A stretch of 64,000 bases of DNA from positions 42,793,835-42,857,834 of the forward strand of contig CP136066.1 of the NCBI GenBank assembly GCA_032622095.1, read 5' to 3'. The notes below the pieces were generated by a model. The model saw only the letters and a list, made by a program, of their open reading frames with translations, was not told the origin of the DNA and made no database searches. Position numbers and translations under genes: made by a program. The stretch comes from Siphonodentalium dalli (taxonomy: Eukaryota > Mollusca > Scaphopoda > Gadilida > Siphonodentaliidae). Positions 1-64,000 of the stretch are shown in pieces. Within the stretch, counting starts at the first letter, position 1. Each line of letters starts with the position of its first letter.

Positions 1-347
1 GTTCAAAAATACTATTCAGTTCTTTATCTGGAGCACTACAGAATATTCTCCCAAACACAGTGTAACTGATTTCTAACGAAGATTGTCGGGTGCAGATTGT
101 GCAAATGACTTGTAATCGATGGGCCATAACCAAATACAGCACTCGTATGACTAATGTGTAGGTTTTCTACACAAAAATGTGTAGCCATCCTACACAATCA
201 TTCATTTTTTTTTATCTTAAACATATTTGTGTAGTATATATACGAGTAGTTTCATATACGTGAGAAATTTCGTGAGAAAATTGTTCAAAAATATTTGTAA
301 GCGACCAACGCAATGAGTTCATTCGACCCCGGGCGAAGACTGGATAT

Positions 348-753
348 AGTGCGTCTGACATTTGCCGAATGAGGTCCCCAGAGGGTGAATTTAGTGACAT
401 TATCCCGGACAGCGGGATAGTGTCTCTACATTCACCCTCCGGTGACCTCATTCTGCTTAGGCTTCATCTTCTGGAAAGTGTCTATAGTCTCAAAGTAACA
501 TTGTTGATAGTTACTTTTTCCATTCTGTTCAGTTTCTATATCCCCTTATTTCAGAACATAAATTGAGACGACTAATGGGTGAATATTACCAACTTCAACT
601 GAGGAACTTCAATCTGATCCTAGATCAACCATAGCAGTTGAGGTTTTAGCAGAATGAGGTTTCCAGAGGGTAAATTTGGTGATGTTAGCCGTTGTGTTGG
701 ATAGCATCACTGAATTCATCCTCTGGGGACCTCATTCGGCAAATGTTAGACAT
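348..753. mobile_element. Double-hairpin element, GAATGAGG family, copy I
   Basis: Two hairpins (367-453 and 652-737), each GAATGAGG...GGGTGAATTT...AAATTCACCC...CCTCATTC, flank an A/T-rich 200-bp spacer. Outside them the words TCTGACATTTGCC and GGCAAATGTTAGA form a larger inverted repeat, so the whole unit is a composite palindrome. No coding sequence. Confidence 0.75.
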
Positions 754-1323
754 ATTATATATCCAGACTTGCCCCGGGCTAATTGCATATAGTTCTAACG
801 ACGCGTATTCGAGCGGAACTCAATTAGTCAATTATGACGAGGATAACGTATATATACATGTAGACCCTGGTCAAGTGTTCCTCATAGTCTGCTGTGATGT
901 TGGTGAGTCCTGCTGAATTGCAATGATGCTGGTAGAGCAAACTGATGCCGTTACGAAAACAGTTACAGTTATTTTTTTTCGAAGGTTATCATTTTCGCTG
1001 TGTGGAATCATGTAGTTTTTCTTCTCATGTATAGTTATATATAGCTGTGGTACATATTCTTTTTATAAGCATTTTTGTTTGATTATAGAGCTGTTTTCCG
1101 GGTTATAGTTTAATGATAGAGCTGTTTTCCGGGTTTAAGTTGTTCCAGAAGAGAGTTCAGAGTCGGGGAATTAAACTCATTTATTTGTAGATAGTTCAAA
1201 AGATTCAACAGCAACAATGTAAACATTCACACAATGTACATACTGGAAGTCCAATATCATACGAAATCAACCATCCTCACAGCGAAGAGCTCCGAGAGCA
1301 CATATATATCTCCGGAACAATAA

Positions 1324-1379
1324 TTGACCCCACCCCAATAATACTTAATCTTATAAGTATTATTTGGGGGTGGGGTCAA
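1324..1379. repeat. Short G/C-capped hairpin
   Basis: TTGACCCCACCCCAATAATA and the inverse pair around a four-base loop. Confidence 0.8.
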
Positions 1380-1444
1380 GTTTTGTTGCGTGCATGTGCT
1401 CAGTAAAGCCGTGTAGCAACATAGAATGGGGAAAATGTAACCCG

Positions 1445-1770
1445 CCAAACGAGGAAACCGCCGAAAGCGACAAAATGTCCAGATGCGCGCACATATTGCA
1501 CCGCGAGCGAACCGCCGAAATGAAGATAAATCTCGTTTCATGATCTCGCTTTCGGCGGTTCTGTCGTTTTATTTCTTCGCCGCGAAATCTCGTTTGATTA
1601 TTTCACTCTCAGAGCTTTCATCGAGGCGAAAAAATCAAACGACAGGACTGCCGAAAGCGATAATGAAACGAGATTTCGTTTGATTTTGTCACTTTCGGTG
1701 GTTTCCTCGCGTGGTGATCTGTGCGCGCAACCATGCAGACGTTGTGTCGCTTTCGGTGTTTTCCTCGTTA
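1445..1770. repeat. Nested inverted repeats with GCTTTCGGCGGTT words
   Basis: CGCCGAAAGCGA and its inverse occur at least six times between 1460 and 1755, along with AAATCTCGTTT and ATCAAACGACAG pairs, giving a set of overlapping palindromes. GC is raised locally. No plausible long frame. Confidence 0.6.
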
Positions 1771-2222
1771 CAGGTTAGCCCTAACAGTATTCCGTATAGA
1801 ATATCTATCCATATTAAAAAGTACGTTAGCTTTTATCCATAGCATGTTGTGTTGTGTTACCACGTCAAACAATCGCCACAAATAATGCTCGAGGCATGAC
1901 ATTAATCTGTTTTATATAATTACAGGAACGTAATGGCATCGAGCGTGAGAAAGCATCCATAGTACGTATGTTACAATGCACAGGCAATCTAGAAATACCC
2001 AAAGCATGTCATGATGTCACACATATACCGACCACGCAGGCATGAATTATCGACAAACAATACAAAGTTATGTAACATAAGTGTAGCACAGAAAATGGCC
2101 GCATACGTCCAATTTAGAATTAGAGAGTCCAAAAATGTGCAATACTATACTTTACTTTCTATACCAAAATTCCTGCAAACGAATGCCTGTGTATGAACTG
2201 TGAAGTTTTGATTAAACTCATT

Positions 2223-2407
2223 ATACGCCTTGTCACTGAAACGCGGCCATATTAGATCCATCCAGCCTCGTTCCGTGATTTTAGTGCTATTCGGATCACA
2301 GTTCTGTAGTAGCATTTCCATATATGGAAATGCTACTCCATAACTTTGACTTATAGCACTAAAACCTCGGAAAGGGGCTGGATGGATCCAATATGGCCGC
2401 GAGTCAG
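2223..2407. mobile_element. Hairpin element with 14-bp flanking direct repeat
   Basis: Inverted arms carry TCACTGA, CGCGGCCATATT, GATCCATCCAGCC and TTTTAGTGCTAT; the centre is TTTCCATATATGGAAA. TGATTAAACTCATT stands on both sides (2209-2222 and 2408-2421), consistent with a target duplication. Confidence 0.7.
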
Positions 2408-2587
2408 TGATTAAACTCATTGGAGAATAATTCATAATGAAAATAAAAGGTCACTCAACAGAATGTCCACCGACGAAGGTGGCAGGATTGAATGATTTGT
2501 GGGTTTCAGATCCCAATACTACAAACTGTAGGAGGAATTGATTGCACCAATATGACACAAAGTGCATATTCATAAAAAACATGAAAC

Positions 2588-2908
2588 ATTTCTATGTCGA
2601 AAAATAGCAATAACTCCGCCAAAATGACTCCGACTGAACTCAAAATCGCAGGTGCGCAGGTTCCCGTGCTGGTTGATATCTGTGCCCATGCAGTTTAAAT
2701 TTTTTTTACTGGAAAATGACGGAATACAGGCTCGGACAAAAGATGCGCCCGGGATGTACGATTCTTTGTCGAAATAGGGCAATAACTCGCCAAATTTAGT
2801 CCGACCGAACAAAATATCACAGGTGCGTAGCTTCCCTTGCTCGTTGATATATGCGCCAAGTTAAAAAAAAAATTTACCCGAAAATGACTGAATACAGGCT
2901 CGGACAAT
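2588..2908. repeat. Direct tandem duplication of about 176 bp
   Basis: TGTCGAAA...GCAATAACTC...TGAATACAGGCTCGGAC occurs at 2595-2732 and 2769-2908 with considerable divergence, followed by a CGGACGGACAGACAC tail of the type seen in repetitive elements. No coding content. Confidence 0.65.
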
Positions 2909-3073
2909 GTTCCGGACGGACAGACACAATACAAAGAGGCACACACGGACGAGGGTCATTACTATAGTCCTCCAGCGGAATGTCGGGGACAATATGAACA
3001 AAGTCAATCTATTTGAGTCCCTATAAAAGATCATGGCTGACCTGAATCTCAAAATCATATCTACATAATAAGT

Positions 3074-3251
3074 GAGATCACCATATTGGATCCACCCAGC
3101 CCTGTTCCGCACAATCAGTGCTACATGGCCATGCTCTGGTGTAGCTTATACATGGAGCTTTTGAATATTCATGAATTCCATATATATAATTCATGAATAT
3201 TCAAAACTCCATGTATGGAATGCCACTCCAGAACTTTGAAATGTAACACTT
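3074..3251. mobile_element. Second hairpin element of the 2223-2407 family, cut short
   Basis: CCATATTGGATCCACCCAGC and ACAATCAGTGCTAC match the left arm of the first copy; the centre is a longer hairpin (GGAGCTTTTGAATATTCATG and inverse, 3152-3216). The right arm stops at AACAC, where the TTAAAGGGGTAC element begins, so the latter appears to have inserted here or a deletion joined them. Confidence 0.6.
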
Positions 3252-3655
3252 AAAGGGGTACTGTACTCAAATGTTGTTGTTGGTTTCTATAGTCACTAAG
3301 TCATAGAATAAGGTAACCAGATTTCCATTATTTGAAAGTCTGTTGAGTACGAAGTAATGTTATGGATGGCAGATTAGCCGGAATGCGAAAATACAAAATT
3401 GTCGTTGTCGAGTAATTTTTGTAGTTTTCAAGCAAATGTATCAAATAAATGTCATATTATATGTATACTAGTCACATATACTCACTTAAGTTATTGTATA
3501 GTCACCAGTCAGTGAGTGGCTTGAGTTTACGTCCCGTATCAATATAATTGTTTACACGATCATGTGTGCCACGCGTTGCCCAATCCACTATCCGTGAATT
3601 AATTTGATTACGTTGTTGTTACCGGGAATTTATTGATAATGGCTTATATTACCCC
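3252..3655. mobile_element. AAAGGGGTACTG element, copy 1, internally deleted
   Basis: It begins TTAAAGGGGTACTGTACTC and ends TTACCCCTTTA. Blocks such as TTTGAAAGTCTGTTGAGTAC and GGCAGATTAGCC recur in the other copies at 33203-33762 and 49072-49913. Non-coding. Confidence 0.65.
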
Positions 3656-4610
3656 TTTATATATGGTAGCGAATAAGTGATCTCGCTTATTAGGAAGGAG
3701 TGATAAGATAGATCGATAAATCCAAGAACTATAAATATGCAGGATTTGGTAGCAATACAAAATTCCCAGCAATATTGGCCAACTTTGGTGGGGATACTGT
3801 ATATCAAATCTATGCTAAGCCATTATATATATCCTTGGAATAAGCCCCATGAATAGTATATTTTATATTTCAGACAGCATGGTTGGCGTAAACAAATTTT
3901 GTACCTTGGTTTGTTTGTACACTATCGTAATGAGCGAACTCATGAATGAACAAAATACAACGGGTCTTCGCAAATTATATATGCGATTTCCTCAAATTAG
4001 TAAATCGCCAAATTTCGGACAAAACTTCACTTTAGATTTATTTCAGCGTTATTGCTATTAATACTAATATGAATCGTACTTGACACGTACTGGAGCAACC
4101 ACACTTGCTGTGTATTGAATTTGCCTTTTATCGGCGACATAGCGCTAAGAATAATGTATGTAACATCACGCAGTGATCACGACGGAGATGACATGCCAAC
4201 TTGAAAAGACGTGTCGTGGATTGTGCAATCTTGTCTGGATTCTGACCCTGAAATCCAAAAAGACGTCAGAAACCGTGTCATGACATCTTCATTTTTCGTT
4301 TTCATTAAGTTAACCAAAAATATTTGTCTAATTGAAATTAATGGACCTAAATCACATGTGAATTCTTCGTAAGTTGTGATTAGTTACTTTCATTTTCATC
4401 GCGATGCTTCATTTCCAATTCCGCGTTTTTTTTGTTGCAATCTCCACACTTTTGCTAACCGGATGTCACGTGATAATTTCTCGAAAATCCATACCCGCGA
4501 TCTAAAATAAATCACTGATGGATATAGAATTTTTTTTTTACATAATTCACCTGCCTTATGTATAAGCACCCTTGGTGGTTGCTATTATTAGGTGTTTGAT
4601 GCTCAAGCAG
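3656..4610. other. Non-coding stretch, nothing recognised
   Basis: AT-rich unique-looking DNA. A 70-codon frame at 3849-4061 has no homology that I recognise and average base composition. Confidence 0.5.
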
Positions 4611-4613
4611 AAT

Positions 4614-5856
4614 GTTCTGAACTCACAATGTAGTTTGGGGGTATACATATAATACACCACGTTACACATATACATGTATAACGTTCTGAACTCACAATGT
4701 AGTTTGGGGGTATACATATAATACACCACGTTACACATATACATGTATAACGTTCTGAACTCACAATGTAGTTTGGGGGTATACATATAATACACCACGT
4801 TACACATATACATGTATAACGTTTTGAACTCACAATGTAGTTTGGGGGTATACATATAATACACCACGTTACACATATACATGTATAACGTTTTGAACTC
4901 ACAATGTAGTTTGGGGATATACATATAATACACCACGTTACACATATACATGTATAACGTTTTGAACTCACAATGTAGTTTGGGGGTATACATATAATAC
5001 ACCACGTTACACATATACATGTATAACGTTTTGAACTCACAATGTAGTTTGGGGGGTATACATATAATACACCACGTTACACATATACATGTATAACGTT
5101 CTGAACTCACAATGTAGTTTGGGGGTATACATATAATACACCACGTTACACATATACATGTATAACGTTCTGAACTCACAATGTAGTTTGGGGGTATACA
5201 TATAATACACCACGTTACACATATGCATGTATAACGTTTTGAACTCACAATGTAGTTTGGGGGTATATATATAATACACCACGTTACACATATACATGTA
5301 TAACGTTTTGAACTCACAATGTAGTTTGGGGGTATACATATAATACACCACGTTACACATATACATGTATAACGTTCTGAACTCACAATGTAGTTTGGGG
5401 ATATACATATAATACACCACGTTACACATATACATGTATAACGTTTTGAACTCACAATGTAGTTTGTGGGTATACATATAATACACCACGTTACACATAT
5501 ACATGTATAACGTTCTGAACTCACAATGTAGTTTGGGGGTATACATATAATACACCACGTTACACATATACATGTATAACGTTCTGAACTCACAATGTAG
5601 TTTGGGGATATACATATAATACACCACGTTACACATATACATGTATAACGTTCTGAACTCACAATGTAGTTTGGGCATATACATATAATACACCACGTTA
5701 CACATATACATGTATAACGTTCTGAACTCACAATGTAGTTTGGGGGTATACATATAATACACCACGTTACACATATACATGTATAACGTTCTGAACTCAC
5801 AATGTAGTTTGGGGGTATACATATAATACACCACGTTACACATATACATGTATAAC
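4614..5856. repeat. Tandem array, 69-bp unit, 18 copies
   Basis: Units start GTTCTGAACTCAC or GTTTTGAACTCAC every 69 bp; one unit (5028-5097) has an extra G and is 70 bp. Variation is limited to few sites. Because 69 is divisible by three, frames stay open for hundreds of codons on the minus strand (23-residue repeats with CVTWCIICIPPNYIVSS); the single extra base switches frame in mid-array without a stop. I read these frames as a by-product of the period. Confidence 0.95.
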
Positions 5857-5885
5857 AATGGAAATTAATATTGTGCACGTATCAG

Positions 5886-6060
5886 GGTTGGGGTAATCGT
5901 AATCAGTAATCGTAATCAAAGTAATCGATTTCAAAATTTAGAGTAGTCGTCTGTAATCAGTAATCTTGACATTTTGTGATTACAAGTAATCGTAATCGTA
6001 ATCCATTACTTTCAAATGTACCTGTAATCATGATTACATTTTGATTACTTTTACTAAAAT
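5886..6060. repeat. Imperfect GTAATCGTAATC repeat
   Basis: GTAATC and TAATCGTAATC words recur irregularly over about 175 bp right after the 69-bp array. Confidence 0.8.
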
Positions 6061-6592
6061 ATCCATATGTATGGCTATTGGATATTCATAGTCTCACACT
6101 GTAGTACTGTGGTGTGTGTACATTATACAAACAACATATCAGAAAGTTAGTACAATTTTTTCATGTGTTATGTTAGTGGTACACTGTGTACATTCTGGCA
6201 GTGGATGTGCCACGGATATCTAATTATCTATATAATATACTATATATACATTTTGGGTGTATGAGCGTGTGTGTATGTATGTATGCATATGTATATAAAT
6301 TATGTTAAAAGTAGTTATACATATCCACTGACTCTTGTTTGTTTAAACTGATTGTATTTGGTACTATAGTACATATATAGTAATGGAAATTGATCACCGG
6401 GAGTCCTCATGCTATTGTAAATAATGTATGTATTGTAAATTTGTTTATCCATACCTGTATGTTTAAGGTGATGAGAATAAAGAATTGAATTGTACCATTA
6501 AAGATGCCTTCCTATTTAACACCATAAAACCAACATATGTACCCTTTCTTTACCATAAAACAATTAGCTATGACCCACGGGGCATTAATAGG

Positions 6593-6698
6593 GGTGGTGG
6601 CGGCCAGATATCGACTTTCAAAATAGGGAGTTAAACACGTTTTCAATATTTGTGAGCCCAGCAAAAATTCAAATGATCACCGCTTATAAAGAGCGTTC
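6593..6698. repeat. Dispersed repeat carrying ATAAAGAGCGTT, inverted copy
   Basis: ATATCGACTTTCAAAATAGGG...AGCCCAGCAAAAATTCAAAT...ATAAAGAGCGTTC is the reverse complement of blocks at 16731-16857 and 17476-17596. It abuts the LINE fragment. Confidence 0.6.
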
Positions 6699-6779
6699 AT
6701 GTTTCTGTCGTCAAAAAACAGGTGGATAATAAGGGCGTTCTCAATTATGAGCCTTTGTGATATTTTCAACGATGACAAA

Positions 6780-7427
6780 TGTTCGGGTGCGAATAAGTTA
6801 AGGACGTATCGTGTAGTCAAACAACATTATACACAAGAACCTTATCTTAATATTGTCCAGAATATCGACACAAAAATTATGTTTTGTAAACTAAGAATTA
6901 GTAATCATAACTTGGAAATTGAAAAGGGTCGCCATAAACAACCAAAAGTGTCACTTGATGAAAGAATTTGTAGGAAATGTAACATGGAGGTTGAGAATGA
7001 AGAACACTTCATTATGCGCTGCAACACATATGATAAGATGCGTAAACAATTTTTTTGTGAGATAGGGATGATGAGTGATAAATTTATTGGATTGAATGAA
7101 GGCCAAAAATTCCAATACATAATGCAAAATAACGAGCCTCATACATGCAACATAATCTGCAACATGGTCCGGACATTTTTCAAAGAAAGGTCAGATTCTG
7201 TTGATATAATAATTAAATCGTTACTACAGTATATGTATTATGTTGAATCATTGTTGACATTGTTATATATATTTGTTATTTTGACATCGGTCTCGTGTGG
7301 ACGTTTTATGTCATTAAACTATCTATCTATCTGTGTTGATGACTGGTTTGGTGGATTTTCGCGATGCCTATATGACACGAATGATGGTGAGTGCAAATAT
7401 TTTTCATTTTTTCTTGTGCCTGGTTAG
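6780..7427 (+). pseudogene. C-terminal end of a non-LTR retrotransposon reverse-transcriptase polyprotein
   Basis: An open frame from 6699 to 7427 contains, from about residue 31, the conserved tail of CR1/L2/RTE-type ORF2 proteins: KLRTYRVVKQHY, then KLRISNHNLEIEKGRH, then a zinc-knuckle-like C91-x2-C94-x8-H103-x4-C108 ending EEHFIMRC. The first 30 residues come from a different dispersed repeat and the last 35 or so are read-through of the 3' tail, where ATTAAACTATCTATC suggests a (TATC)n LINE end near 7330. Reverse transcriptase and endonuclease domains are missing, so this is a 5'-truncated copy. Confidence 0.8.
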
Positions 7428-7439
7428 CAAAACACTGGC

Positions 7440-8432
7440 TTATAGGAAATTCTGACATGCGCGGTACAATATACCCGCTGACTTGTTCCAATTTGCCTTT
7501 CAGAAATATACCGTATAACAGTCAGAATATATAATTCGAAAAACAATAACAGTAAGGTTTCTGATTAAATAAGGACCATATTTCTGTAGAAAGTATATGG
7601 AGATCAAGCAACCATAACTGGAATTATCAAAAAAAAATATCAGAATTTCATTGCCGAAGCAGGTCTACTGTATACAGTTCGTAAAATGTGCGGTCGGAAC
7701 CCGAAATCGAACTTTACCTGTATTTTATGGTTGTAAACCTGCAAATCAATTTCAGATAATATAATCAACATTAACTAAATTCATCATCCAGAAAATAAAT
7801 TCGATCCAAAATTCCAACAAAGTTCGTCTCGGAACAGACATCGAACTTGAACTGTATTTTGCAGTAGTGAACATACATACCAAATTTCATTGAATTAAGT
7901 TAAATGGAATTTTGAACGGAAGGCCAGACCAACACAAGAATCCTAATATATGAATGTACACATATGCACCGACATCTGCGTTCTGTCACTTACTGCAGCT
8001 GTGTACCCTATGTGTCGTTGTACTAATGTGCACTTTTCGCAACGGCAATTTATCAAACATTCAGCGATGCAGTGAACACACAGCACACTGTTAAATTAAA
8101 CATTAAAAATATAAAGATACCACCAGAGTGGGCATCAGATAAAAGTAAGTGCGTTTGAAATGGAATTTTCAGTTTTGTCAACAATAAATTATTTTCATTT
8201 CATTTCAACTTTTGTTGGGGTCGGCCATTTTGAACAAAATTAAATGACACCATCAAAATCAAATTTGATTATGTAACCATTTAGACATTGAATAGTTAAA
8301 AACAAAATGAACAGCAATTCACACTAAACATCAGAATTAATGTTAGACATGGCCATATTTCATTTTAGTAATTTATATGTAGGTAAAACTCAACTGTATA
8401 TAGCCTTTTTTCGTGCATAAAAATGATACAAA
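7440..8432. other. Non-coding stretch, nothing recognised
   Basis: Only short stop-rich frames. ATACCAAATTTCATTGAATT followed by GGAAGGCCAGACCAACACAAG near 7880-7940 hints at an old retroposon. Confidence 0.4.
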
Positions 8433-8664
8433 TGTGACCCGCCAAATCAAATCCAGACGGAAGGCGGGATTTTTTTACCCTGTGCCAATGCATTCTCTTA
8501 TATATGCGAGTCGACCATAGGTCGCCTCGCATATATAAGAGAATGCATTGGCCTAACAATTTTTTACAATTTTAATAATTTGTTCTTGTATTCTTTAACA
8601 ATTTTATAATTTCACCCATACAGAGCCCCAGACAAACATGAGCAGACGACACTCTTCTATGTGC

Positions 8665-8729
<65 letters not shown>

Positions 8730-8943
8730 GGGCTCCCTGCAGGGTAATGGATGTTTTTTTTATTTTATGTCCTAAAAATTGTAAGAAACATTTATTTAAA
8801 AAACATGATAAAAAATTGTTAGGCCAATGCGTTCTCTTATATATGCGAGGCGACCTATGGTCGACTCGCATATATAAGAGAATGCATTGGCACAGGGTAA
8901 AAAAAATCCCGACTTCCGACTGGATTTGATATGGCGGGTCACA
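8433..8943. mobile_element. MITE family 2 (TGTGACCCGCC ends), copy 1
   Basis: The ends TGTGACCCGCCAAATC and its inverse GATATGGCGGGTCACA enclose, from outside in, a TCGGGATT-type inverted segment and the same two 69-bp hairpins found in family 1 (8484-8552 and 8823-8891). The longer core holds GAGCCCCAGACAAACATGAG, a long (AT)n tract (8668-8722) and CCTGCAGGG. Confidence 0.8.
8668..8722. repeat. (AT)n microsatellite inside MITE family 2
   Basis: Uninterrupted alternating A/T of about 55 bp. The other copies have only a short ATATATAG here, so this is a local expansion. Confidence 0.95.
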
Positions 8944-8949
8944 AATATT

Positions 8950-10480
8950 CAATAACTATCATGTTTTGTGTTATTCGTATTATCTACAAATGTGCATATG
9001 TTCATTTTAATTTTGGTTGGCATTTTCATTGTTAACAAATGTTAAAATGTCGCTATACCCTTCAAGACTCAATGTTGTTGACATTCTGCTTAGAATTATC
9101 TGCACCAAGACATTCGTTTCTGTCCCGGGACCCCCCAAAAGAGAACAGCATATTGTTGTGGAGATAACTCAAATAAATAAATTAATTATAAATTGTGAAG
9201 AAGACATGATAACTTCCAGGACCCCACCCCCCATTTATAGCATACGATGTCTTACTGGCTCCAACTTTTAATAGCATAAATGGTTGATCAGCAGTAGTCC
9301 CTCTTTCATCAGATTTTGTCAATTGATGTATATTCAGATCTTTTGTCACATGATATCGATGAACATTGAATCTTCTGTTGAGGTTTTGAACCTAAATCAA
9401 TGTTTAGTAACTCCATTTTGTGATATCCCGACCTGGTAAATGTCATTTCCATCTCTTTCGCTCAGTAACATCGAGATATTCATATTTTGTTAGTAAGCAA
9501 AAACAAATAACACATCTTCCTCAAATATAATGTTCCGCGACTCGAATCAAATATTTTTTACCCCCGAAGCCAAAGAAATGGTACTTTAGGAGCGTCTGAT
9601 CGGATTGAGTACCTTTAAAAGCATGTACCTTTAAGTGATAACAAATTGCAGTATGTCATGGTTCTTCTGTATATATAGTACCATAAGTCTCAACTTCTCA
9701 AGATCACCTTATACGTATACATGTATTTGTCACATTCCAGTTTTGCCTATTGATGCTTTGGCACAGAGGTCACATTATCACATTAATACAGGAAAGTTTT
9801 GTATTTCTTTGATGATAATTAACCCTTGGGCTTTCCCAAGACTGTTACTAGTACGGTAAATCTGGTTATTGTCTTCATTGTTCTGTTATGTCAATCTACC
9901 TTAAATTAAGTTAAATTAAAAACAAATGTGCTAATGATTTCTCACGCATATACAGCCAATCACTCTATATTTATCACTTATTGTTAGAAACCAAATATAC
10001 AATAAAATATCCACATATCCATACTTCTAACTGCAGGTCAACGAGCAATTGATTTTTATAAGCTTTATGTCCCTAAATACACCCAACACGACCACCATAC
10101 TAATGTAGGGGAAATAATACTATACTGAATTATGGATGGAAATTAGCAGTGCCTACAAACATTGCTTGGCAACTACAGGATGACATAGTCAAGCGATATA
10201 AAAAAAATTCCCAAGTTGAAAACTTTGCACCTAAAAAATAATGACAGAAATTTTAGTTGATTTGCTCTAGATGCATGCATATGTCTCTGGCTTGGATAAT
10301 ATCGAAACCTAGACCATCACTTGATTTTTCACAAACACCCATGCTATCAATGTCACAATGTCCCAAATACTCGTGTTGTTTTATGAGTCATGGTAATACA
10401 GAATACCGGACGATTATCTGCATGGCTATTGATCGACATATTTACGGTACGCCGATGAAGGCGTTGAACATTTTCAAACA
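8950..10480. other. Mostly unique non-coding DNA
   Basis: The part 9530-9625 (CTCGAATCAAATATTTTTTACC, GATCGGATTGAGTACCTTTAAA) recurs at 17345-17370 and 45330-45425. No exon with good splice context was found. Confidence 0.4.
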
Positions 10481-10484
10481 TTAA

Positions 10485-10876
10485 CCCTTTACCCAACAAA
10501 CCGGCCAAAAACGGCCAAATAAAGCTGCAACAGCCTAAATTATCTTGGGTCTGTCTCAATAAAACCATACAAATATGGATATCATTGGAACCGGCTCATT
10601 GACCACATTGTGATGGTTACAGTTATGCCCTGTGCCAATGCATTCTCTTATATATGCGAGTCGACCATAGGTCGCCTCGCATATATAAGAGAATGCATTG
10701 GCCTAAAAAAAATATTTTTTAAACACTTTTTACCATTTTTTCTTACATTCTTTAACAATTTTATAATTTTTAATGTATTAAGCCAATGCATTCTCTTATA
10801 TATGCGAGGCGACCTATGGTCGACTCGCATATATAAGAGAATGCATTGGCACAGGGCCGTTCTGTTGGGTAAAGGG
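10485..10876 (+). mobile_element. MITE family 1 (piggyBac-like ends, TTAA), copy 1
   Basis: Left end CCCTTTACCCAACA follows TTAA (10481-10484); right end TGTTGGGTAAAGGG is followed by TTAT, a one-base decay of TTAA. Inside: a unique arm (AACCGGCC...GTGATGGTTACAG), then the shared cassette of two 69-bp hairpins (10634-10702, 10782-10850) around an A/T-rich spacer. No coding sequence. TTAA target and C/T-rich terminal bases are the features of piggyBac-type transposons; mobilisation by such a transposase is inferred. Confidence 0.8.
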
Positions 10877-11371
10877 TTATAAAGACAGTATAATGTGCAT
10901 GTTATTTTGATTTAGTACGGTACTTTTCGGAGCCCTTTGCCACCCTTATGTCACTACTATAGAGCGTGTGTTTTACATATCACAGTAGGTTCATAAAATT
11001 TCCCGAGGCCTTTATATAATTTTGTCTGTTCCTATACATCACAGAAAATGTATTTATCAACAATATTAAGTTGTTTTGCCCCAAGCCATTATCATTTTAA
11101 TGTGTGTGCAGTTTGCAAGTGAACGTTTCTTCAAAGGCGGCAAAGTTATAGTACGAAACCCTAAAAACACTATAATATTCGGGCGTTGAATGCGGTTATG
11201 CGAGTTAGTGTTTTATCAGATAATGTTAATAATGTGGGTCATATAAAATCGTTCCGTATTGGAGACGATACCGTAACCGAGAACTATCACCTATGTTCGT
11301 TAACATCCAGTTCTGATTAAAATAATACTCAGACGAACCACGTACGTGGATCGTCTTGAGTATGATCTTAA

Positions 11372-11758
11372 CCCTTTACCCAACAGAAGGGCCCTGTGCC
11401 AATGCATTCTCTTATATATGCGAGTCGACCATAGGTCGCCTCGCATATATAAGAGAATGCATTGGCTTAACACATTAAAAATTATAAAATTGTTAAAGAA
11501 TGTAAGACAAAATGGTAAAAAGTGTTAAAAAAAGACTTAGGCCAATGCATTCTCTTATATATGCGAGGCGACCTATGGTCGACTCGCATATATAAGAGAA
11601 TGCATTGGCACAGGGCATAACTGTAACTATCACAATGTGGTCAAGGAGCCGGTTCCAATGATATCCATATTTGTATGGTTCTATTGAGACAGACCGAAGA
11701 TATTTTAGGCTGTTGAAGATTTATTTGGCCGGTTTTGGCCGGTTTGTTGGGTAAAGGG
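11372..11758 (-). mobile_element. MITE family 1, copy 2, inverted
   Basis: It is 387 bp with perfect TTAA on both sides (11368-11371 and 11759-11762). Hairpins lie at 11398-11466 and 11541-11609; the unique arm is on the right, so the copy is opposite in direction to copy 1. The copy is very similar to 38706-39097. Confidence 0.85.
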
Positions 11759-11906
11759 TTAATCAGAAGTTCACATCGTGCCATCGGGAAGTTTGCATGT
11801 ATGACATATTATGTAGGTATTTCGTAATAGAAAATCACATGGCGCCAAACTATGAACGGCAACATGCGTATAAAATGCTAACGCTGGTGCAGCATTACAT
11901 ATTATG

Positions 11907-12690
11907 TGCCAGTGATTTTCTTATAAAAATGCGAGTCATGGCTTACAAGGTCAATGTAAATATTGTTAGGCCAATGTAATATCTTATATATATGCGAGGC
12001 TCCCTACACGTATATGAGGGATTCACTCTCTATATATATTGTTTATGCTTAAATCATGTCACATCCAAAAAAGTAATCCGACTTATGAAAACTAAAAACT
12101 CTTTTTAATGACGGAAATAAAACAAACATGTTGAAATTAGCCAGATTTGCATCGGAAATAGTTACCAAAGCAGCCATTTAAATTGGTTTAAATTGAATCT
12201 ACATGCATGCCCTCCTGTACGTATATAAACATGGTCCCAGTGCAGCTTTCCCAGCTAAGTGTGTATTTAATTTAATTATATTTCTCTGTTATTATCTCGA
12301 ATTTGTTATCTTTTTTGTGTGAGTTTCCCTACTTTATTTATCTCTATTATTTTTAAACTTTTGTTGACATTATATAATTATGATGCTATATATGTCCACC
12401 TCCAGTTCCACATATTAGTGGACGGAGAAAATAAAGAATTGAATTGAATTGGAAAAGACGAACTGGACATCGCCCAATGACTGCTCTAACAGATAAATAG
12501 AATCTGGACATCGCCCGCTGACTACATTCTCTTAGATTTGCGAGGCGACATAATAAATAATAAATTATGCTCGCATATATAAGAGAATGCTCTGGCTTAC
12601 AAGGTGAAGGTAAATATTGTTATGCCAATGCATTCTCTTATATATGCGAGGCGACCTATGCTCTCATATATAAGAGAATGCACTGGGTTT
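11907..12690. repeat. Cluster of degenerate cassette hairpins
   Basis: Three damaged relatives of the 69-bp hairpin lie here: 11907-12015 (GCCAGTGATTTTC...), about 12518-12597 (loop replaced by AATAAATAATAAATTA) and 12621-12690 (shortened centre). Copies share CTTACAAGGT(C/G)AA between them, suggesting that the degenerate hairpins belong to an older variant of the element. A LINE-like 3' tail lies between at 12380-12455. Confidence 0.55.
12380..12455 (+). mobile_element. LINE-like 3' end with (GAATT)n tail
   Basis: AATAAAGAATTGAATTGAATTGG at the end of an otherwise unremarkable 200-bp stretch; the same AATAAAGAATTGAATTG ending stands at 6475-6495, and GAATTGAATTG at 13822. These are typical 3' tails of truncated retrotransposons. 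Confidence 0.45.
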
Positions 12691-13318
12691 TTCGTAAAAT
12701 TTCAGGAAGCTTCATGGGTTAAATGGGTTAAAAGGGTTAAATGCGATGTGATCAGTCATAAGTTTCAGATCACACATAGGTTGTAGGTTACAGTACACCA
12801 ATTATTCTCCATAGGCGACAGTGTTAAGGTCCGGGGCTATGCTCGATTTATTGTGAATGCTGGGACTTTCTAACCTAGTCAATTTTGAAGAATGGCCCTT
12901 AGGACCCAATATGACCCAAAAAAAATTAATAGGTACGTGTGGGTTTTCCATCTTTAAATTTACCGCTTTTGATACTACCCTAATTCCGCACAAAAAATCA
13001 TCATCAAATTTTCAAACATACCCCCATTAAATCCCAGGTTAATTATTTCACCCACTCTGGATCAATATTCATCTTGATATAATATTTCCATGGTGGCTTT
13101 GATTTTTTCTTGTTTTTGCATTAATTTTATCCCAATCATAATCAACCATTCAGCTGCCAGATGTGATTTTATGCTGACTTGAGTGTGGGTGACAGCACAC
13201 CAAGGGGGATAATTTTTTATAATTGGTGTACTATAACCTGTAGTCACAGTGAATTGGTTCATCTCCCCTTGTTGGTACATCATTTATCACATATTCTGCA
13301 TGGGACCCATTGGACATA

Positions 13319-13778
13319 TGTGACCCGCCATATCAAATCCAGTCGTAAGTCGGGATTTGTTTTACCCTGTGCCAATGCATTCTCTTATATATGCGAGTCG
13401 ACCATAGGTCGCCTCGCATATATAAGAGAATGCATTGGCCTAACAATTTTTTATCACTTTTTTAAAATAAATGTTTCTTACATTTTTTAGGACATAAAAT
13501 AAAAAAACATCCATTACCCTGCAGGGAGCCCCACACATATATAGAAGCATATAGAAGAGTGTCGTCTGCTCATGTTTGTCTGGGGCTCTGTATGGGTGAA
13601 ATTATAAAATTGTTAAAGAATACAAGAAAAAATTATTAAAATTGTAAAACATTATTAGGCCAATGCATTCTCTTATATATGCGAGGCGACCTATGGTCGA
13701 CTCGCATATATAAGAGAATGCATTGGCACGGGGTAAAAAAATCCCGACTTACGACTGGATTTGATATGGCGTGTCACA
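13319..13778. mobile_element. MITE family 2, copy 2
   Basis: Ends TGTGACCC and GTGTCACA are flanked by TA on both sides, as expected of a Tc1/mariner-type target, though flanking AT-richness weakens this. Hairpins lie at 13371-13439 and 13659-13727. The core carries the GGGGCTC inverted pair and CCTGCAGGG as in copy 1, without the expanded AT tract. Confidence 0.8.
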
Positions 13779-14085
13779 TATATGGTTGTGTCCATACCTT
13801 TATTAAGGGAATGAGATATAAATGAATTGAATTGTATGTCGGGTGGGGTGTGTAGATATGCATGTTGATCGGTTTGAAGTGCGTTCAAACACTGGATAGA
13901 TTGCCTGGTATTTTAATAGGCATTTTGACATGGAAAACCATGTGGTGCCATAATATGACAGGCAACATGATTATAAAATTGATTATAAAATGCACCGATA
14001 CCAACACTGACGATACTAACATGTGCCTTCAAATACACCTTTATAGCGTTAGGCCATTTCTGAATTTGTTTGGTTCCGATCCCCT

Positions 14086-14482
14086 GAATGAGGTCCCCAG
14101 AGGGTGAATTTAGTGATGCTATCCCACAACAGCAGGCTAGCACCACCAAATTCACCCTCTGGTGACCTCATTCTGCTTAGGCCTCATCTTCTCTGGAAGG
14201 TTTCTTTATTATCAAATTTCTATAGAAACCTCTTCACATAGATTAAATTTCTATTTTAGTTCTGTTTCTTTGTATCTCCAAATTGGCAGACGACGCCTTG
14301 CACAATCGAAGTTCCCAATGGGTGTACATCACAATATTCACAATTTGAGAACTTCAATGTGGGTCTATGTCTCCCATAACATATGATGCCATGCAGAATG
14401 AGGTCAACAGAGGGTGAATTTGGTGATGATAGCCCGCTGTGCGGGATAGCATAACAAAATTCACCATATGTGGACCTCATTC
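14086..14482. mobile_element. Double-hairpin element, GAATGAGG family, copy II
   Basis: Hairpins lie at 14086-14173 and 14396-14482, with a spacer of about 220 bp similar to that of copy I (starts CTGCTTAGGC and has a TTCTATTTTAGTTCTG block). The outer word TGCAAATGACAG is kept on the right only. Confidence 0.7.
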
Positions 14483-15059
14483 TGCAAATGACAGGCACAC
14501 TAAACTCAGACTTGCATTTGTCAGAAAGTTTGGCCAAATTGAAACTCCAAAATATAGGATTATTGAGAAAACAGAATCTGAAACAAAAATATAAGGACAA
14601 ACCTAGTTTAAATATCAGCATTATAACAATTCAGCAGGACCCACCGCAAGCTTAGCCAATTAGGCAAAATAAAATAATACCTGTGTTTAGGGTAACCCAA
14701 CACGCCCCTCCTAAAACGGGGCCACCTCTATGGGTGGCCATTCGGTCGGAAATTACATGAAATAAAAGTTAATGGTGGTTTGTGAAAACCGATAGTCTCC
14801 ATTTTCAAAACAATAGTCGTTCTTGGATTCATTAAGAGACAATTCTGTTTTAATAGATATATATTCATGATCACTGTTGACCGATGCAGAATTAATGTTC
14901 TATTTTAATTTAATAGTATTCATTGTTCAACTAAATTATCTAATAACAAACAATTAGTATAGCTATCGCATATTCAATAAACGTACATTACGTTTCAATA
15001 GCCATATTTTATTAATCAATAGACATATTTCAAACCAATAGACGATTTCCCACGTTCAA

Positions 15060-15210
15060 TGATTATCGTTATCAAACTAATAGACCTTATTGTAAAACTA
15101 ATAACTTATTGTAAAACTAATAACTAAAAGCGTAATTAACTTATTGTAAAACTAATAACTTAATATAAAATTAATAGACCTTATTGTAAAACTAATAACT
15201 TATTGTCCCT
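15060..15210. repeat. A/T-rich short tandem region
   Basis: TTATTGTAAAACTAATAAC recurs four times with variants between 15086 and 15205. Confidence 0.75.
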
Positions 15211-15567
15211 TTAATCACTGAAATTTCGCTTATTGGTGAAATAACATTCTGTCTATTTTTCACTCAATACAATCAAAATTAATCGTTAGCGACTCTAGGA
15301 TACAAAACCTTCTCAAGTATGACCTACATTATAAACATTTATAGATAGTAAGAAAACGGAAAAAAGTAAGTAACAAGAAGTAAAGGGCTTATCATAACTA
15401 AATAAATAAATATATGTACTGTCAGTTCTGCCGCCATCTATTCCAGAATTTCCCGAGCCAGGCAACACGCAAACCAAACTTTTCACATGTAACAGCATTT
15501 ATTTTTTGCAAATTAGAGGATATTGAAACTTCACATAAGGGAAAAAGTATGTAACAAAAAAGTTAAT

Positions 15568-15640
15568 TTGAGACTATATACTTCCCAGAAGATTAGGCCT
15601 AAGCAGAATGAGGTCCACAGAGGGTGAATTTGGTGCCAAA
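15568..15640. mobile_element. Half copy of the GAATGAGG element
   Basis: GACTATATACTTCCCAGAAG then AGGCCTAAGCAGAATGAGG and the first arm of a hairpin match the inner part of copy I in reverse orientation. The hairpin stops after GGTGAATTTGGTG, so the element is truncated. Confidence 0.65.
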
Positions 15641-16730
15641 TAAACCAAATTCAAATTAGTATATTCTCATTCTCATCATGACATGATATATAGAGATGAC
15701 AAATATACATGTAATACATTATACATAAAATAGATATGGCGTTGATACTAACAATTAAGTACATATTTTCTAACGTTTACATATCATAAATATGGTCATA
15801 TAGGGAAGGTTCGTGCTGTCTAAGTTGCTAAAAAGGGAGTTGGAGTGGGTTGGGTTGTGTTGGGAGCGATGAACTCGTCAAGTAGACGTTCGTCTTATAT
15901 AATCGCATAATTTATGTAGGACAGTCACATTGTTGGAGTTTAATAGGAGAACAAAAAACTGTATGTACTTGGATTATCAGTCAATGAAACTGGCATATTT
16001 CGTCTGCGTAAGGAACTCCAGTAATTACATTCCATTAAGTGGTGATATTCGTCACCTAATGAATTAGTCCTACATAAATTACAATACTTTTATTCTTGTC
16101 AATATTAAGCCACGATCTCCACTGATCAAGCACTATAAAATACTCGCAATCACAACCATGCGTATCACCTAGTCATCGCGAAAATATTCGGTAATTTCCA
16201 AAACTTTACTTAATGGGCAATGAACTCGAACATATACTCAAAAACGATTTTTCCAATGATAATGACATTATGCGTCAATATCGGTCTATATGCTCACTCT
16301 CAAATATGCTTATTAGAAAGTTTTACAAATGTCGCCTAATGTGAAAATGTATTTATTTCAAATGTTCGTATCTCAATTATATTGTCCATATCTTTGGGTT
16401 AACTATACCAAACGTTGTTATGGAAAACACACAGTTTGTTATAATAATGCATATAGATAATTTATGGGTTATGATATATCAGCATGTAGTGCGAGTGTGA
16501 TATTTGTAGGTGACAGAATGTTCTCTCTGACAGTGATGATTCGAAAGGGTGTGTACGGATTTCGTGAGAGAATTTTATAAACCTTAAACAGTTTTTTGAA
16601 TGCAACTCCGATCTGATCCATCGGTCATTGAATCAACTTCTTTATTTTTAATTTGTAGATTATATGTTGTATGTATGAATGTATGACTATACATGGGCAT
16701 ATCTTGCCTGAAATAAGCACAATAAAAAAA

Positions 16731-17596
16731 GAGAACGCTCTTTATTGTCGCCTATTTTTGGATGACAGCCGCTCTTTATACAATTGGAATTTTTGCTAGG
16801 CTGACAAAAATTCAAATCGTGTTAAAACTTTCTATTTTGGGATTCGATATCTCGCAAGTAGTTCTAAAATCAAATGATAATACGGCAAAATCAAGTGGTA
16901 ATACGGCAAAATCAAGTGGTAATACGGCAAAATTAAGTGGTAATACGGAAAAATCAAGTGGTAATATGCCAAAATCAAGTGGTAATACGGCAAAATTTCG
17001 TGATACTCAAGTGATAATACGGCAAAATTTCGTGATACTCAAGTGGTAATACGGCAAAATTTCGTGATACTCAAGTGGTAATACGGCAAAATGTCGTGAT
17101 ACTCAAGTGGTAATACGGCAAAATTTCGTGATACTCAAGTGGTAATACGGCAAAATTTCGTGATACTCAAGTGATAATACGGCCATATTTCGTTGAACAA
17201 AATGTTGATACATAATGCGTTTTGATAAATTTGATACCATAGTTGACAGCGGTTAGCATTATTTTGTTGCAATTAATCGATTCTGATTAGTAAAGCGTAT
17301 TTTGAAGAAATGTTGTTATTGTTGGAACTTGATGATATGGGGACTGCTGATCGGATTGAGTACCTTTAAAACAATCATTTGTAATCACCACCATTCGTGT
17401 CACAAAGTCATGGCGATAACCTACAAAGCCATTCATAAGTAATACATCTAAAACGATACAAAAAAACTCATAAGTGAGAACGCTCTTTATTGTCTACCGA
17501 TTTTGGATGACAGCCGCTCTTTATTGGATTTTTGCTAGGCTGACAAAAATGCAAATCGTGTTAAAACTTTCTATTTTGGGATTCGATATCTGACAG
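16731..17596. repeat. Duplicated AACGCTCTTTAT repeat bracketing a minisatellite
   Basis: Two copies (16731-16857 and 17476-17596) share AACGCTCTTTATTGTC, TTTGGATGACAGCCGCTC, TGCTAGGCTGACAAAAAT and TTCTATTTTGGGATTCG. Between them lie a minisatellite (16868-17190) and about 280 bp of unique DNA. Confidence 0.7.
16868..17190. repeat. Minisatellite, 21-bp units changing to 33-bp units
   Basis: AATACGGCAAAATCAAGTGGT (21 bp) is repeated about five times, then a 33-bp form with TTTCGTGATACTC inserted is repeated about five times. An inverted single copy of the same words stands at about 45125-45190. Confidence 0.85.
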
Positions 17597-17599
17597 GAA

Positions 17600-19030
17600 G
17601 CTCGTATTAATGGGCTCATATGTCTAATCTAATTACTTTATGCTGTATACAACGTACAGATTGTGGTGGTATGTGTCAAATCGGAATGAGCATATTTAAA
17701 TATACAGAAACATACCTTTTGCAATCGGAAAGTCGCGATATTCCAAACTCAATCCAAACTCTAGTCCAGGTGTGGTTCCTCTGGGTCGACCGTGAACGGC
17801 AAATGTTCGAAAAATCTCATAATTTATAAATTGTTGCCCAGCAAGAAGCGAGCCGATAAACTGTGAAATTTGTGCGCTTAATTGTTGAAATATCCGAGCG
17901 TAAACCTCAAAACCTTTTAAAAACTTTAATTGAACTGAAAGGATGGCGAAGTAAAATTATGAGTTAGATAAAAATCGCGGTGAATCAGAAGAGTTAACCT
18001 ATCTTCGCCCGAATTAGCCATTATGCATTAGTGATCGTCCACACAATTCTCAAGTGTCTAATATTTAAAGTGCCTGTTGTTGTCAAGATTTTAAATTCAA
18101 TTAAATATGATATATATTGGGACACTCGGCTATAGATTTTGATAAGTTTAATGACATACCATGCTTGTGTGTGGCGCTATTGATATTATAAATAAGGGTG
18201 CTGCAGAATTCACTGTAGCGAGACTAACAGTCTATAGTCTAAGTCACGTACAAACGGAGGCGAGGTCGGAATATACTGAGGAGTACACATCCATTGATGT
18301 CAAATCATAAGGTGTCAAGTATGAAGACACCGCGCCTTCAGATTTCTTTGCGAAGAAACATATATATATTTAGGTGATGGTGTAATATCGAAATATCATT
18401 ACGTGGTGATGAAATCAAGTTTGTTATTTTGTGTACAGAATTTAACGACCTGCGAGAAATCTATAACCCGAAGTATTACTGGGAAAATTCTAACAAAAAT
18501 AAAATTCTACAGATTGTTGTCACTGCTAAATATTAGTTTATTGAAAAGAGTGAGCATTTTCTTAAAATTGGCGTTTAAAAAGTTACCATGACGCTAGTAT
18601 TATATTATATACTATATATATACAATAAATATATATGACTTTATACCATTCAAGAAACATATTCCTGTATGTATTAGCTTTATTTGCCTTTATTATTAAT
18701 ACATACAATATGATGGAAGAATTTATTGATGTACATACATGCATGTTAAGTATTGTTTGTCATTATTAATACCATACAATATGATGGAAGAGTTTATTGA
18801 TGTATGTTGCAACTTCGATGTTGACTTTGCAAATAAACAATTCAAAAAAAAATAAAATATATATATATAAACCTTTGAAACATGGCATAAACTGTGGTGA
18901 GATTTCAATTTTAATAACAAATACAAAAACAGGCTGAGAGGGCTGAGAGCCATTTAAAATCCTCATCGGTCTCATGCACTCCCAAAATTCAAATTGCGCC
19001 CCCCCAGAGTTCCCAACTTTGTTTCAGTCG
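17600..19030. other. Non-coding stretch
   Basis: Contains a near-duplicate of about 40 bp (ATACAATATGATGGAAGA(A/G)TTTATTGATGTA at 18703 and 18773). Frames of 60-70 codons show no recognisable domain. Confidence 0.4.
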
Positions 19031-19037
19031 CATTTAA

Positions 19038-19293
19038 CCCTTTACCCAACAAACCAGCCAAAAACGGCCAAATAAAGCAGCAACAGCCTAAATGATCTTG
19101 GGTCTGTCTCAATAAAACCATACACATATGGATATCATTGGAACCGGCTCATTGACCACATTGTGATGGTTATAGTTATGCCCTGTGCCAATGCATTCTC
19201 TTATATATGCGAGTCGACCATAGGTCGCCTCGCATATATAAGAGAATGCATTGGCCTAAACAAAAATCTTTTTTTAACACTTTTTACCATTTG
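19038..19293 (+). mobile_element. MITE family 1, copy 3, 3'-truncated
   Basis: It begins after TTAA (19034-19037) with the family's left end and unique arm and one complete hairpin (19187-19255), then stops in the spacer after TTTTTACCATTT. The second hairpin and right end are absent. Confidence 0.8.
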
Positions 19294-19582
19294 CACTAAT
19301 ATGAAGCCTATAGTCGCGAAATTCAGATACTACATAATAGGTTGAGACTATACTAATTGCAAATATTCAAATCCCAACACCGAATGGCGCCAATAGCCAC
19401 GATTCAACCGTACTGATCATGTGAATAATTGGAAGACAACGACCTCTATTTGTGGATTTGTGAGAGGAACGTCTCCGAGAGAAACTCCAATTTTGAGTCC
19501 CTAGGCGATGCTTGCGATGTCAAAACTGATATACCTCATATAGTTGATCCCAAACAGAGCCTTCTACAACGAATTCCGTTAA

Positions 19583-20038
19583 CCCTTTACCCAACAGAAC
19601 GGCCCTGTGCCAATGCATTCTCTTATATATGCGAGTCGACCATAGGTCGCCTCGCATATATAAGAGAATGCATTGGCTTAACACACATTAAAAATGATAC
19701 AATTGTCAAAGAATGTAGAAAAATATTATAAAAATTGTTAAAAAATGTAAGAAAAAATTATAAAATTGTTAAAGAATGTAAGAAAAAATGGTAAAAAGTG
19801 TTAAAAAAGATATTTTTAGTCTAATGCATTCTCTTATATATGCGAGGCGACCTATGGTCGACTCGCATATATAAGAGAATGCATTGGCACAGGGCATAAC
19901 TATAACCATCACAATGTGGTCAATGAACCGGTTCCAATGATATCCATATTTGTATGGTGTTATTGAGACAGACCGAAGATATTTTAGGCTGTTGAAGCTT
20001 TATTTTGGGCGTTTTTGGCCGTTTTGTTGGGTAAAGGG
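19583..20038 (-). mobile_element. MITE family 1, copy 4
   Basis: It is 456 bp with TTAA at 19579-19582 and 20039-20042. Hairpins are at 19609-19677 and 19820-19888; the latter starts TCTAATGC instead of GCCAATGC. The spacer is lengthened by reiterated A/T-rich blocks containing AAAGAATGTA. Confidence 0.85.
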
Positions 20039-20852
20039 TTAAGATTTCCAGGTAAAGATCCCTCCAAAAACGAACGCAAATATTTTCAAAGCGATATTCA
20101 GAAGTACACAACGAGAACGAGAACCAAACGTTTTGCGAACCGAGTCTATTTATCTCGTCGTAGAAGCCCGATCTCCACAAGAGGGAACCAGTCATACTTC
20201 ATTTCTGACTGCTGTTTTCTGAATCTCGCCCCTGATCAAGACTAGTGTTCCTGCTAATTTGTCTTTTTCGCTGTGTTCAGATAATCTGAACATATCAAGG
20301 AAAAGCCATTATGCGTATAAAACATTCAGAAACATAGTTATTGCGAAATATTTTTTTAAATAGTTGTATTAATTGTTAAAAATCGACTATAGGCAAGATG
20401 GTTATTCACGTCGTTTTAGAAACACCAGCTCAGGCATTATTGTATTTTTCATAAACACTGGTTTTTTCTCAAATCGCTCGGATTAGCAAAAAACCGCGAA
20501 AATGATAACTTTAGAAGGACCACCAGCATCATATAATATTAGGAGGGCCCTCTTGACCAGGGGTAAATATAGCCCGGGGGTTTTTCAGCATCACTGGCAA
20601 ACCCACCCCCCAAGTAATTTTTTTTCGATGTGTTTTGACATGAATTCCCTCACTAAAATCTTATCCAGAATGGAGATGTAGTGTGGTATGTGTCTTGTTG
20701 ACGATTTCCATATGCTATACTGAGCAAAATGACAGACAATTAGAACTCGTGTGTTGATTTGACCGATGTGTGTCATGCGTGTTGTTGTCCATTTGTGTTG
20801 ATAAAATAATCGACGAATCAAAGCACAACATTGCGCGAAATAGTTTTTTATT

Positions 20853-21055
20853 ATGGGGTTACGGGGTTCAGGTTTCAGAAATCGCTGGTACTATATACTA
20901 ATCAATCAACCCCGGGTCCACACGGGGTTATGGTGTCACAAATCACTCTACTGTATATATTCTAAGCAATCTACCCCGGGCCTATATACACGGGGTTATG
21001 GTGTCAGAAATCACTGGTACTTTATATATATTAAAGAACGTAACCCGAGCACACA
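20853..21055. repeat. Three diverged tandem units of about 60-70 bp
   Basis: CGGGGTTATGGTGTCA...AATCACT...TATATA...CCCCGGG occurs three times with period 70 and then 59. Confidence 0.7.
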
Positions 21056-21747
21056 ATCCTCTTGACATTTACGCTGTCACCCGAATAGCGCTTATAGTGT
21101 ATATATGTTAATCTTATCTATAACCCGGAAGTTAATAGGATATAATACTATAATACATCGCCTCGAAAATGTCGACTCTCACCTGAAGTGTGTTTCTTAT
21201 ATGCTAATCTTTGTAACTCTATATCTATAACACGGAAGTTAATAGTATCATACTCTTATTATCTCAGCGTCAGTTAAGATTCGTATTTATCGACACATTT
21301 GGTCCACTGAATCGGGCCGAACTGTGACACACACAAGCGTTTCTATGTATAAATTAGGGCCCATGACCACAATGAGTATTGAATGAATCACGGTTGGTGT
21401 GTGAATATGATTTTCAAAAGATGTGTCGAAGCATAATGCAAATAAGTATAGAGGTTGCAAAAGTTTGAGAAATACGCCCTTAACACCAATACAGTCTATA
21501 TTATTTTCGAGATGTGAATGCAGTTTGGGCGTATTGCCGTTTTAACAGTGCATATGATCGGTGGTTGCAAGTCATCATTGAATGAACTTAAGTTAACAAA
21601 CTAGGGCGTGCGAAACATAATTATAAGCTGAATATCTAGCGATTATATTTTTCTTAAAACGAACAGGGTGCAGCCCAACTCAAAATGAAAATCTGCGCGA
21701 ATATGTAAACATCGGAAGTCGTGCTTCGGCAACAATTGACATCTATA

Positions 21748-21871
21748 GCATAAAGAACTCACGCCCTGTAATCGGATACGGATAGTCGGATGATAAACAC
21801 AGTTCGGAGCATAACGAACTCACGCCCTGTAATCGGATACGGATAGTCGGAGGATAAACACAGTTCGGAGC
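21748..21871. repeat. Two tandem copies of a 62-64 bp unit
   Basis: AACTCACGCCCTGTAATCGG...AAACACAGTTCGGAGCA is present twice, nearly identical (one base changed in GGATGATAA/GGAGGATAA). Confidence 0.85.
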
Positions 21872-21879
21872 AGGAAAAA

Positions 21880-23290
21880 GAGTGGACAATAATAATCCCA
21901 TTTTTTTACACAAAAAACTACTTTTGACGACAATAATTGAATTTACACCGATGCGGCAATTAATATTCTCTGATTTTTAATATGCTGCTGATTGTACTTA
22001 GCATACTTTATATACGTGCGATTGGCAGTATATATATATATTACGTACAATTTTTGCCAAGAATCTAACAAAACCTCTGTTTTATCCATTTCACGACCCA
22101 ATTCCGGTGCTAATATCAAAACCCATTTATTGGGACATATATGTGGACAAATCACACACTGACAATTTTTTTTTAAATATTTTATTTTTTCATTATATTA
22201 CACATTTATGTACAGAGCAATTAATATCTGATATTATTATATGATTATAAGTTTCTTTCCCCAATTCCTATGTTAAAACGTAAAGAAAAAATGAGATATC
22301 TAACGATGTTCACCTCATTAATGAAACAACAGGTTAATAACAGTTCTGAGTGACGTCAGATACTTCAAAGGTTAACATAACTTATCAGACCTGGAAACAG
22401 TCTGGGTGAACGTCGACTCTATATTTGAAATATAGAGTCTGGAGCTTATGTAGCCAAAACCATTTCTATTCAGCGAAGAGCTTCCCCAAAATGACGTCAC
22501 GGATTAAAAAAAATACATCGATGATTGACAGGTGTCCCCACGTGTTATTTGTTGTGCTTCGCAATAGTAATGGCCTGTGTCGCGACATAAAATTACAGCA
22601 GATAATATTTGTCGTGTGTGCGACTATTCTTTTTAGGGAGATGAACTCGCTGCATCACCCGGAAAGCTGCATCCGAGAGCAAAAAATAAGGTCGTCATCA
22701 AAAATGATGCTTTAGAACTATTTAAAAGCATAAAATTAAGTCATTTCCTCGGTGTTAACTTTCAGATGACTTTTTTACGACAAATAATTTGATTTGCAAA
22801 CCATGGTACAACAAAGTAAATCAAATACACGGACGTGAGTGAGTTCTATTTATATTTATGGGAGGCCAAGTTGGTACCATGCGCAGGCCTATCTATCAGG
22901 TCTAGCACATCCTTCAAATTAATCCGAATCGTACCGAATATATAATTTCGAAGCCATTGTTTCTGTCTGTTGTATTTGCAAGCATCGCTTTCGATCGGAG
23001 AAATTCCGCTCTGTTACTATATTTAGAGGTGACATTATGGGAGTCTCCGCCCACTGACACTTGTTTATTAACCCATACGGTTTCATTGGACGGAAAATAA
23101 TTTACGCAATCAATCAGATTACGGAATCCCGAGGACTTGGAAATGAGATATCGATGTTATCCGTCAGACCTTATATTCAATGTTGTAATGAATATTTAGG
23201 TATGAGTTTACTCAGACTGACCTGGAAATAGATCAAGTTTTCCCATCGACGTTCAACGTCACAACGTCTTGTCCAATCAAAGTGTGTTTC
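21880..23290. other. Non-coding stretch with one small perfect hairpin
   Basis: GACTCTATATTTGAAATATAGAGTC-type hairpin at 22414-22440 is the only structure noted; the frame 22425-22715 overlapping it is not convincing. Confidence 0.4.
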
Positions 23291-23300
23291 ATATAATAAA

Positions 23301-23446
23301 ACAGTTATCGCATTGTTTCTTGGTTGACACGAGGAATTGTCAGCCCTTGGAAGTCAATATTCACCTCGGCCTACGGCCTTGGTGAATATTGTCTTCCCCG
23401 GGTTGACAATTCCTCATGTCAACCTCGAAACAATGCGATAATTGTA
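23301..23446. repeat. 146-bp imperfect hairpin, 150 bp upstream of the Penelope fragment
   Basis: The sequence runs ACAGTTATCGCATTG ... TATTCACCTCGGCC, a three-base centre TAC, then GGCCTTGGTGAATATT ... CAATGCGATAATTGT. The two arms pair over nearly their whole length with scattered mismatches. It has no coding content. It may be a small MITE or a structured part of the neighbouring retroelement. Confidence 0.8.
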
Positions 23447-23602
23447 TAACAACGATTGTATAGATATATAGACGGGAATGGTGGGGGGGGGGGGGTCGAC
23501 ATTCGTACACAACTCACACACACCTTGCACACATATTGATATATTAATAACATTGTATGCGTACATGTATACACTGGATGGTCACTGACATTAAAAAATG
23601 GA

Positions 23603-23923
23603 ATGACAATCTATCCGAATATATCTATGGACTGTAACTCGGAAGATATTATATATTGTATTGTCTGTCATGGGTGTTCGGAAAGTTATATCGGAGAAAC
23701 GGGCAATAAATTACGAGAAAGACCGCGGATCCATAGACAACAGATAAAGCAACCAGAATATCGCAAAATTGCACTGAGTGAACATTTGGATGAATGTGGA
23801 AAGAATGAATATTCGATCTTCCCATTCCAAAAACTGATCTCAGCAAACAGAATACGCCGAACCCGGTAGGAAGATTTCTACATTGATCACTTCCGAAGCA
23901 AGCTAAATGCGCTCAGGAAATGA
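23603..23923 (+). pseudogene. Penelope-like element GIY-YIG endonuclease domain, interrupted by a stop codon
   Basis: From ATG 23603 the frame encodes CNSEDIIYCIVCHGC, then SYIGETGNKLRER and H44, LSEHLDEC, and PFQKLIS...RRTR, the order of motifs in the GIY-YIG nuclease at the C terminus of Penelope-like retroelements. An in-frame TAG at 23867-23869 precedes EDFYIDHFRSKLNA, which normally carries the catalytic Glu and the terminal helix; the frame then ends at TGA 23921-23923. No Penelope reverse transcriptase is visible upstream, so it is a truncated, inactive copy. Confidence 0.8.
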
Positions 23924-24669
23924 CGTTGTGTGAAGCTGAGTTATCTCCCTTGACACTATGACGTCATAATTCAACTTATCGTCTATTGAAAAGTGGCAAT
24001 GCCTCGAAAGGCCTATAGACATTTTATTTAAATTAATTAATTTTCTATAGACATGTCTTATGTTATTCTTGGACAATATATAATACTGTGCACACGTTAC
24101 TTTAAACTGTGAAATATATATATTTATGCCAGTTATATTCTATCTCAAACTTTTTCATGAACTTTGGACTGGTTTGCCGAATCTCAGATTGTAAACTCGG
24201 ACTATTTACTGTTCAAGATAATTATGTTCCCTGCTAAGTTAGTTATATGCCCTATTGTTTGTTGCATGGCTTTCATTAGGTCCCCCCACTCGAGTTGGAA
24301 ATTGTTCAGATCGTCGGAGTTCAGTGCAATATATCGATACGACTTTTATCGTAATTCAAATTCTCGAATGAGTAATTTCAGAGAGAGTTCGTCGGGGTTA
24401 AATTTTGTTTTATATAGATATTATTTCAGAATTGATAGTATAAAAAAGTTTAGTTTGTTGTTTTCATTGTGAGCACCAATCCCAAAAAGAATGTTTTTCC
24501 GAGAAAGCGAGATGCCAAGTTGATAGCGATCTAGTCAGGCCTGAGTGGTATTCACACTGACAACTTGTTGAAACATTATTTGTTCCAGCCATCGCGAACT
24601 CTTCATGAATCACCACAAAATAAATAGACCACTAGAAATTGTTGTTAACGCCAGTACGGAGAATATGTA

Positions 24670-24984
24670 TTAAAGACATATTATGGACTTATTCAGGTGC
24701 GTGAAACTGATAAGCTAGCACTCAGATGCTATGCCAACTGGAGGAATGTAACATTCTACTATAACATCACCGAAAATCTGAATCAAATCGACCGTAATAC
24801 TATATAGAAAACATCGTCTGAACTACGCTCAATTGTAAATATTTACATCTCGATTCGGGACGCAATACCGGCGATAAACTAACGAAAACGATCTCACCAT
24901 CGAGAGTCGGTGCATTTAATTAATATATAGATTATTCTCCATTTCTATTTGATCACCCTGCCGGAGTGTTTCACATCACTTTAA
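24670..24984. mobile_element. TTAAAGACATATTA repeat, copy 1
   Basis: This is a 315-bp repeat from TTAAAGACATATTATGG to TCACATCACTTTAA, sharing long blocks (CTATGCCAACTGGAGG, TTTACATCTCGATTCG, TTCTCCATTTCTA) with copies at 32601 and 59914. Ends TTAAAG and CTTTAA are inverted. Non-coding. Confidence 0.7.
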
Positions 24985-25397
24985 GAGTTCTGAGAATGTG
25001 ATGTTGAATGCTACAGATATACCGGAGTAAAACATTATCCTAATGATAGAAACAACTCTCGTTCGCAGAAAATAATAAAGTAAAACTTCGTAAAAAATAA
25101 ATTTTAATCTAGTTGATGTCTTCTGGATATCAATATTGAATACATTTTATCAAAATTTAACACTTAAAAGAACCAGGACCTGACAAATATAGCCATTACA
25201 AAAAAAATGAACCTAATTATCAGAACTGTGTGGGAAACAGTTAGGTATGCCGTGGTTCTCGTGAGATTGCATTCACACGAGGACGGACTAACACAATAAG
25301 GGTGCATTTACATTGCTATATAACTGTACACAGATCTACACGCAGACTAGTCTTTTTCGGTCGGACCACATTAGAGTTAGGATCGCCAACTCTCAGG

Positions 25398-25733
25398 ATG
25401 ACCACGCCACCGATAATCCCGAATGCTATCACAACAATGTTGGACTCCATGCATGTCGCGCCTTGTGTGAGCTGGTCACTCTATGCACACACAGGCGGAT
25501 ACCAGTTGGTTTTGGACTTCCAGTCCTGCCCGGCAAAGCCCTTATCAGGTCTCTCTACCGGGAGAGGACTGGAAACTACCAAACCAGCCAGGAAGAAGCG
25601 AAAGAAAAAGACTCCATCCAGGAAAAAGAGAGACACAGAGAGATTGGCTGCGTGGAAAAAGAGGAAATCGACTGATACCACACAAGGCGACACCTCCCGC
25701 GTAGCCGAGATCGATGCACGCCCGAAGTGGTAA
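25398..25733 (+). CDS. ORF A of a compact multi-frame coding module (possible retroelement)
   Basis: The frame is open from 25245; the first ATG is 25398, giving 111 residues. The C-terminal half is strongly basic (KPARKKRKKKTPSRKKRD, then ERLAAWKKRK). K-x-P-S-x-x-x-R-D followed by R-x-x-A-W resembles motifs I recall from uncharacterised mobile-element proteins of marine invertebrates; that is memory, not a search result. The stop overlaps the next ATG as TAATG. The stretch is clearly richer in GC than its surroundings and looks coding. Function unknown; nucleic-acid binding is inferred from charge. Confidence 0.5.
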   Translation: MTTPPIIPNAITTMLDSMHVAPCVSWSLYAHTGGYQLVLDFQSCPAKPLSGLSTGRGLETTKPARKKRKKKTPSRKKRDTERLAAWKKRKSTDTTQGDTSRVAEIDARPKW

Positions 25734-26149
25734 TGGACTCTCCATCGCCACGGATAGACGCGGACACATCCCTTTTCAATCCGAAGACGCCGGAATACAC
25801 CGAACCGGAGTCTTCACCTGGCTCTCCTACAGCAAACGAAGCACCAACATCCGACTCCGAAGACACATCTGACTCCGACACCAACGACACATCTGACTCC
25901 AACCCAGACGACACATCTGACTCCAACCCAGACGACACATCTGATTCCGACTCCGACGACACATCTGATTCCGACTCCGATTCCGAAGAAAAAGAAAGAC
26001 AAAAGCACACAATGGAACTTTTAGCGAAAGTACAAGAATCATTAAGACAAGCCGAGTTACAACAAACCGAAACCGAAAAGCTCTTCAATCGTCCGACTTC
26101 AAGTTACCAAACATCACCATCCGAACCACCGCCAAAAAAAGAGAAATAG
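25733..26149 (+). CDS. ORF B: acidic Ser/Asp-repeat protein with helical tail
   Basis: The ATG at 25733-25735 shares its A with the stop of ORF A. The 138 residues begin MDSPSPRIDADTS, then carry tandem TSDS(N/D)xDD units from about residue 42 to 85, then a charged, probably coiled-coil helix (EEKERQKHTMELLAKVQESL) and a Pro-rich end. The TAG at 26147-26149 follows a run of seven A (26134-26140). The DNA repeats of the acidic part are 18-24 bp. It could be a phosphoprotein-like spacer; no family recognised. Confidence 0.5.
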   Translation: MDSPSPRIDADTSLFNPKTPEYTEPESSPGSPTANEAPTSDSEDTSDSDTNDTSDSNPDDTSDSNPDDTSDSDSDDTSDSDSDSEEKERQKHTMELLAKVQESLRQAELQQTETEKLFNRPTSSYQTSPSEPPPKKEK

Positions 26150-26367
26150 AAATAGAAAGACACAAAACAACCGCCGCTAGGACTCCCCCACCACGCTTTC
26201 GCCGCCTTGCCTCCAACCACAGCACCTACAACAGCCAAAATTACCGATCTTCATCGAATAAATCAAGAAAGGGTGAAGGGACATGCAAACTGCAGTCCGA
26301 CCATCCTACCCGGCCTTCGGCCGGAAACGACTCAACAACGCAGACTAGTGTAAACGGTTTGATATAG
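26140..26367 (+). CDS. ORF C: basic, -1-frame continuation of ORF B
   Basis: In the -1 frame from base 26140 there are 75 codons without a stop before TAG at 26365-26367. The product begins REIEIERHK and has TPPPRFRRLASN, then NYRSSSNKSRKGEG. It has no ATG of its own near the start. The A7 run at the junction (CCA AAA AAA GAG) would allow slippage from ORF B into this frame; equally, a single-base indel in a decaying gene would look the same. Confidence 0.4.
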   Translation, partial: REIEIERHKTTAARTPPPRFRRLASNHSTYNSQNYRSSSNKSRKGEGTCKLQSDHPTRPSAGNDSTTQTSVNGLI

Positions 26368-26379
26368 AAATGCACATAG

Positions 26380-27350
26380 AACGAAAACGGCATTAGTTCG
26401 TGTGAGCAAAAATCGTGTCCGCTATACCGGTACGTCACGGTCAACGCCGAAGCATTGCGACAGGCAAATCAGTTTTGATTAATTGTTACTCGGGCTTGGC
26501 GAATGTGTTTTAGTTTTGGTTGTCATTTCAACCCGTGTATTTCGAATATTGAACACGGGCAGGGACGTGGCAACTTGCTCAACGGTTGGAAATTTCATAC
26601 CTGACACAACATTAGTTGTAATTTCCAAACCAACAATAGATTGAAAATGATCTTGTAGTTTGATTTTCAAACATTTTTATTGGGGGGGGGGGGGGGGGGG
26701 TTACTGTTTTCGGACCAATATTTGTATAATTTCCTACTTTTTATCAAAATTTTGGGCTGGAATGGCCATCAGCTGGAAAAATTTCAACATTATCATAGGG
26801 ACGGGTGTCAGGTTGGAAATGTCCAACACATGGCAAGAGTGTGTCCTGGTCCCTCCCCTTGGCCAGTCATCATCATCATCATATTTGTTATCTAACAGCT
26901 ATATATAAAAACTGCATGCAATTTAAGAAAACAATATTGTCCTACATTTGGTCAACATTGTCATTGGAATTGTCATCAGTTGGAAATTTTACTACATTTG
27001 GTCAAATAAAGGGTGTTGTAGGGTAACTGCAAGATTTTCATTCTTTCTTCGAACCATTATCACGTGGTATAAGGATACACTTTAAATACATGCGGCACAT
27101 ACCAAATCGCTGTTATCTGCTGATAGTTGATATATTTTTATGTCTGGCCTAAACTGGCACGACTCGCAGTGAATTGTCAATTACCAGAGTACTGATCAGC
27201 GAGCGTTCAATATTAGTAATCATGCTGTGATCACAGTAATGCGCGACACGTGACTTCATACAGATCTGTATACATTTCTACAGCAGTGTAAACGAAGCCT
27301 AAGGCACGTATCCTCGAAACAGTCGCTCACATAAACACGCACAGCAAAAT
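26380..27350. other. Non-coding stretch with a poly-G run
   Basis: A run of about 19 G interrupts at 26682-26700; repeated words CAGxTGGAAA..TTT and GGTCAA at 26760-27010 suggest a degenerate short repeat. A second poly-G run (about 10) is at 23484-23494. Confidence 0.4.
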
Positions 27351-27360
27351 AGTAAGCGAC

Positions 27361-27822
27361 AGTAAACTTAATTTAAGAAAGAAAAGACATAATTTAAAGG
27401 GAAAATCAAGCAAAGAATTTTGGAAACTAATCCGGGAACTAGATGGAAAAATATTAATAGGCCCCCACCCCGATCCAGAGTTTCAGAAATACTATGAATC
27501 TGTCGAACATGGCATCGTCTTCGAAATCAGCGGTCAACATATGCATGGGGTCCTAATGAACACCCACTTACCCTAAACTAATATAGATAATTCGATTATG
27601 AATGTTGAAATATCTCCTAACGAAATCGAGTTTGCAGCAAAGAACATTAGAAACGACAAAGCATCAGGTTTCGACTCTATACCCAATACAATAATCAAGC
27701 ATAGTATCAAGGAATTAGGAAATTTCTACAAGAAACTCTTCAATACGATATTAGAAACAAGTGGTATTCCAAAGGACTGGGCGATTGGTATGACCACTTG
27801 TTACTTAAGGGTATTGGTATAA
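27361..27822 (+). pseudogene. Reverse-transcriptase fragment of a non-LTR retrotransposon, broken
   Basis: One frame from 27361 reads LKGKSSKEFWKLIRELDGK, then after an in-frame TAA at 27574-27576 continues NEIEFAAKNIRNDKASGFDSIP and FNTILETSGIPKDWAIG. KASG-x-D-x-IP is the first conserved reverse-transcriptase block of LINE elements, and the preceding part is the linker between endonuclease and RT. After about 27790 the match continues in another frame (LLKGIGISKING...LRGITT), so a frameshift is present. The rest of the RT is missing. Confidence 0.78.
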
Positions 27823-28378
27823 GTAAAATAAATGGCCATGAAACGGGCCTTCGTGGCATAACCACGCGAACCAACCCCATCACCTACGTCCATATACAGC
27901 GAAATACGAAAAGCAAATATGATCAACACCGTTGTCACCTCACCCCAGTGATTTACGACAGACCCGATGTTAGTCCCCTATACACGCAGCCAACCCAAAA
28001 CCCCTCCACCCACCCTCTCCGCGTGTATACACGATTATTGACCTATACATTGTTTTCATATGCATGATTTTCTATATGTATGTTTGCTGCTTATTCATAA
28101 CTATACTATGTTATACCGGACACGTCCTGCGATTGGAGAATACATTCTGATTCGGAGAGAGGGTCCAGTGATTAGCAACAACTTTCACCACACACACACA
28201 CACACATGGAGATATCCCCACAATAAATGTTATCCAGTATCGTCATATAAATGTGTCGCTACGACGAAAATGTCAGATCAAGGAGGTTGGCGAAGAAGAG
28301 TCTAGTATTAGTTTTCTTTATGCCATTAGCGATTGTACTTATACTGCTGTTTTGTTGGAACTTAAAATAGACGAGTAT

Positions 28379-28537
28379 CGTGTTTTAAGCATCAGTTATC
28401 ACAGAATACTTGTGTTTTAAGCATCAGTTATCACAGAATACCCATGTTTTAAGCATCAGTTATCACAGAATACTCGTGTTTTAAGCATCTGTTATCACAG
28501 AATACTCGTGTTTTAAGCATCAGTTATCACAGAATAA
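28379..28537. repeat. Tandem array, 32-bp unit, 5 copies
   Basis: TGTTTTAAGCATCAGTTATC followed by ACAGAATACTCG repeats every 31-32 bp and runs straight into the 30-bp satellite. Confidence 0.9.
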
Positions 28538-28540
28538 CAG

Positions 28541-30484
28541 GATAACTATGCATATTTGGGAGATCCCGGTACCTATGCACATTTGGGAGATCCCGGGTAA
28601 CTATGCACATTTGGGAGATCCTAGGTAACTATGCACATTTGGGAGATCCCGGGTAACTATGCACACTTGGGAGATCCTGGGTAACTATGCACATTTGGGA
28701 GATCATTGATAACTTTGTGCACATTTGGGAGATCATGGATAACTTTGTGCACATTTGGGAGATCCCGGGTAACTATGCTCATTTGGGAGATCTTGAGTAA
28801 CTTTGTGTACATTTGGCAGATCCTGAGTAACTTTGTGCACATTTGGCAGATCCTGAGTAACTTTGTGCACATTTGGCAGATCCTGAGTAACTTTGTGCAC
28901 ATTTGGCAGATCCTGAGTAACTTTGTGCACATTTGGGAGATCATGGATAACTTTGTGCACATTTTGGGAGATCATGGGTAACTTTGTGCACATTTGGGAG
29001 ATCATGGGTAACTTTGTGCACATTTGGGAGATCATGGGTAACTTTTTGCACATTTGGGAGATCATGAGTAACTTTGTGCACATTTGGGAGATCATGGATA
29101 ACTTTGTGCACATTTGGGAGATCCCGGGTAACTATGCTCATTTGGGAGATCTTGAGTAACTTTGTGTACATTTGGCAGATCCTGAGTAACTTTGTGCACA
29201 TTTGGCAGATCCTGAGTAACTTTGTGCACATTTGGCAGATCCTGAGTAACTTTGTGCACATTTGGCAGATCCTGAGTAACTTTGTGCACATTTGGCAGAT
29301 CCTGAGTAACTTTGTGCACATTTGGGAGATCATGGATAACTTTGTGCACATTTTGGGAGATCATGGGTAACTTTGTGCACATTTGGGAGATCATGGGTAA
29401 CTTTGTGCACATTTGGGAGATCATGGGTAACTTTTTGCACATTTGGGAGATCATGAGTAACTTTGTGCACATTTGGGAGATCATAGGTAACTTTGTGCAC
29501 ATTTGGGAGATCCTGAGTAACTTTGTGCACATTTGGCAGATCCTGAGTAACTTTGTGCACATTTGGCAGATCCTGAGTAACTTTGTGCACATTTGGCAGA
29601 TCCTGAGTAACTTTGTGCACATTTGGGAGATCATGGATAACTTTGTGCACATTTTGGGAGATCATGGGTAACTTTGTGCACATTTGGGAGATCATGGGTA
29701 ACTTTGTGCACATTTGGGAGATCATGGGTAACTTTTTGCACATTTGGGAGATCCTGAGTAACTTTGTGCACATTTGGGAGATCCTGAGTAACTTTGTTGA
29801 CATTTGGGAGATCCTGAGTAACTTTGTGCACATTTGGGAGATCATGGATAACTTTGTGCACATTTTGGGAGATCATGGGTAACTTTGTGCACATTTGGGA
29901 GATCATGGGTAACTTTGTGCACATTTGGGAGATCATGGGTAACTTTTTGCACATTTGGGAGATCATGAGTAACTTTGTGCACATTTGGGAGATCATAGGT
30001 AACTTTGTGCACATTTGGGAGATCATGGGTAACTTTGTGCACATTTGGGAGATCCTGAGTAACTTTGTGCACATTTGTGAGATCATGGGTAACTTTGTGC
30101 ACATTTGGGAGATCATGGGTAACTTTGTGCACATTTGGGAGATCCTGAGTAACTTTGTGCACATTTGGGAGATCCTGAGTAACTTTGTGCACATTTGGGA
30201 GATCATGGATAACTTTGTGCACATTTGGGAGATCCTGAGTAACTTTGTGCACATTTTGGGATATCATGGGTAACTTTGTGCATATTTGGGAGATCCTGAG
30301 TAACTTTGTGCACATTTGGGAGATCATGGGTAACTTTGTACACATTTGGGAGATCATGGGTAACTTTGTGCACATTTGGGAGATCATGGGTAACTTTGTG
30401 CACATTTGGGAGATCATGGGTACCTTTTTGCACATTTGGGAGATCCTGAGTAAATTTGTGCACATTTGGGAGATCATGGATAAC
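28541..30484. repeat. 30-bp satellite, about 65 units, with higher-order structure
   Basis: The unit is TAACTTTGTGCACATTTGGGAGATCATGGG with variants CCTGAG, CATGGA, CATAGG and TTGGCAGATCC. A marker unit with one extra T (CATTTTGGG) occurs at 28961, 29350, 29651, 29862 and 30253, that is every 13, 10, 7 and 13 units, and blocks between markers are near-identical, so multi-unit blocks have been copied. Frames of 10-codon repeats are open on both strands because the period is divisible by three. Confidence 0.95.
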
Positions 30485-30499
30485 TTCATAAGGATATTT

Positions 30500-31060
30500 C
30501 GTGTGATCTTTAAATGGGAGCCATTTATTTCTTCCGAAATATCGTCAAAAAAAAAAATGGGCGCCAGCAGCCTTCTTGCATCTCAAATTTGAATACATCG
30601 GCACACCGAATTTATTGGAGAATTATTCTGAAAATTTAGCGGACGTGTTTAGTATCTCCAGAACGAATTTCGATGAAAAACATGGCCGCTGAAATGCAGT
30701 CATTTTGGATTTTACTCCTTGGATGACTAAATAATTTGGAACACCCTACAGACCACATCCATAATCCGATCGTCATCAAACTTAACATGGATCTTTTGAG
30801 TGACTATTAGATGGGAGCCATCGAATTTTACTGATTGTCACCAAACTTCACACTTCACACATTGATTTGTTCCAAAATGCGTTAAAAACATAGACGCTAG
30901 CGGCCATCTTGGATTCACATTTGAATCCATCGCACACCCTACAGACGAGATTTATTGGAGAACTGTTAAAACATTACAGGCATATTCAGGATTACTTCTA
31001 GATGGTACATTCAACACAAAAATGGCTGCCGGCGGCCATGTTGCATCTTTGTATCACTAA
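30500..31060. repeat. Degenerate tandem repeat with GGGAGCCAT and GGCCATCTTG words
   Basis: Blocks GGGAGCCATxGAATTT, AxTGGxxGCxxxxGGCCATCTTG, CATCGCACACC and TTTATTGGAGAA occur twice about 300 bp apart, with a third partial at about 31015. The words AATGGCCGCC and CCATCTTGGATT are common in invertebrate DNA transposons (recollection). No frame. Confidence 0.5.
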
Positions 31061-31075
31061 ATACTTTAAATATTT

Positions 31076-31545
31076 AAACTTTCCGAATTCGTATCGCTAC
31101 ATTGACTGTAATGTATGACATTACCTCCTCTCAAGTTGAGCTACATTGTAATTGACACTTTCATTCATTGACCAATGCATTTATAGGGAAGCAAGTTGAG
31201 TTAAATGTTTACAGGTTGGTTGGTACCCATGAAGCGTGCTGCGCCGTTACTGATCACTTATTGGAGTCATAACTGAACATTATCTTTGTACATTTATTTT
31301 AAAGGGACTTCGAAGTGGGTTCATGTGAAGTGGGTTCATGTGAAGTGGGTTCACGTGAAGTGGGTTCGTGTGAAGTGGGTTCATGTGAAGTGGGTTCATG
31401 TGAAATAACATAAAAGTCTGCAAAACAACTACGATCAACAAGTACATGAAATGAAAGTGTCAATGACTATGTAGCTCAACATGGAGAGGGGATAATGTCA
31501 TACATTGTAGATAATGGAGCAATAAGGATTGCGGAAAGTTCAAAT
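31076..31545. repeat. Inverted repeat enclosing a 15-bp minisatellite
   Basis: Arms of about 90 bp (31076-31175 and 31440-31545; TGTATGACATTA, TTGAGCTACAT and GACACTTTCATT and inverses) enclose six copies of GAAGTGGGTTCATGT (31313-31403). Confidence 0.75.
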
Positions 31546-31597
31546 GTTTAAGAAATACCGGAGGGCAACCCGAATAACCGTAGGAAGTTTGGGATTA

Positions 31598-31705
31598 ATT
31601 TGATGAAAAAAATGTTGTCTGTCGGTGTGCTGAAATATTTAGTCCATGCATGACTAAATATTTCAGCACACCCGACAGACAACATTTCTTTTTATATTTT
31701 CATCG
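31598..31705. repeat. Palindrome of about 105 bp
   Basis: GATGAAAA...ATGTTGTCTGTCGGTGTGC...AAATATTTAGTC, a 7-base centre CATGCAT, then the inverse. It follows the inverted repeat at 31076-31545, and flanking words (GAAGTGGGTTCA, AGTACATGAAAT) recur at 31792-31850. Confidence 0.8.
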
Positions 31706-32600
31706 AAAATCTTTTAAATTTGGTAGCTCCCATCTACATACAGGTGATCCTAAACACGTGCCTATTATTTTTCAAAACTATTTCCGTTTCGAAGTGGGTT
31801 CATTGTGAAATAACTAACATCAACTAGTACATGAAATATAGATTGACTTCGTTCTAATATTTATTAGTAATAACTCTCAAATAATGAGATTTCACATGTC
31901 AAAACCATTGTTATGTAAACATTACTGCTTACCAATACCAAGTACTAATACCAAAGTTTAATCACAACTTGAAGGTAAATATTGGTTGGAAATTTATAAA
32001 GTATTGAAAAATATTCTGAAAATCATATTCAGACTACAATATTTGAACTTAAATAATTAGCTATGTATGTTGACAAAATCACTATAGCAGTTTTGTTTGC
32101 ATAACAATGTTTTCAACACGCGAAATTTCGTTACTGGAGAACTATCAATAATTATTATAATTAATTGTTTTTATATATTTTTCCATGTTCATGTAATATT
32201 CGCCATAGTGATGGTGTTTTAGAGACTTATATTTTTTGCACATTTACCCAATACTCATAATATCTCAAGATGTGACAGAAGCCTAAAATAAAGTATGCAT
32301 CAACATTTATTATTAAAAAACAAAAGACGATTAAAAACGTGGAGGTTACTACAGTATGTCTTCACAAAAGTACATTCCCTGGGTGAGTAAGACCACCGAT
32401 TCACATAGCATTATCAGATATAAATATGTAATGGCGGCCATTGTTTACCATATATAGATATTTAGTTGTCTACCGTATACGTCAATCGAGCCCACTATTA
32501 GGTTATATACAACATAACACTAAACTAACGGGCATAACATAATGATTATATTGGCGAAATAACGGAGAAATTATGAAATTAAAATAAAAAAACGTTTCTT

Positions 32601-32935
32601 TTAAAGACATATTATGGACTTGTTCGGGTGCGCGAAACTTATAAGTTAGTACTCAGGCGCTATGCCAACCTGGGGAATGTAGCATTCTACTAACATCACC
32701 GACAATTTCTAAGAAATCGACCATACCACTCCATAGAAAACATCGACTGAAGTACGCCCAATTGGAAATATTTACATCTCGATTCGTGACGCAACTATCG
32801 TCGATAATCTAACGTAAATTATTTCACCATCGAGAGTCATTGCATTTAATTAATATATAAGAATCACGATACGTGTTCGTCGAGTATTCTCCATTTCTAG
32901 TTGATCACCCCACCGGAGTGTTTCACACACTTTAA
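32601..32935. mobile_element. TTAAAGACATATTA repeat, copy 2
   Basis: Same organisation as 24670-24984, with a small insertion near 32860. After its end, ATTGACTAAATAACGGAGAT is also found after copy 3, so the ancestral unit of these two may be longer. Confidence 0.7.
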
Positions 32936-33202
32936 AGACCTTTTTTTTATAAAGAAATTTATATTGACTAAATAACGGAGATATTCAAAACGGGAAAAAA
33001 TAATAAAGAGCGTTTATTTTTTCGAAGAAGTGATTTTAAATTGATGTTGGAAATTGTTTCAAACATCTCCGTTATTTCGTTGAAAATATGGTCTAGATTG
33101 GCATTATTATGTTATCACCCTTCCGATGCCGTGTCCGAAGTATGTCAATTATTGAGTTGTATATAACGTAATCGTGGGCTCGATGGCGTATACGATAGAC
33201 AA

Positions 33203-33762
33203 TTAAAGGGGTACTTTACACCATTTTCAATAAATTCGGGTAATAACAACGATCTAATATGGATATTATATTGAAAAATAAGTAATTTGAGTCGAAGATG
33301 TATTCTGTAAACGATCAGGTTAATAGGTTAACTTAAAATCAAAGTTAATAATTGGATATAAATTTAATTTATGGCTGAAGCCATAAAATAAGTTGCGAAT
33401 TTCCGTGTACAAGACGTAATCAGATTATTTCACAGACAGTGGATTGGGCAACGCGTGGCACGCATGATCGTGTAAACAATTATATTGATATGGAGCGTAA
33501 ACTCAAACCACTGACTGACTGGTGACTATACAATAACTTCAATGAGTATAATTATGGGACTAGTATACATATAATATAACATTTATTTGATACATTTGCT
33601 TGAAAACTGTACAAAAAGTACTCGACATTCCGGCTAATCTGCCATCAATAACATTCCTTCGTACTCAACAGACTTTCAAATAAATGAAATCTGGTTACCT
33701 TATTCTACGACTCAGAGACTATGGAAACCAACAACAACATTTGAGCACAGTTTCCCTTTAAG
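33203..33762. mobile_element. AAAGGGGTACTG element, copy 2, inverted
   Basis: It is about 560 bp, starting TTAAAGGGGTACTTTACACC and ending TTTCCCTTTAA, with the shared inner blocks in reverse complement. It is the longest uninterrupted copy; no open frame. Confidence 0.7.
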
Positions 33763-34245
33763 TATATATAGATGGTAAACAATGACCGTCATTTGTATGA
33801 TCATGTTATTTTGTCAAATTATGTATGAAATGATTCTAAATAGGGGGAGTTTTTGTAACTTATCCCCAATCCATTTTGTATGCTTAATTACAAATAAAAT
33901 AAGTTTAAATAAAGTAATATTTGTGTAGTTAAATGCACAACAACAATACGTATAACCTTCATGTATGTATTGTGGGGCGTGTCACAACAGTTGCTTCGGA
34001 AAGAATGTCTCGGGCCACAGTGGATGGATGCTATAGTGTCTTCGATATAAGTCAGTCCAATACGAAACGCAATGTTCATTTTAATAGGCCCGATCTAAGA
34101 AACAAAATGCACCGATGAATTCTAACTTTTCTTCGACTTAGAATGCAAGCAATTTGTGAAGATAAAGTGTCATTGGCCAATGCTTGCAATATAACGTGAA
34201 TGGTTGAATTCAAGTTTCTTGAACACTATAGTGGAGTCCGGAGAA

Positions 34246-34911
34246 TGGCTGCGAACACACGTACCAAAGTAGCGTTGGTATAGTAGGTGTGACAATTTAT
34301 TATGGTGGAGTTTGGTGACAATTGGTCGTCAAAATTAATATGCCATAGCTAGCGATGTCGTCCGCTGCATATTCGCACAATGAGTCTTCCAAAGTTCGTT
34401 ATAATCAGCCTTTTTCTTGTTTTGGTCCTTGTATAGTTCGCGTTGTTAATTCCAGATCATATCAATCAAACGTGCATGATACTAATTGCATGACATGTGA
34501 GTGCATGGAGGATTGCAACGGTCAAACACAATTATGGACGATCGATCGTGCAATTATATATATCGTAGAGAATACAATGTAGCAAAACGTAATGAGTAGA
34601 GATAAGCCTTGATGAAACGCAATGGGTTAATTGGTCAAGTCAACTCATTGTGCGGAAATATGACTAATTAACTAATTACGTTAACCATCGTCCAACCGCA
34701 CTTGACGCGGGATATGTATTGTTTATGTATTCCGTTGTCTCCGTACCATGTATATTGGCTGGGAGAAGAAAGTCTATATTGAAACTCAGCGGGCGACATG
34801 ACTATCTATATATGGCACAGAATTATGACGACCAATTGTCACCAAACTCAATCATAATAAATTGTCACACCTACTATGGCATCGCTACTGTGGTACATGT
34901 GTCCACAGCCA
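34246..34911. repeat. Inverted repeat with 0.48-kb loop, immediately downstream of the membrane-protein gene
   Basis: The left arm (about 34246-34340) and right arm (about 34820-34911) are reverse complements over roughly 90 bp with a modest number of mismatches; both contain the block TGACAATTGGTCGTC or its complement. The right arm starts only about 20 nt past the TGA of the minus-strand gene. A minus-strand AATAAA (34302-34297) lies within the far arm, so a transcript using it would carry most of both arms in its 3' untranslated region. Confidence 0.7.
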
Positions 34912-34931
34912 ATAAATAATCATCGCTATTT

Positions 34932-35264
34932 TCAGCGTAGAGTATAGGCAGCATCCTGGTGAGATATCATATCATGGTTCATCCATGACGGTTCGTATAG
35001 ATTGGTACGAAATTCCGGCTCACGTGGGTACGAAATTGCTGAAACCATTGGTTCTTCAGCGACTGTCCTATAACTATATGCCTGTGGTTCTTGAACGATA
35101 GTTCTCACATATCTAGGCTCTTCCACTACTTCCGTGACGTATTGGACGGGCTGAGGTTGTGGCACGACATATTCTACCGGCTGTCGCTCAGCGACGTACT
35201 GCACGGGCTCTGGGCGCTCCTCGGCAATGGTGGCCATTCTTGACGGTGGGCCAACATGCTGTAC
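34932..35264 (-). CDS. Exon 3: Tyr/Pro-rich cytoplasmic tail and stop codon
   Basis: The acceptor AATTTACAG lies at 35271-35265 and the exon begins with a Val codon in phase with exon 2. It encodes 110 residues: VQHVGPPSR, then an E/P/V/Q-rich stretch with three P-V-(Q/E)-Y-V repeats, further tyrosines in EEPRYV, QAYSY, SYPRE and LYEPSW, and ends AAYTLR before TGA at 34934-34932. The composition looks disordered with regularly spaced Tyr. The stretch is GC-rich relative to its surroundings. Confidence 0.75.
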   Translation of the reverse strand, partial: VQHVGPPSRMATIAEERPEPVQYVAERQPVEYVVPQPQPVQYVTEVVEEPRYVRTIVQEPQAYSYRTVAEEPMVSAISYPREPEFRTNLYEPSWMNHDMISHQDAAYTLR

Positions 35265-38200
35265 CTGTAAATTGAAAATAAATACGTGAAAATATCAAAT
35301 AAGCAGCAACTCTATATTAAAATCAATAAATGAAGATGAACTGAAGTAACTCTATATAGCACATGTATTATAATTATAAGCCACATTCAAATTGTGAATC
35401 TGATTGGTAAACACTTTTAAATCTACGCTCCTAAATCACCAACTATAAACAAAATCAAGCCTCAAAAATTTAAAACTGTTGGCTGACTCCTTTGCATTTT
35501 TTTGCACGTATATTTGGTAACCAAGTTGTCGAAAAATAAAATAAATTATTTGCCAATCGGTTTCAAACAAGTATACCATAAAAATTGTAAACTCAGACGG
35601 TCACATGTAAATGGAGAGAGCGAAGAACTAAAGAACAGAATGACATTTTGTAAACGGTATTATATAATTATTTCTCCAATAAAAACATAAAAAAGCAAAA
35701 ACAAAAACATGCTGTTTGTGAACCATCAGTCGATGCTTCTTTTTATCCGGGCAAACCGAAAAAAAATTGTAAGATAATAACTACATATATCGTCCAATCA
35801 GCCAGACTCCAGAGCAATATAGAATAAGGTGGTACAAGAACGACTTAATTCAATCGACGAATTTCTGAAAATTAAAAAAGCCTTTTGCACCTGCCTATTG
35901 TTATGACCTCCCTAAGATCTATATTTGATCTATCTGTGGCGCAAATAAATTTAGCAAAATTATGTCAACGTCGAGATCAAGACAACGTTACCAGCAACTG
36001 ATAAATTACAGTAACTATTCTTAGACAACATCATATATATTGCCGCTAGCGGTACGAAAGTAGGCCAGAAACCCACACGTACGATGCATATGTCAGGAAC
36101 GTGTGCGCCAGTCAAATGTATGCATAAATGTAAGTTTGTTTGGTCACCCTTCCCCTACACGGCCCATAGATAAATGTTTCAATGCACATTTGTATGTAAA
36201 ATGACCGCATATATATGTATGTATTTGGGTAATAAACATTATATATATATATATATATCATTGTTTCTACAATAAAAACATAAAAAACATGCTGTACCTC
36301 TGTCGACGGTTTCACTTTGCGAACCATGAGACGATGCTTCTTTTTGGAGCGAGATGCGGGAGCAATGGGCGCGATTGGATTCCCATCCTCGTCAACATCG
36401 ATATTTCCAGTATCTTCGTCAATATATTCATCATCGTTTTTGGCATATTCGTCCCGGTTCGTTCTGTTCCGGTATTTGCATTGACGATACCAGAAACACA
36501 CAGAGAACCCGAGGAAGATCCCCAAGACTGCCCCATACGCCGCTGCTAAACCGATTTTCAATCCGATGTTATCCGAAATGGATCTGTAATTTGCAGAAAC
36601 GGCTGAAAATAGAGAGTAAAATCACGATTCAGGGGTTATCATTAGTATCATCAGGTGTAGTCCAAGTCTTCTCGTACTAAAATCAGCTAAGATATTGCGA
36701 TGGTGAGATGCTGTTTTTACAGCATCTCGCCATCCCAACATCTTAGCTGATTTTAGTACGAGAAGACTTGGACTACATCAGGGGCAGTATAGAGGCCACT
36801 GTTAAAAGTAGCCCAGCCACCCCCCCCCAATTTCTATTCTAAATGTTCCCAATTCATAAAGATGATTTGTATGAGAATTCCAAATATTAACTTAAATGTT
36901 TGTCAACTAGAAGTGGCCAGTTGATGAATTAGTACAAACACTAGTCTACTCAACTATATTTCATTCCTCACTGACAGCTAGAATTATGACAATGCATTGA
37001 TTTAAACCTTTCACATTTTTATTGAAAATTTTACTTCATACTATTGTTGTGTGTCATTTATTCTCAATGGTATAGACCCATTTCCCTTTCTTAATCAGGG
37101 TATGATAATCACTTCCATACAATTCACAGTGCAAATTGTGATAGCTTTCGCTTGAATAATATCTATGAAACATGTGAATTCATTGCTTCATCATGAGGGA
37201 GGCATAACTAGATTCTTAGTTTACGAAGGACATGAGCTCATGTGGCCAATGCTGCCTCGTCTCCATTATCCGATGGTTTTTCAGGAATAGGATGCTTTTT
37301 TAAGAGGGCTTTTTCGCAACAACAAAAATCAGATATAGAACCATGCGACTACGTCAACATTTGAGGTACTACGTCATCAATATATGCGCACGTTTTAATT
37401 ATAACGGTGATGTCATAAGATTCATAACGGGTAGAATATCAATTCCTTTGATTTGTGTAATAACACATCATGTATATAAATGCAGAGGCTCAGGTAATTA
37501 GTTTTGTTGCATCAAGTTGATGCCGACAATTCATTGGCACAGGATTTTCGCAAATTTTCAGGAGGCTCCAGTCATGTATAGGACATAGGTGTTCAGAAAA
37601 GACACAAACTTAACTATAAAAGTAAATCAGTGGCATAAAATGGTTTTAACCATAGCTTCTAGGATGAATTGAGATATCTGCGAGGGTGACAGCATTACCG
37701 TGCAGCCCCACCATAATTGATTGATTGATTGATAAATTGCACAAAACGTATTTGACATAAAGAAAAACTGATATCTGAAGTATTTGGTCACAGACCGGAT
37801 CTAAATCAACATAATTATATACACTATGTACACACATTCGTCCATTATTTTTCATTCCATATACGTAGACATATGCGTGATTATATATAGCCAGTAATCA
37901 GTAATGCCCGATGTTTGCTCATAACAATTGATATAAAGAAAAACTAATATCTGAAGTATTTGGTCACAAACTAGACCAAGTCTTCTCGGTCCACAACAGC
38001 TTGGATATCGGCTGGGTGATGTTGTTTTGGACCGAGTCCCGCGCCGTTGCTCTTCTATAACGGACTTTTATTCAAAAGAGTACTACATATGTATACACGT
38101 GGAGCACGGGCATCCACGTAAGCCCCTGAATGTGATTAATAATCTGACATGTCCCGATTAATCTGTCTTCAAAATGATATTTCGTTTACCGTGATAGAAA

Positions 38201-41200
38201 AAGGTATAGTGCAGATATGGTCGTTTAATGTATTGTTTACATGCATTTTCTGATTGCTCGACAAATCAAAATTATCTTGAAACAATTTAAGGCTTTGTTT
38301 TCTTATAAATCTCGTTGATTTGACATTTAACGGACCTCTGATATATGCATGTTTTATATCATCATGCTTGGGAAAAGCTACTCTCTATGTTCATATACAC
38401 AAAGGTTCAATTTGACCTAATCCGATGACAAACAAGCAAGATAACTCCTGACCACGGTAAAGTCCGTTATAGAAGAGTAAAGGGGTGGGACTCGGTCCAA
38501 AACAGCATCAAACCAACCGATATCCAAACTCACAGACCGGATTGGGCGAGAAAACTCGGTCTACTCACAGACCGGATTTAAAATCAACATAGAACGGGGA
38601 TTCATTATAAGACAGATAGGTTATTGTAGTCCAGCAAGGGCTGCAACTCATGCAAGTTCCGTCGACCGACATATTCGAACTTAACATGATCTTTCTTGTG
38701 ATTAAACCTTTACCCAACAGAAGGGCCATGTGCCAATGCATTCTCTTATATATGCGAGTCGACCATAGGTCGCCTCGCATATATAAGAGAATGCATTGGC
38801 TTAACACATTAAAAATTATAAAATTGTTAAAGAATGTAAGAAAAAATGGTAAAAAGTGTTAAAAAAAGATTTTTTTTAGGCCAATGCATTCTCTTATATA
38901 TGCGAGGCGACCTATGGTCGACTCGCATATATAAGAGAATGCATTGGCACAGGGCATAACTGTAACTATCACAATGTGGTCAATTAGCCGGTTCCAATGA
39001 TATCCATATTTGTATGGTTCTATTGAGACAGACCGAAGATATTTTAGGCTGTTGAAGCTTTATTTGGCCGGTTTTGGCCGGTTTGTTGGGTAAAGGGTTA
39101 AACCAAATACCAAGTCGATCGAAAAACTAATATTATAGTTATCAACCGGGAAAAAAACGGACAGACCACTGGACGTACGGACAAACTGTTTACATAATTC
39201 GACCCAACGTTGGCCAATTTTGTTGGAATTGTGTACCTCATACTATTGTTGATTGACAACATTTTGCATAAATCCAGCCAAAAAAGCAACCAAATCGCTC
39301 ACAAAGTCACTGAAATCGTGAAATTTCGAGTTGGGACCTTCACCCATGCACAGTGAAGTACATTATTAAGAAACATATAATAACAAAGAAATATGTTTCC
39401 TGTGTTATTTTTTCGATTTTATAAGGTTAAAAACGTTCCCAGGTTTTGTACTGGTGGAATATGATCTCTACGGGTGTTAGCCAGAGTAGAGATTCATGGC
39501 ACGATCTCACGTAAGCTATGAACGGAGTAGTATGTTGATGGATAAGAGTAATGTAAATAGAATACAAATTGCGAAATTGAGTACAATTTTGATCGGTTGT
39601 TGGAGCTGAAACGAGCTATATTTCAGTTTGAATACCAACATAAGAACGTAATTTCTTCATCGATATTCAACGCGTAGCAAAAAATTTGTATCCTGTTAGT
39701 GATTTAAGCATGCCCATTTGGGCCATTTTAAGTTGGGCTATAATTCTATCTTAATGGATTTGTTAGATGTGAACACACGTTTTGGGTTGAATGGTGTATC
39801 AGGAAATAAAGTTTGATATATGTTGGTGGAGGCCGAACTAAGCTGTGGTACAGAATAAAATGGTCAGGGCCATAACTTCGAAAGTTTATCGACGAATGAA
39901 TCTTTTTAGTCAACATATCGCGCAAATAGGCTCATAAATCAACGTATACTAATCATATATGTTCATAGTAAACCTATACTAATCATATAGGTTCATAATA
40001 AACCTATACTAATCATATAGGTTCATAATCGACCTATACTAATAATATAGGTGCATAATCGACCTATACTAATCATATAGGTTCATAATCGACCTATACT
40101 AATCATATAGGTTCATAATCGACCTATACTAATCATATAGGTTCATAATCAACCTATACTAATCATATAGGTTCATAATCGACCTATACTAATCATATAT
40201 GTTCATATAGTCGACGTATACTAATCATATATGTGCATAATCGACCTATACTAATAATATAGGTTCATAATCGACCTATACTAATCATATAGGTTCATAA
40301 TCAACCTATACTAATCATATAGGTTCATAATCGACCTATACTAATCATATAGGTTCATATAGTCGACGTATACTAATCATATAGGTGCATAATCGACATA
40401 TACTAATAATATAGGTTCATAATCGACCTATACTAATCATATAGGTTCATAATCAACCTATACTAATCATATAGGTTCATAATCGAGCTATACTAATCAT
40501 ATAGGTTCATATAGTCGACCTATACTAATCATATATGTGCATAATCGACCTATACTAATACTATAGGTTCATAATCGACCTATACTAATCATATAGGTTC
40601 ATAATCGACATATACTAATCATATAGGTTCATAATCGACCTATACTAATCATATAGGTTCATAATCAACCTATAATAATCATATATGTTCATAATCGACC
40701 TATACTAATAATATAGGTTCATATAGTCGACGTATACTAATCATATAGGTGCATAATCGACCTATACTAATCATATATGTTCATATAGTCGACCTATACT
40801 AATTATATAGGTTGATAGTCCGGAGACTGGGGTAAGTGGTGATATAGTGTCACATGGCTGCTGTTGCTGAATCTGCTGGTACGAATCCTGACCGGCTTTG
40901 TCAGAAGATAAGACATAAGGTGCTTACATATATGTGACCCGCCATATCAAATCCAGTCGTAAGTCGGGATTATTTTTACCCTGTGCCAATGCATTCTCGG
41001 GGAATAGGTCGCCTCGCATATATAAGAGAATGCATTAGCCTAACAATTTTTTATCATTTTTTTTAAATAAATGTTTCTTACAATTTTTAGGACATAAAAT
41101 AAAAAAACATCCATTACCCTGCAGGGAGCCCCACACATATATAGAAGTGTCGTCTGCTCATGTTTGTCTGGGGCTCTGTATGGGAGAAATTATAAAATTG

Positions 41201-42078
41201 TTAAAGAATACAAGAAAAAATTATTACTAATCATATAGGTTCATAATCAACCAATACTAATCATATAGGTTCATAATCAACCAATACTAATCATATAGGT
41301 TCATAATCAACCAATACTAATCATATAGGTTCATAATCGACCAATACTAATCATATAGGTTCATAATCAACCAATACTAATCATATAGGTTCATAATCCA
41401 CCTATACTAATCATATAGGTTCATATAGTCGACCTATACTAATCATATAGGTTCATAATCGACCATTACTAATCACATAGTAGCATATTGGATTATATGA
41501 TTCTGAAATTTCCGAGAGAATGTGATTTGGGGGGCTAACCCCGTGATGGTCGAATAGACCGAGAGGTCTATTCCTTCACCCCTCTGAAATAAGCCGAATG
41601 TGGACCTATATACGTTAACCGTTTAATGGCGTGGGCTACAGTAAAAACACATTTTAAAGATATTACATGTGGTAAGTCGTGATTTGGTTTATTCGTGTTA
41701 TTGTCCGCCCATAATGAACTTATAGCAAGTTATTATGAGTCGATAATGGCACTAAAACACTCTCATTTTCCGTTCATTATGAACTCAAAAGGAAGCGATT
41801 CTTTACGCCGATTATGAACCTAAAACAAGTACTATTATAAGCCGATAACGTACTTATTTTCTGGAGAACAGGCTGTTATATTGCTCAGTGGATGTTTACA
41901 TCTATACATAGATACACAAAGGCCTATAACCGAAGTAAAAATATTTTTTTCCAAAATATTTGAGGTTTCTAGCTATTACATAACACTCACCTGCATGTAC
42001 ATAGCCGGTAAAGGACGAAATCACAACGAAAAGTAGAAACACGACTGAATTTCCATCCATCTTGCGGAATTTCGCCAT
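34932..42078 (-). CDS. Three-exon gene for a small single-pass membrane protein (join of 42078-41991, 36602-36298, 35264-34932)
   Basis: Seen: three minus-strand open segments join in phase through consensus splice sites. Exon 1 (88 nt) ends one base into a codon at a GTGAGT donor; exon 2 (305 nt) starts after TTTTCAG with the two bases completing an Ala codon and ends on a codon boundary at a GTACAG donor; exon 3 (333 nt) starts after TTTACAG and runs to TGA. The sum is 726 nt, or 241 residues. Layout: signal peptide 1-29, outer segment of about 14 residues, membrane helix about 44-66 rich in small residues (GLAAAYGAVLG), acidic stretch 86-102 (DDEYIDEDTG), basic KKKHR 116-120, then a tail with PVQYV, PVEYV and PVQYV around 151-174. 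Inference: type I membrane protein with a long cytoplasmic tail; the tyrosine motifs could be phosphorylated or bind adaptors. I do not recognise a family. Extra in-phase exons in the 5.4-kb first intron cannot be excluded; they would lengthen the outer part. Confidence 0.72.
35680..35758 (-). pseudogene. Decayed partial copy of the 3' part of exon 2, inside intron 2
   Basis: Reading minus, 35755-35680 repeats the end of exon 2 plus the start of its downstream intron: codons matching K-K-H-R-L-M-V, a deletion removing the KVKPSTE segment and donor, then the intron motif around CAGCATG and a run matching the AATAAAAACATAAAA intron stretch near 36260-36285. The copy is broken and cannot splice as exon 2 does. 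It points to an old local duplication. Confidence 0.6.
36298..36602 (-). CDS. Exon 2: short outer segment, transmembrane helix, acidic and basic juxtamembrane region
   Basis: The acceptor is CTATTTTCAG just above 36602 and the donor is GAG/GTACAG below 36298. Residues 31-131 of the assembled protein lie here. The hydrophobic run from KIGLAAAYG to FSVCFW is followed by WYRQCKYRNRTNR, so positive-inside orientation puts the rest in the cytoplasm. Then come an Asp/Glu-rich patch, a Pro-Ile-Ala patch and KKKHR. Codon use is regular and GC is higher than in flanking intron DNA, supporting real coding sequence. Confidence 0.75.
36656..36777. repeat. 122-bp near-perfect palindrome in intron 1, 54 bp from exon 2
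   Basis: Arms of 58 bp run from TGTAGTCCAAG to a centre CTGTTTTTACAG and back to CTTGGACTACA, with about three mismatches. On the transcribed minus strand it lies just upstream of the exon 2 acceptor and would fold into a long hairpin in the pre-mRNA. Confidence 0.85.
37980..38545. mobile_element. Inverted-repeat element with arms of about 90 bp, in intron 1
   Basis: The left arm, about 37980-38070, holds CAAGTCTTCTCGGTCC, TTTTGGACCGAGTCCC and TCTTCTATAACGGACTT. The reverse complement of these last two blocks is at 38455-38545. The middle (about 390 bp) has no coding sequence. Short direct repeats lie outside: AGTATTTGGTCACA at about 37778 and 37957, and ACAGACCGGAT at about 37793 and 38567. 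No transposase is seen, so it is a non-autonomous element of unknown superfamily. Confidence 0.6.
38706..39097 (-). mobile_element. MITE family 1, copy 5, in intron 1 of the membrane-protein gene
   Basis: It is 392 bp, flanked by TTAA (38702-38705 and 39098-39101). The left end has ACCTTT for CCCTTT. Hairpins are at 38732-38800 and 38880-38948. Confidence 0.85.
39330..39500. repeat. Dispersed repeat with TACTGGTGGAATATGATCTC
   Basis: TCGAGTTGGGACCTTCAC...TTTTTTCGA..TTTATAA...CCAGGTTTTGTACTGGTGG recurs at 54075-54245, in parts at 59700-59760, 54718-54765 and, inverted, at 53820-53850, 58795-58850 and 62020-62065. It is a moderately old interspersed repeat without coding sequence; type unknown. 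Confidence 0.6.
39930..40817. repeat. 30-bp satellite (CCTATACTAATCATATAGG), first block
   Basis: The unit is CCTATACTAATCATATAGG followed by TTCATAATCGA, about 29 copies; every fourth to eighth unit is 32-33 bp with TTCATATAGTCGAC. Each unit has an inner dyad CCTATA/TATAGG. Lies in intron 1 of the membrane-protein gene. Confidence 0.95.
40933..41223. mobile_element. MITE family 2, copy 3, truncated and fused to satellite
   Basis: The left end TGTGACCCGCC, a first hairpin with an internal deletion (40985-41039) and the CCTGCAGGG core are present; the copy stops inside the spacer at AAAAATTATT, where the 30-bp satellite begins at once. The right hairpin and right end are missing. Confidence 0.75.
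41224..41490. repeat. 30-bp satellite, second block
   Basis: About nine units, mostly with CCAATACTAATC and ATAATCAA variants, distinct from the main variant of the first block. It begins directly at the broken end of MITE family 2 copy 3. Confidence 0.95.
41991..42078 (-). CDS. Exon 1: start codon and signal peptide
   Basis: The ATG is at 42078-42076; a second in-frame ATG follows six codons later at 42060-42058. After a basic start (MAKFRK) comes a hydrophobic core (VVFLLFVVISSF) and a small-residue end (YVHA), a typical secretory signal with likely cleavage after Ala29. The exon ends in GCAG followed by the donor GTGAGT. An in-frame codon upstream (TTG) is not a credible start. A TATA-like run lies only about 20 nt upstream of the ATG, too close to call as a promoter. 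Confidence 0.75.
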
Positions 42079-42689
42079 AGGCAAGATGGTATATATTGTA
42101 TATTATGGATCTAAGTTTTTGGCCATTATATTGACAGTGAATGGGATTCATCCCTGCCTTTGTGTTTACACACCGAGCAGTGGGTGTGACGATAATCACA
42201 TTCTATACATTTCATTGAGAACCTATTCATATACACAAATATAACCGTTTATTAACTGTCATGTGTATTCCCCTGTAACGGGAGCACTCAAAGTACTGCA
42301 TTTATTTTTCTCGACCTGATACATTGTATATATGTGATCTTAAATTATTTAAAATTAAGTATCATTGTACAAGCTAACGCTGCTTGCGCTTGGATTTGTC
42401 ATAACATTACATAACCGTACTATATAGACATAATTCGCATAACGAACTACTGAACATATACGAATTACGAATAGCTAATTTACGACTACCAGTATAGTAG
42501 TAAATTTTTCGCCGAATTGACGACTATATGAGTCTGTTTGTGATAAAATAGTGGCGTTCAAACTTCTTGCCACTCGCAGTGAGTTGATATGAGTACGTTT
42601 GCTGTGATTAATTTGTACTTAGTTGTGTAACGTACCCGTACTTCTTAACTCAATTGAATTGTTTTTTGAAAGTTTAAAATTTGTATATT

Positions 42690-42765
42690 CAATAAATGTA
42701 TTGATATCCATTTTTATCATGTGAGATCCTCTATATATGCAATAAAACTATTTGACCTTGACTTC
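42690..42765 (+). mobile_element. Possible LINE-like 3' end
   Basis: GATCCTCTATATATGCAATAAAACTATTTGACCTTGAC resembles a retroposon 3' end with a poly-adenylation word; evidence is only compositional. A comparable tail, AATAATAAAGCATTACTTACTTAC, is at 48509-48532. Confidence 0.3.
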
Positions 42766-43096
42766 TCGAAATCGTAATCGTAACTACGGATATGACACAA
42801 CGATAACTGATAGAAAGTACACAAATTCTAGTGACATAGTACCCTATTCGTAATTCTTATCTGTGGTATAGTTTATTAATCGAAATGTGTACGTATTTCA
42901 GTGAAATATATATATATATAGTTGGGTTGAAATAAATGATAACACCTTTATACATATATATAGTGTTGATATCTTTAGCCGTATGGGTCTGGTCTAATAG
43001 AAAGTTCTTATTGACAATTAAAGACCCATCAAATCTTTAATGTCGTACTATAGCTTTCGGCTATACAGACTTCGTCGGGTACACGAATGAACAATC

Positions 43097-43302
43097 ATTT
43101 GAAAATACACATTGATATACAGACAAACTTGTTTATCGCGTAACTAGGACGTTAACGAACGTTACCTGACACAATTTGGCGCCAAATGAAAAATGGCGGG
43201 AAAACTTACAGGTTTGGCGCCAAATTTTGTCAGGTAACGTTCGTTAACGTCATAGTTACGCGATAAACAAGTTTGTCTGTATATCAATGTGTATTTTCAA
43301 AT
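43097..43302. repeat. 206-bp palindrome with TTTGGCGCC cores
   Basis: Arms of about 90 bp (43097-43187, 43212-43302) match almost perfectly, from ATTTGAAAATACACATTGAT inward through GTTTATCGCGTAACTA and AACGTTCGTTAACG-type blocks to TTTGGCGCCAAAT. The centre is about 24 bp. Confidence 0.9.
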
Positions 43303-43599
43303 AAGAGCATGCGCTGGCACATGATCTGTAATGCTGCACCAGTGCAGCTCCCGTCATGAACCTTGTGAGCCAATGCTTTATCTAATGCTGCACCAGCGCA
43401 GGGTTGAATTTTCCAACCAATATTCGATGAAAACGTATTAGTTTTAAAGAAACAGAGTCGGCAAATGTCATCCTTTCAGTCAAATATAAGACCGAATTGG
43501 CCCCGTAGTTGAGGGGGGATGGCGTCTGCAAACAAATTCCGTACACATCAGGCCTGAAAATAAAAATGCCATCCAACCAGGGATCCACCACCCCCTTCG

Positions 43600-45095
43600 C
43601 GCAAAAGAATAAAATTTCTCCGACAAACTTGGGACCCCCCTCCTTTTTCCAGGATTTTTACACTTATAAATGTTTTTTTTAATAGCATATTGACAATTGA
43701 AACTTTTTAGTCATCGCGCTTAATGCTGACTAATGTATATCTCTCAGTGATAGAGTATTTGATGCAGATACAATTATTTCTCTGTTAACCGTGTAACTTG
43801 ACTAAGATTTTATTTTGCTAATTGGCAAATAAAATTTCAAAGGTCTGACTCACTTCAATTGTACACCTTTGATGATCTTGAGCGCTGGCAACAAATATTC
43901 TCGTAAAATATGTGTTGCCTGCGAATGTTATTGTTCTATCATATTTTGTACACATGCATTTATTTGACCACCCCTATTTTGATGGTCAAATGGGTGGATA
44001 TTTAGAGAGTGTATTCTTCCCTGCTCTATATGGTGCTATTGAAAACTTCTTGATTATATCTGGCTTCAGATCACTAATGGCATTAGAGGTTGAGCAATGA
44101 GCATGTATCACATGCATCAATCTGCATAAATGGGGTCTCTATGGCGTGGATCACATCTAGTTATCTCAGGACAACAGTTCATTATATATTAACAAGGGTA
44201 AGTTTTATATCATAATAATATTTTTTTTGCTATATATATCTCCAGTTAATTATAAATTATTCCCTCAATCCTTATTGACCATGATGTTATATTTGGACTT
44301 GAGACATCGGTTTAATCTAAGGCTAATTAAAAGCACCAAATGGGGGTGGGTCGGTTGGAAATTTAAACTTGGAAACAATAATGGGTGTTCAATGTTAGTC
44401 TATTCATTATATGATAAAGAGCGTGTTTTCACTTCTGCACAAAACATCGAAGCACGCGAAAAGTCGCTCATATACTTTGGTAAGAGGTTTTTTTAAAGTA
44501 TATATATATATATTAAGTTGTTTATCTAATGATTGGCCTTGCGTATAAGTCAGCTACGTGCTAGAAGCCACTTCGGGAATTTGACACTTGGCAACTTTAT
44601 CAATGAGATTCGCAGATGAAAACTGGCAAAAAAATATGTTAATATGACTGCTATTTGATAGAATTGGTATAGCCTACTTCTGATTCAGAAAAGCTTGGTG
44701 AAAGATTACCAGTCAATTTGACACACATACGACTACCAGTTCCAAAGCGCCCTTTATGCTGCGTTGAAAGTTCTCAAGTATCCGTGACGAACTTCACCGA
44801 TTTATCCATAACTGTTCCCTTCGGATGCATATCGCAAACTCGATAATACGTCACGTATGACTGGTACCCTACCCAGTTACGCGCGCTGCTTGGTAAGATA
44901 TCTGTCGGTTTACGCCCAATGTACTTTTACATAAATTTAAATGAACTTGTTCAACCATCACTGCGGATTTGTTAAATGTCATGCCCGCATTTTACTTCCA
45001 TTCAACATGATAGGCTTTATTAATTTGTAGAATAGTTTAAATATTGTTATAAATAGTTGCATTTTCGATCAACGATAAAAAATTATATAACATTT
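43600..45095. other. Unique-looking non-coding DNA
   Basis: An 89-codon frame at 44227-44496 lacks recognisable motifs and a good start context. No repeat longer than 30 bp was noticed. Confidence 0.35.
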
Positions 45096-45099
45096 CCCA

Positions 45100-45425
45100 A
45101 AACGTGTTATTTATCAACATGTTTTTCAACGAAATATGGCCGTATTATCATTTAAGTATCACGAAATTTGGACGTATTACCACTTGATTTTCGAGTTATC
45201 GATCTTCATCCGCAATTTTGTCCGAGACCATCGATTTGACGGCTCTTTTCTGGGCCTTAAATAATTAAATATTTCGAGAAATAACAAAGTTCAAAAATCG
45301 ATATTTGATCACTCTGAGCTTTGATGGGTGGGTTCCTCGACTCGAATCAAAAATTGTTTACCCCATGAAGCCAAAGAAATAGTAATTTCGGAGCATTGAT
45401 TTGGATTATGCATCTTTAAACCATC
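45100..45425. repeat. Inverted relative of the 16.9-17.2 kb repeat and of 9530-9625
   Basis: AACGAAATATGGCCGTATTATC and CACGAAATTTGG are the reverse complement of the region near 17175. Downstream, CTCGAATCAAA...GAAGCCAAAGAAAT matches 9540-9620, so two dispersed repeats adjoin. Confidence 0.5.
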
Positions 45426-45801
45426 AAATCAGTAAAGTCATATCAATGACGTCTCACTGCCAGTAAGTTGTGTCCCCAGATACTTATTTTCCTTTGTTTC
45501 ACACAACCCTCGAAATCATGTACGGCTGGCTACCCGAGGTCTCGTCACCATGAATGTACATCATGCAGTGTTGGGTGCATCAAAGGGTTATTGCTAATAT
45601 GAATATGGAGTGAAGGTTGGACAACTGAATCGTTTTATTTCCATGTCAATCACCACTCGGGTTAATATAGGCTTGTTAATCGGTTTCCGCTTCACGAACC
45701 CTTTTCAAGTTTACGCATTTATTGAATGAACTTACATCTAATTGCACCAAGCATGCAAATGATCGAAGCGCGTCAACGTTTCATACATACCCGTCACGCC
45801 A

Positions 45802-46053
45802 AAGCCTTGAAATAGCGTGTCTGTCATTTGCAGAATGAGGTCCCCAGAGGGTGAATTTAGTGATGCTACCCCGAATAGCGGGCTAGCATCACAAAATTCA
45901 CCCTCTGGGGACCTCATTCTGCTTACACCTCAGCAGAATGAGGTTCCCAGAGGGTGAGTTTGGTGATGCTAGCCCGCTGTGCGGGGTAGCATGACTAAAT
46001 TCACCCTCTCGGGACCTCATTCTGCAAATGACAGACACGCTATTTCAAGGCTT
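45802..46053. mobile_element. Double-hairpin element, GAATGAGG family, copy III, short spacer
   Basis: The outer arms AAGCCTTGAAATAGCGTGTC and the inverse are almost perfect; within them are hairpins 45833-45919 and 45936-46022 separated by only about 16 bp. This is the most symmetrical copy and defines the element ends best. Confidence 0.8.
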
Positions 46054-46173
46054 GGTCACGCCCCGATATCAATGGATTGGCGAGCGGCATACCGGTTTAC
46101 GCTTTAACCATCCCACAATACAAAGACGTATAAACTACCATAACATCTGAAGACGAAAGAAATATGCCCTTAA

Positions 46174-46632
46174 CCCTTTCAGTGCCAGGTGCCGATCTCA
46201 TCGGCCCTAATTTACGGTCTGTAAAATCGGCCCTAAAAAAAATAAAAAAATATTTATTTTGTTTTAAAGATTTTTTTGGGTTGAATTTTTTTGGGGTATG
46301 CTTAAGCACGATATAGCGAATTTAAAAACAAACTGGATAAAACCTTAGGGGCATGTTATAACTCAAAATTATCATCAAGTATTCATAGTAATAATTTTGA
46401 TGCCCATGAAAAACGTAAGATACCCTGGCACTAAACCTACAAAATAAGTCTGCTAAAGAATATAAGAAAAAATTATTAAAATTGTAAAAAATTGTAAAAA
46501 ATTATAACAAATGATGAAGAATTGTTAGGCCAATGCATTCTCTTATATATGCGAGGCGACCTATGGTCGACTCGCATATATAAGAGAATGCATTGGCACA
46601 GGGTATATAGGTTGATACAAAAATCGGAAAGG
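46174..46632 (+). mobile_element. MITE family 3 (CCCTTTCAGTGCC ends, TTAA), copy 1
   Basis: TTAA (46170-46173) precedes CCCTTTCAGTGCC, and the right end GGAAAGGG is followed by TTAA (46633-46636). Inside are TCGGCCCTAATTTACGGTC, an A/T-rich part and one 69-bp hairpin (46529-46597) with half of the shared spacer. Only the right half of the cassette is present. Confidence 0.8.
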
Positions 46633-47296
46633 GTTAACCCATTCGAGCATTACAACAGCTTGGCTTCAAAAACAATGTCAAAACAGCTCTGTATTGTCAA
46701 TGGGGGTACCTAGCTAGGGTTCGATGGGTTCGGACTAACCCGCCCTGGGAAGGACAATGCTCTATTTTGCGACCACGCGCTGTCTATACTATGCACGTTA
46801 TCGCGACATACATGCCATTGTGTGTTACCAAAATTACATTAATGTCGGCCATATTCGAAAAATGTAGCAAATAATAATGGCGGTTTTATATAGCGCTCAG
46901 TAATATTGTTCTAAGATATTACACTATTAGCCCAGCCATTTGTACTAGCCAACCAATGAACCGGCTGCAGCCATGATATTGTGTACATGTTCTGCTATAG
47001 TTTGATCAGAACGAGATCTGATGCTCACCAGTATGACAAGCTGACTGGCACTGGTACTCGTTTAACGCACGAATGGTGCTAAGTCGACATAGTACGAGCG
47101 ACATTGCACGTCGCTCAAAGCGTCCAAGCCAATGTTGTGTGAATTCACAATAAACCACCGGCGGGCTGCGAACTCATTTCTCTGTGTTGACAGCGAAGAC
47201 ACGCTGAGCACTGGACCACCGTGCTCCACGTGACATATTTTCGATTTACAGAAGAGACAAAAACATTATCCGATTCAAGTTCGAAGCAGTTTGAGT

Positions 47297-47494
47297 CTTC
47301 TCGTATGACGCTTACGCTCAGTAGGGAATCGCGCTGAAGAATCGACAGGAGACCAGAACCTTTCATACTGAACTATTGGGAAAACAGTCTATTCTTGTGA
47401 TGCTTGCGCTTAGTGGGGGATCGCGATATTTGGTTCGCGAACTGAAGAATCGGCAGGCGTCCAGAACCGTTCTCGCGTACTGAACTATTGGCGT
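47297..47494. repeat. Diverged direct duplication of about 95 bp
   Basis: GCTTACGCTCAGTAGGGAATCG...GAAGAATCGACAGG...CCAGAACC...ACTGAACTATTGG is repeated at about 47391-47494 with an insertion TATTTGGTTCGCG. Confidence 0.7.
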
Positions 47495-47656
47495 TAATCC
47501 ACTTAGACAATAGTTGAATAGTATATATATATGTCGTACACGAACCACCCGTGCAATGGTTCGATTATAGCTTATGGGGGGGGGGATGAAAGTAATGATT
47601 CACAATGTTCGTCATCAAGAAGTCTGAACGTTTTGCTGTGGGAAGAGTCCGTCACC

Positions 47657-47752
47657 ATGCGGGGGAGCGCATTGGATGGGGCGAGATTAGCCCAACATGA
47701 CCTGCAGGTCATGCTGGGATAATATCGCCCCATCCAATGCGCTTCCCCGCAT
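47657..47752. repeat. 96-bp palindrome without spacer
   Basis: ATGCGGGGGAGCGCATTGG...CATGACC/TGCAGG.. and back to ..GCATCAA; symmetry centre between 47704 and 47705 within CCTGCAGG, with only four or so mismatched pairs. GC-rich compared with the neighbourhood. Confidence 0.85.
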
Positions 47753-48583
47753 CAATTATGCCGTTGCAATCACACGACAACCCGCCTTAGGGAAACGCTG
47801 GATACACTAAGGTAGCGTCTATATATTGATCATGATGTACACCTAATATAATTTCTTTTTGGTCTGCTTAGAATCCTTAAAGGCACGTGCGGCCTTAATT
47901 GTCGAAAATATTCATATTTGTTCCAAACACCGTAAACAGAAAAACAGTAAAACGCATACAGTTCCGTTCATATATACCATGATCATCGCGTAAACAGCAT
48001 GTTATCATAAAGATCTACTATATTTTACCTAAGCAAGAGCCTGATTGTGTTACAGAAGACAACACAATGCTACTGGCTAATCACACACAAATGGCATAAA
48101 CGCTCTTTATTAGTTCCATATAAGGTATTCACCAACAAAGAACGCTCTTTATGTTTACCATCATAATATAAACAAACACCAGAAAAGTAACTTTTTACGC
48201 TTTTTTTTTACATAACAATGGTCAAACATATGACCATAACACACTGTTTATGCGATATTTCTTATTTGCATACGGACAAAGTCTATCTACATTTTGATGT
48301 TCTTTCTGTTTGTGGCGGGTTTTGACGGGTGGATATATTTTCACAGGATACCCACCGCCAAGACCAACCGTGTCTTTAAATAGGTCTGTCGCAGATTATT
48401 GTTTCCATTGTATTTTATTTTTTCCAATATTCGGAACAAACCCAAGAAAGTTCTAATTTGTATAGTGTATATACGTTTGCTCATGTACCATGTATAATGG
48501 CTGAGAATAATAAAGCATTACTTACTTACGCATTCATATGTTGTTTTTGTTCTTTGTACACAAAAAATTAAATGATATTTTAA

Positions 48584-49036
48584 CCCTTTACCCAACAAAA
48601 CGGCCAAAAACGCCCAAATAAAGCTTCAACAGCCTAAAATATCTTCGGTCTGTCTCAATAACATCATACATGGATATCATTGGAACCGGTTCATTGACCA
48701 CATTGTGATGGCTACAGTTATGCCCTGTGCCAATGCATTCTCTTATATGTGCGAGTCGACCATAGGTCGCCTCGCATATATAAGAGAATGCATTGGCCTA
48801 AAAAAATTCTTTTTTAACACTTTTTACCATTTTTTTCTTACATTCTTTAACAATTTAATAATTTTTTCTTACATTTTTTAACAATTTTTATAATATTTTT
48901 CTACATTCTTTGACAATTTTATCATTTTTAATATGTGTTAAGCCAATGCATTCTCTTATATATGCGAGGCGACCTATGGTCGACTCGCATATATAAAAGA
49001 ATGCATTGGCACAGGGCCGTTATGTTGGGTAAAGGG
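48584..49036 (+). mobile_element. MITE family 1, copy 6
   Basis: It is 453 bp with TTAA at 48580-48583 and 49037-49040. Hairpins are at 48729-48797 and 48942-49010, with the longer spacer type also seen in copy 4. Confidence 0.85.
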
Positions 49037-49071
49037 TTAACTGTTTATTGTCATCATCTATGTAATGGGTT

Positions 49072-49913
49072 AAAGGGATACTGTACTCAAATGTTGTTGT
49101 TGCTTTCTATAGATTATGCTTCGAAGACTATAAGGTAACGTGATTTCCATTATTTGAAAGTCTGTTGAGTACGAAGTAATGTTACCGATGGCAGATTAGC
49201 CTGAATGCCAAAAATATAGAACTATCGTCGTCGAGTAATTTGTGTACAGTTTTCAAGCAAATGTATTAAATAAATGTTATATTATATGTATTCTAGTCAC
49301 ATACATGTATACTCATTGAAGTTATTGTATATTTACCAGTCAGGAGGCCCCCACCCCCTTTTTCGAACGCCGTATTCCATGCCCTGTTATGAGGTACGCC
49401 GTATTCCGGCCCCTCTGTTAGGAGGTATTCGGTATTCCAAAAATACCGGTATTCGTACGCCGATCTTCAAAAAAATGAAATTTTCATATATTTTTATGTA
49501 TTCCATATGTCTGTTAACTGGTATTCCGTATTCCACCCTCTGTGTTAAGCGGTATTCCGTATTCCATGGGGGTGGGGGTGTTGGCCTCAGTCAGTGAGTG
49601 GCTTGTGTTTACACCCCATATCAACATATTTTTGTACACGAACATGTGTGCCACGCGTTGCCAAATCCACTTTCCGTCAATTAATTTGATTACGTCTTGT
49701 ACACAGAAATTCGTAATTTAATTTATGGCTTGAGCCATAAATTAAATTCATTTCAAATTATTAGCTTTGATTTTAAGATAATCTATTAACCTACACGTTT
49801 ATAGAATACATCCTCGACTCAAATTACTTAATTTTCTATATATTATCGATATGAAATTGTTGTTATTGACGGAAATTTATTGAAATTGGCGTACAGTCTT
49901 CATTTAAAAAGGG
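49072..49913. mobile_element. AAAGGGGTACTG element, copy 3, interrupted by another insertion
   Basis: It begins TTAAAGGGATACTGTACTC and keeps the same block order as copies 1 and 2, but is split by a 245-bp insert at 49344-49588. It lies 31 bp after MITE family 1 copy 6. Confidence 0.65.
49344..49588. mobile_element. Nested 245-bp insert with GAGGCC termini
   Basis: The ends GAGGCCCCCACCCCC and GGGGGTGTTGGCCTC are inverted; the target AGTCAG occurs once in the uninterrupted copy at about 3511 and is duplicated on both sides here (49338-49343, 49589-49594). The inside repeats GGTATTCCGTATTCC-like words. Non-coding. Confidence 0.75.
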
Positions 49914-50565
49914 TTAATGTATGCACTTAACGTTAATGAATTAATATTGATTTTATTTTGAATATTTTCTGATATAATGCGATGTTGATGGGACATTTAT
50001 TTGTTCTATTTTTTAGAACAGATCGTTCAGGCGATATCAGATGTCGATAGAGGGTATTATAGTGCTCCCATTGCTACGAACCGAACGTCAAATGTTTCGG
50101 ATTGATTGTATTGTTAGATTCTATATTTACACGCGATAATAAGTGTAATTAACGTTTATTGTGATTGTGATAACATTTCTGGTCTCTTTTAACAGTAACC
50201 ACTATTGTTTGTCAGCTAAACGATCACCCATGTGTATACCAGAAAATATTCGAAATATAATCAATATTAATCGATAGAAGCGTTTTCGGACAGGGGTCTT
50301 CGATTCATATCTAATATGTTATACCCGTGCATGAAACTATATAAAACGTGTTTAAAAGAGATAGACCATGATCATCCCTAACATTCATGACTCATCCGGG
50401 TGTTGTTAATGTTCTCCATACATGATAATTAAATTAAATTGCAATTATTTATTCTCATCGCCTATGCACAGAGAACGTGGTGAAGTGTTTACAGCGAAGT
50501 TTGAGAATATAACAGCGATGATATGATAGTGATAGTTGTTGTTGATGATGCTGGCGATCAAACTC

Positions 50566-50998
50566 CATGCAGGGTTTACCTCCCTTGATGATTCGGTAAG
50601 ACATGCAGGGTTTACCTCCCTTGATGACTCCATAAGACATGCAGGGTTTACCTCCCTTGATGATTCGGTAAGACATGCAGGGTTTACCTCCCTTGATGAC
50701 TCCATAAGACATGCAGGGTTTACCTCCCTTGATGACTCGGTAAGACATGCAGGGTTTACCTCCCTTGATGACTCCATAAGACATGCAGGGTTTACCTCCC
50801 TTGATGACTCGGTAAGACATGCAGGGTTTACATCCCTTGATGACTCCATAAGACATGCAGGGTTTACCTCCCTTGATGACTCGGTAAGACATGCAGGGTT
50901 TACCTCCCTTGATGACTCCGTAAGCCATTCAGGGTTTACCTCCCTTGATGACTTGGTAAGATATGCAGGGTTTACCTCCCTTGATGACTCGGTAAGAC
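50566..50998. repeat. Tandem array, 36-bp unit, 12 copies, arranged as dimers
   Basis: CATGCAGGGTTTACCTCCCT then TGATGACTCGGTAAGA; units alternate between a CGGTAAGA and a CCATAAGA ending over the first ten copies, so the true period is 72 bp there. Both strands have long frames (HAGFTSLDDSVR on plus, SREVNPACLTES on minus) because the period is divisible by three. A plus frame with ATG 50542 continues past the array to TAA at 51061; I see no splice or homology support for coding. Confidence 0.93.
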
Positions 50999-51589
50999 CG
51001 CTAGCTGCTACCGGCGACATTTCACCCACATTTGGTGGACGCGATATTAAAATATTTTACTAAGCGACAGAGCAATATGCTGCCCTTGTTAAGCACACAA
51101 AATAATATAATATAATTTGTATAAATTTTGGACCTAATGTTTTGAAAAGTCACATTAAAACCGAAGAACTATATTTCGAAACGGTGTGATTCGGTTCTCC
51201 GATTATTCTACCAACACAAAAGTATAAACGCACGTGTACGACATCGTCACAACTCGAACGACAAGTCACACACAAGAGTTCTAATTTGCTGTAAGTTTGT
51301 CGCTTGCGAAAATCGTCAACAAAACTACTGCTCTGATTTTCCATTCTGTCATCATGTTTTAGTGTGAGAATTGTTCTCAAAGTCAAAGCACATAGAAAAT
51401 TTGACGTTGGAGCGATCGGGTTTCGCCATTTTTGCTGGAAAATCCCATGCTATATATAGAAACATGGACTAGTACACAGCCGGTCAAAGAGTCAGAAAGG
51501 AAGCATGACTGTTGCGCTCTGGTAGAGATTGCCTGGCGATGTCGAGACAACAATGACGATGTTGATAATGATAGTATAATTATAAGATG

Positions 51590-51900
51590 ACGATGCTGCT
51601 GCTGCTGATGATGATGATGGTGATGATATCGACGGTAAAAATAACATGATGATGATGCTGATGATGATGGTGATGATGGTGATGATGATGATGATGATGA
51701 TGATGCTGATGATGGTGATGATGATGGTGATGATGATGCTGTTGATGATAATGATGACGATGACGATGATGATGATGCTGATGGTGATTATGATGATGGA
51801 TGATGATGATATGGTGATGATGAATAGTATGATAATGATGGTGATGATGATGACGATGACGGTAATGTTGATGATGAGGGTGACGACGATTACAATGTAA
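51590..51900. repeat. Impure (GAT)n trinucleotide microsatellite
   Basis: GATGATGATG with interspersed GGTGAT and GACGAT over about 300 bp; gives spurious Met-rich and His-rich frames. Confidence 0.95.
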
Positions 51901-52805
51901 TGACGACGATAATCGGGAGGTCGTTGTACACAAAACTGTCTTTTTTCTTCATTCATTCATTCATTATTTTGTACATACTCTATTTTCTCAATATCCCAGG
52001 GGGGTGGAATTTTTTTTTTCCGAGCACGTATGCCGGGGTGGGTGGGTGGTCGATAGGACCAACAAACAATTTTGTCCGCAACTCAAAAATATTTTTCTTG
52101 CAAGTCTTTTTGACTGTTTTTGCACATGAGTTTGGCTTAAAACACATCAATATGTCAATATTAACATAAATAACAAATTTCATGATGATCAGACAAACAG
52201 TATAGCCTGTAGCCCATGCTAATGGATTGAATTTTGAAATCCAAGATGGCTGCCATGTTTTTTTTGACCGAATGACCCCAAAATGACTTGTTCCTATTTA
52301 CATGTTAATGTTAACATCCATGACTAATAGTATGCACAGAAATTCATATACAGCTGTTTACAGTTAATTTCCCCCCGAAAATCTCTGTTTTAGTGTTAAA
52401 AGGGGGGGGGGTGGGTGTCCAAAAATGGTCGGAAAAAACTGCCGAAAACGGAAAACAATTTGGACGCGGGGGTGGGTGGGTCCCAACAAGGGTCGAAAGT
52501 CAAAAATCAGCCCACGTGCCTGCAAATGTTTTCCGACTCCCCCTGAATATCCTGTAATGTTAATGGATCAGAGAACAAATCATATCACACACACCATGGT
52601 GTATTCGATGCGGCAATCGATCAGGAGGTGTGCTCCTGGCTCTACCCCGTCCTCGAGTCTCGCTAAATGGGGAATAGAACCACGTGGTTACCAATCGATG
52701 CCCATGATCGGATACTTATAGCAAGACATTTATAAATTGAGTCTCTGTAATATCGCGACACATCGAAGTAACTTTAAGAGTCGTCCGCAAATGAATTAAT
52801 CAGGA

Positions 52806-53156
52806 ATGCTTTCCACTTCATCGTTGTCTTTCGTGTACTCCATGTTTTTACATTCATTCGAAATGTTTTTCATCATCCTTCTCTGTTTTGGAGACATTGT
52901 GCGCGTCGATGGTGAGCAGTTCACCAGTCTTGATGGGTGCGACACCGGTTCTAAGATGAACTTTGCCGTCAGCCTTGGAACCGTAGTGACCTCGTCCGAT
53001 ATACATTGTGCTGGTAGATGCTTGGCAACGCCTGGATGTTCGGCAGTAAATGTGATCAAAACGGGGACGAAATTTCTCTGTGAACTCGGCTCTGATAGCG
53101 CTATGGGAGATTGTTCAAAACTGACAAACGACGAAGACGCCAAATATTTTGAGAAG
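52806..53156 (+). CDS. Exon 1: signal peptide and PAN/Apple-like domain
   Basis: The hydrophobic segment MFFIILLCFG (residues 20-29) ending near VRVDG acts as the signal. ATG at 52806 or the in-frame ATG at 52863 may start translation; the second gives a more standard signal length. Cysteines fall at 45, 68, 72, 78, 92 and 103 counted from the first ATG, with H-C-x3-C-x5-C in the centre, the PAN/Apple arrangement. The exon ends after YFEK at the donor GTAAAA. Confidence 0.72.
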
Positions 53157-56100
53157 GTAAAACCGTTATTCTGGGTTGAATTTAGATCTAACCATTTAGT
53201 TACCTCGCCCAACACAATTCATGTGCTGATCAGTCTAATGCCCACATAACTGTAACATCCATTTACGTCATTTCTCAGTGTAGTTTTTGCGCTTGCGTGT
53301 GTCGCGGAATATCATCATTGGATATGGCTCACATACCTGGACATAGTGTATCTGTCATTTGCGGAATGCGGTCCATAGAGGGTGAATTTAGTGATGCTAC
53401 CCCACAGAGCGGACTAGCATCACTTAATTCACCATATGAGGATCTCATTCCGCATGACACCATCTTCTGTGAAGTATCTATATATAGTCTCAAATGAAAA
53501 TAATTGTGGTTACTTTATCCCCTTTTGTTCCGTTTCTATATCCCCCTAATTTACAGAAGTTAAACAACAGTATCGAGGTGTCATTTGCAGAATGAGGTCC
53601 CCAGAGGGTGAATTTAGTGACGCGCATAGCGGGATAGCATCACTAAATTCACCCTCTGGAGACCTTGATGGCTTAATTGAGTCTCAAAAGTATGCCCAAC
53701 CCTTTCTATACTTATTGGATTCTCACAGTCAGTTAAAAGTGAAGATAGCAATTGTCTATTATTGAATTGGAGTGATGTTAAGGTGCCAAAAACAGACGAC
53801 AGATAACTAAAAGTAGTAGAGATCATATTCCATCAGTACAAAACCTGGGAACTGTTTGAAGTTTTGACAATAAGCATAATAAAGTCGAATACATAATGCG
53901 GGTAATATTTTTCATAATAATGTACTTCACTATAGGTGAAGTTACCAACTCGAAATTGCATGATTTTCTGTAACTTTTGTGAGCCAATATCGCAATAAAC
54001 ATTGAATGTATTAACCAGGAGAAATCCCATATTTGTAAGCGACGCAAAGAAAAATCGCCCACAAAGTCACTTACATCGAGTAATTTCGAGTTGGGACCTT
54101 CACATGCAGTGAAATAGATTATTAAGGAACAGATAATAATTAACAAATATATTACCCACATTATTTTTTCGACTTTATAATGTTCCCTGTCATAACTATA
54201 AAAAATCCGAGATTTTTTACTGGTGGAATATGATCTCAACACCGAAATCTTGAGAGGCGAAGTTTAGCGAGCGCTATACCGGTATTGGTGACATTTCTAA
54301 TCAAAGTTCGGGGCATTATTAACCAAATTTCATCAGTTGGGTGTTGAGTGTTTTGCTTATCGCATACTCTTTACTTATTGTTTGGCGTTTGTTTACATAA
54401 AACAGAGTTTTATCATGGCAACAACATGCAATTTACGCGTTATGTATTATTGGTATAAGAACAAATTTTTTCTATAATATAATATTCTTTCTATTTATGG
54501 CGGTTTAACAGCAATACCCACCACCAACGCTTATCATATCTTTAAGTCAATAACATTTATATATATAGGGTAAAAAGGTTGAACACCAATACCACACCAT
54601 ACTATCTTAGGATTAGCATTTTCAATATTGATCCATAAATTTGGCTGTGTTGTCCACATACATGTATAGGTATGCACTTTATTCCGAAAATGGGAAGTTT
54701 CTCAGACTAACCCCCACCTGGGTGGAATATGATCTCTACGGGTGTAGCCAGAGTAGAGATTCATGAGATGACCTACTCATCAATGATGCTTTGGTTTTGA
54801 ACCGGATAAGTTATGTGCAATACGAGATCGCTGACCCCACGTCCCCCGAAAGAGGTGGCACTGGCTTTTTGTTAACCCTTTCAGTGCCAGGGGCCGATCT
54901 CATCGGCCCTAATTTACGGTCTGTAAAATCGGCCCTAAAATATATATATATATATTTTTTTATAGCTTTTTTTGGGTTGAATTTTTTTTAGGTATGTTTA
55001 AGCATGCTATAGCAAATTTAAAAACAAACTGGATAAAACCTTAGGGGCATGTTATAACTCAAAACTATCACCAATTATTCACAGTAATAATTTTGATGCC
55101 CATGAAAAACGTAAGATTCCCTGGCACTAAACCTACAAAATAAGTCTGTTAAAGAATATAAGAAAAAATTATTAAAATTGTAAAAAATAATAAAAAAAGA
55201 TGAAAAATTGTTAGGCCAATGCATTCTGTTATATATGCGAGGCGACCTATGGTCGACTCGCATATATAAGAGAATGCATTGGCACAGGGTTTATGGGTTG
55301 ATCCAAAAATAGGATCGGGCACTGAAAGGGTTAAAGAACAAAGAAGTCAAATTCAGGCAAATTATTGATTCCACCTTTACAATGAACCACACACCAAAAC
55401 CAAGAGAGTATTGATTCCACCTTTACAATGAACCACACACCAAAACCAAGAGAGTATTTATTCCACCTTTACAATGAACCACACACCAAAACCAAGAGAG
55501 TATTTATTCCACCTTTACAATGAACCACACACCAAAACCAAGAAAGTATTGATTCCACCTTTACAATGAACCACACACCAAAACCAAGAGAGTTTTGATT
55601 CCACCTTTACAATGAACCACACACCAAAACCAAGAGAGTATTGATTCCACCTTTACAATGAACCACACACCAAAACCAAGAGAGTATTTTGACAACAAAT
55701 AAGTTATGATTTCTAAGTCGAACAAAGGTGCATAACTCTATCAAAAAACATTGAATTCGATCTTGTCTGTACTTTTGAAATGTAAACTATTTAGCAAATA
55801 TCAAAAAATTCTGTTGAACATCTTTCAACTTATCATCCGAACAATTCAAAATTCATTGTTTCTAAGTTGAACTAGATGGGATAGTAGGAAAATATATTAT
55901 TTCATAATGCGATATGTTAATACATGATAATATAACTTAATTGATATTCATTCGAGTATTGTGTGGAGTGCCGTGGCCAATGACGGCCGTCTACCCGGCG
56001 CCCCTGAATGTGGCATAATTCCATCAATAATGGCTAAATAAATAATTTAACTATTTCACTTTCTTTTCAAATTAAATTAATATTTTAATTTGGATTTAGA

Positions 56101-59100
56101 TATAGATTCCAGTGAATAAACAAATATATTTAAATTGCATGTGCAGCGCATCATATTTTAATGTTTGTGTTGTTTCATATATCCGGCTAATACCTAAACA
56201 CTGGACACATATTCAATGAATCACTCAAAAATATAAATAACTAGCTGATGTGCCCGACTTCTTCCGAGCTATTTAGGGAGAACAATACTAAGTGAACAAC
56301 GTTGAAAAGTATTCGGAGAATGGAAAAAACTATTGTTTGATCGGTCCAGAAACATGCCTATATGAGCGTATATGAGCGAGGTCAAGGTCAAGGACACGGT
56401 CGCACGTGAAAATGGACCCGCCCGTATTGTTCCCTGGATCAAAGTAGGCCTACATACCAAATTCGAGTCGGATCGGTCGAGAAGTTTTCGAGTCTATGAC
56501 ACACATACATACACACAAACAGACAGAAGTTCCAAAATATATAATAGACTAGCAGGTTAGCCCGCCACTGGCGTGGTTGGTCAGATAAATGACATTTCTA
56601 TAATTTTTTTGTTTTTATTTATATATTTAAAAAAAAAATTTTTTTTTTTTTAATTTTTGAATATTAATTTAATGTTTTTTAAATTTAATTTATGTTTTTT
56701 TTAATTTTTGAATATTTATTTAATTTTTATTCTAATTTACCTATTTATTTAATTTTTATTCTAATTGACCCGATGAAATCCCCCCTTCCTAGGAACGACA
56801 GACAATGCATTCTTTGTTTTTCAATGAGTTAATTCATGGTACCCGTCCTAAACTTCCCCGTAGTCCCCGAAAAGAGCGGACAGTCTATTAATCCCGTCGT
56901 GAAATCTCTCTGCATAATATTTCGAGCGATAAGGTTGCGTTGAATTGTAAACAAACGCTTCTTAGATCAATTCTGCCTTTTTAATCGAGATAATTTCATT
57001 TCGTCCCGCATCCGTATTTCGGACGCATGGGGCTAGTCGTTTAGCCACGTCGATAGCAATAAAGAGCGTTCGTCGTTAACAACTCCGTATATGGTCAATA
57101 TAAAGATAGTTGATGCCTTAACCCCCGAAGTGGCGTTTGCGGTGATTTTGATGATTGGGAGTGGAGAATCGGTGCTCAGAGCTTGTCAAAAATGCGACGT
57201 GGACGATCCCCGTGGGTTTTTACACTCATATACGAAATTTGAGCTCAATCCGTCCACGCGTTTTCGATTCTATGAAGTACCCACATACACACATATATAT
57301 ATATACACATATACGGAAGTCTCAACATATATAGGAGACTAGCATGTTAGCCCGCCACTGGCGGCAATCGTCAGAAACATGACAATTTTAATTTATTTAT
57401 TTTTTGGTTTTTCAATGAGTTAATGATGAGCCCGACGTTGTCCGGGCTATTCAAAAACAAAATTTCAAGTCGATAGCTCCACCGTTTCCGAGATCTGGTC
57501 TGCGCATGCGCGAAGCTGGCGTCGCACGGGCTCGGCGACCCGATAAAATTCGTATCCGGGGCAAGATACATTCACATACCAAATTTCAAGTCGATAGCTC
57601 CACCCGTTGACGAGATCTGGTCTGCGCATGCGCGAAGCTGGCGTCGCACGGACTCGGCGACCCGATAAAATTCGTATCCGGGGCAAGATACATTCACATA
57701 CCAAATTTTAAGTCGATAGCTCCACCCGTTTCCGAGATCTCGTCTGCCGTGATTTATGAGAAGCATTATGCCTATATCCACACTAACTACCCCCTAAGCC
57801 CTGACCTAAGTGTCATACATACTATAACAATGATGCTGAACACTTTGAGGCAATTATATTGCAGAAATGTTGTAAGAGTACTATGGCATCCAATAAATCT
57901 CCCCGCATAGGAAACCACTCAAAATCCCGTATATCTCTCTGCAGATACTAATAACGTTGAATGGTAAACAAACGCTCTTTATAGCGATGCGTCAAAAACA
58001 AACGCTCATTAAATTATCACTTGATTAACCACCGCAGTGCCGTTTTTTGTGACTGAGATTGGAGAACGGGTGCTCTAATCTTATCCTAAATGCGAACACG
58101 GCGGTGTCGGTGGGATTTTACACTTACATACGAAATTTGAGCTCAATCTGTACACTCGTTTAGGATTCTATGAAGTACCCACATATATACACACACACAT
58201 ATATATATATGGAAGTCTCAAATTATATAGTAGACTAGCAGGTGGGCCCGACTTCGTCTGGGCTATTCGTCCTGGCTATTTAGGGATTTGTTTGCCAAAA
58301 TCATGAATATATGAGCATATATGAGCAAGGACACGGTTGCATGCGAAATTGGACCCGATGTGACCTTGAATTGACCATTTTGAAGGTCAATGTCAGGTCG
58401 GGGTCACGATTTGTCCCGTCCAAAACATTCCCGGACAAAAGTACCCCTAAGTATCAAATTTAGTCGAAATCCGTCCGGTTTTACCAGATTTAACCTTGAA
58501 TTGACCATTTTGAAGGTCAAGGTCAGGTCGGGGTCAGGATTTGACCCGTCCAAAAACACTCCCCGGACAAAAGTACCCATATGTATAAAATTTCGTCGAA
58601 TTCCGTCTGGCAGTTTTCCCGGCCAGACAATCAGACAGACAGAAGTCCCAAAATATATAGTAGCTTGTGCTATTAATAATAATGTAACGGAAGTTGGTTG
58701 GTCTTTTACGCACGAATTATCTCCCCGGAATACGGTTCCTCGTTAGTTGACGAGAAGAACTCATATATTACATAATACCATGAATATATACTCTAGGTAC
58801 TCCCGTAGAGTCATATTCCACCAGTACAAAACCCGGGAACGTGTTGATCTTCTGGCCCGTCCAGACAGGCAACTTTAAAACACGAACAAACAAGGCAGGG
58901 GATATATTTCTTTGTTGATACGTATCTCCCAATAATCACATACCCTCTGCATTCACACAATTAGCTTCCGTAAGAATCAGTACAAATCGCGATACGGTAA
59001 CACGAACGTTTGCGCCGTTCATCAGGCAATAACTGAAGTGGCAACTTCATAAAAAGAGATGAACACCTACGTCACTTCAAGCCACTTGTGCACGCGCTCG

Positions 59101-61850
59101 CTCTGTGGTGTCCACGTCACTTCAAGCCGATCGTATGGATGCGCTCGCTGCGTGGTGTCCACTTCATAAAAAACGATGAACCACCTACGTCACTTCAAGC
59201 CGACCGTTTTCACGTGCTCGCTCTGTGGTGTCCACTTCACAGAAAGCGATGAACCACTTACGTCACTTCAAGCCGATCTTGTGCACACGCTCGCTGCGGG
59301 GAAACTATTGGGGAAACTATGTTGGAATTTGAACAACTTACAATTGTTGTGGTAGTTTTGAAATGTTGTTCATATTATTAATGTTCAATTAAAATTTACT
59401 GGTATATGATTATAAGAAATGACTTGCAAATCGATTGGGGTCATTGAATTTGACCGGCAGAGTAATTAAACAAAGTTCGTGAGAATCCCTTCGGAAGTCA
59501 CACACTTTATTCAATTACTTTGCCGGTCAAAATCCAATGACCCCAATCAATCTGCAAATCATTTTTTAAATAATCTATTCACTGTAGGGGGTGGTCTCAG
59601 CTCAAGATTGCATGCTTTCTTGTGCCTTTTGAGACCCGATATCGCAATAAACTTTGAAATAGTTATAGCCGGGAGACATTCCATGATTGTAAGCGACGCA
59701 AAGCAAAATCACTCACAAAGTCACTAAATCGTGCAATTTCTAGTTTCTAGGGACCTCCTCATACAGTGCAATATTATATCAAGGAACCAGGCCATTCTTA
59801 TATGATGCCATATAAATAAATACTTAATCTGAGGAGTGATTAGATATTGTTTAATATATAATCCCAATCACAGGGGATACACGTGCTGGGTCACTATATT
59901 AAATCAAGATATATTAAAGACATATTATTTACTTGTTCGGGTCTGTGAAACTGATAAGTTAGTATTTAGGCGCTCTGCCAACTGGAGAAATGCAACATTC
60001 CACTAACATCGCGAAAATCTCAAGCAAATCGACCGTACCACTCCATAGAAAACATCATCTGAATAACGCTCAATTGTAAATATTTACTACTCGATTCGGG
60101 ACGCGTCTATTGGCGATAAACTAACGAAAACGATATAATATTTGACAAAATTACTACTTTGAACAAGATTATTCTCCATTTCTATTTGATCGCACTACCG
60201 GAGTCTTTCACATCACTTTAAGACTAATCGATGATTAATATTGACTAAATAACGGAGATATTTGAAGAAGTGGTTTTAAAGATTGTGTATTTGTGTTAAT
60301 AAAAGTAATTTCAAATTTTATCCATTCACGAAGACAACCAGCTTATTTGTCTGCTACGGAAAGTTTTCACGTCATGTCTGTTGACCAGTGACACATTGTT
60401 ATACATATATGCGTATATATCCTGTCATGGACCCCTAGATAGGTCCCGTGATGGGTGAATCTATCCTATCGTTGATCACCTAACTACCGCCCTATGATGG
60501 TGAATCTATCCTGTCGTGGACCCCCCCTAGCTAGCGTCCCGTGACGGGTGAATCTATCCTATCGTTGATCACCTAACTACAGCCATGTGATGGTGAATCT
60601 ATCCAATCCTGGACCCCATAACTACTGCTTTGTCATGGGTGAATATGTCCCATCGTGAACCCCTTAACTACCGCCCTCTGATTGTGAATATATCCTATAG
60701 TGGACCCGCTACCTACCGTCTTGTGATGGTGAATCTATCCTATCGTGGGACCCCTAACTACCGCCCTGTGATGGGTGAATCTATCCTATCGTTGACCCCC
60801 TAACTATCGCCCGGTGATGGGTGAATCTTTACAATCGTGGACCCCATAACTACCGCTCTGTCGTGGCTGAATATGTCCCATGGTGAACCCCTTAACTACC
60901 GCCGTGTAATGGGTGAATCTATCCTATCGTTGAACCCCTAACTACCGTCTTGCGATGTCGAATCTATCATATCTTAGACCCCCTAACTACCGCCCTGTGA
61001 TGGGCGAATCTATCCAATCGTGGACCCCATAACTACCGCTCTGTCATGGGTGAATATGTCCCATCGTAAACCCCTTAACTATTTATCCTATCGTTGACCC
61101 CCTGACTACCACCCGGTGATGGGTGAATCTTTCCAATCGTGGACCCCATATATGCCGTCTTGTGATGGTGAATCTATCATATCGTGGACCCCTAACTAGC
61201 GCCGTGTGATAGGTGTCTATCTTATCGTTAACACCCTAACCACCGCTCTGTGATGGGTGAATCTATCATATCGTTGACCCCCTAACCACCGCCCTGTGAT
61301 GGGTAAATCTAACTTATCGTGGACCCATAATTACCGCCCTGTGATGGTGAATCTATCCAATCGTTGACCCCCTAACTACCGCCCGGCGATGGTTGAATCT
61401 TTCCAATCATGGAGCCCATAAATACCGCCCTGTGGTGGGTGAATCTATCATATAGTTGACCCCCTAACTACCGCTCTGTTATTGTAAATATATCAGATCG
61501 TGAATCTCCTAACTACCGCCACGTCGTGGGTGAATCTATCATATCGTTGACCCCCTAACCACCGCCCTGTGATGGGTGAATCTATCCTATCGTGGACCCC
61601 CTAACTACCGTCCTGACGGTCCTGTCGTGGGTGAATCTATCATATCGTTAACCCACTAACTACCGACCTGTGATGGATGAATCTAGAGAGAATGCATACA
61701 CATATGGCGTATTAACATTTCAGGTTCAGGTTCAGATCACCCCATCTTGTTTAAATGGAGGAACATGGTACCCACAAAATTGGGCGAGCCCTTCATTCTG
61801 CGATTGTGCATACGGCTTCACTGGAACAGCATGCGAACGCCGATTCAAAG
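52806..61850 (+). CDS. Secreted PAN/Apple and EGF-like protein, 5' part (join of 52806-53156 and 61724-61850, continuing past the window)
   Basis: Seen: exon 1 has an ATG at 52806 and runs 117 codons to a donor AAG/GTAAAA; exon 2 starts after ATTTCAG and ends one base into a codon at GTAAGT. Both junctions are phase 0, so the reading frame continues. Product: signal peptide, a six-cysteine PAN/Apple-type domain, then an EGF-like domain. Known of such families: PAN/Apple domains bind proteins or carbohydrates, and EGF modules serve as extracellular spacers or ligand-binding units. Inference: a secreted or membrane-anchored adhesion, lectin-like or immune-type protein. The 3' exons and stop codon are not in view. 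Confidence 0.7.
53340..53672. mobile_element. Double-hairpin element, GAATGAGG family, copy IV, in intron of PAN/EGF gene
   Basis: Hairpins lie at 53364-53450 and 53590-53670 with a spacer that matches copy I (CTATATATAGTCTCAAA, GTTCCGTTTCTATATCCCC). The right hairpin loses its final bases (GACCTTGATG). Confidence 0.7.
54876..55330 (+). mobile_element. MITE family 3, copy 2, in intron of the PAN/EGF gene
   Basis: The ends CCCTTTCAGTGCC and GGCACTGAAAGGG form perfect inverted repeats, with TTAA at 54872-54875 and 55331-55334. One hairpin is at 55215-55283. The body matches 46174-46632 closely. Confidence 0.85.
55362..55687. repeat. Tandem array, 46-bp unit, 7 copies
   Basis: ATTGATTCCACCTTTACAAT then GAACCACACACCAAAACC and AAGAGAGT, nearly identical copies, starting about 30 bp after MITE family 3 copy 2. 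Confidence 0.93.
56239..58665 (+). mobile_element. Run of head-to-tail retroposon-like copies
   Basis: Four segments (about 56239-56546, 56547-57330, 57331-58231, 58232-58665) each start near GACTAGCAGGTTAGCCCG or a relative with GCCCGACTTCGTC and end in CAGACAGAAGT..CAAAATATATAGTAGACTAG. Blocks such as CATACCAAATT and GTTTTCGAxTCTATGA precede the ends, as in RTE-linked SINE-like repeats of invertebrates (recollection). Inner tandem duplications: 121-bp units at 57461-57745 and about 127-bp units at 58365-58615. No coding sequence. Confidence 0.65.
59043..59297. repeat. Irregular tandem repeat with TACGTCACTTCAAGCC
   Basis: Four units of about 55-70 bp combine CGTCACTTCAAGCC, GCGCTCGCT and TGTGGTGTCCACTTCA, the last word sometimes followed by AAAGCGATGAACCAC. 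Confidence 0.75.
59416..59568. repeat. Inverted repeat with 45-bp arms
   Basis: GACTTGCAAATCGATTGGGG...GACCGGCAGAGTAATT and the inverse AATTACTTTGCCGGTC...CCCCAATCAATCTGCAAATC flank a 45-bp centre. Confidence 0.8.
59914..60221. mobile_element. TTAAAGACATATTA repeat, copy 3, in intron of PAN/EGF gene
   Basis: It runs from TTAAAGACATATTATTTAC to CATCACTTTAA with a deletion of the CACCATCGAGAGTC block present in the other two copies. Confidence 0.7.
60430..61680. repeat. Degenerate minisatellite, 46-48 bp unit, about 26 copies, directly before the EGF exon
   Basis: GTGAATCTATCCTATCGTTG then ACCCCCTAACTACCGCCCTG and TGATGG, with many substitutions and a few shortened units. It ends about 45 bases upstream of the EGF exon acceptor, so it occupies the region where branch point selection would begin. 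Confidence 0.9.
61724..61850 (+). CDS. Exon 2: EGF-like domain
   Basis: The acceptor is TTAACATTTCAG. The 42 codons read VQVQITPSCLNGGTW...FCDCAYGFTGTACERRFK, with the C-L-N-G-G-T and C-D-C-x-x-G-F-T-G-x-x-C-E signature of an EGF module; the N-terminal cysteines of the module may be relaxed or supplied by the preceding exon. Its donor is AAAG/GTAAGT. A slightly later acceptor (after GGTTCAG) is possible and would remove a few residues. Confidence 0.75.
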
Positions 61851-62128
61851 GTAAGTGGAGATTTTTATATGTTGCACAACATAATTCCAATATAATATCA
61901 TTTTATATTTGTTTTTTTTTCACTGAAATTGTTATGATTTATTCCCAGAAAGTGAGCCTTCAGATGTCTGAAGAATTAATCAAACAGTAGATCATGCCAC
62001 GAGTCGCTACCTTAGCTACGCCCGTAGATATCACATTCCACCAGTATAAAACATGGGAACGTTTTGATGTTCTGACAAGGAACGTTATAACATTGCTCAA
62101 ACACGGCAGGGAATATATTTAAAAAATA

Positions 62129-62276
62129 ACCCGTGTTTCGATTAAGTTTATGAAGGTATAACCATAAAGTTTGAAGACAAATTCTATAATTGCGCTTTGT
62201 ATATATTTACATATATTAAATTTGTCTTTATACTTTAAGGTTATACCTTCATAACCTTAATCGAAACGGGTCATTT
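62129..62276. repeat. Inverted repeat with 55-bp arms downstream of the EGF exon
   Basis: ACCCGTGTTTCGATTAAG...GAAGGTATAACC...AAGACAAATT and the inverse at 62222-62276 enclose about 38 bp. Arms differ by a few bases. Confidence 0.8.
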
Positions 62277-62679
62277 CTTATAATTAAATTTGTCAATTCA
62301 TAGGAGAACCACCTAGTAGAAGGTATACGTATAAAAGAAGTTTAAAAAAATGGAGATTAATTATGACGAAAAAGACGCACTCAAAGTTTAAATTGACAAT
62401 GAAACATCCACTTATGGATTAATCAAGTGGCATCACAAAGTCATAGCTTTTGATTGGATAGTGAACAACGTGCATGCACTCGTCGCTTCACCGTGACAGC
62501 GGGTGTTCCAGAAATGTTTCACCTGACTGTGACACGAATTGTTAATTTCTGAAACTTCAATTCTTTGCAAATGTTTGCTTGATCGAGTCTTGTTGATTTT
62601 TCTTGGTACTTATACACTAAAATACTGATGTGTAATTAGCAGTCACGTTAATGGCAGGGCAGTCCTACACTGCACCAAA

Positions 62680-63050
62680 TTTGGAATTTAATTTCACGTA
62701 AACGTCACATATTTTCCATTAAATGTTTAGATTAACGCCATATATGGATCACGTAAATGTCCATAACATAGACATATATGTGGGATTTACGGACACGTAT
62801 TCTTCCACATTTACGTAGAAAATACGTTCATGTTCGATTTAAAAAATACGGGGAATTTATGGTTCATTTTTAAATATCACATTTATGGATGCATTATATT
62901 TCAACTATACGTGCAATTTATGTGGATTTATATTGGAAATAACACATTTATGGATGCATTAAATTTCACATATACGTGTAATTTACGTATATATTATATT
63001 CAAAATTAATATCCACATCTACGTATCGTTTACGAGAAATTTAAGAATTT
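62680..63050. repeat. A/T-rich irregular repeat with TTTACGTATAT words
   Basis: CACATTTATGGATGCATTA(A/T)ATTTCA and (A/T)TACGTG(C/T)AATTTA are duplicated about 73 bp apart (62877 and 62943), surrounded by looser ACGTAAA/TTTACGT words on both strands. Confidence 0.6.
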
Positions 63051-63059
63051 CCAATGGTA

Positions 63060-64000
63060 TGCATATTTCAAATCAGCTTAGTCTATTTAAAATCGGCATA
63101 TCCAATTATCCATGTCACCCAATCGCATATAGCCTCGGTAGATAATTGTAAGATAGTTATCTGAAAATAGAGGGAAAAGTGTAAAGTTGGTACAATAAAA
63201 TACAAAGTGTTATTCCATGGAAGATAGAAAGAGAAAATATAAATTATACGCATTAATATTTCTACATTGTTCACCCTCGCTACAAATTAACTATTGGCAG
63301 ACTATAGTGCATTTTACCCCGTGGTGGTCGGCTCTAAACTGTGAATTAAATCCTATATACAAATTTAATAAATTTTTACATTCCTAGAGTTCTAAGTCTC
63401 ACACAGCGAGCAGGTTTACTCAAAATCTACGTGGCGCCTTTGATACTCTTCTACGTGTATCTGATACTGACCAAATCTGTGTGGCGCCTTTGATTGTACA
63501 TTGAAGTCGATTCTTCATACAGGCATGCATGGTGGCAAATCAACGGGAAGCTTAAGTCTTTTAATTAATCTAAACGCTGCTGATAATTACGAGACTCGAG
63601 TTATATAACACGCGCTGTGGTCAGTTTTAGCGGCGAACATGCTGTCAGTTATTACAAATTGTTTTTGCCTCTTGAAATGTCATTACCTCGACGTTTAAAT
63701 GCATATACGCGGTTTCAAACTCCAAGTTTAACGATTTTCCGTATTTGAGAATAAAAGCGTCGAAAATGTCATGTATATTAGATTAATGGACAATACGTGA
63801 AATCACCATATCTGTAAAACTCACTTTCCGTCCAGTGAGCTACCTGAATGAATTTTGATGCATGTGGTCATATGACAAAATGCTGCTGCGAGCGCTGTCA
63901 TTTCTATAGCAGAAGTAGTCAAGAAAGTTAGGTTATCTATAAATAAATTTAATGCCTAAATGTGTGACAACAAATGATTTTATAGTATTATGTGGACTGA
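63060..64000. other. End of window, no exon recognised
   Basis: Intron or intergenic DNA downstream of the EGF exon. The words CTGTGTGGCGCCTTTGAT / CTACGTGGCGCCTTTGAT at 63430 and 63479 form a short direct repeat. Confidence 0.35.

Follow-up and report, generated by a model that had tools for sequence, protein, structure and literature searches.

CMITE families, described from Acropora corals (Wang et al. 2010), are TTAA-flanked and non-coding, with piggyBac-type ends that begin CCCTTT or CCCC (PMC2872659). According to the same account, CMITE families whose ends differ have one internal region in common, and conservation is higher there than at the ends; some copies stand in tandem arrays, and one element, CMITE-IN, is a new element that arose round a CMITE (PMC2872659). 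Why some MITEs become so numerous, and whether their internal sequence counts, is an old question; the CMITE paper of 2010 posed it without settling where the core came from (PMC2872659). PiggyBac and piggyBat transposases are described as binding subterminal palindromes through paired C-terminal domains (PMC11707139). An earlier note on the locus studied here knew of no described element with its organisation, which is too strong a statement given that the coral CMITEs, as their authors present them, are a close precedent (PMC2872659). Among the papers listed from an open-access library, no other close precedent to MITEs with a shared core was found.

The window, by which we mean the whole 64,000-nucleotide stretch of Siphonodentalium dalli DNA analysed, carries hairpins of 69 bp in three element families, F1, F2 and F3; 17 of them are intact and one more is damaged. 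Twelve of the 17 full 69-mers are identical to one sequence. The earlier note had listed 18 near-identical hairpins; 17 stand, and the one at 40985 is a copy damaged by an internal deletion. A 26-base half-hairpin matched the window 38 times at ≤3 mismatches (0.00 expected from 100 shuffles), and exact half-hairpins number 274,080 genome-wide (2.23 Gb, 9 contigs); the genome holds well over a hundred thousand near-identical hairpin copies. A 20-base hairpin piece had no match in collections of viral contigs and of prokaryote genome contigs. Separately, a protein search with the open reading frame at 6690-7424 hit seven database proteins at E 7e-20 to 3e-6, of which one carries an RT domain.

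The hairpins are arranged in a cassette, CCCTGTG-hairpin-spacer-hairpin-CACAGGG, which is present within the ends of F1 (TTAA) and F2 (TGTGACCCGCC), while F3 (TTAA) carries one of its hairpins, so that the hairpin unit does occur within three sets of ends, as had been proposed. The consensus hairpins of F1, F2 and F3 are identical at 69 of 69 positions, whereas a 39-base stretch of spacer varies at 8 (the string labelled as that of F1 copy 38702 has its first match at 19769, inside the F1 copy at 19579, and is F1 in either case). Inside the cassette the families agree; just outside it, only 2 to 9 of 20 flanking bases are common to different end sets. The elements of the window, with the relics of a fourth family (F4) discussed below, are as follows.

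8433..8943, minus strand: F2 element with TGTGACCCGCC at its ends and symmetric arms; hairpins 8484, 8823
10481..10880, minus strand: F1 element (TTAA + CCCTTTACCCAACA), short arm right; hairpins 10634, 10782; TTAA left, TTAT right
11368..11762, plus strand: F1 element; hairpins 11398, 11541
11883..12005, plus strand: F4 relic, A-side end and two hairpin remnants round spacer TTACAAGGTCAATGTAAATATTGTTAG
12525..12690, plus strand: F4-type hairpin pair with short F4 spacer; no recognisable outer ends
13319..13778, plus strand: F2 element; hairpins 13371, 13659
19034..19290, minus strand: F1 half copy; hairpin 19187
19579..20042, plus strand: F1 element, longer A/T spacer; hairpins 19609, 19820
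37535..37575, minus strand: F4 relic, B-side end (TTTGCGAAAATCCTGTGCC on that strand)
38702..39101, plus strand: F1 element; hairpins 38732, 38880
40933..41226, plus strand: F2 copy truncated within a 30-bp tandem array; damaged hairpin 40985
43301..43360, minus strand: F4 relic, A-side end, adjoining a palindrome of ~200 bases
46170..46637, plus strand: F3 element (TTAA + CCCTTTCAGTGCC); one hairpin, 46529
48580..49040, minus strand: F1 element, longer A/T spacer; hairpins 48729, 48942
54872..55334, plus strand: F3 element; one hairpin, 55215

F1 is represented by six copies, five complete (395-464 bp, with inverted ends) and the half copy at 19034. Four of the five are flanked by TTAA left and right, the exception being 10481, and the hairpin on the long-arm side sits 153 bases from that end of the element. 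The three F2 copies comprise two complete ones (8433 and 13319; 460-511 bp, inverted ends TGTGACCCGCC) and the truncated 40933. With a third complete copy, L031, from a 200-kb genome sample drawn from all contigs and read beside the window (L-numbers are loci read elsewhere in the genome), the F2 flanks are AAA/AAT at 8433, ATA/TAT at 13319 and ATA/TAT at L031. The TA target that the earlier note took as probable for F2 is one candidate: TA lies on both sides of two of these three copies (13319 and L031, not 8433); if the ends are taken as GTGACC..GGTCAC, 4-base direct repeats (AAAT, ATAT, ATAT) flank all three, a small number in A/T-rich DNA.

Both F3 copies in the window (463-468 bp, inverted ends) have TTAA on both sides and a single hairpin. 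The F3 elements L001 and L019 in the genome sample likewise have one. F3 thus seems to bear a single hairpin natively instead of the remains of a broken cassette, which corrects the earlier description of this family as carrying a half unit. CCCTGGCACTAAACC, present in the longer F3 copies, was considered as a scar where a hairpin on the left had been lost, a reading rejected on the evidence of the shorter elements: L019 and L001 (the latter on the other strand) read GGCCTTAAACCTACAAAATAAG and GGCCCTAAACCTACAAAATAAG at that site, and CCCTGGCACTAAACC therefore looks like F3's own sequence.

The genome sample also revealed F4, an older, more degenerate TTAA-flanked family with ends CCCTTTCATGA, paired hairpins and a short spacer. 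Paired hairpins are seen in L009 (TTAA on both sides), in L050 from 3889 onwards (TTAA on the left) and in others; the ends of some copies are worn. The four older relics at 11883-12005, 12525-12690, 37535-37575 and 43301-43360 were absent from the earlier list. Intermediates combine F4 ends with the loop and A/T-repeat spacer of the window elements: in L017, F4-type ends (next to TTTA on the left and TTAA on the right) enclose hairpins with GTCGACC loops and a spacer made of an A/T array, and L049:7158-7622 resembles it but lacks its left hairpin and has a worn right end. Together, F4 elements with paired hairpins and these intermediates suggest that the cassette was a core in a piggyBac-like MITE and moved into other end sets. 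F4 is likely its native home, and the earlier suggestion of a module exchanged between families fits a likely home in F4, the intermediates and three further end sets.

The complete F1, F2 and F3 elements have the marks of MITEs: they are short, with inverted ends, and no transposase-like frame was seen inside them; F1 and F3 also show target duplication in their TTAA flanks. F1, F3 and F4 combine a TTAA target with the CC[C/T]T terminal motif, in the form given for the TTAA superfamily in PMC2872659; neither was found in F2 (three complete copies). The piggyBac transposase family PF13843 has 128 match rows in the genome, many without stops.

We therefore read the hairpins, with a probability of roughly 0.6, as the core of non-autonomous DNA transposons (MITEs), a core that had F4 as its donor, moved into other elements and contains a subterminal palindromic site acting in cis. 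F4 would have donated the core, which recombination or gap repair may have carried between elements; transposases recognizing the outer ends, piggyBac-like for F1, F3 and F4, would then amplify the chimeras. In every family the hairpin sits ~30-52 bases in from one end or both; it is a putative cis site that could be bound by a transposase dimer or act via its shape, and lineages keeping it would amplify best. The best reading of its function is a subterminal palindrome serving transposition in cis, and its presence within several families with different ends, in so many near-identical copies, suggests that the hairpin itself helps its elements spread. That F2 is not TTAA-flanked speaks against a purely piggyBac-specific site; and because F3 spreads with one hairpin and the long-arm hairpin of F1 lies 153 bases in, paired near-end hairpins are not needed. 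It is possible, though doubtful, that the hairpin serves as a portable module for transposition or amplification: a cis element under selection that functions with more than one transposase superfamily (TTAA ends in F1, F3 and F4; non-TTAA ends in F2) and whose acquisition makes an element highly successful.

The uniformity of the hairpins could instead reflect gene conversion between copies or self-correction of the palindrome, the hairpin being a passive passenger. In 15 F1 copies, alleles present in at least two copies occupy 1 of 138 hairpin columns vs 16 of 183 arm columns (p = 0.0016), whereas singletons differ less (10/1993, 0.50%, in hairpins vs 25/2693, 0.93%, in arms; p = 0.12). This set includes five copies from the window and three from one place on contig C1; columns with fewer than 8 letters were dropped, the partial copies at window 19034, L047 and L049:9194 were left out, and L003 and L014, which have hairpin deletions, were kept. 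Hairpins have thus lost almost all subfamily-level changes but show no significant deficit of private ones, an F1 pattern that fits constraint on the source copies better than gene conversion, while leaving room for conversion; a private rate in hairpins about half that in arms, at p = 0.12, is compatible with some homogenisation. When the window copies of F1, F2 and F3 are pooled, private changes are far fewer in hairpins (7/1215 vs 52/1978 in arms; p = 9e-6), as homogenisation would have it, but this value leans on F2 and F3, which with two or three copies each do not allow private and subfamily changes to be told apart, and window F1 alone gives p = 0.10. (The pooled count omits columns of copy 40933 misaligned at its deletion and, for F3 only, gap columns.) Among 19 distinct, hand-chosen hairpins, pairing holds in 97.0% of cells; changes on both sides are seen in 12 cells, belonging to three pairs, a number of pairs not above that in shuffles (285/500). 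A T/C mismatch at 28/42 is invariant in all 19 while neighbouring pairs change on both sides; self-correction would be expected to erase it. We consider the passive-passenger explanation unlikely.

Mobility of the cassette by itself was another proposal of the earlier note. Such an element would have the ends CCCTGTG..CACAGGG and would have inserted into source copies of F1, F2 and F3; the cassette edges are indeed sharp at CCCTG in all three families and resemble piggyBac-type CCCT ends. None of the 56 assignable outer edges in the window and the 200 kb is free-standing, however; all lie within F1, F2, F3 or F4. Only 315 of 152,002 exact edges genome-wide follow TTAA, and of 15 of these that were read, ten are variants of F1, F2 or F4. 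The other five abut DNA outside the known families on that side, as a mobile cassette might, but three of them end on the other side in an F1 long arm (L051) or an F2 arm (L054, L061). There is no target duplication round the cassette in F1, and on one side F4 usually has GATCA or GATCC before TGTGCC instead of CCC, which speaks against mobile-cassette ends. TA adjoins the cassette edge in F2 and in one of the two F3 copies and is absent in F1; TA insertion of the cassette was dropped. Independent mobility thus seems quite improbable. Less probable still is a role as RNA, in which transcripts would fold and be processed to small RNAs regulating the elements or the host. Folding against shuffles does give z -13.2 for two intact hairpins, -4.7 and -8.3 for a worn pair, and -23.7 for a whole F1 copy, and the stem is kept by paired changes; but a DNA palindrome would yield the same covariation, and no Rfam family matched the window at gathering score. 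Descent of all families by deletion from one long element, named beforehand as the refuting case, has hardly any probability in our view. CCCTTT follows TTAA at the start of F1, F3 and F4, and the F3 right arm aligns weakly with the F4 A-end (87 columns, 73.6%, about 39 of the columns being hairpin). At E 0.01, however, neither the F1 nor the F2 arms matched an arm of another family, CCCTTT is not the start of F2, and the distance from cassette to end differs between families.

In this one genome a likely donor family is visible together with intermediates and with three sets of ends that received the core, and, given enough copies, shared vs private changes can tell selection on source copies from homogenisation. 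A module working across superfamilies, if true, would be new and directly testable by transposition assay.

Among known systems, the pithovirus M1 and M2 repeats are likewise palindromic, MITE-like, co-occurring and clustered, but as described each has its own inverted repeats of 47-54 bp and a suggested TA duplication, rather than one core within different ends (PMC10664404). PiggyBac and piggyBat resemble the present elements in having a terminal motif after TTAA and then subterminal palindromes; compared by description, these palindromes are a good deal shorter than the 69-bp hairpin, P3LE having 14 bp (PMC11707139). The likeness to CMITEs is in the TTAA flanks, the non-coding character, the piggyBac-type ends and, above all, the different ends round one conserved internal region. 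In their published description CMITEs are ~100 bp long with a 75-base core and no mention of a hairpin pair (PMC2872659), while the window elements bear hairpins, and the printed 60-base CMITE core did not match the window significantly, its best hit having E 0.29. Relative to CMITEs as reported, what this genome adds is a non-TTAA carrier, F2, a likely donor, visible intermediates and 274,080 exact half-hairpins.

The earlier note's observation, made from the bare sequence, that one hairpin cassette recurs within three different sets of transposon ends was correct; the hairpins and the three end sets (F1 and F3, flanked by TTAA, and F2, which is not) are both present in the window. The half-hairpin CCAATGCATTCTCTTATATATGCGAG had 38 matches there at ≤3 mismatches, against an expectation of none, and 17 full 69-base hairpins plus a damaged one (40985) were distributed over the three end sets. 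An intact hairpin consists of a 27-pair stem followed by one T/C mismatch, five further pairs, and an ATA loop. Copies with two hairpins carry them in opposite orientation, giving a cassette of the form CCCTGTG-hairpin-A/T spacer-hairpin-CACAGGG. Beyond CCCTG, flanks of the five kinds have 2 to 9 of 20 bases in common. The hairpin consensus of F1, F2, and F3 is identical at 69/69 positions, while a 39-base spacer stretch has 8 variable positions.

A genome search placed the window at 42,793,835-42,857,834 of contig 6, in an assembly of 2,226,750,531 bases and 9 contigs. Exact half-hairpin copies numbered 137,002 forward and 137,078 reverse genome-wide (control sequence, 0 and 0), which at two halves per hairpin amounts to ~137,000 hairpin equivalents; the exact cassette edge CCCTGTGCCAATGCATTCTC occurred 76,182 + 75,820 times. 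A 200-kb sample (20 stretches of 10 kb at hand-picked round positions on all nine contigs) held 30 exact half-sites in 7/20 stretches, versus 24.6 expected from the genome count, so that half-sites are not restricted to arrays. On contig 1, at about 826-921 kb, intervals of about 5.0 and 6.2 kb alternate between hairpin matches, a spacing that an array of units of about 11.2 kb would give.

In the window plus the 200 kb, the cassette was present in 15/15 copies with F1 long arms (one split by an insertion) and in 4/4 with F2 arms. Searching the same sequence with the edge pattern TGTGCCAATGCATTCTC (≤3 changes) gave 103 matches, comprising 56 outer edges, 45 inner flanks, and 2 unrelated sites; none was a free-standing cassette. 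The outer edges belonged to F1 (29), F2 (7), F3 (2), and F4 (18), an older TTAA-flanked family with paired hairpins, F1-F3 being assigned mostly by scripted fuzzy matching and F4 by reading flanks. TTAA directly precedes the cassette edge at 315 genome sites, 15 of which were read: 8 were F2, 1 was F1 with an altered flank, 1 was F4, and in the other 5 (L051, L054, L055, L060, L061) the DNA outside the edge CCCTGTGCC is of no known family; the opposite side carries an F1 long arm in L051 and an F2 arm in L054 and L061. These 5 could be truncations, or elements for which the cassette edge serves as a terminus.

By eye, 19 hairpin-bearing elements were read in 10/20 of the sampled stretches. Of these, 9 were F1, including partial and interrupted copies, 1 was F2, none was F3, and 9 were F4, one of them an intermediate. 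F4 starts with TTAACCCTTTCATGA; its two hairpins, whose loop is GAGTCTCCCATAGGGAGCCTC in the better-preserved copies, are separated by a short spacer, CTTACAAGGTCAAGGTAAATATTGTTAG. TGTGCC is usually preceded by GATCA or GATCC on one side and by GCGAAAACCC on the other. F4 relics also occur in the window:

11883-12005, F4 relic with worn hairpins
12525-12690, F4 relic with worn hairpins
37535-37575, piece of an F4 relic
43301-43360, piece of an F4 relic

Immediately adjoining the last of these is a palindrome (43097-43299) that spans about 200 bases with 90% self-complementarity. One sampled element, L017, links the families: both of its ends are of the F4 type, its loop is GTCGACC, as in F1-F3, and its spacer is an A/T array; a second (L049:7158-7622) resembles it, but has lost the left hairpin and has a worn right end. 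Because F4 copies are more worn and such linking elements exist, we infer that F4 was the donor, not the recipient, of the hairpin core. The F3 right arm aligns weakly with the F4 A-end (87 columns, 73.6%, about 39 of the columns being hairpin), so the two end sets may be distant kin. On contig 1 (542082-545107), an F4-type hairpin and spacer form a head-to-tail tandem array of 97-base period; the array lies in a repeat of about 1.5 kb, which includes an F3 element as well.

The window holds other repeats besides:

4466-6008, tandem array
28537-30012 and on, tandem array
39935-41572, tandem array
50494-51105, tandem array
55313-55735, tandem array
60443-61700, tandem array
45802-46053, also 336-466, 14393-14502, and 53333-53463, separate repeat family GCAGAATGAGGTCCCCAGAGGGTGAATTTAGTGATGC

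The array periods are 69, 28-30, 30, 36, 46, and about 45 bases, and the truncation of F2 copy 40933 falls within one of the arrays. The GCAGAATGAGGTCCCCAGAGGGTGAATTTAGTGATGC family includes a foldback with 122-base arms, 94% complementary. An open frame of 245 codons (6690-7424) resembles 7 database proteins (best E 7e-20), one with a reverse-transcriptase domain, and is probably a LINE fragment. Partial GIY-YIG (E 0.0027) and PAN-domain (E 0.0025) matches, both under curated cut-offs, may point to an animal source.

One core occurs in several end sets, with an older family and intermediates. The best explanation, to which we give a probability of about 0.6, is a MITE hairpin core that has been exchanged between end sets, is amplified by the transposases of the outer ends, and contains a putative subterminal cis site. 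Exchange would proceed by recombination or by template switching in gap repair, and any transposase recognizing the outer ends could then amplify the product. PiggyBac transposase genes are plentiful: their matches filled 128 rows genome-wide (some genes having two; 116/649 candidates scored), and many had an open frame some 500-700 codons long. Palindromes just inside piggyBac and piggyBat ends are bound by paired transposase C-terminal domains (PMC11707139). The hairpin begins 30 bases from the F1 short end, 51-52 from F2 ends, 51 from the F3 right end, about 50 from F4 ends, and 153 from the F1 long end. The most economical proposal is a subterminal binding role. The non-TTAA ends of F2 are the chief obstacle to it and at the same time the feature of greatest interest: F2 may use a different transposase that benefits from this palindrome too, its hairpin may work by shape, or the hairpin may be a passenger there.

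Sequence changes bear on whether the hairpin is constrained. Pooling F1-F3 in the window, private changes (those in a single copy) were rarer in hairpins than in arms (7/1215 versus 52/1978, p = 9e-6); for F1 alone, p = 0.10. In 15 F1 copies (5 in the window, 7 in sampled stretches, 3 from one place on C1), private changes were 10/1993 (0.50%) in hairpins versus 25/2693 (0.93%) in arms (p = 0.12), while alleles in ≥2 copies affected 1/138 versus 16/183 columns (p = 0.0016). The hairpin deficit is therefore clear for changes inherited from source copies, as constraint on transposition-competent copies predicts. That private changes too were fewer in hairpins, though not significantly, slightly raises the probability of a passenger or conversion reading, since homogenization would produce such a weaker deficit; we regard that reading as unlikely. 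Nineteen distinct hairpins, chosen by us to cover F1-F4, had 97.0% of cells paired, and 12 cells carried changes on both sides (shuffle mean 4.2; 0/500 as high). These fell in 3 pairs, a number not beyond shuffles (285/500), and the sole mismatch, T28 and C42, was invariant. The paired changes support a hairpin structure, short of proof because related sequences may beat shuffles without structure; that the hairpin acts as RNA seems very improbable.

The nearest likeness is to coral CMITEs, TTAA MITE families that differ in their CCCTTT-type ends and share a conserved core whose origin their authors left open (PMC2872659). The CMITE core sequence was not found in the window. The two are the same kind of thing, tandem arrays included (PMC2872659). 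What the present case adds to CMITEs is the hairpin-pair anatomy, the likely donor with its intermediates, and a carrier with non-TTAA ends, together with the copy number and the comparison of shared against private changes.
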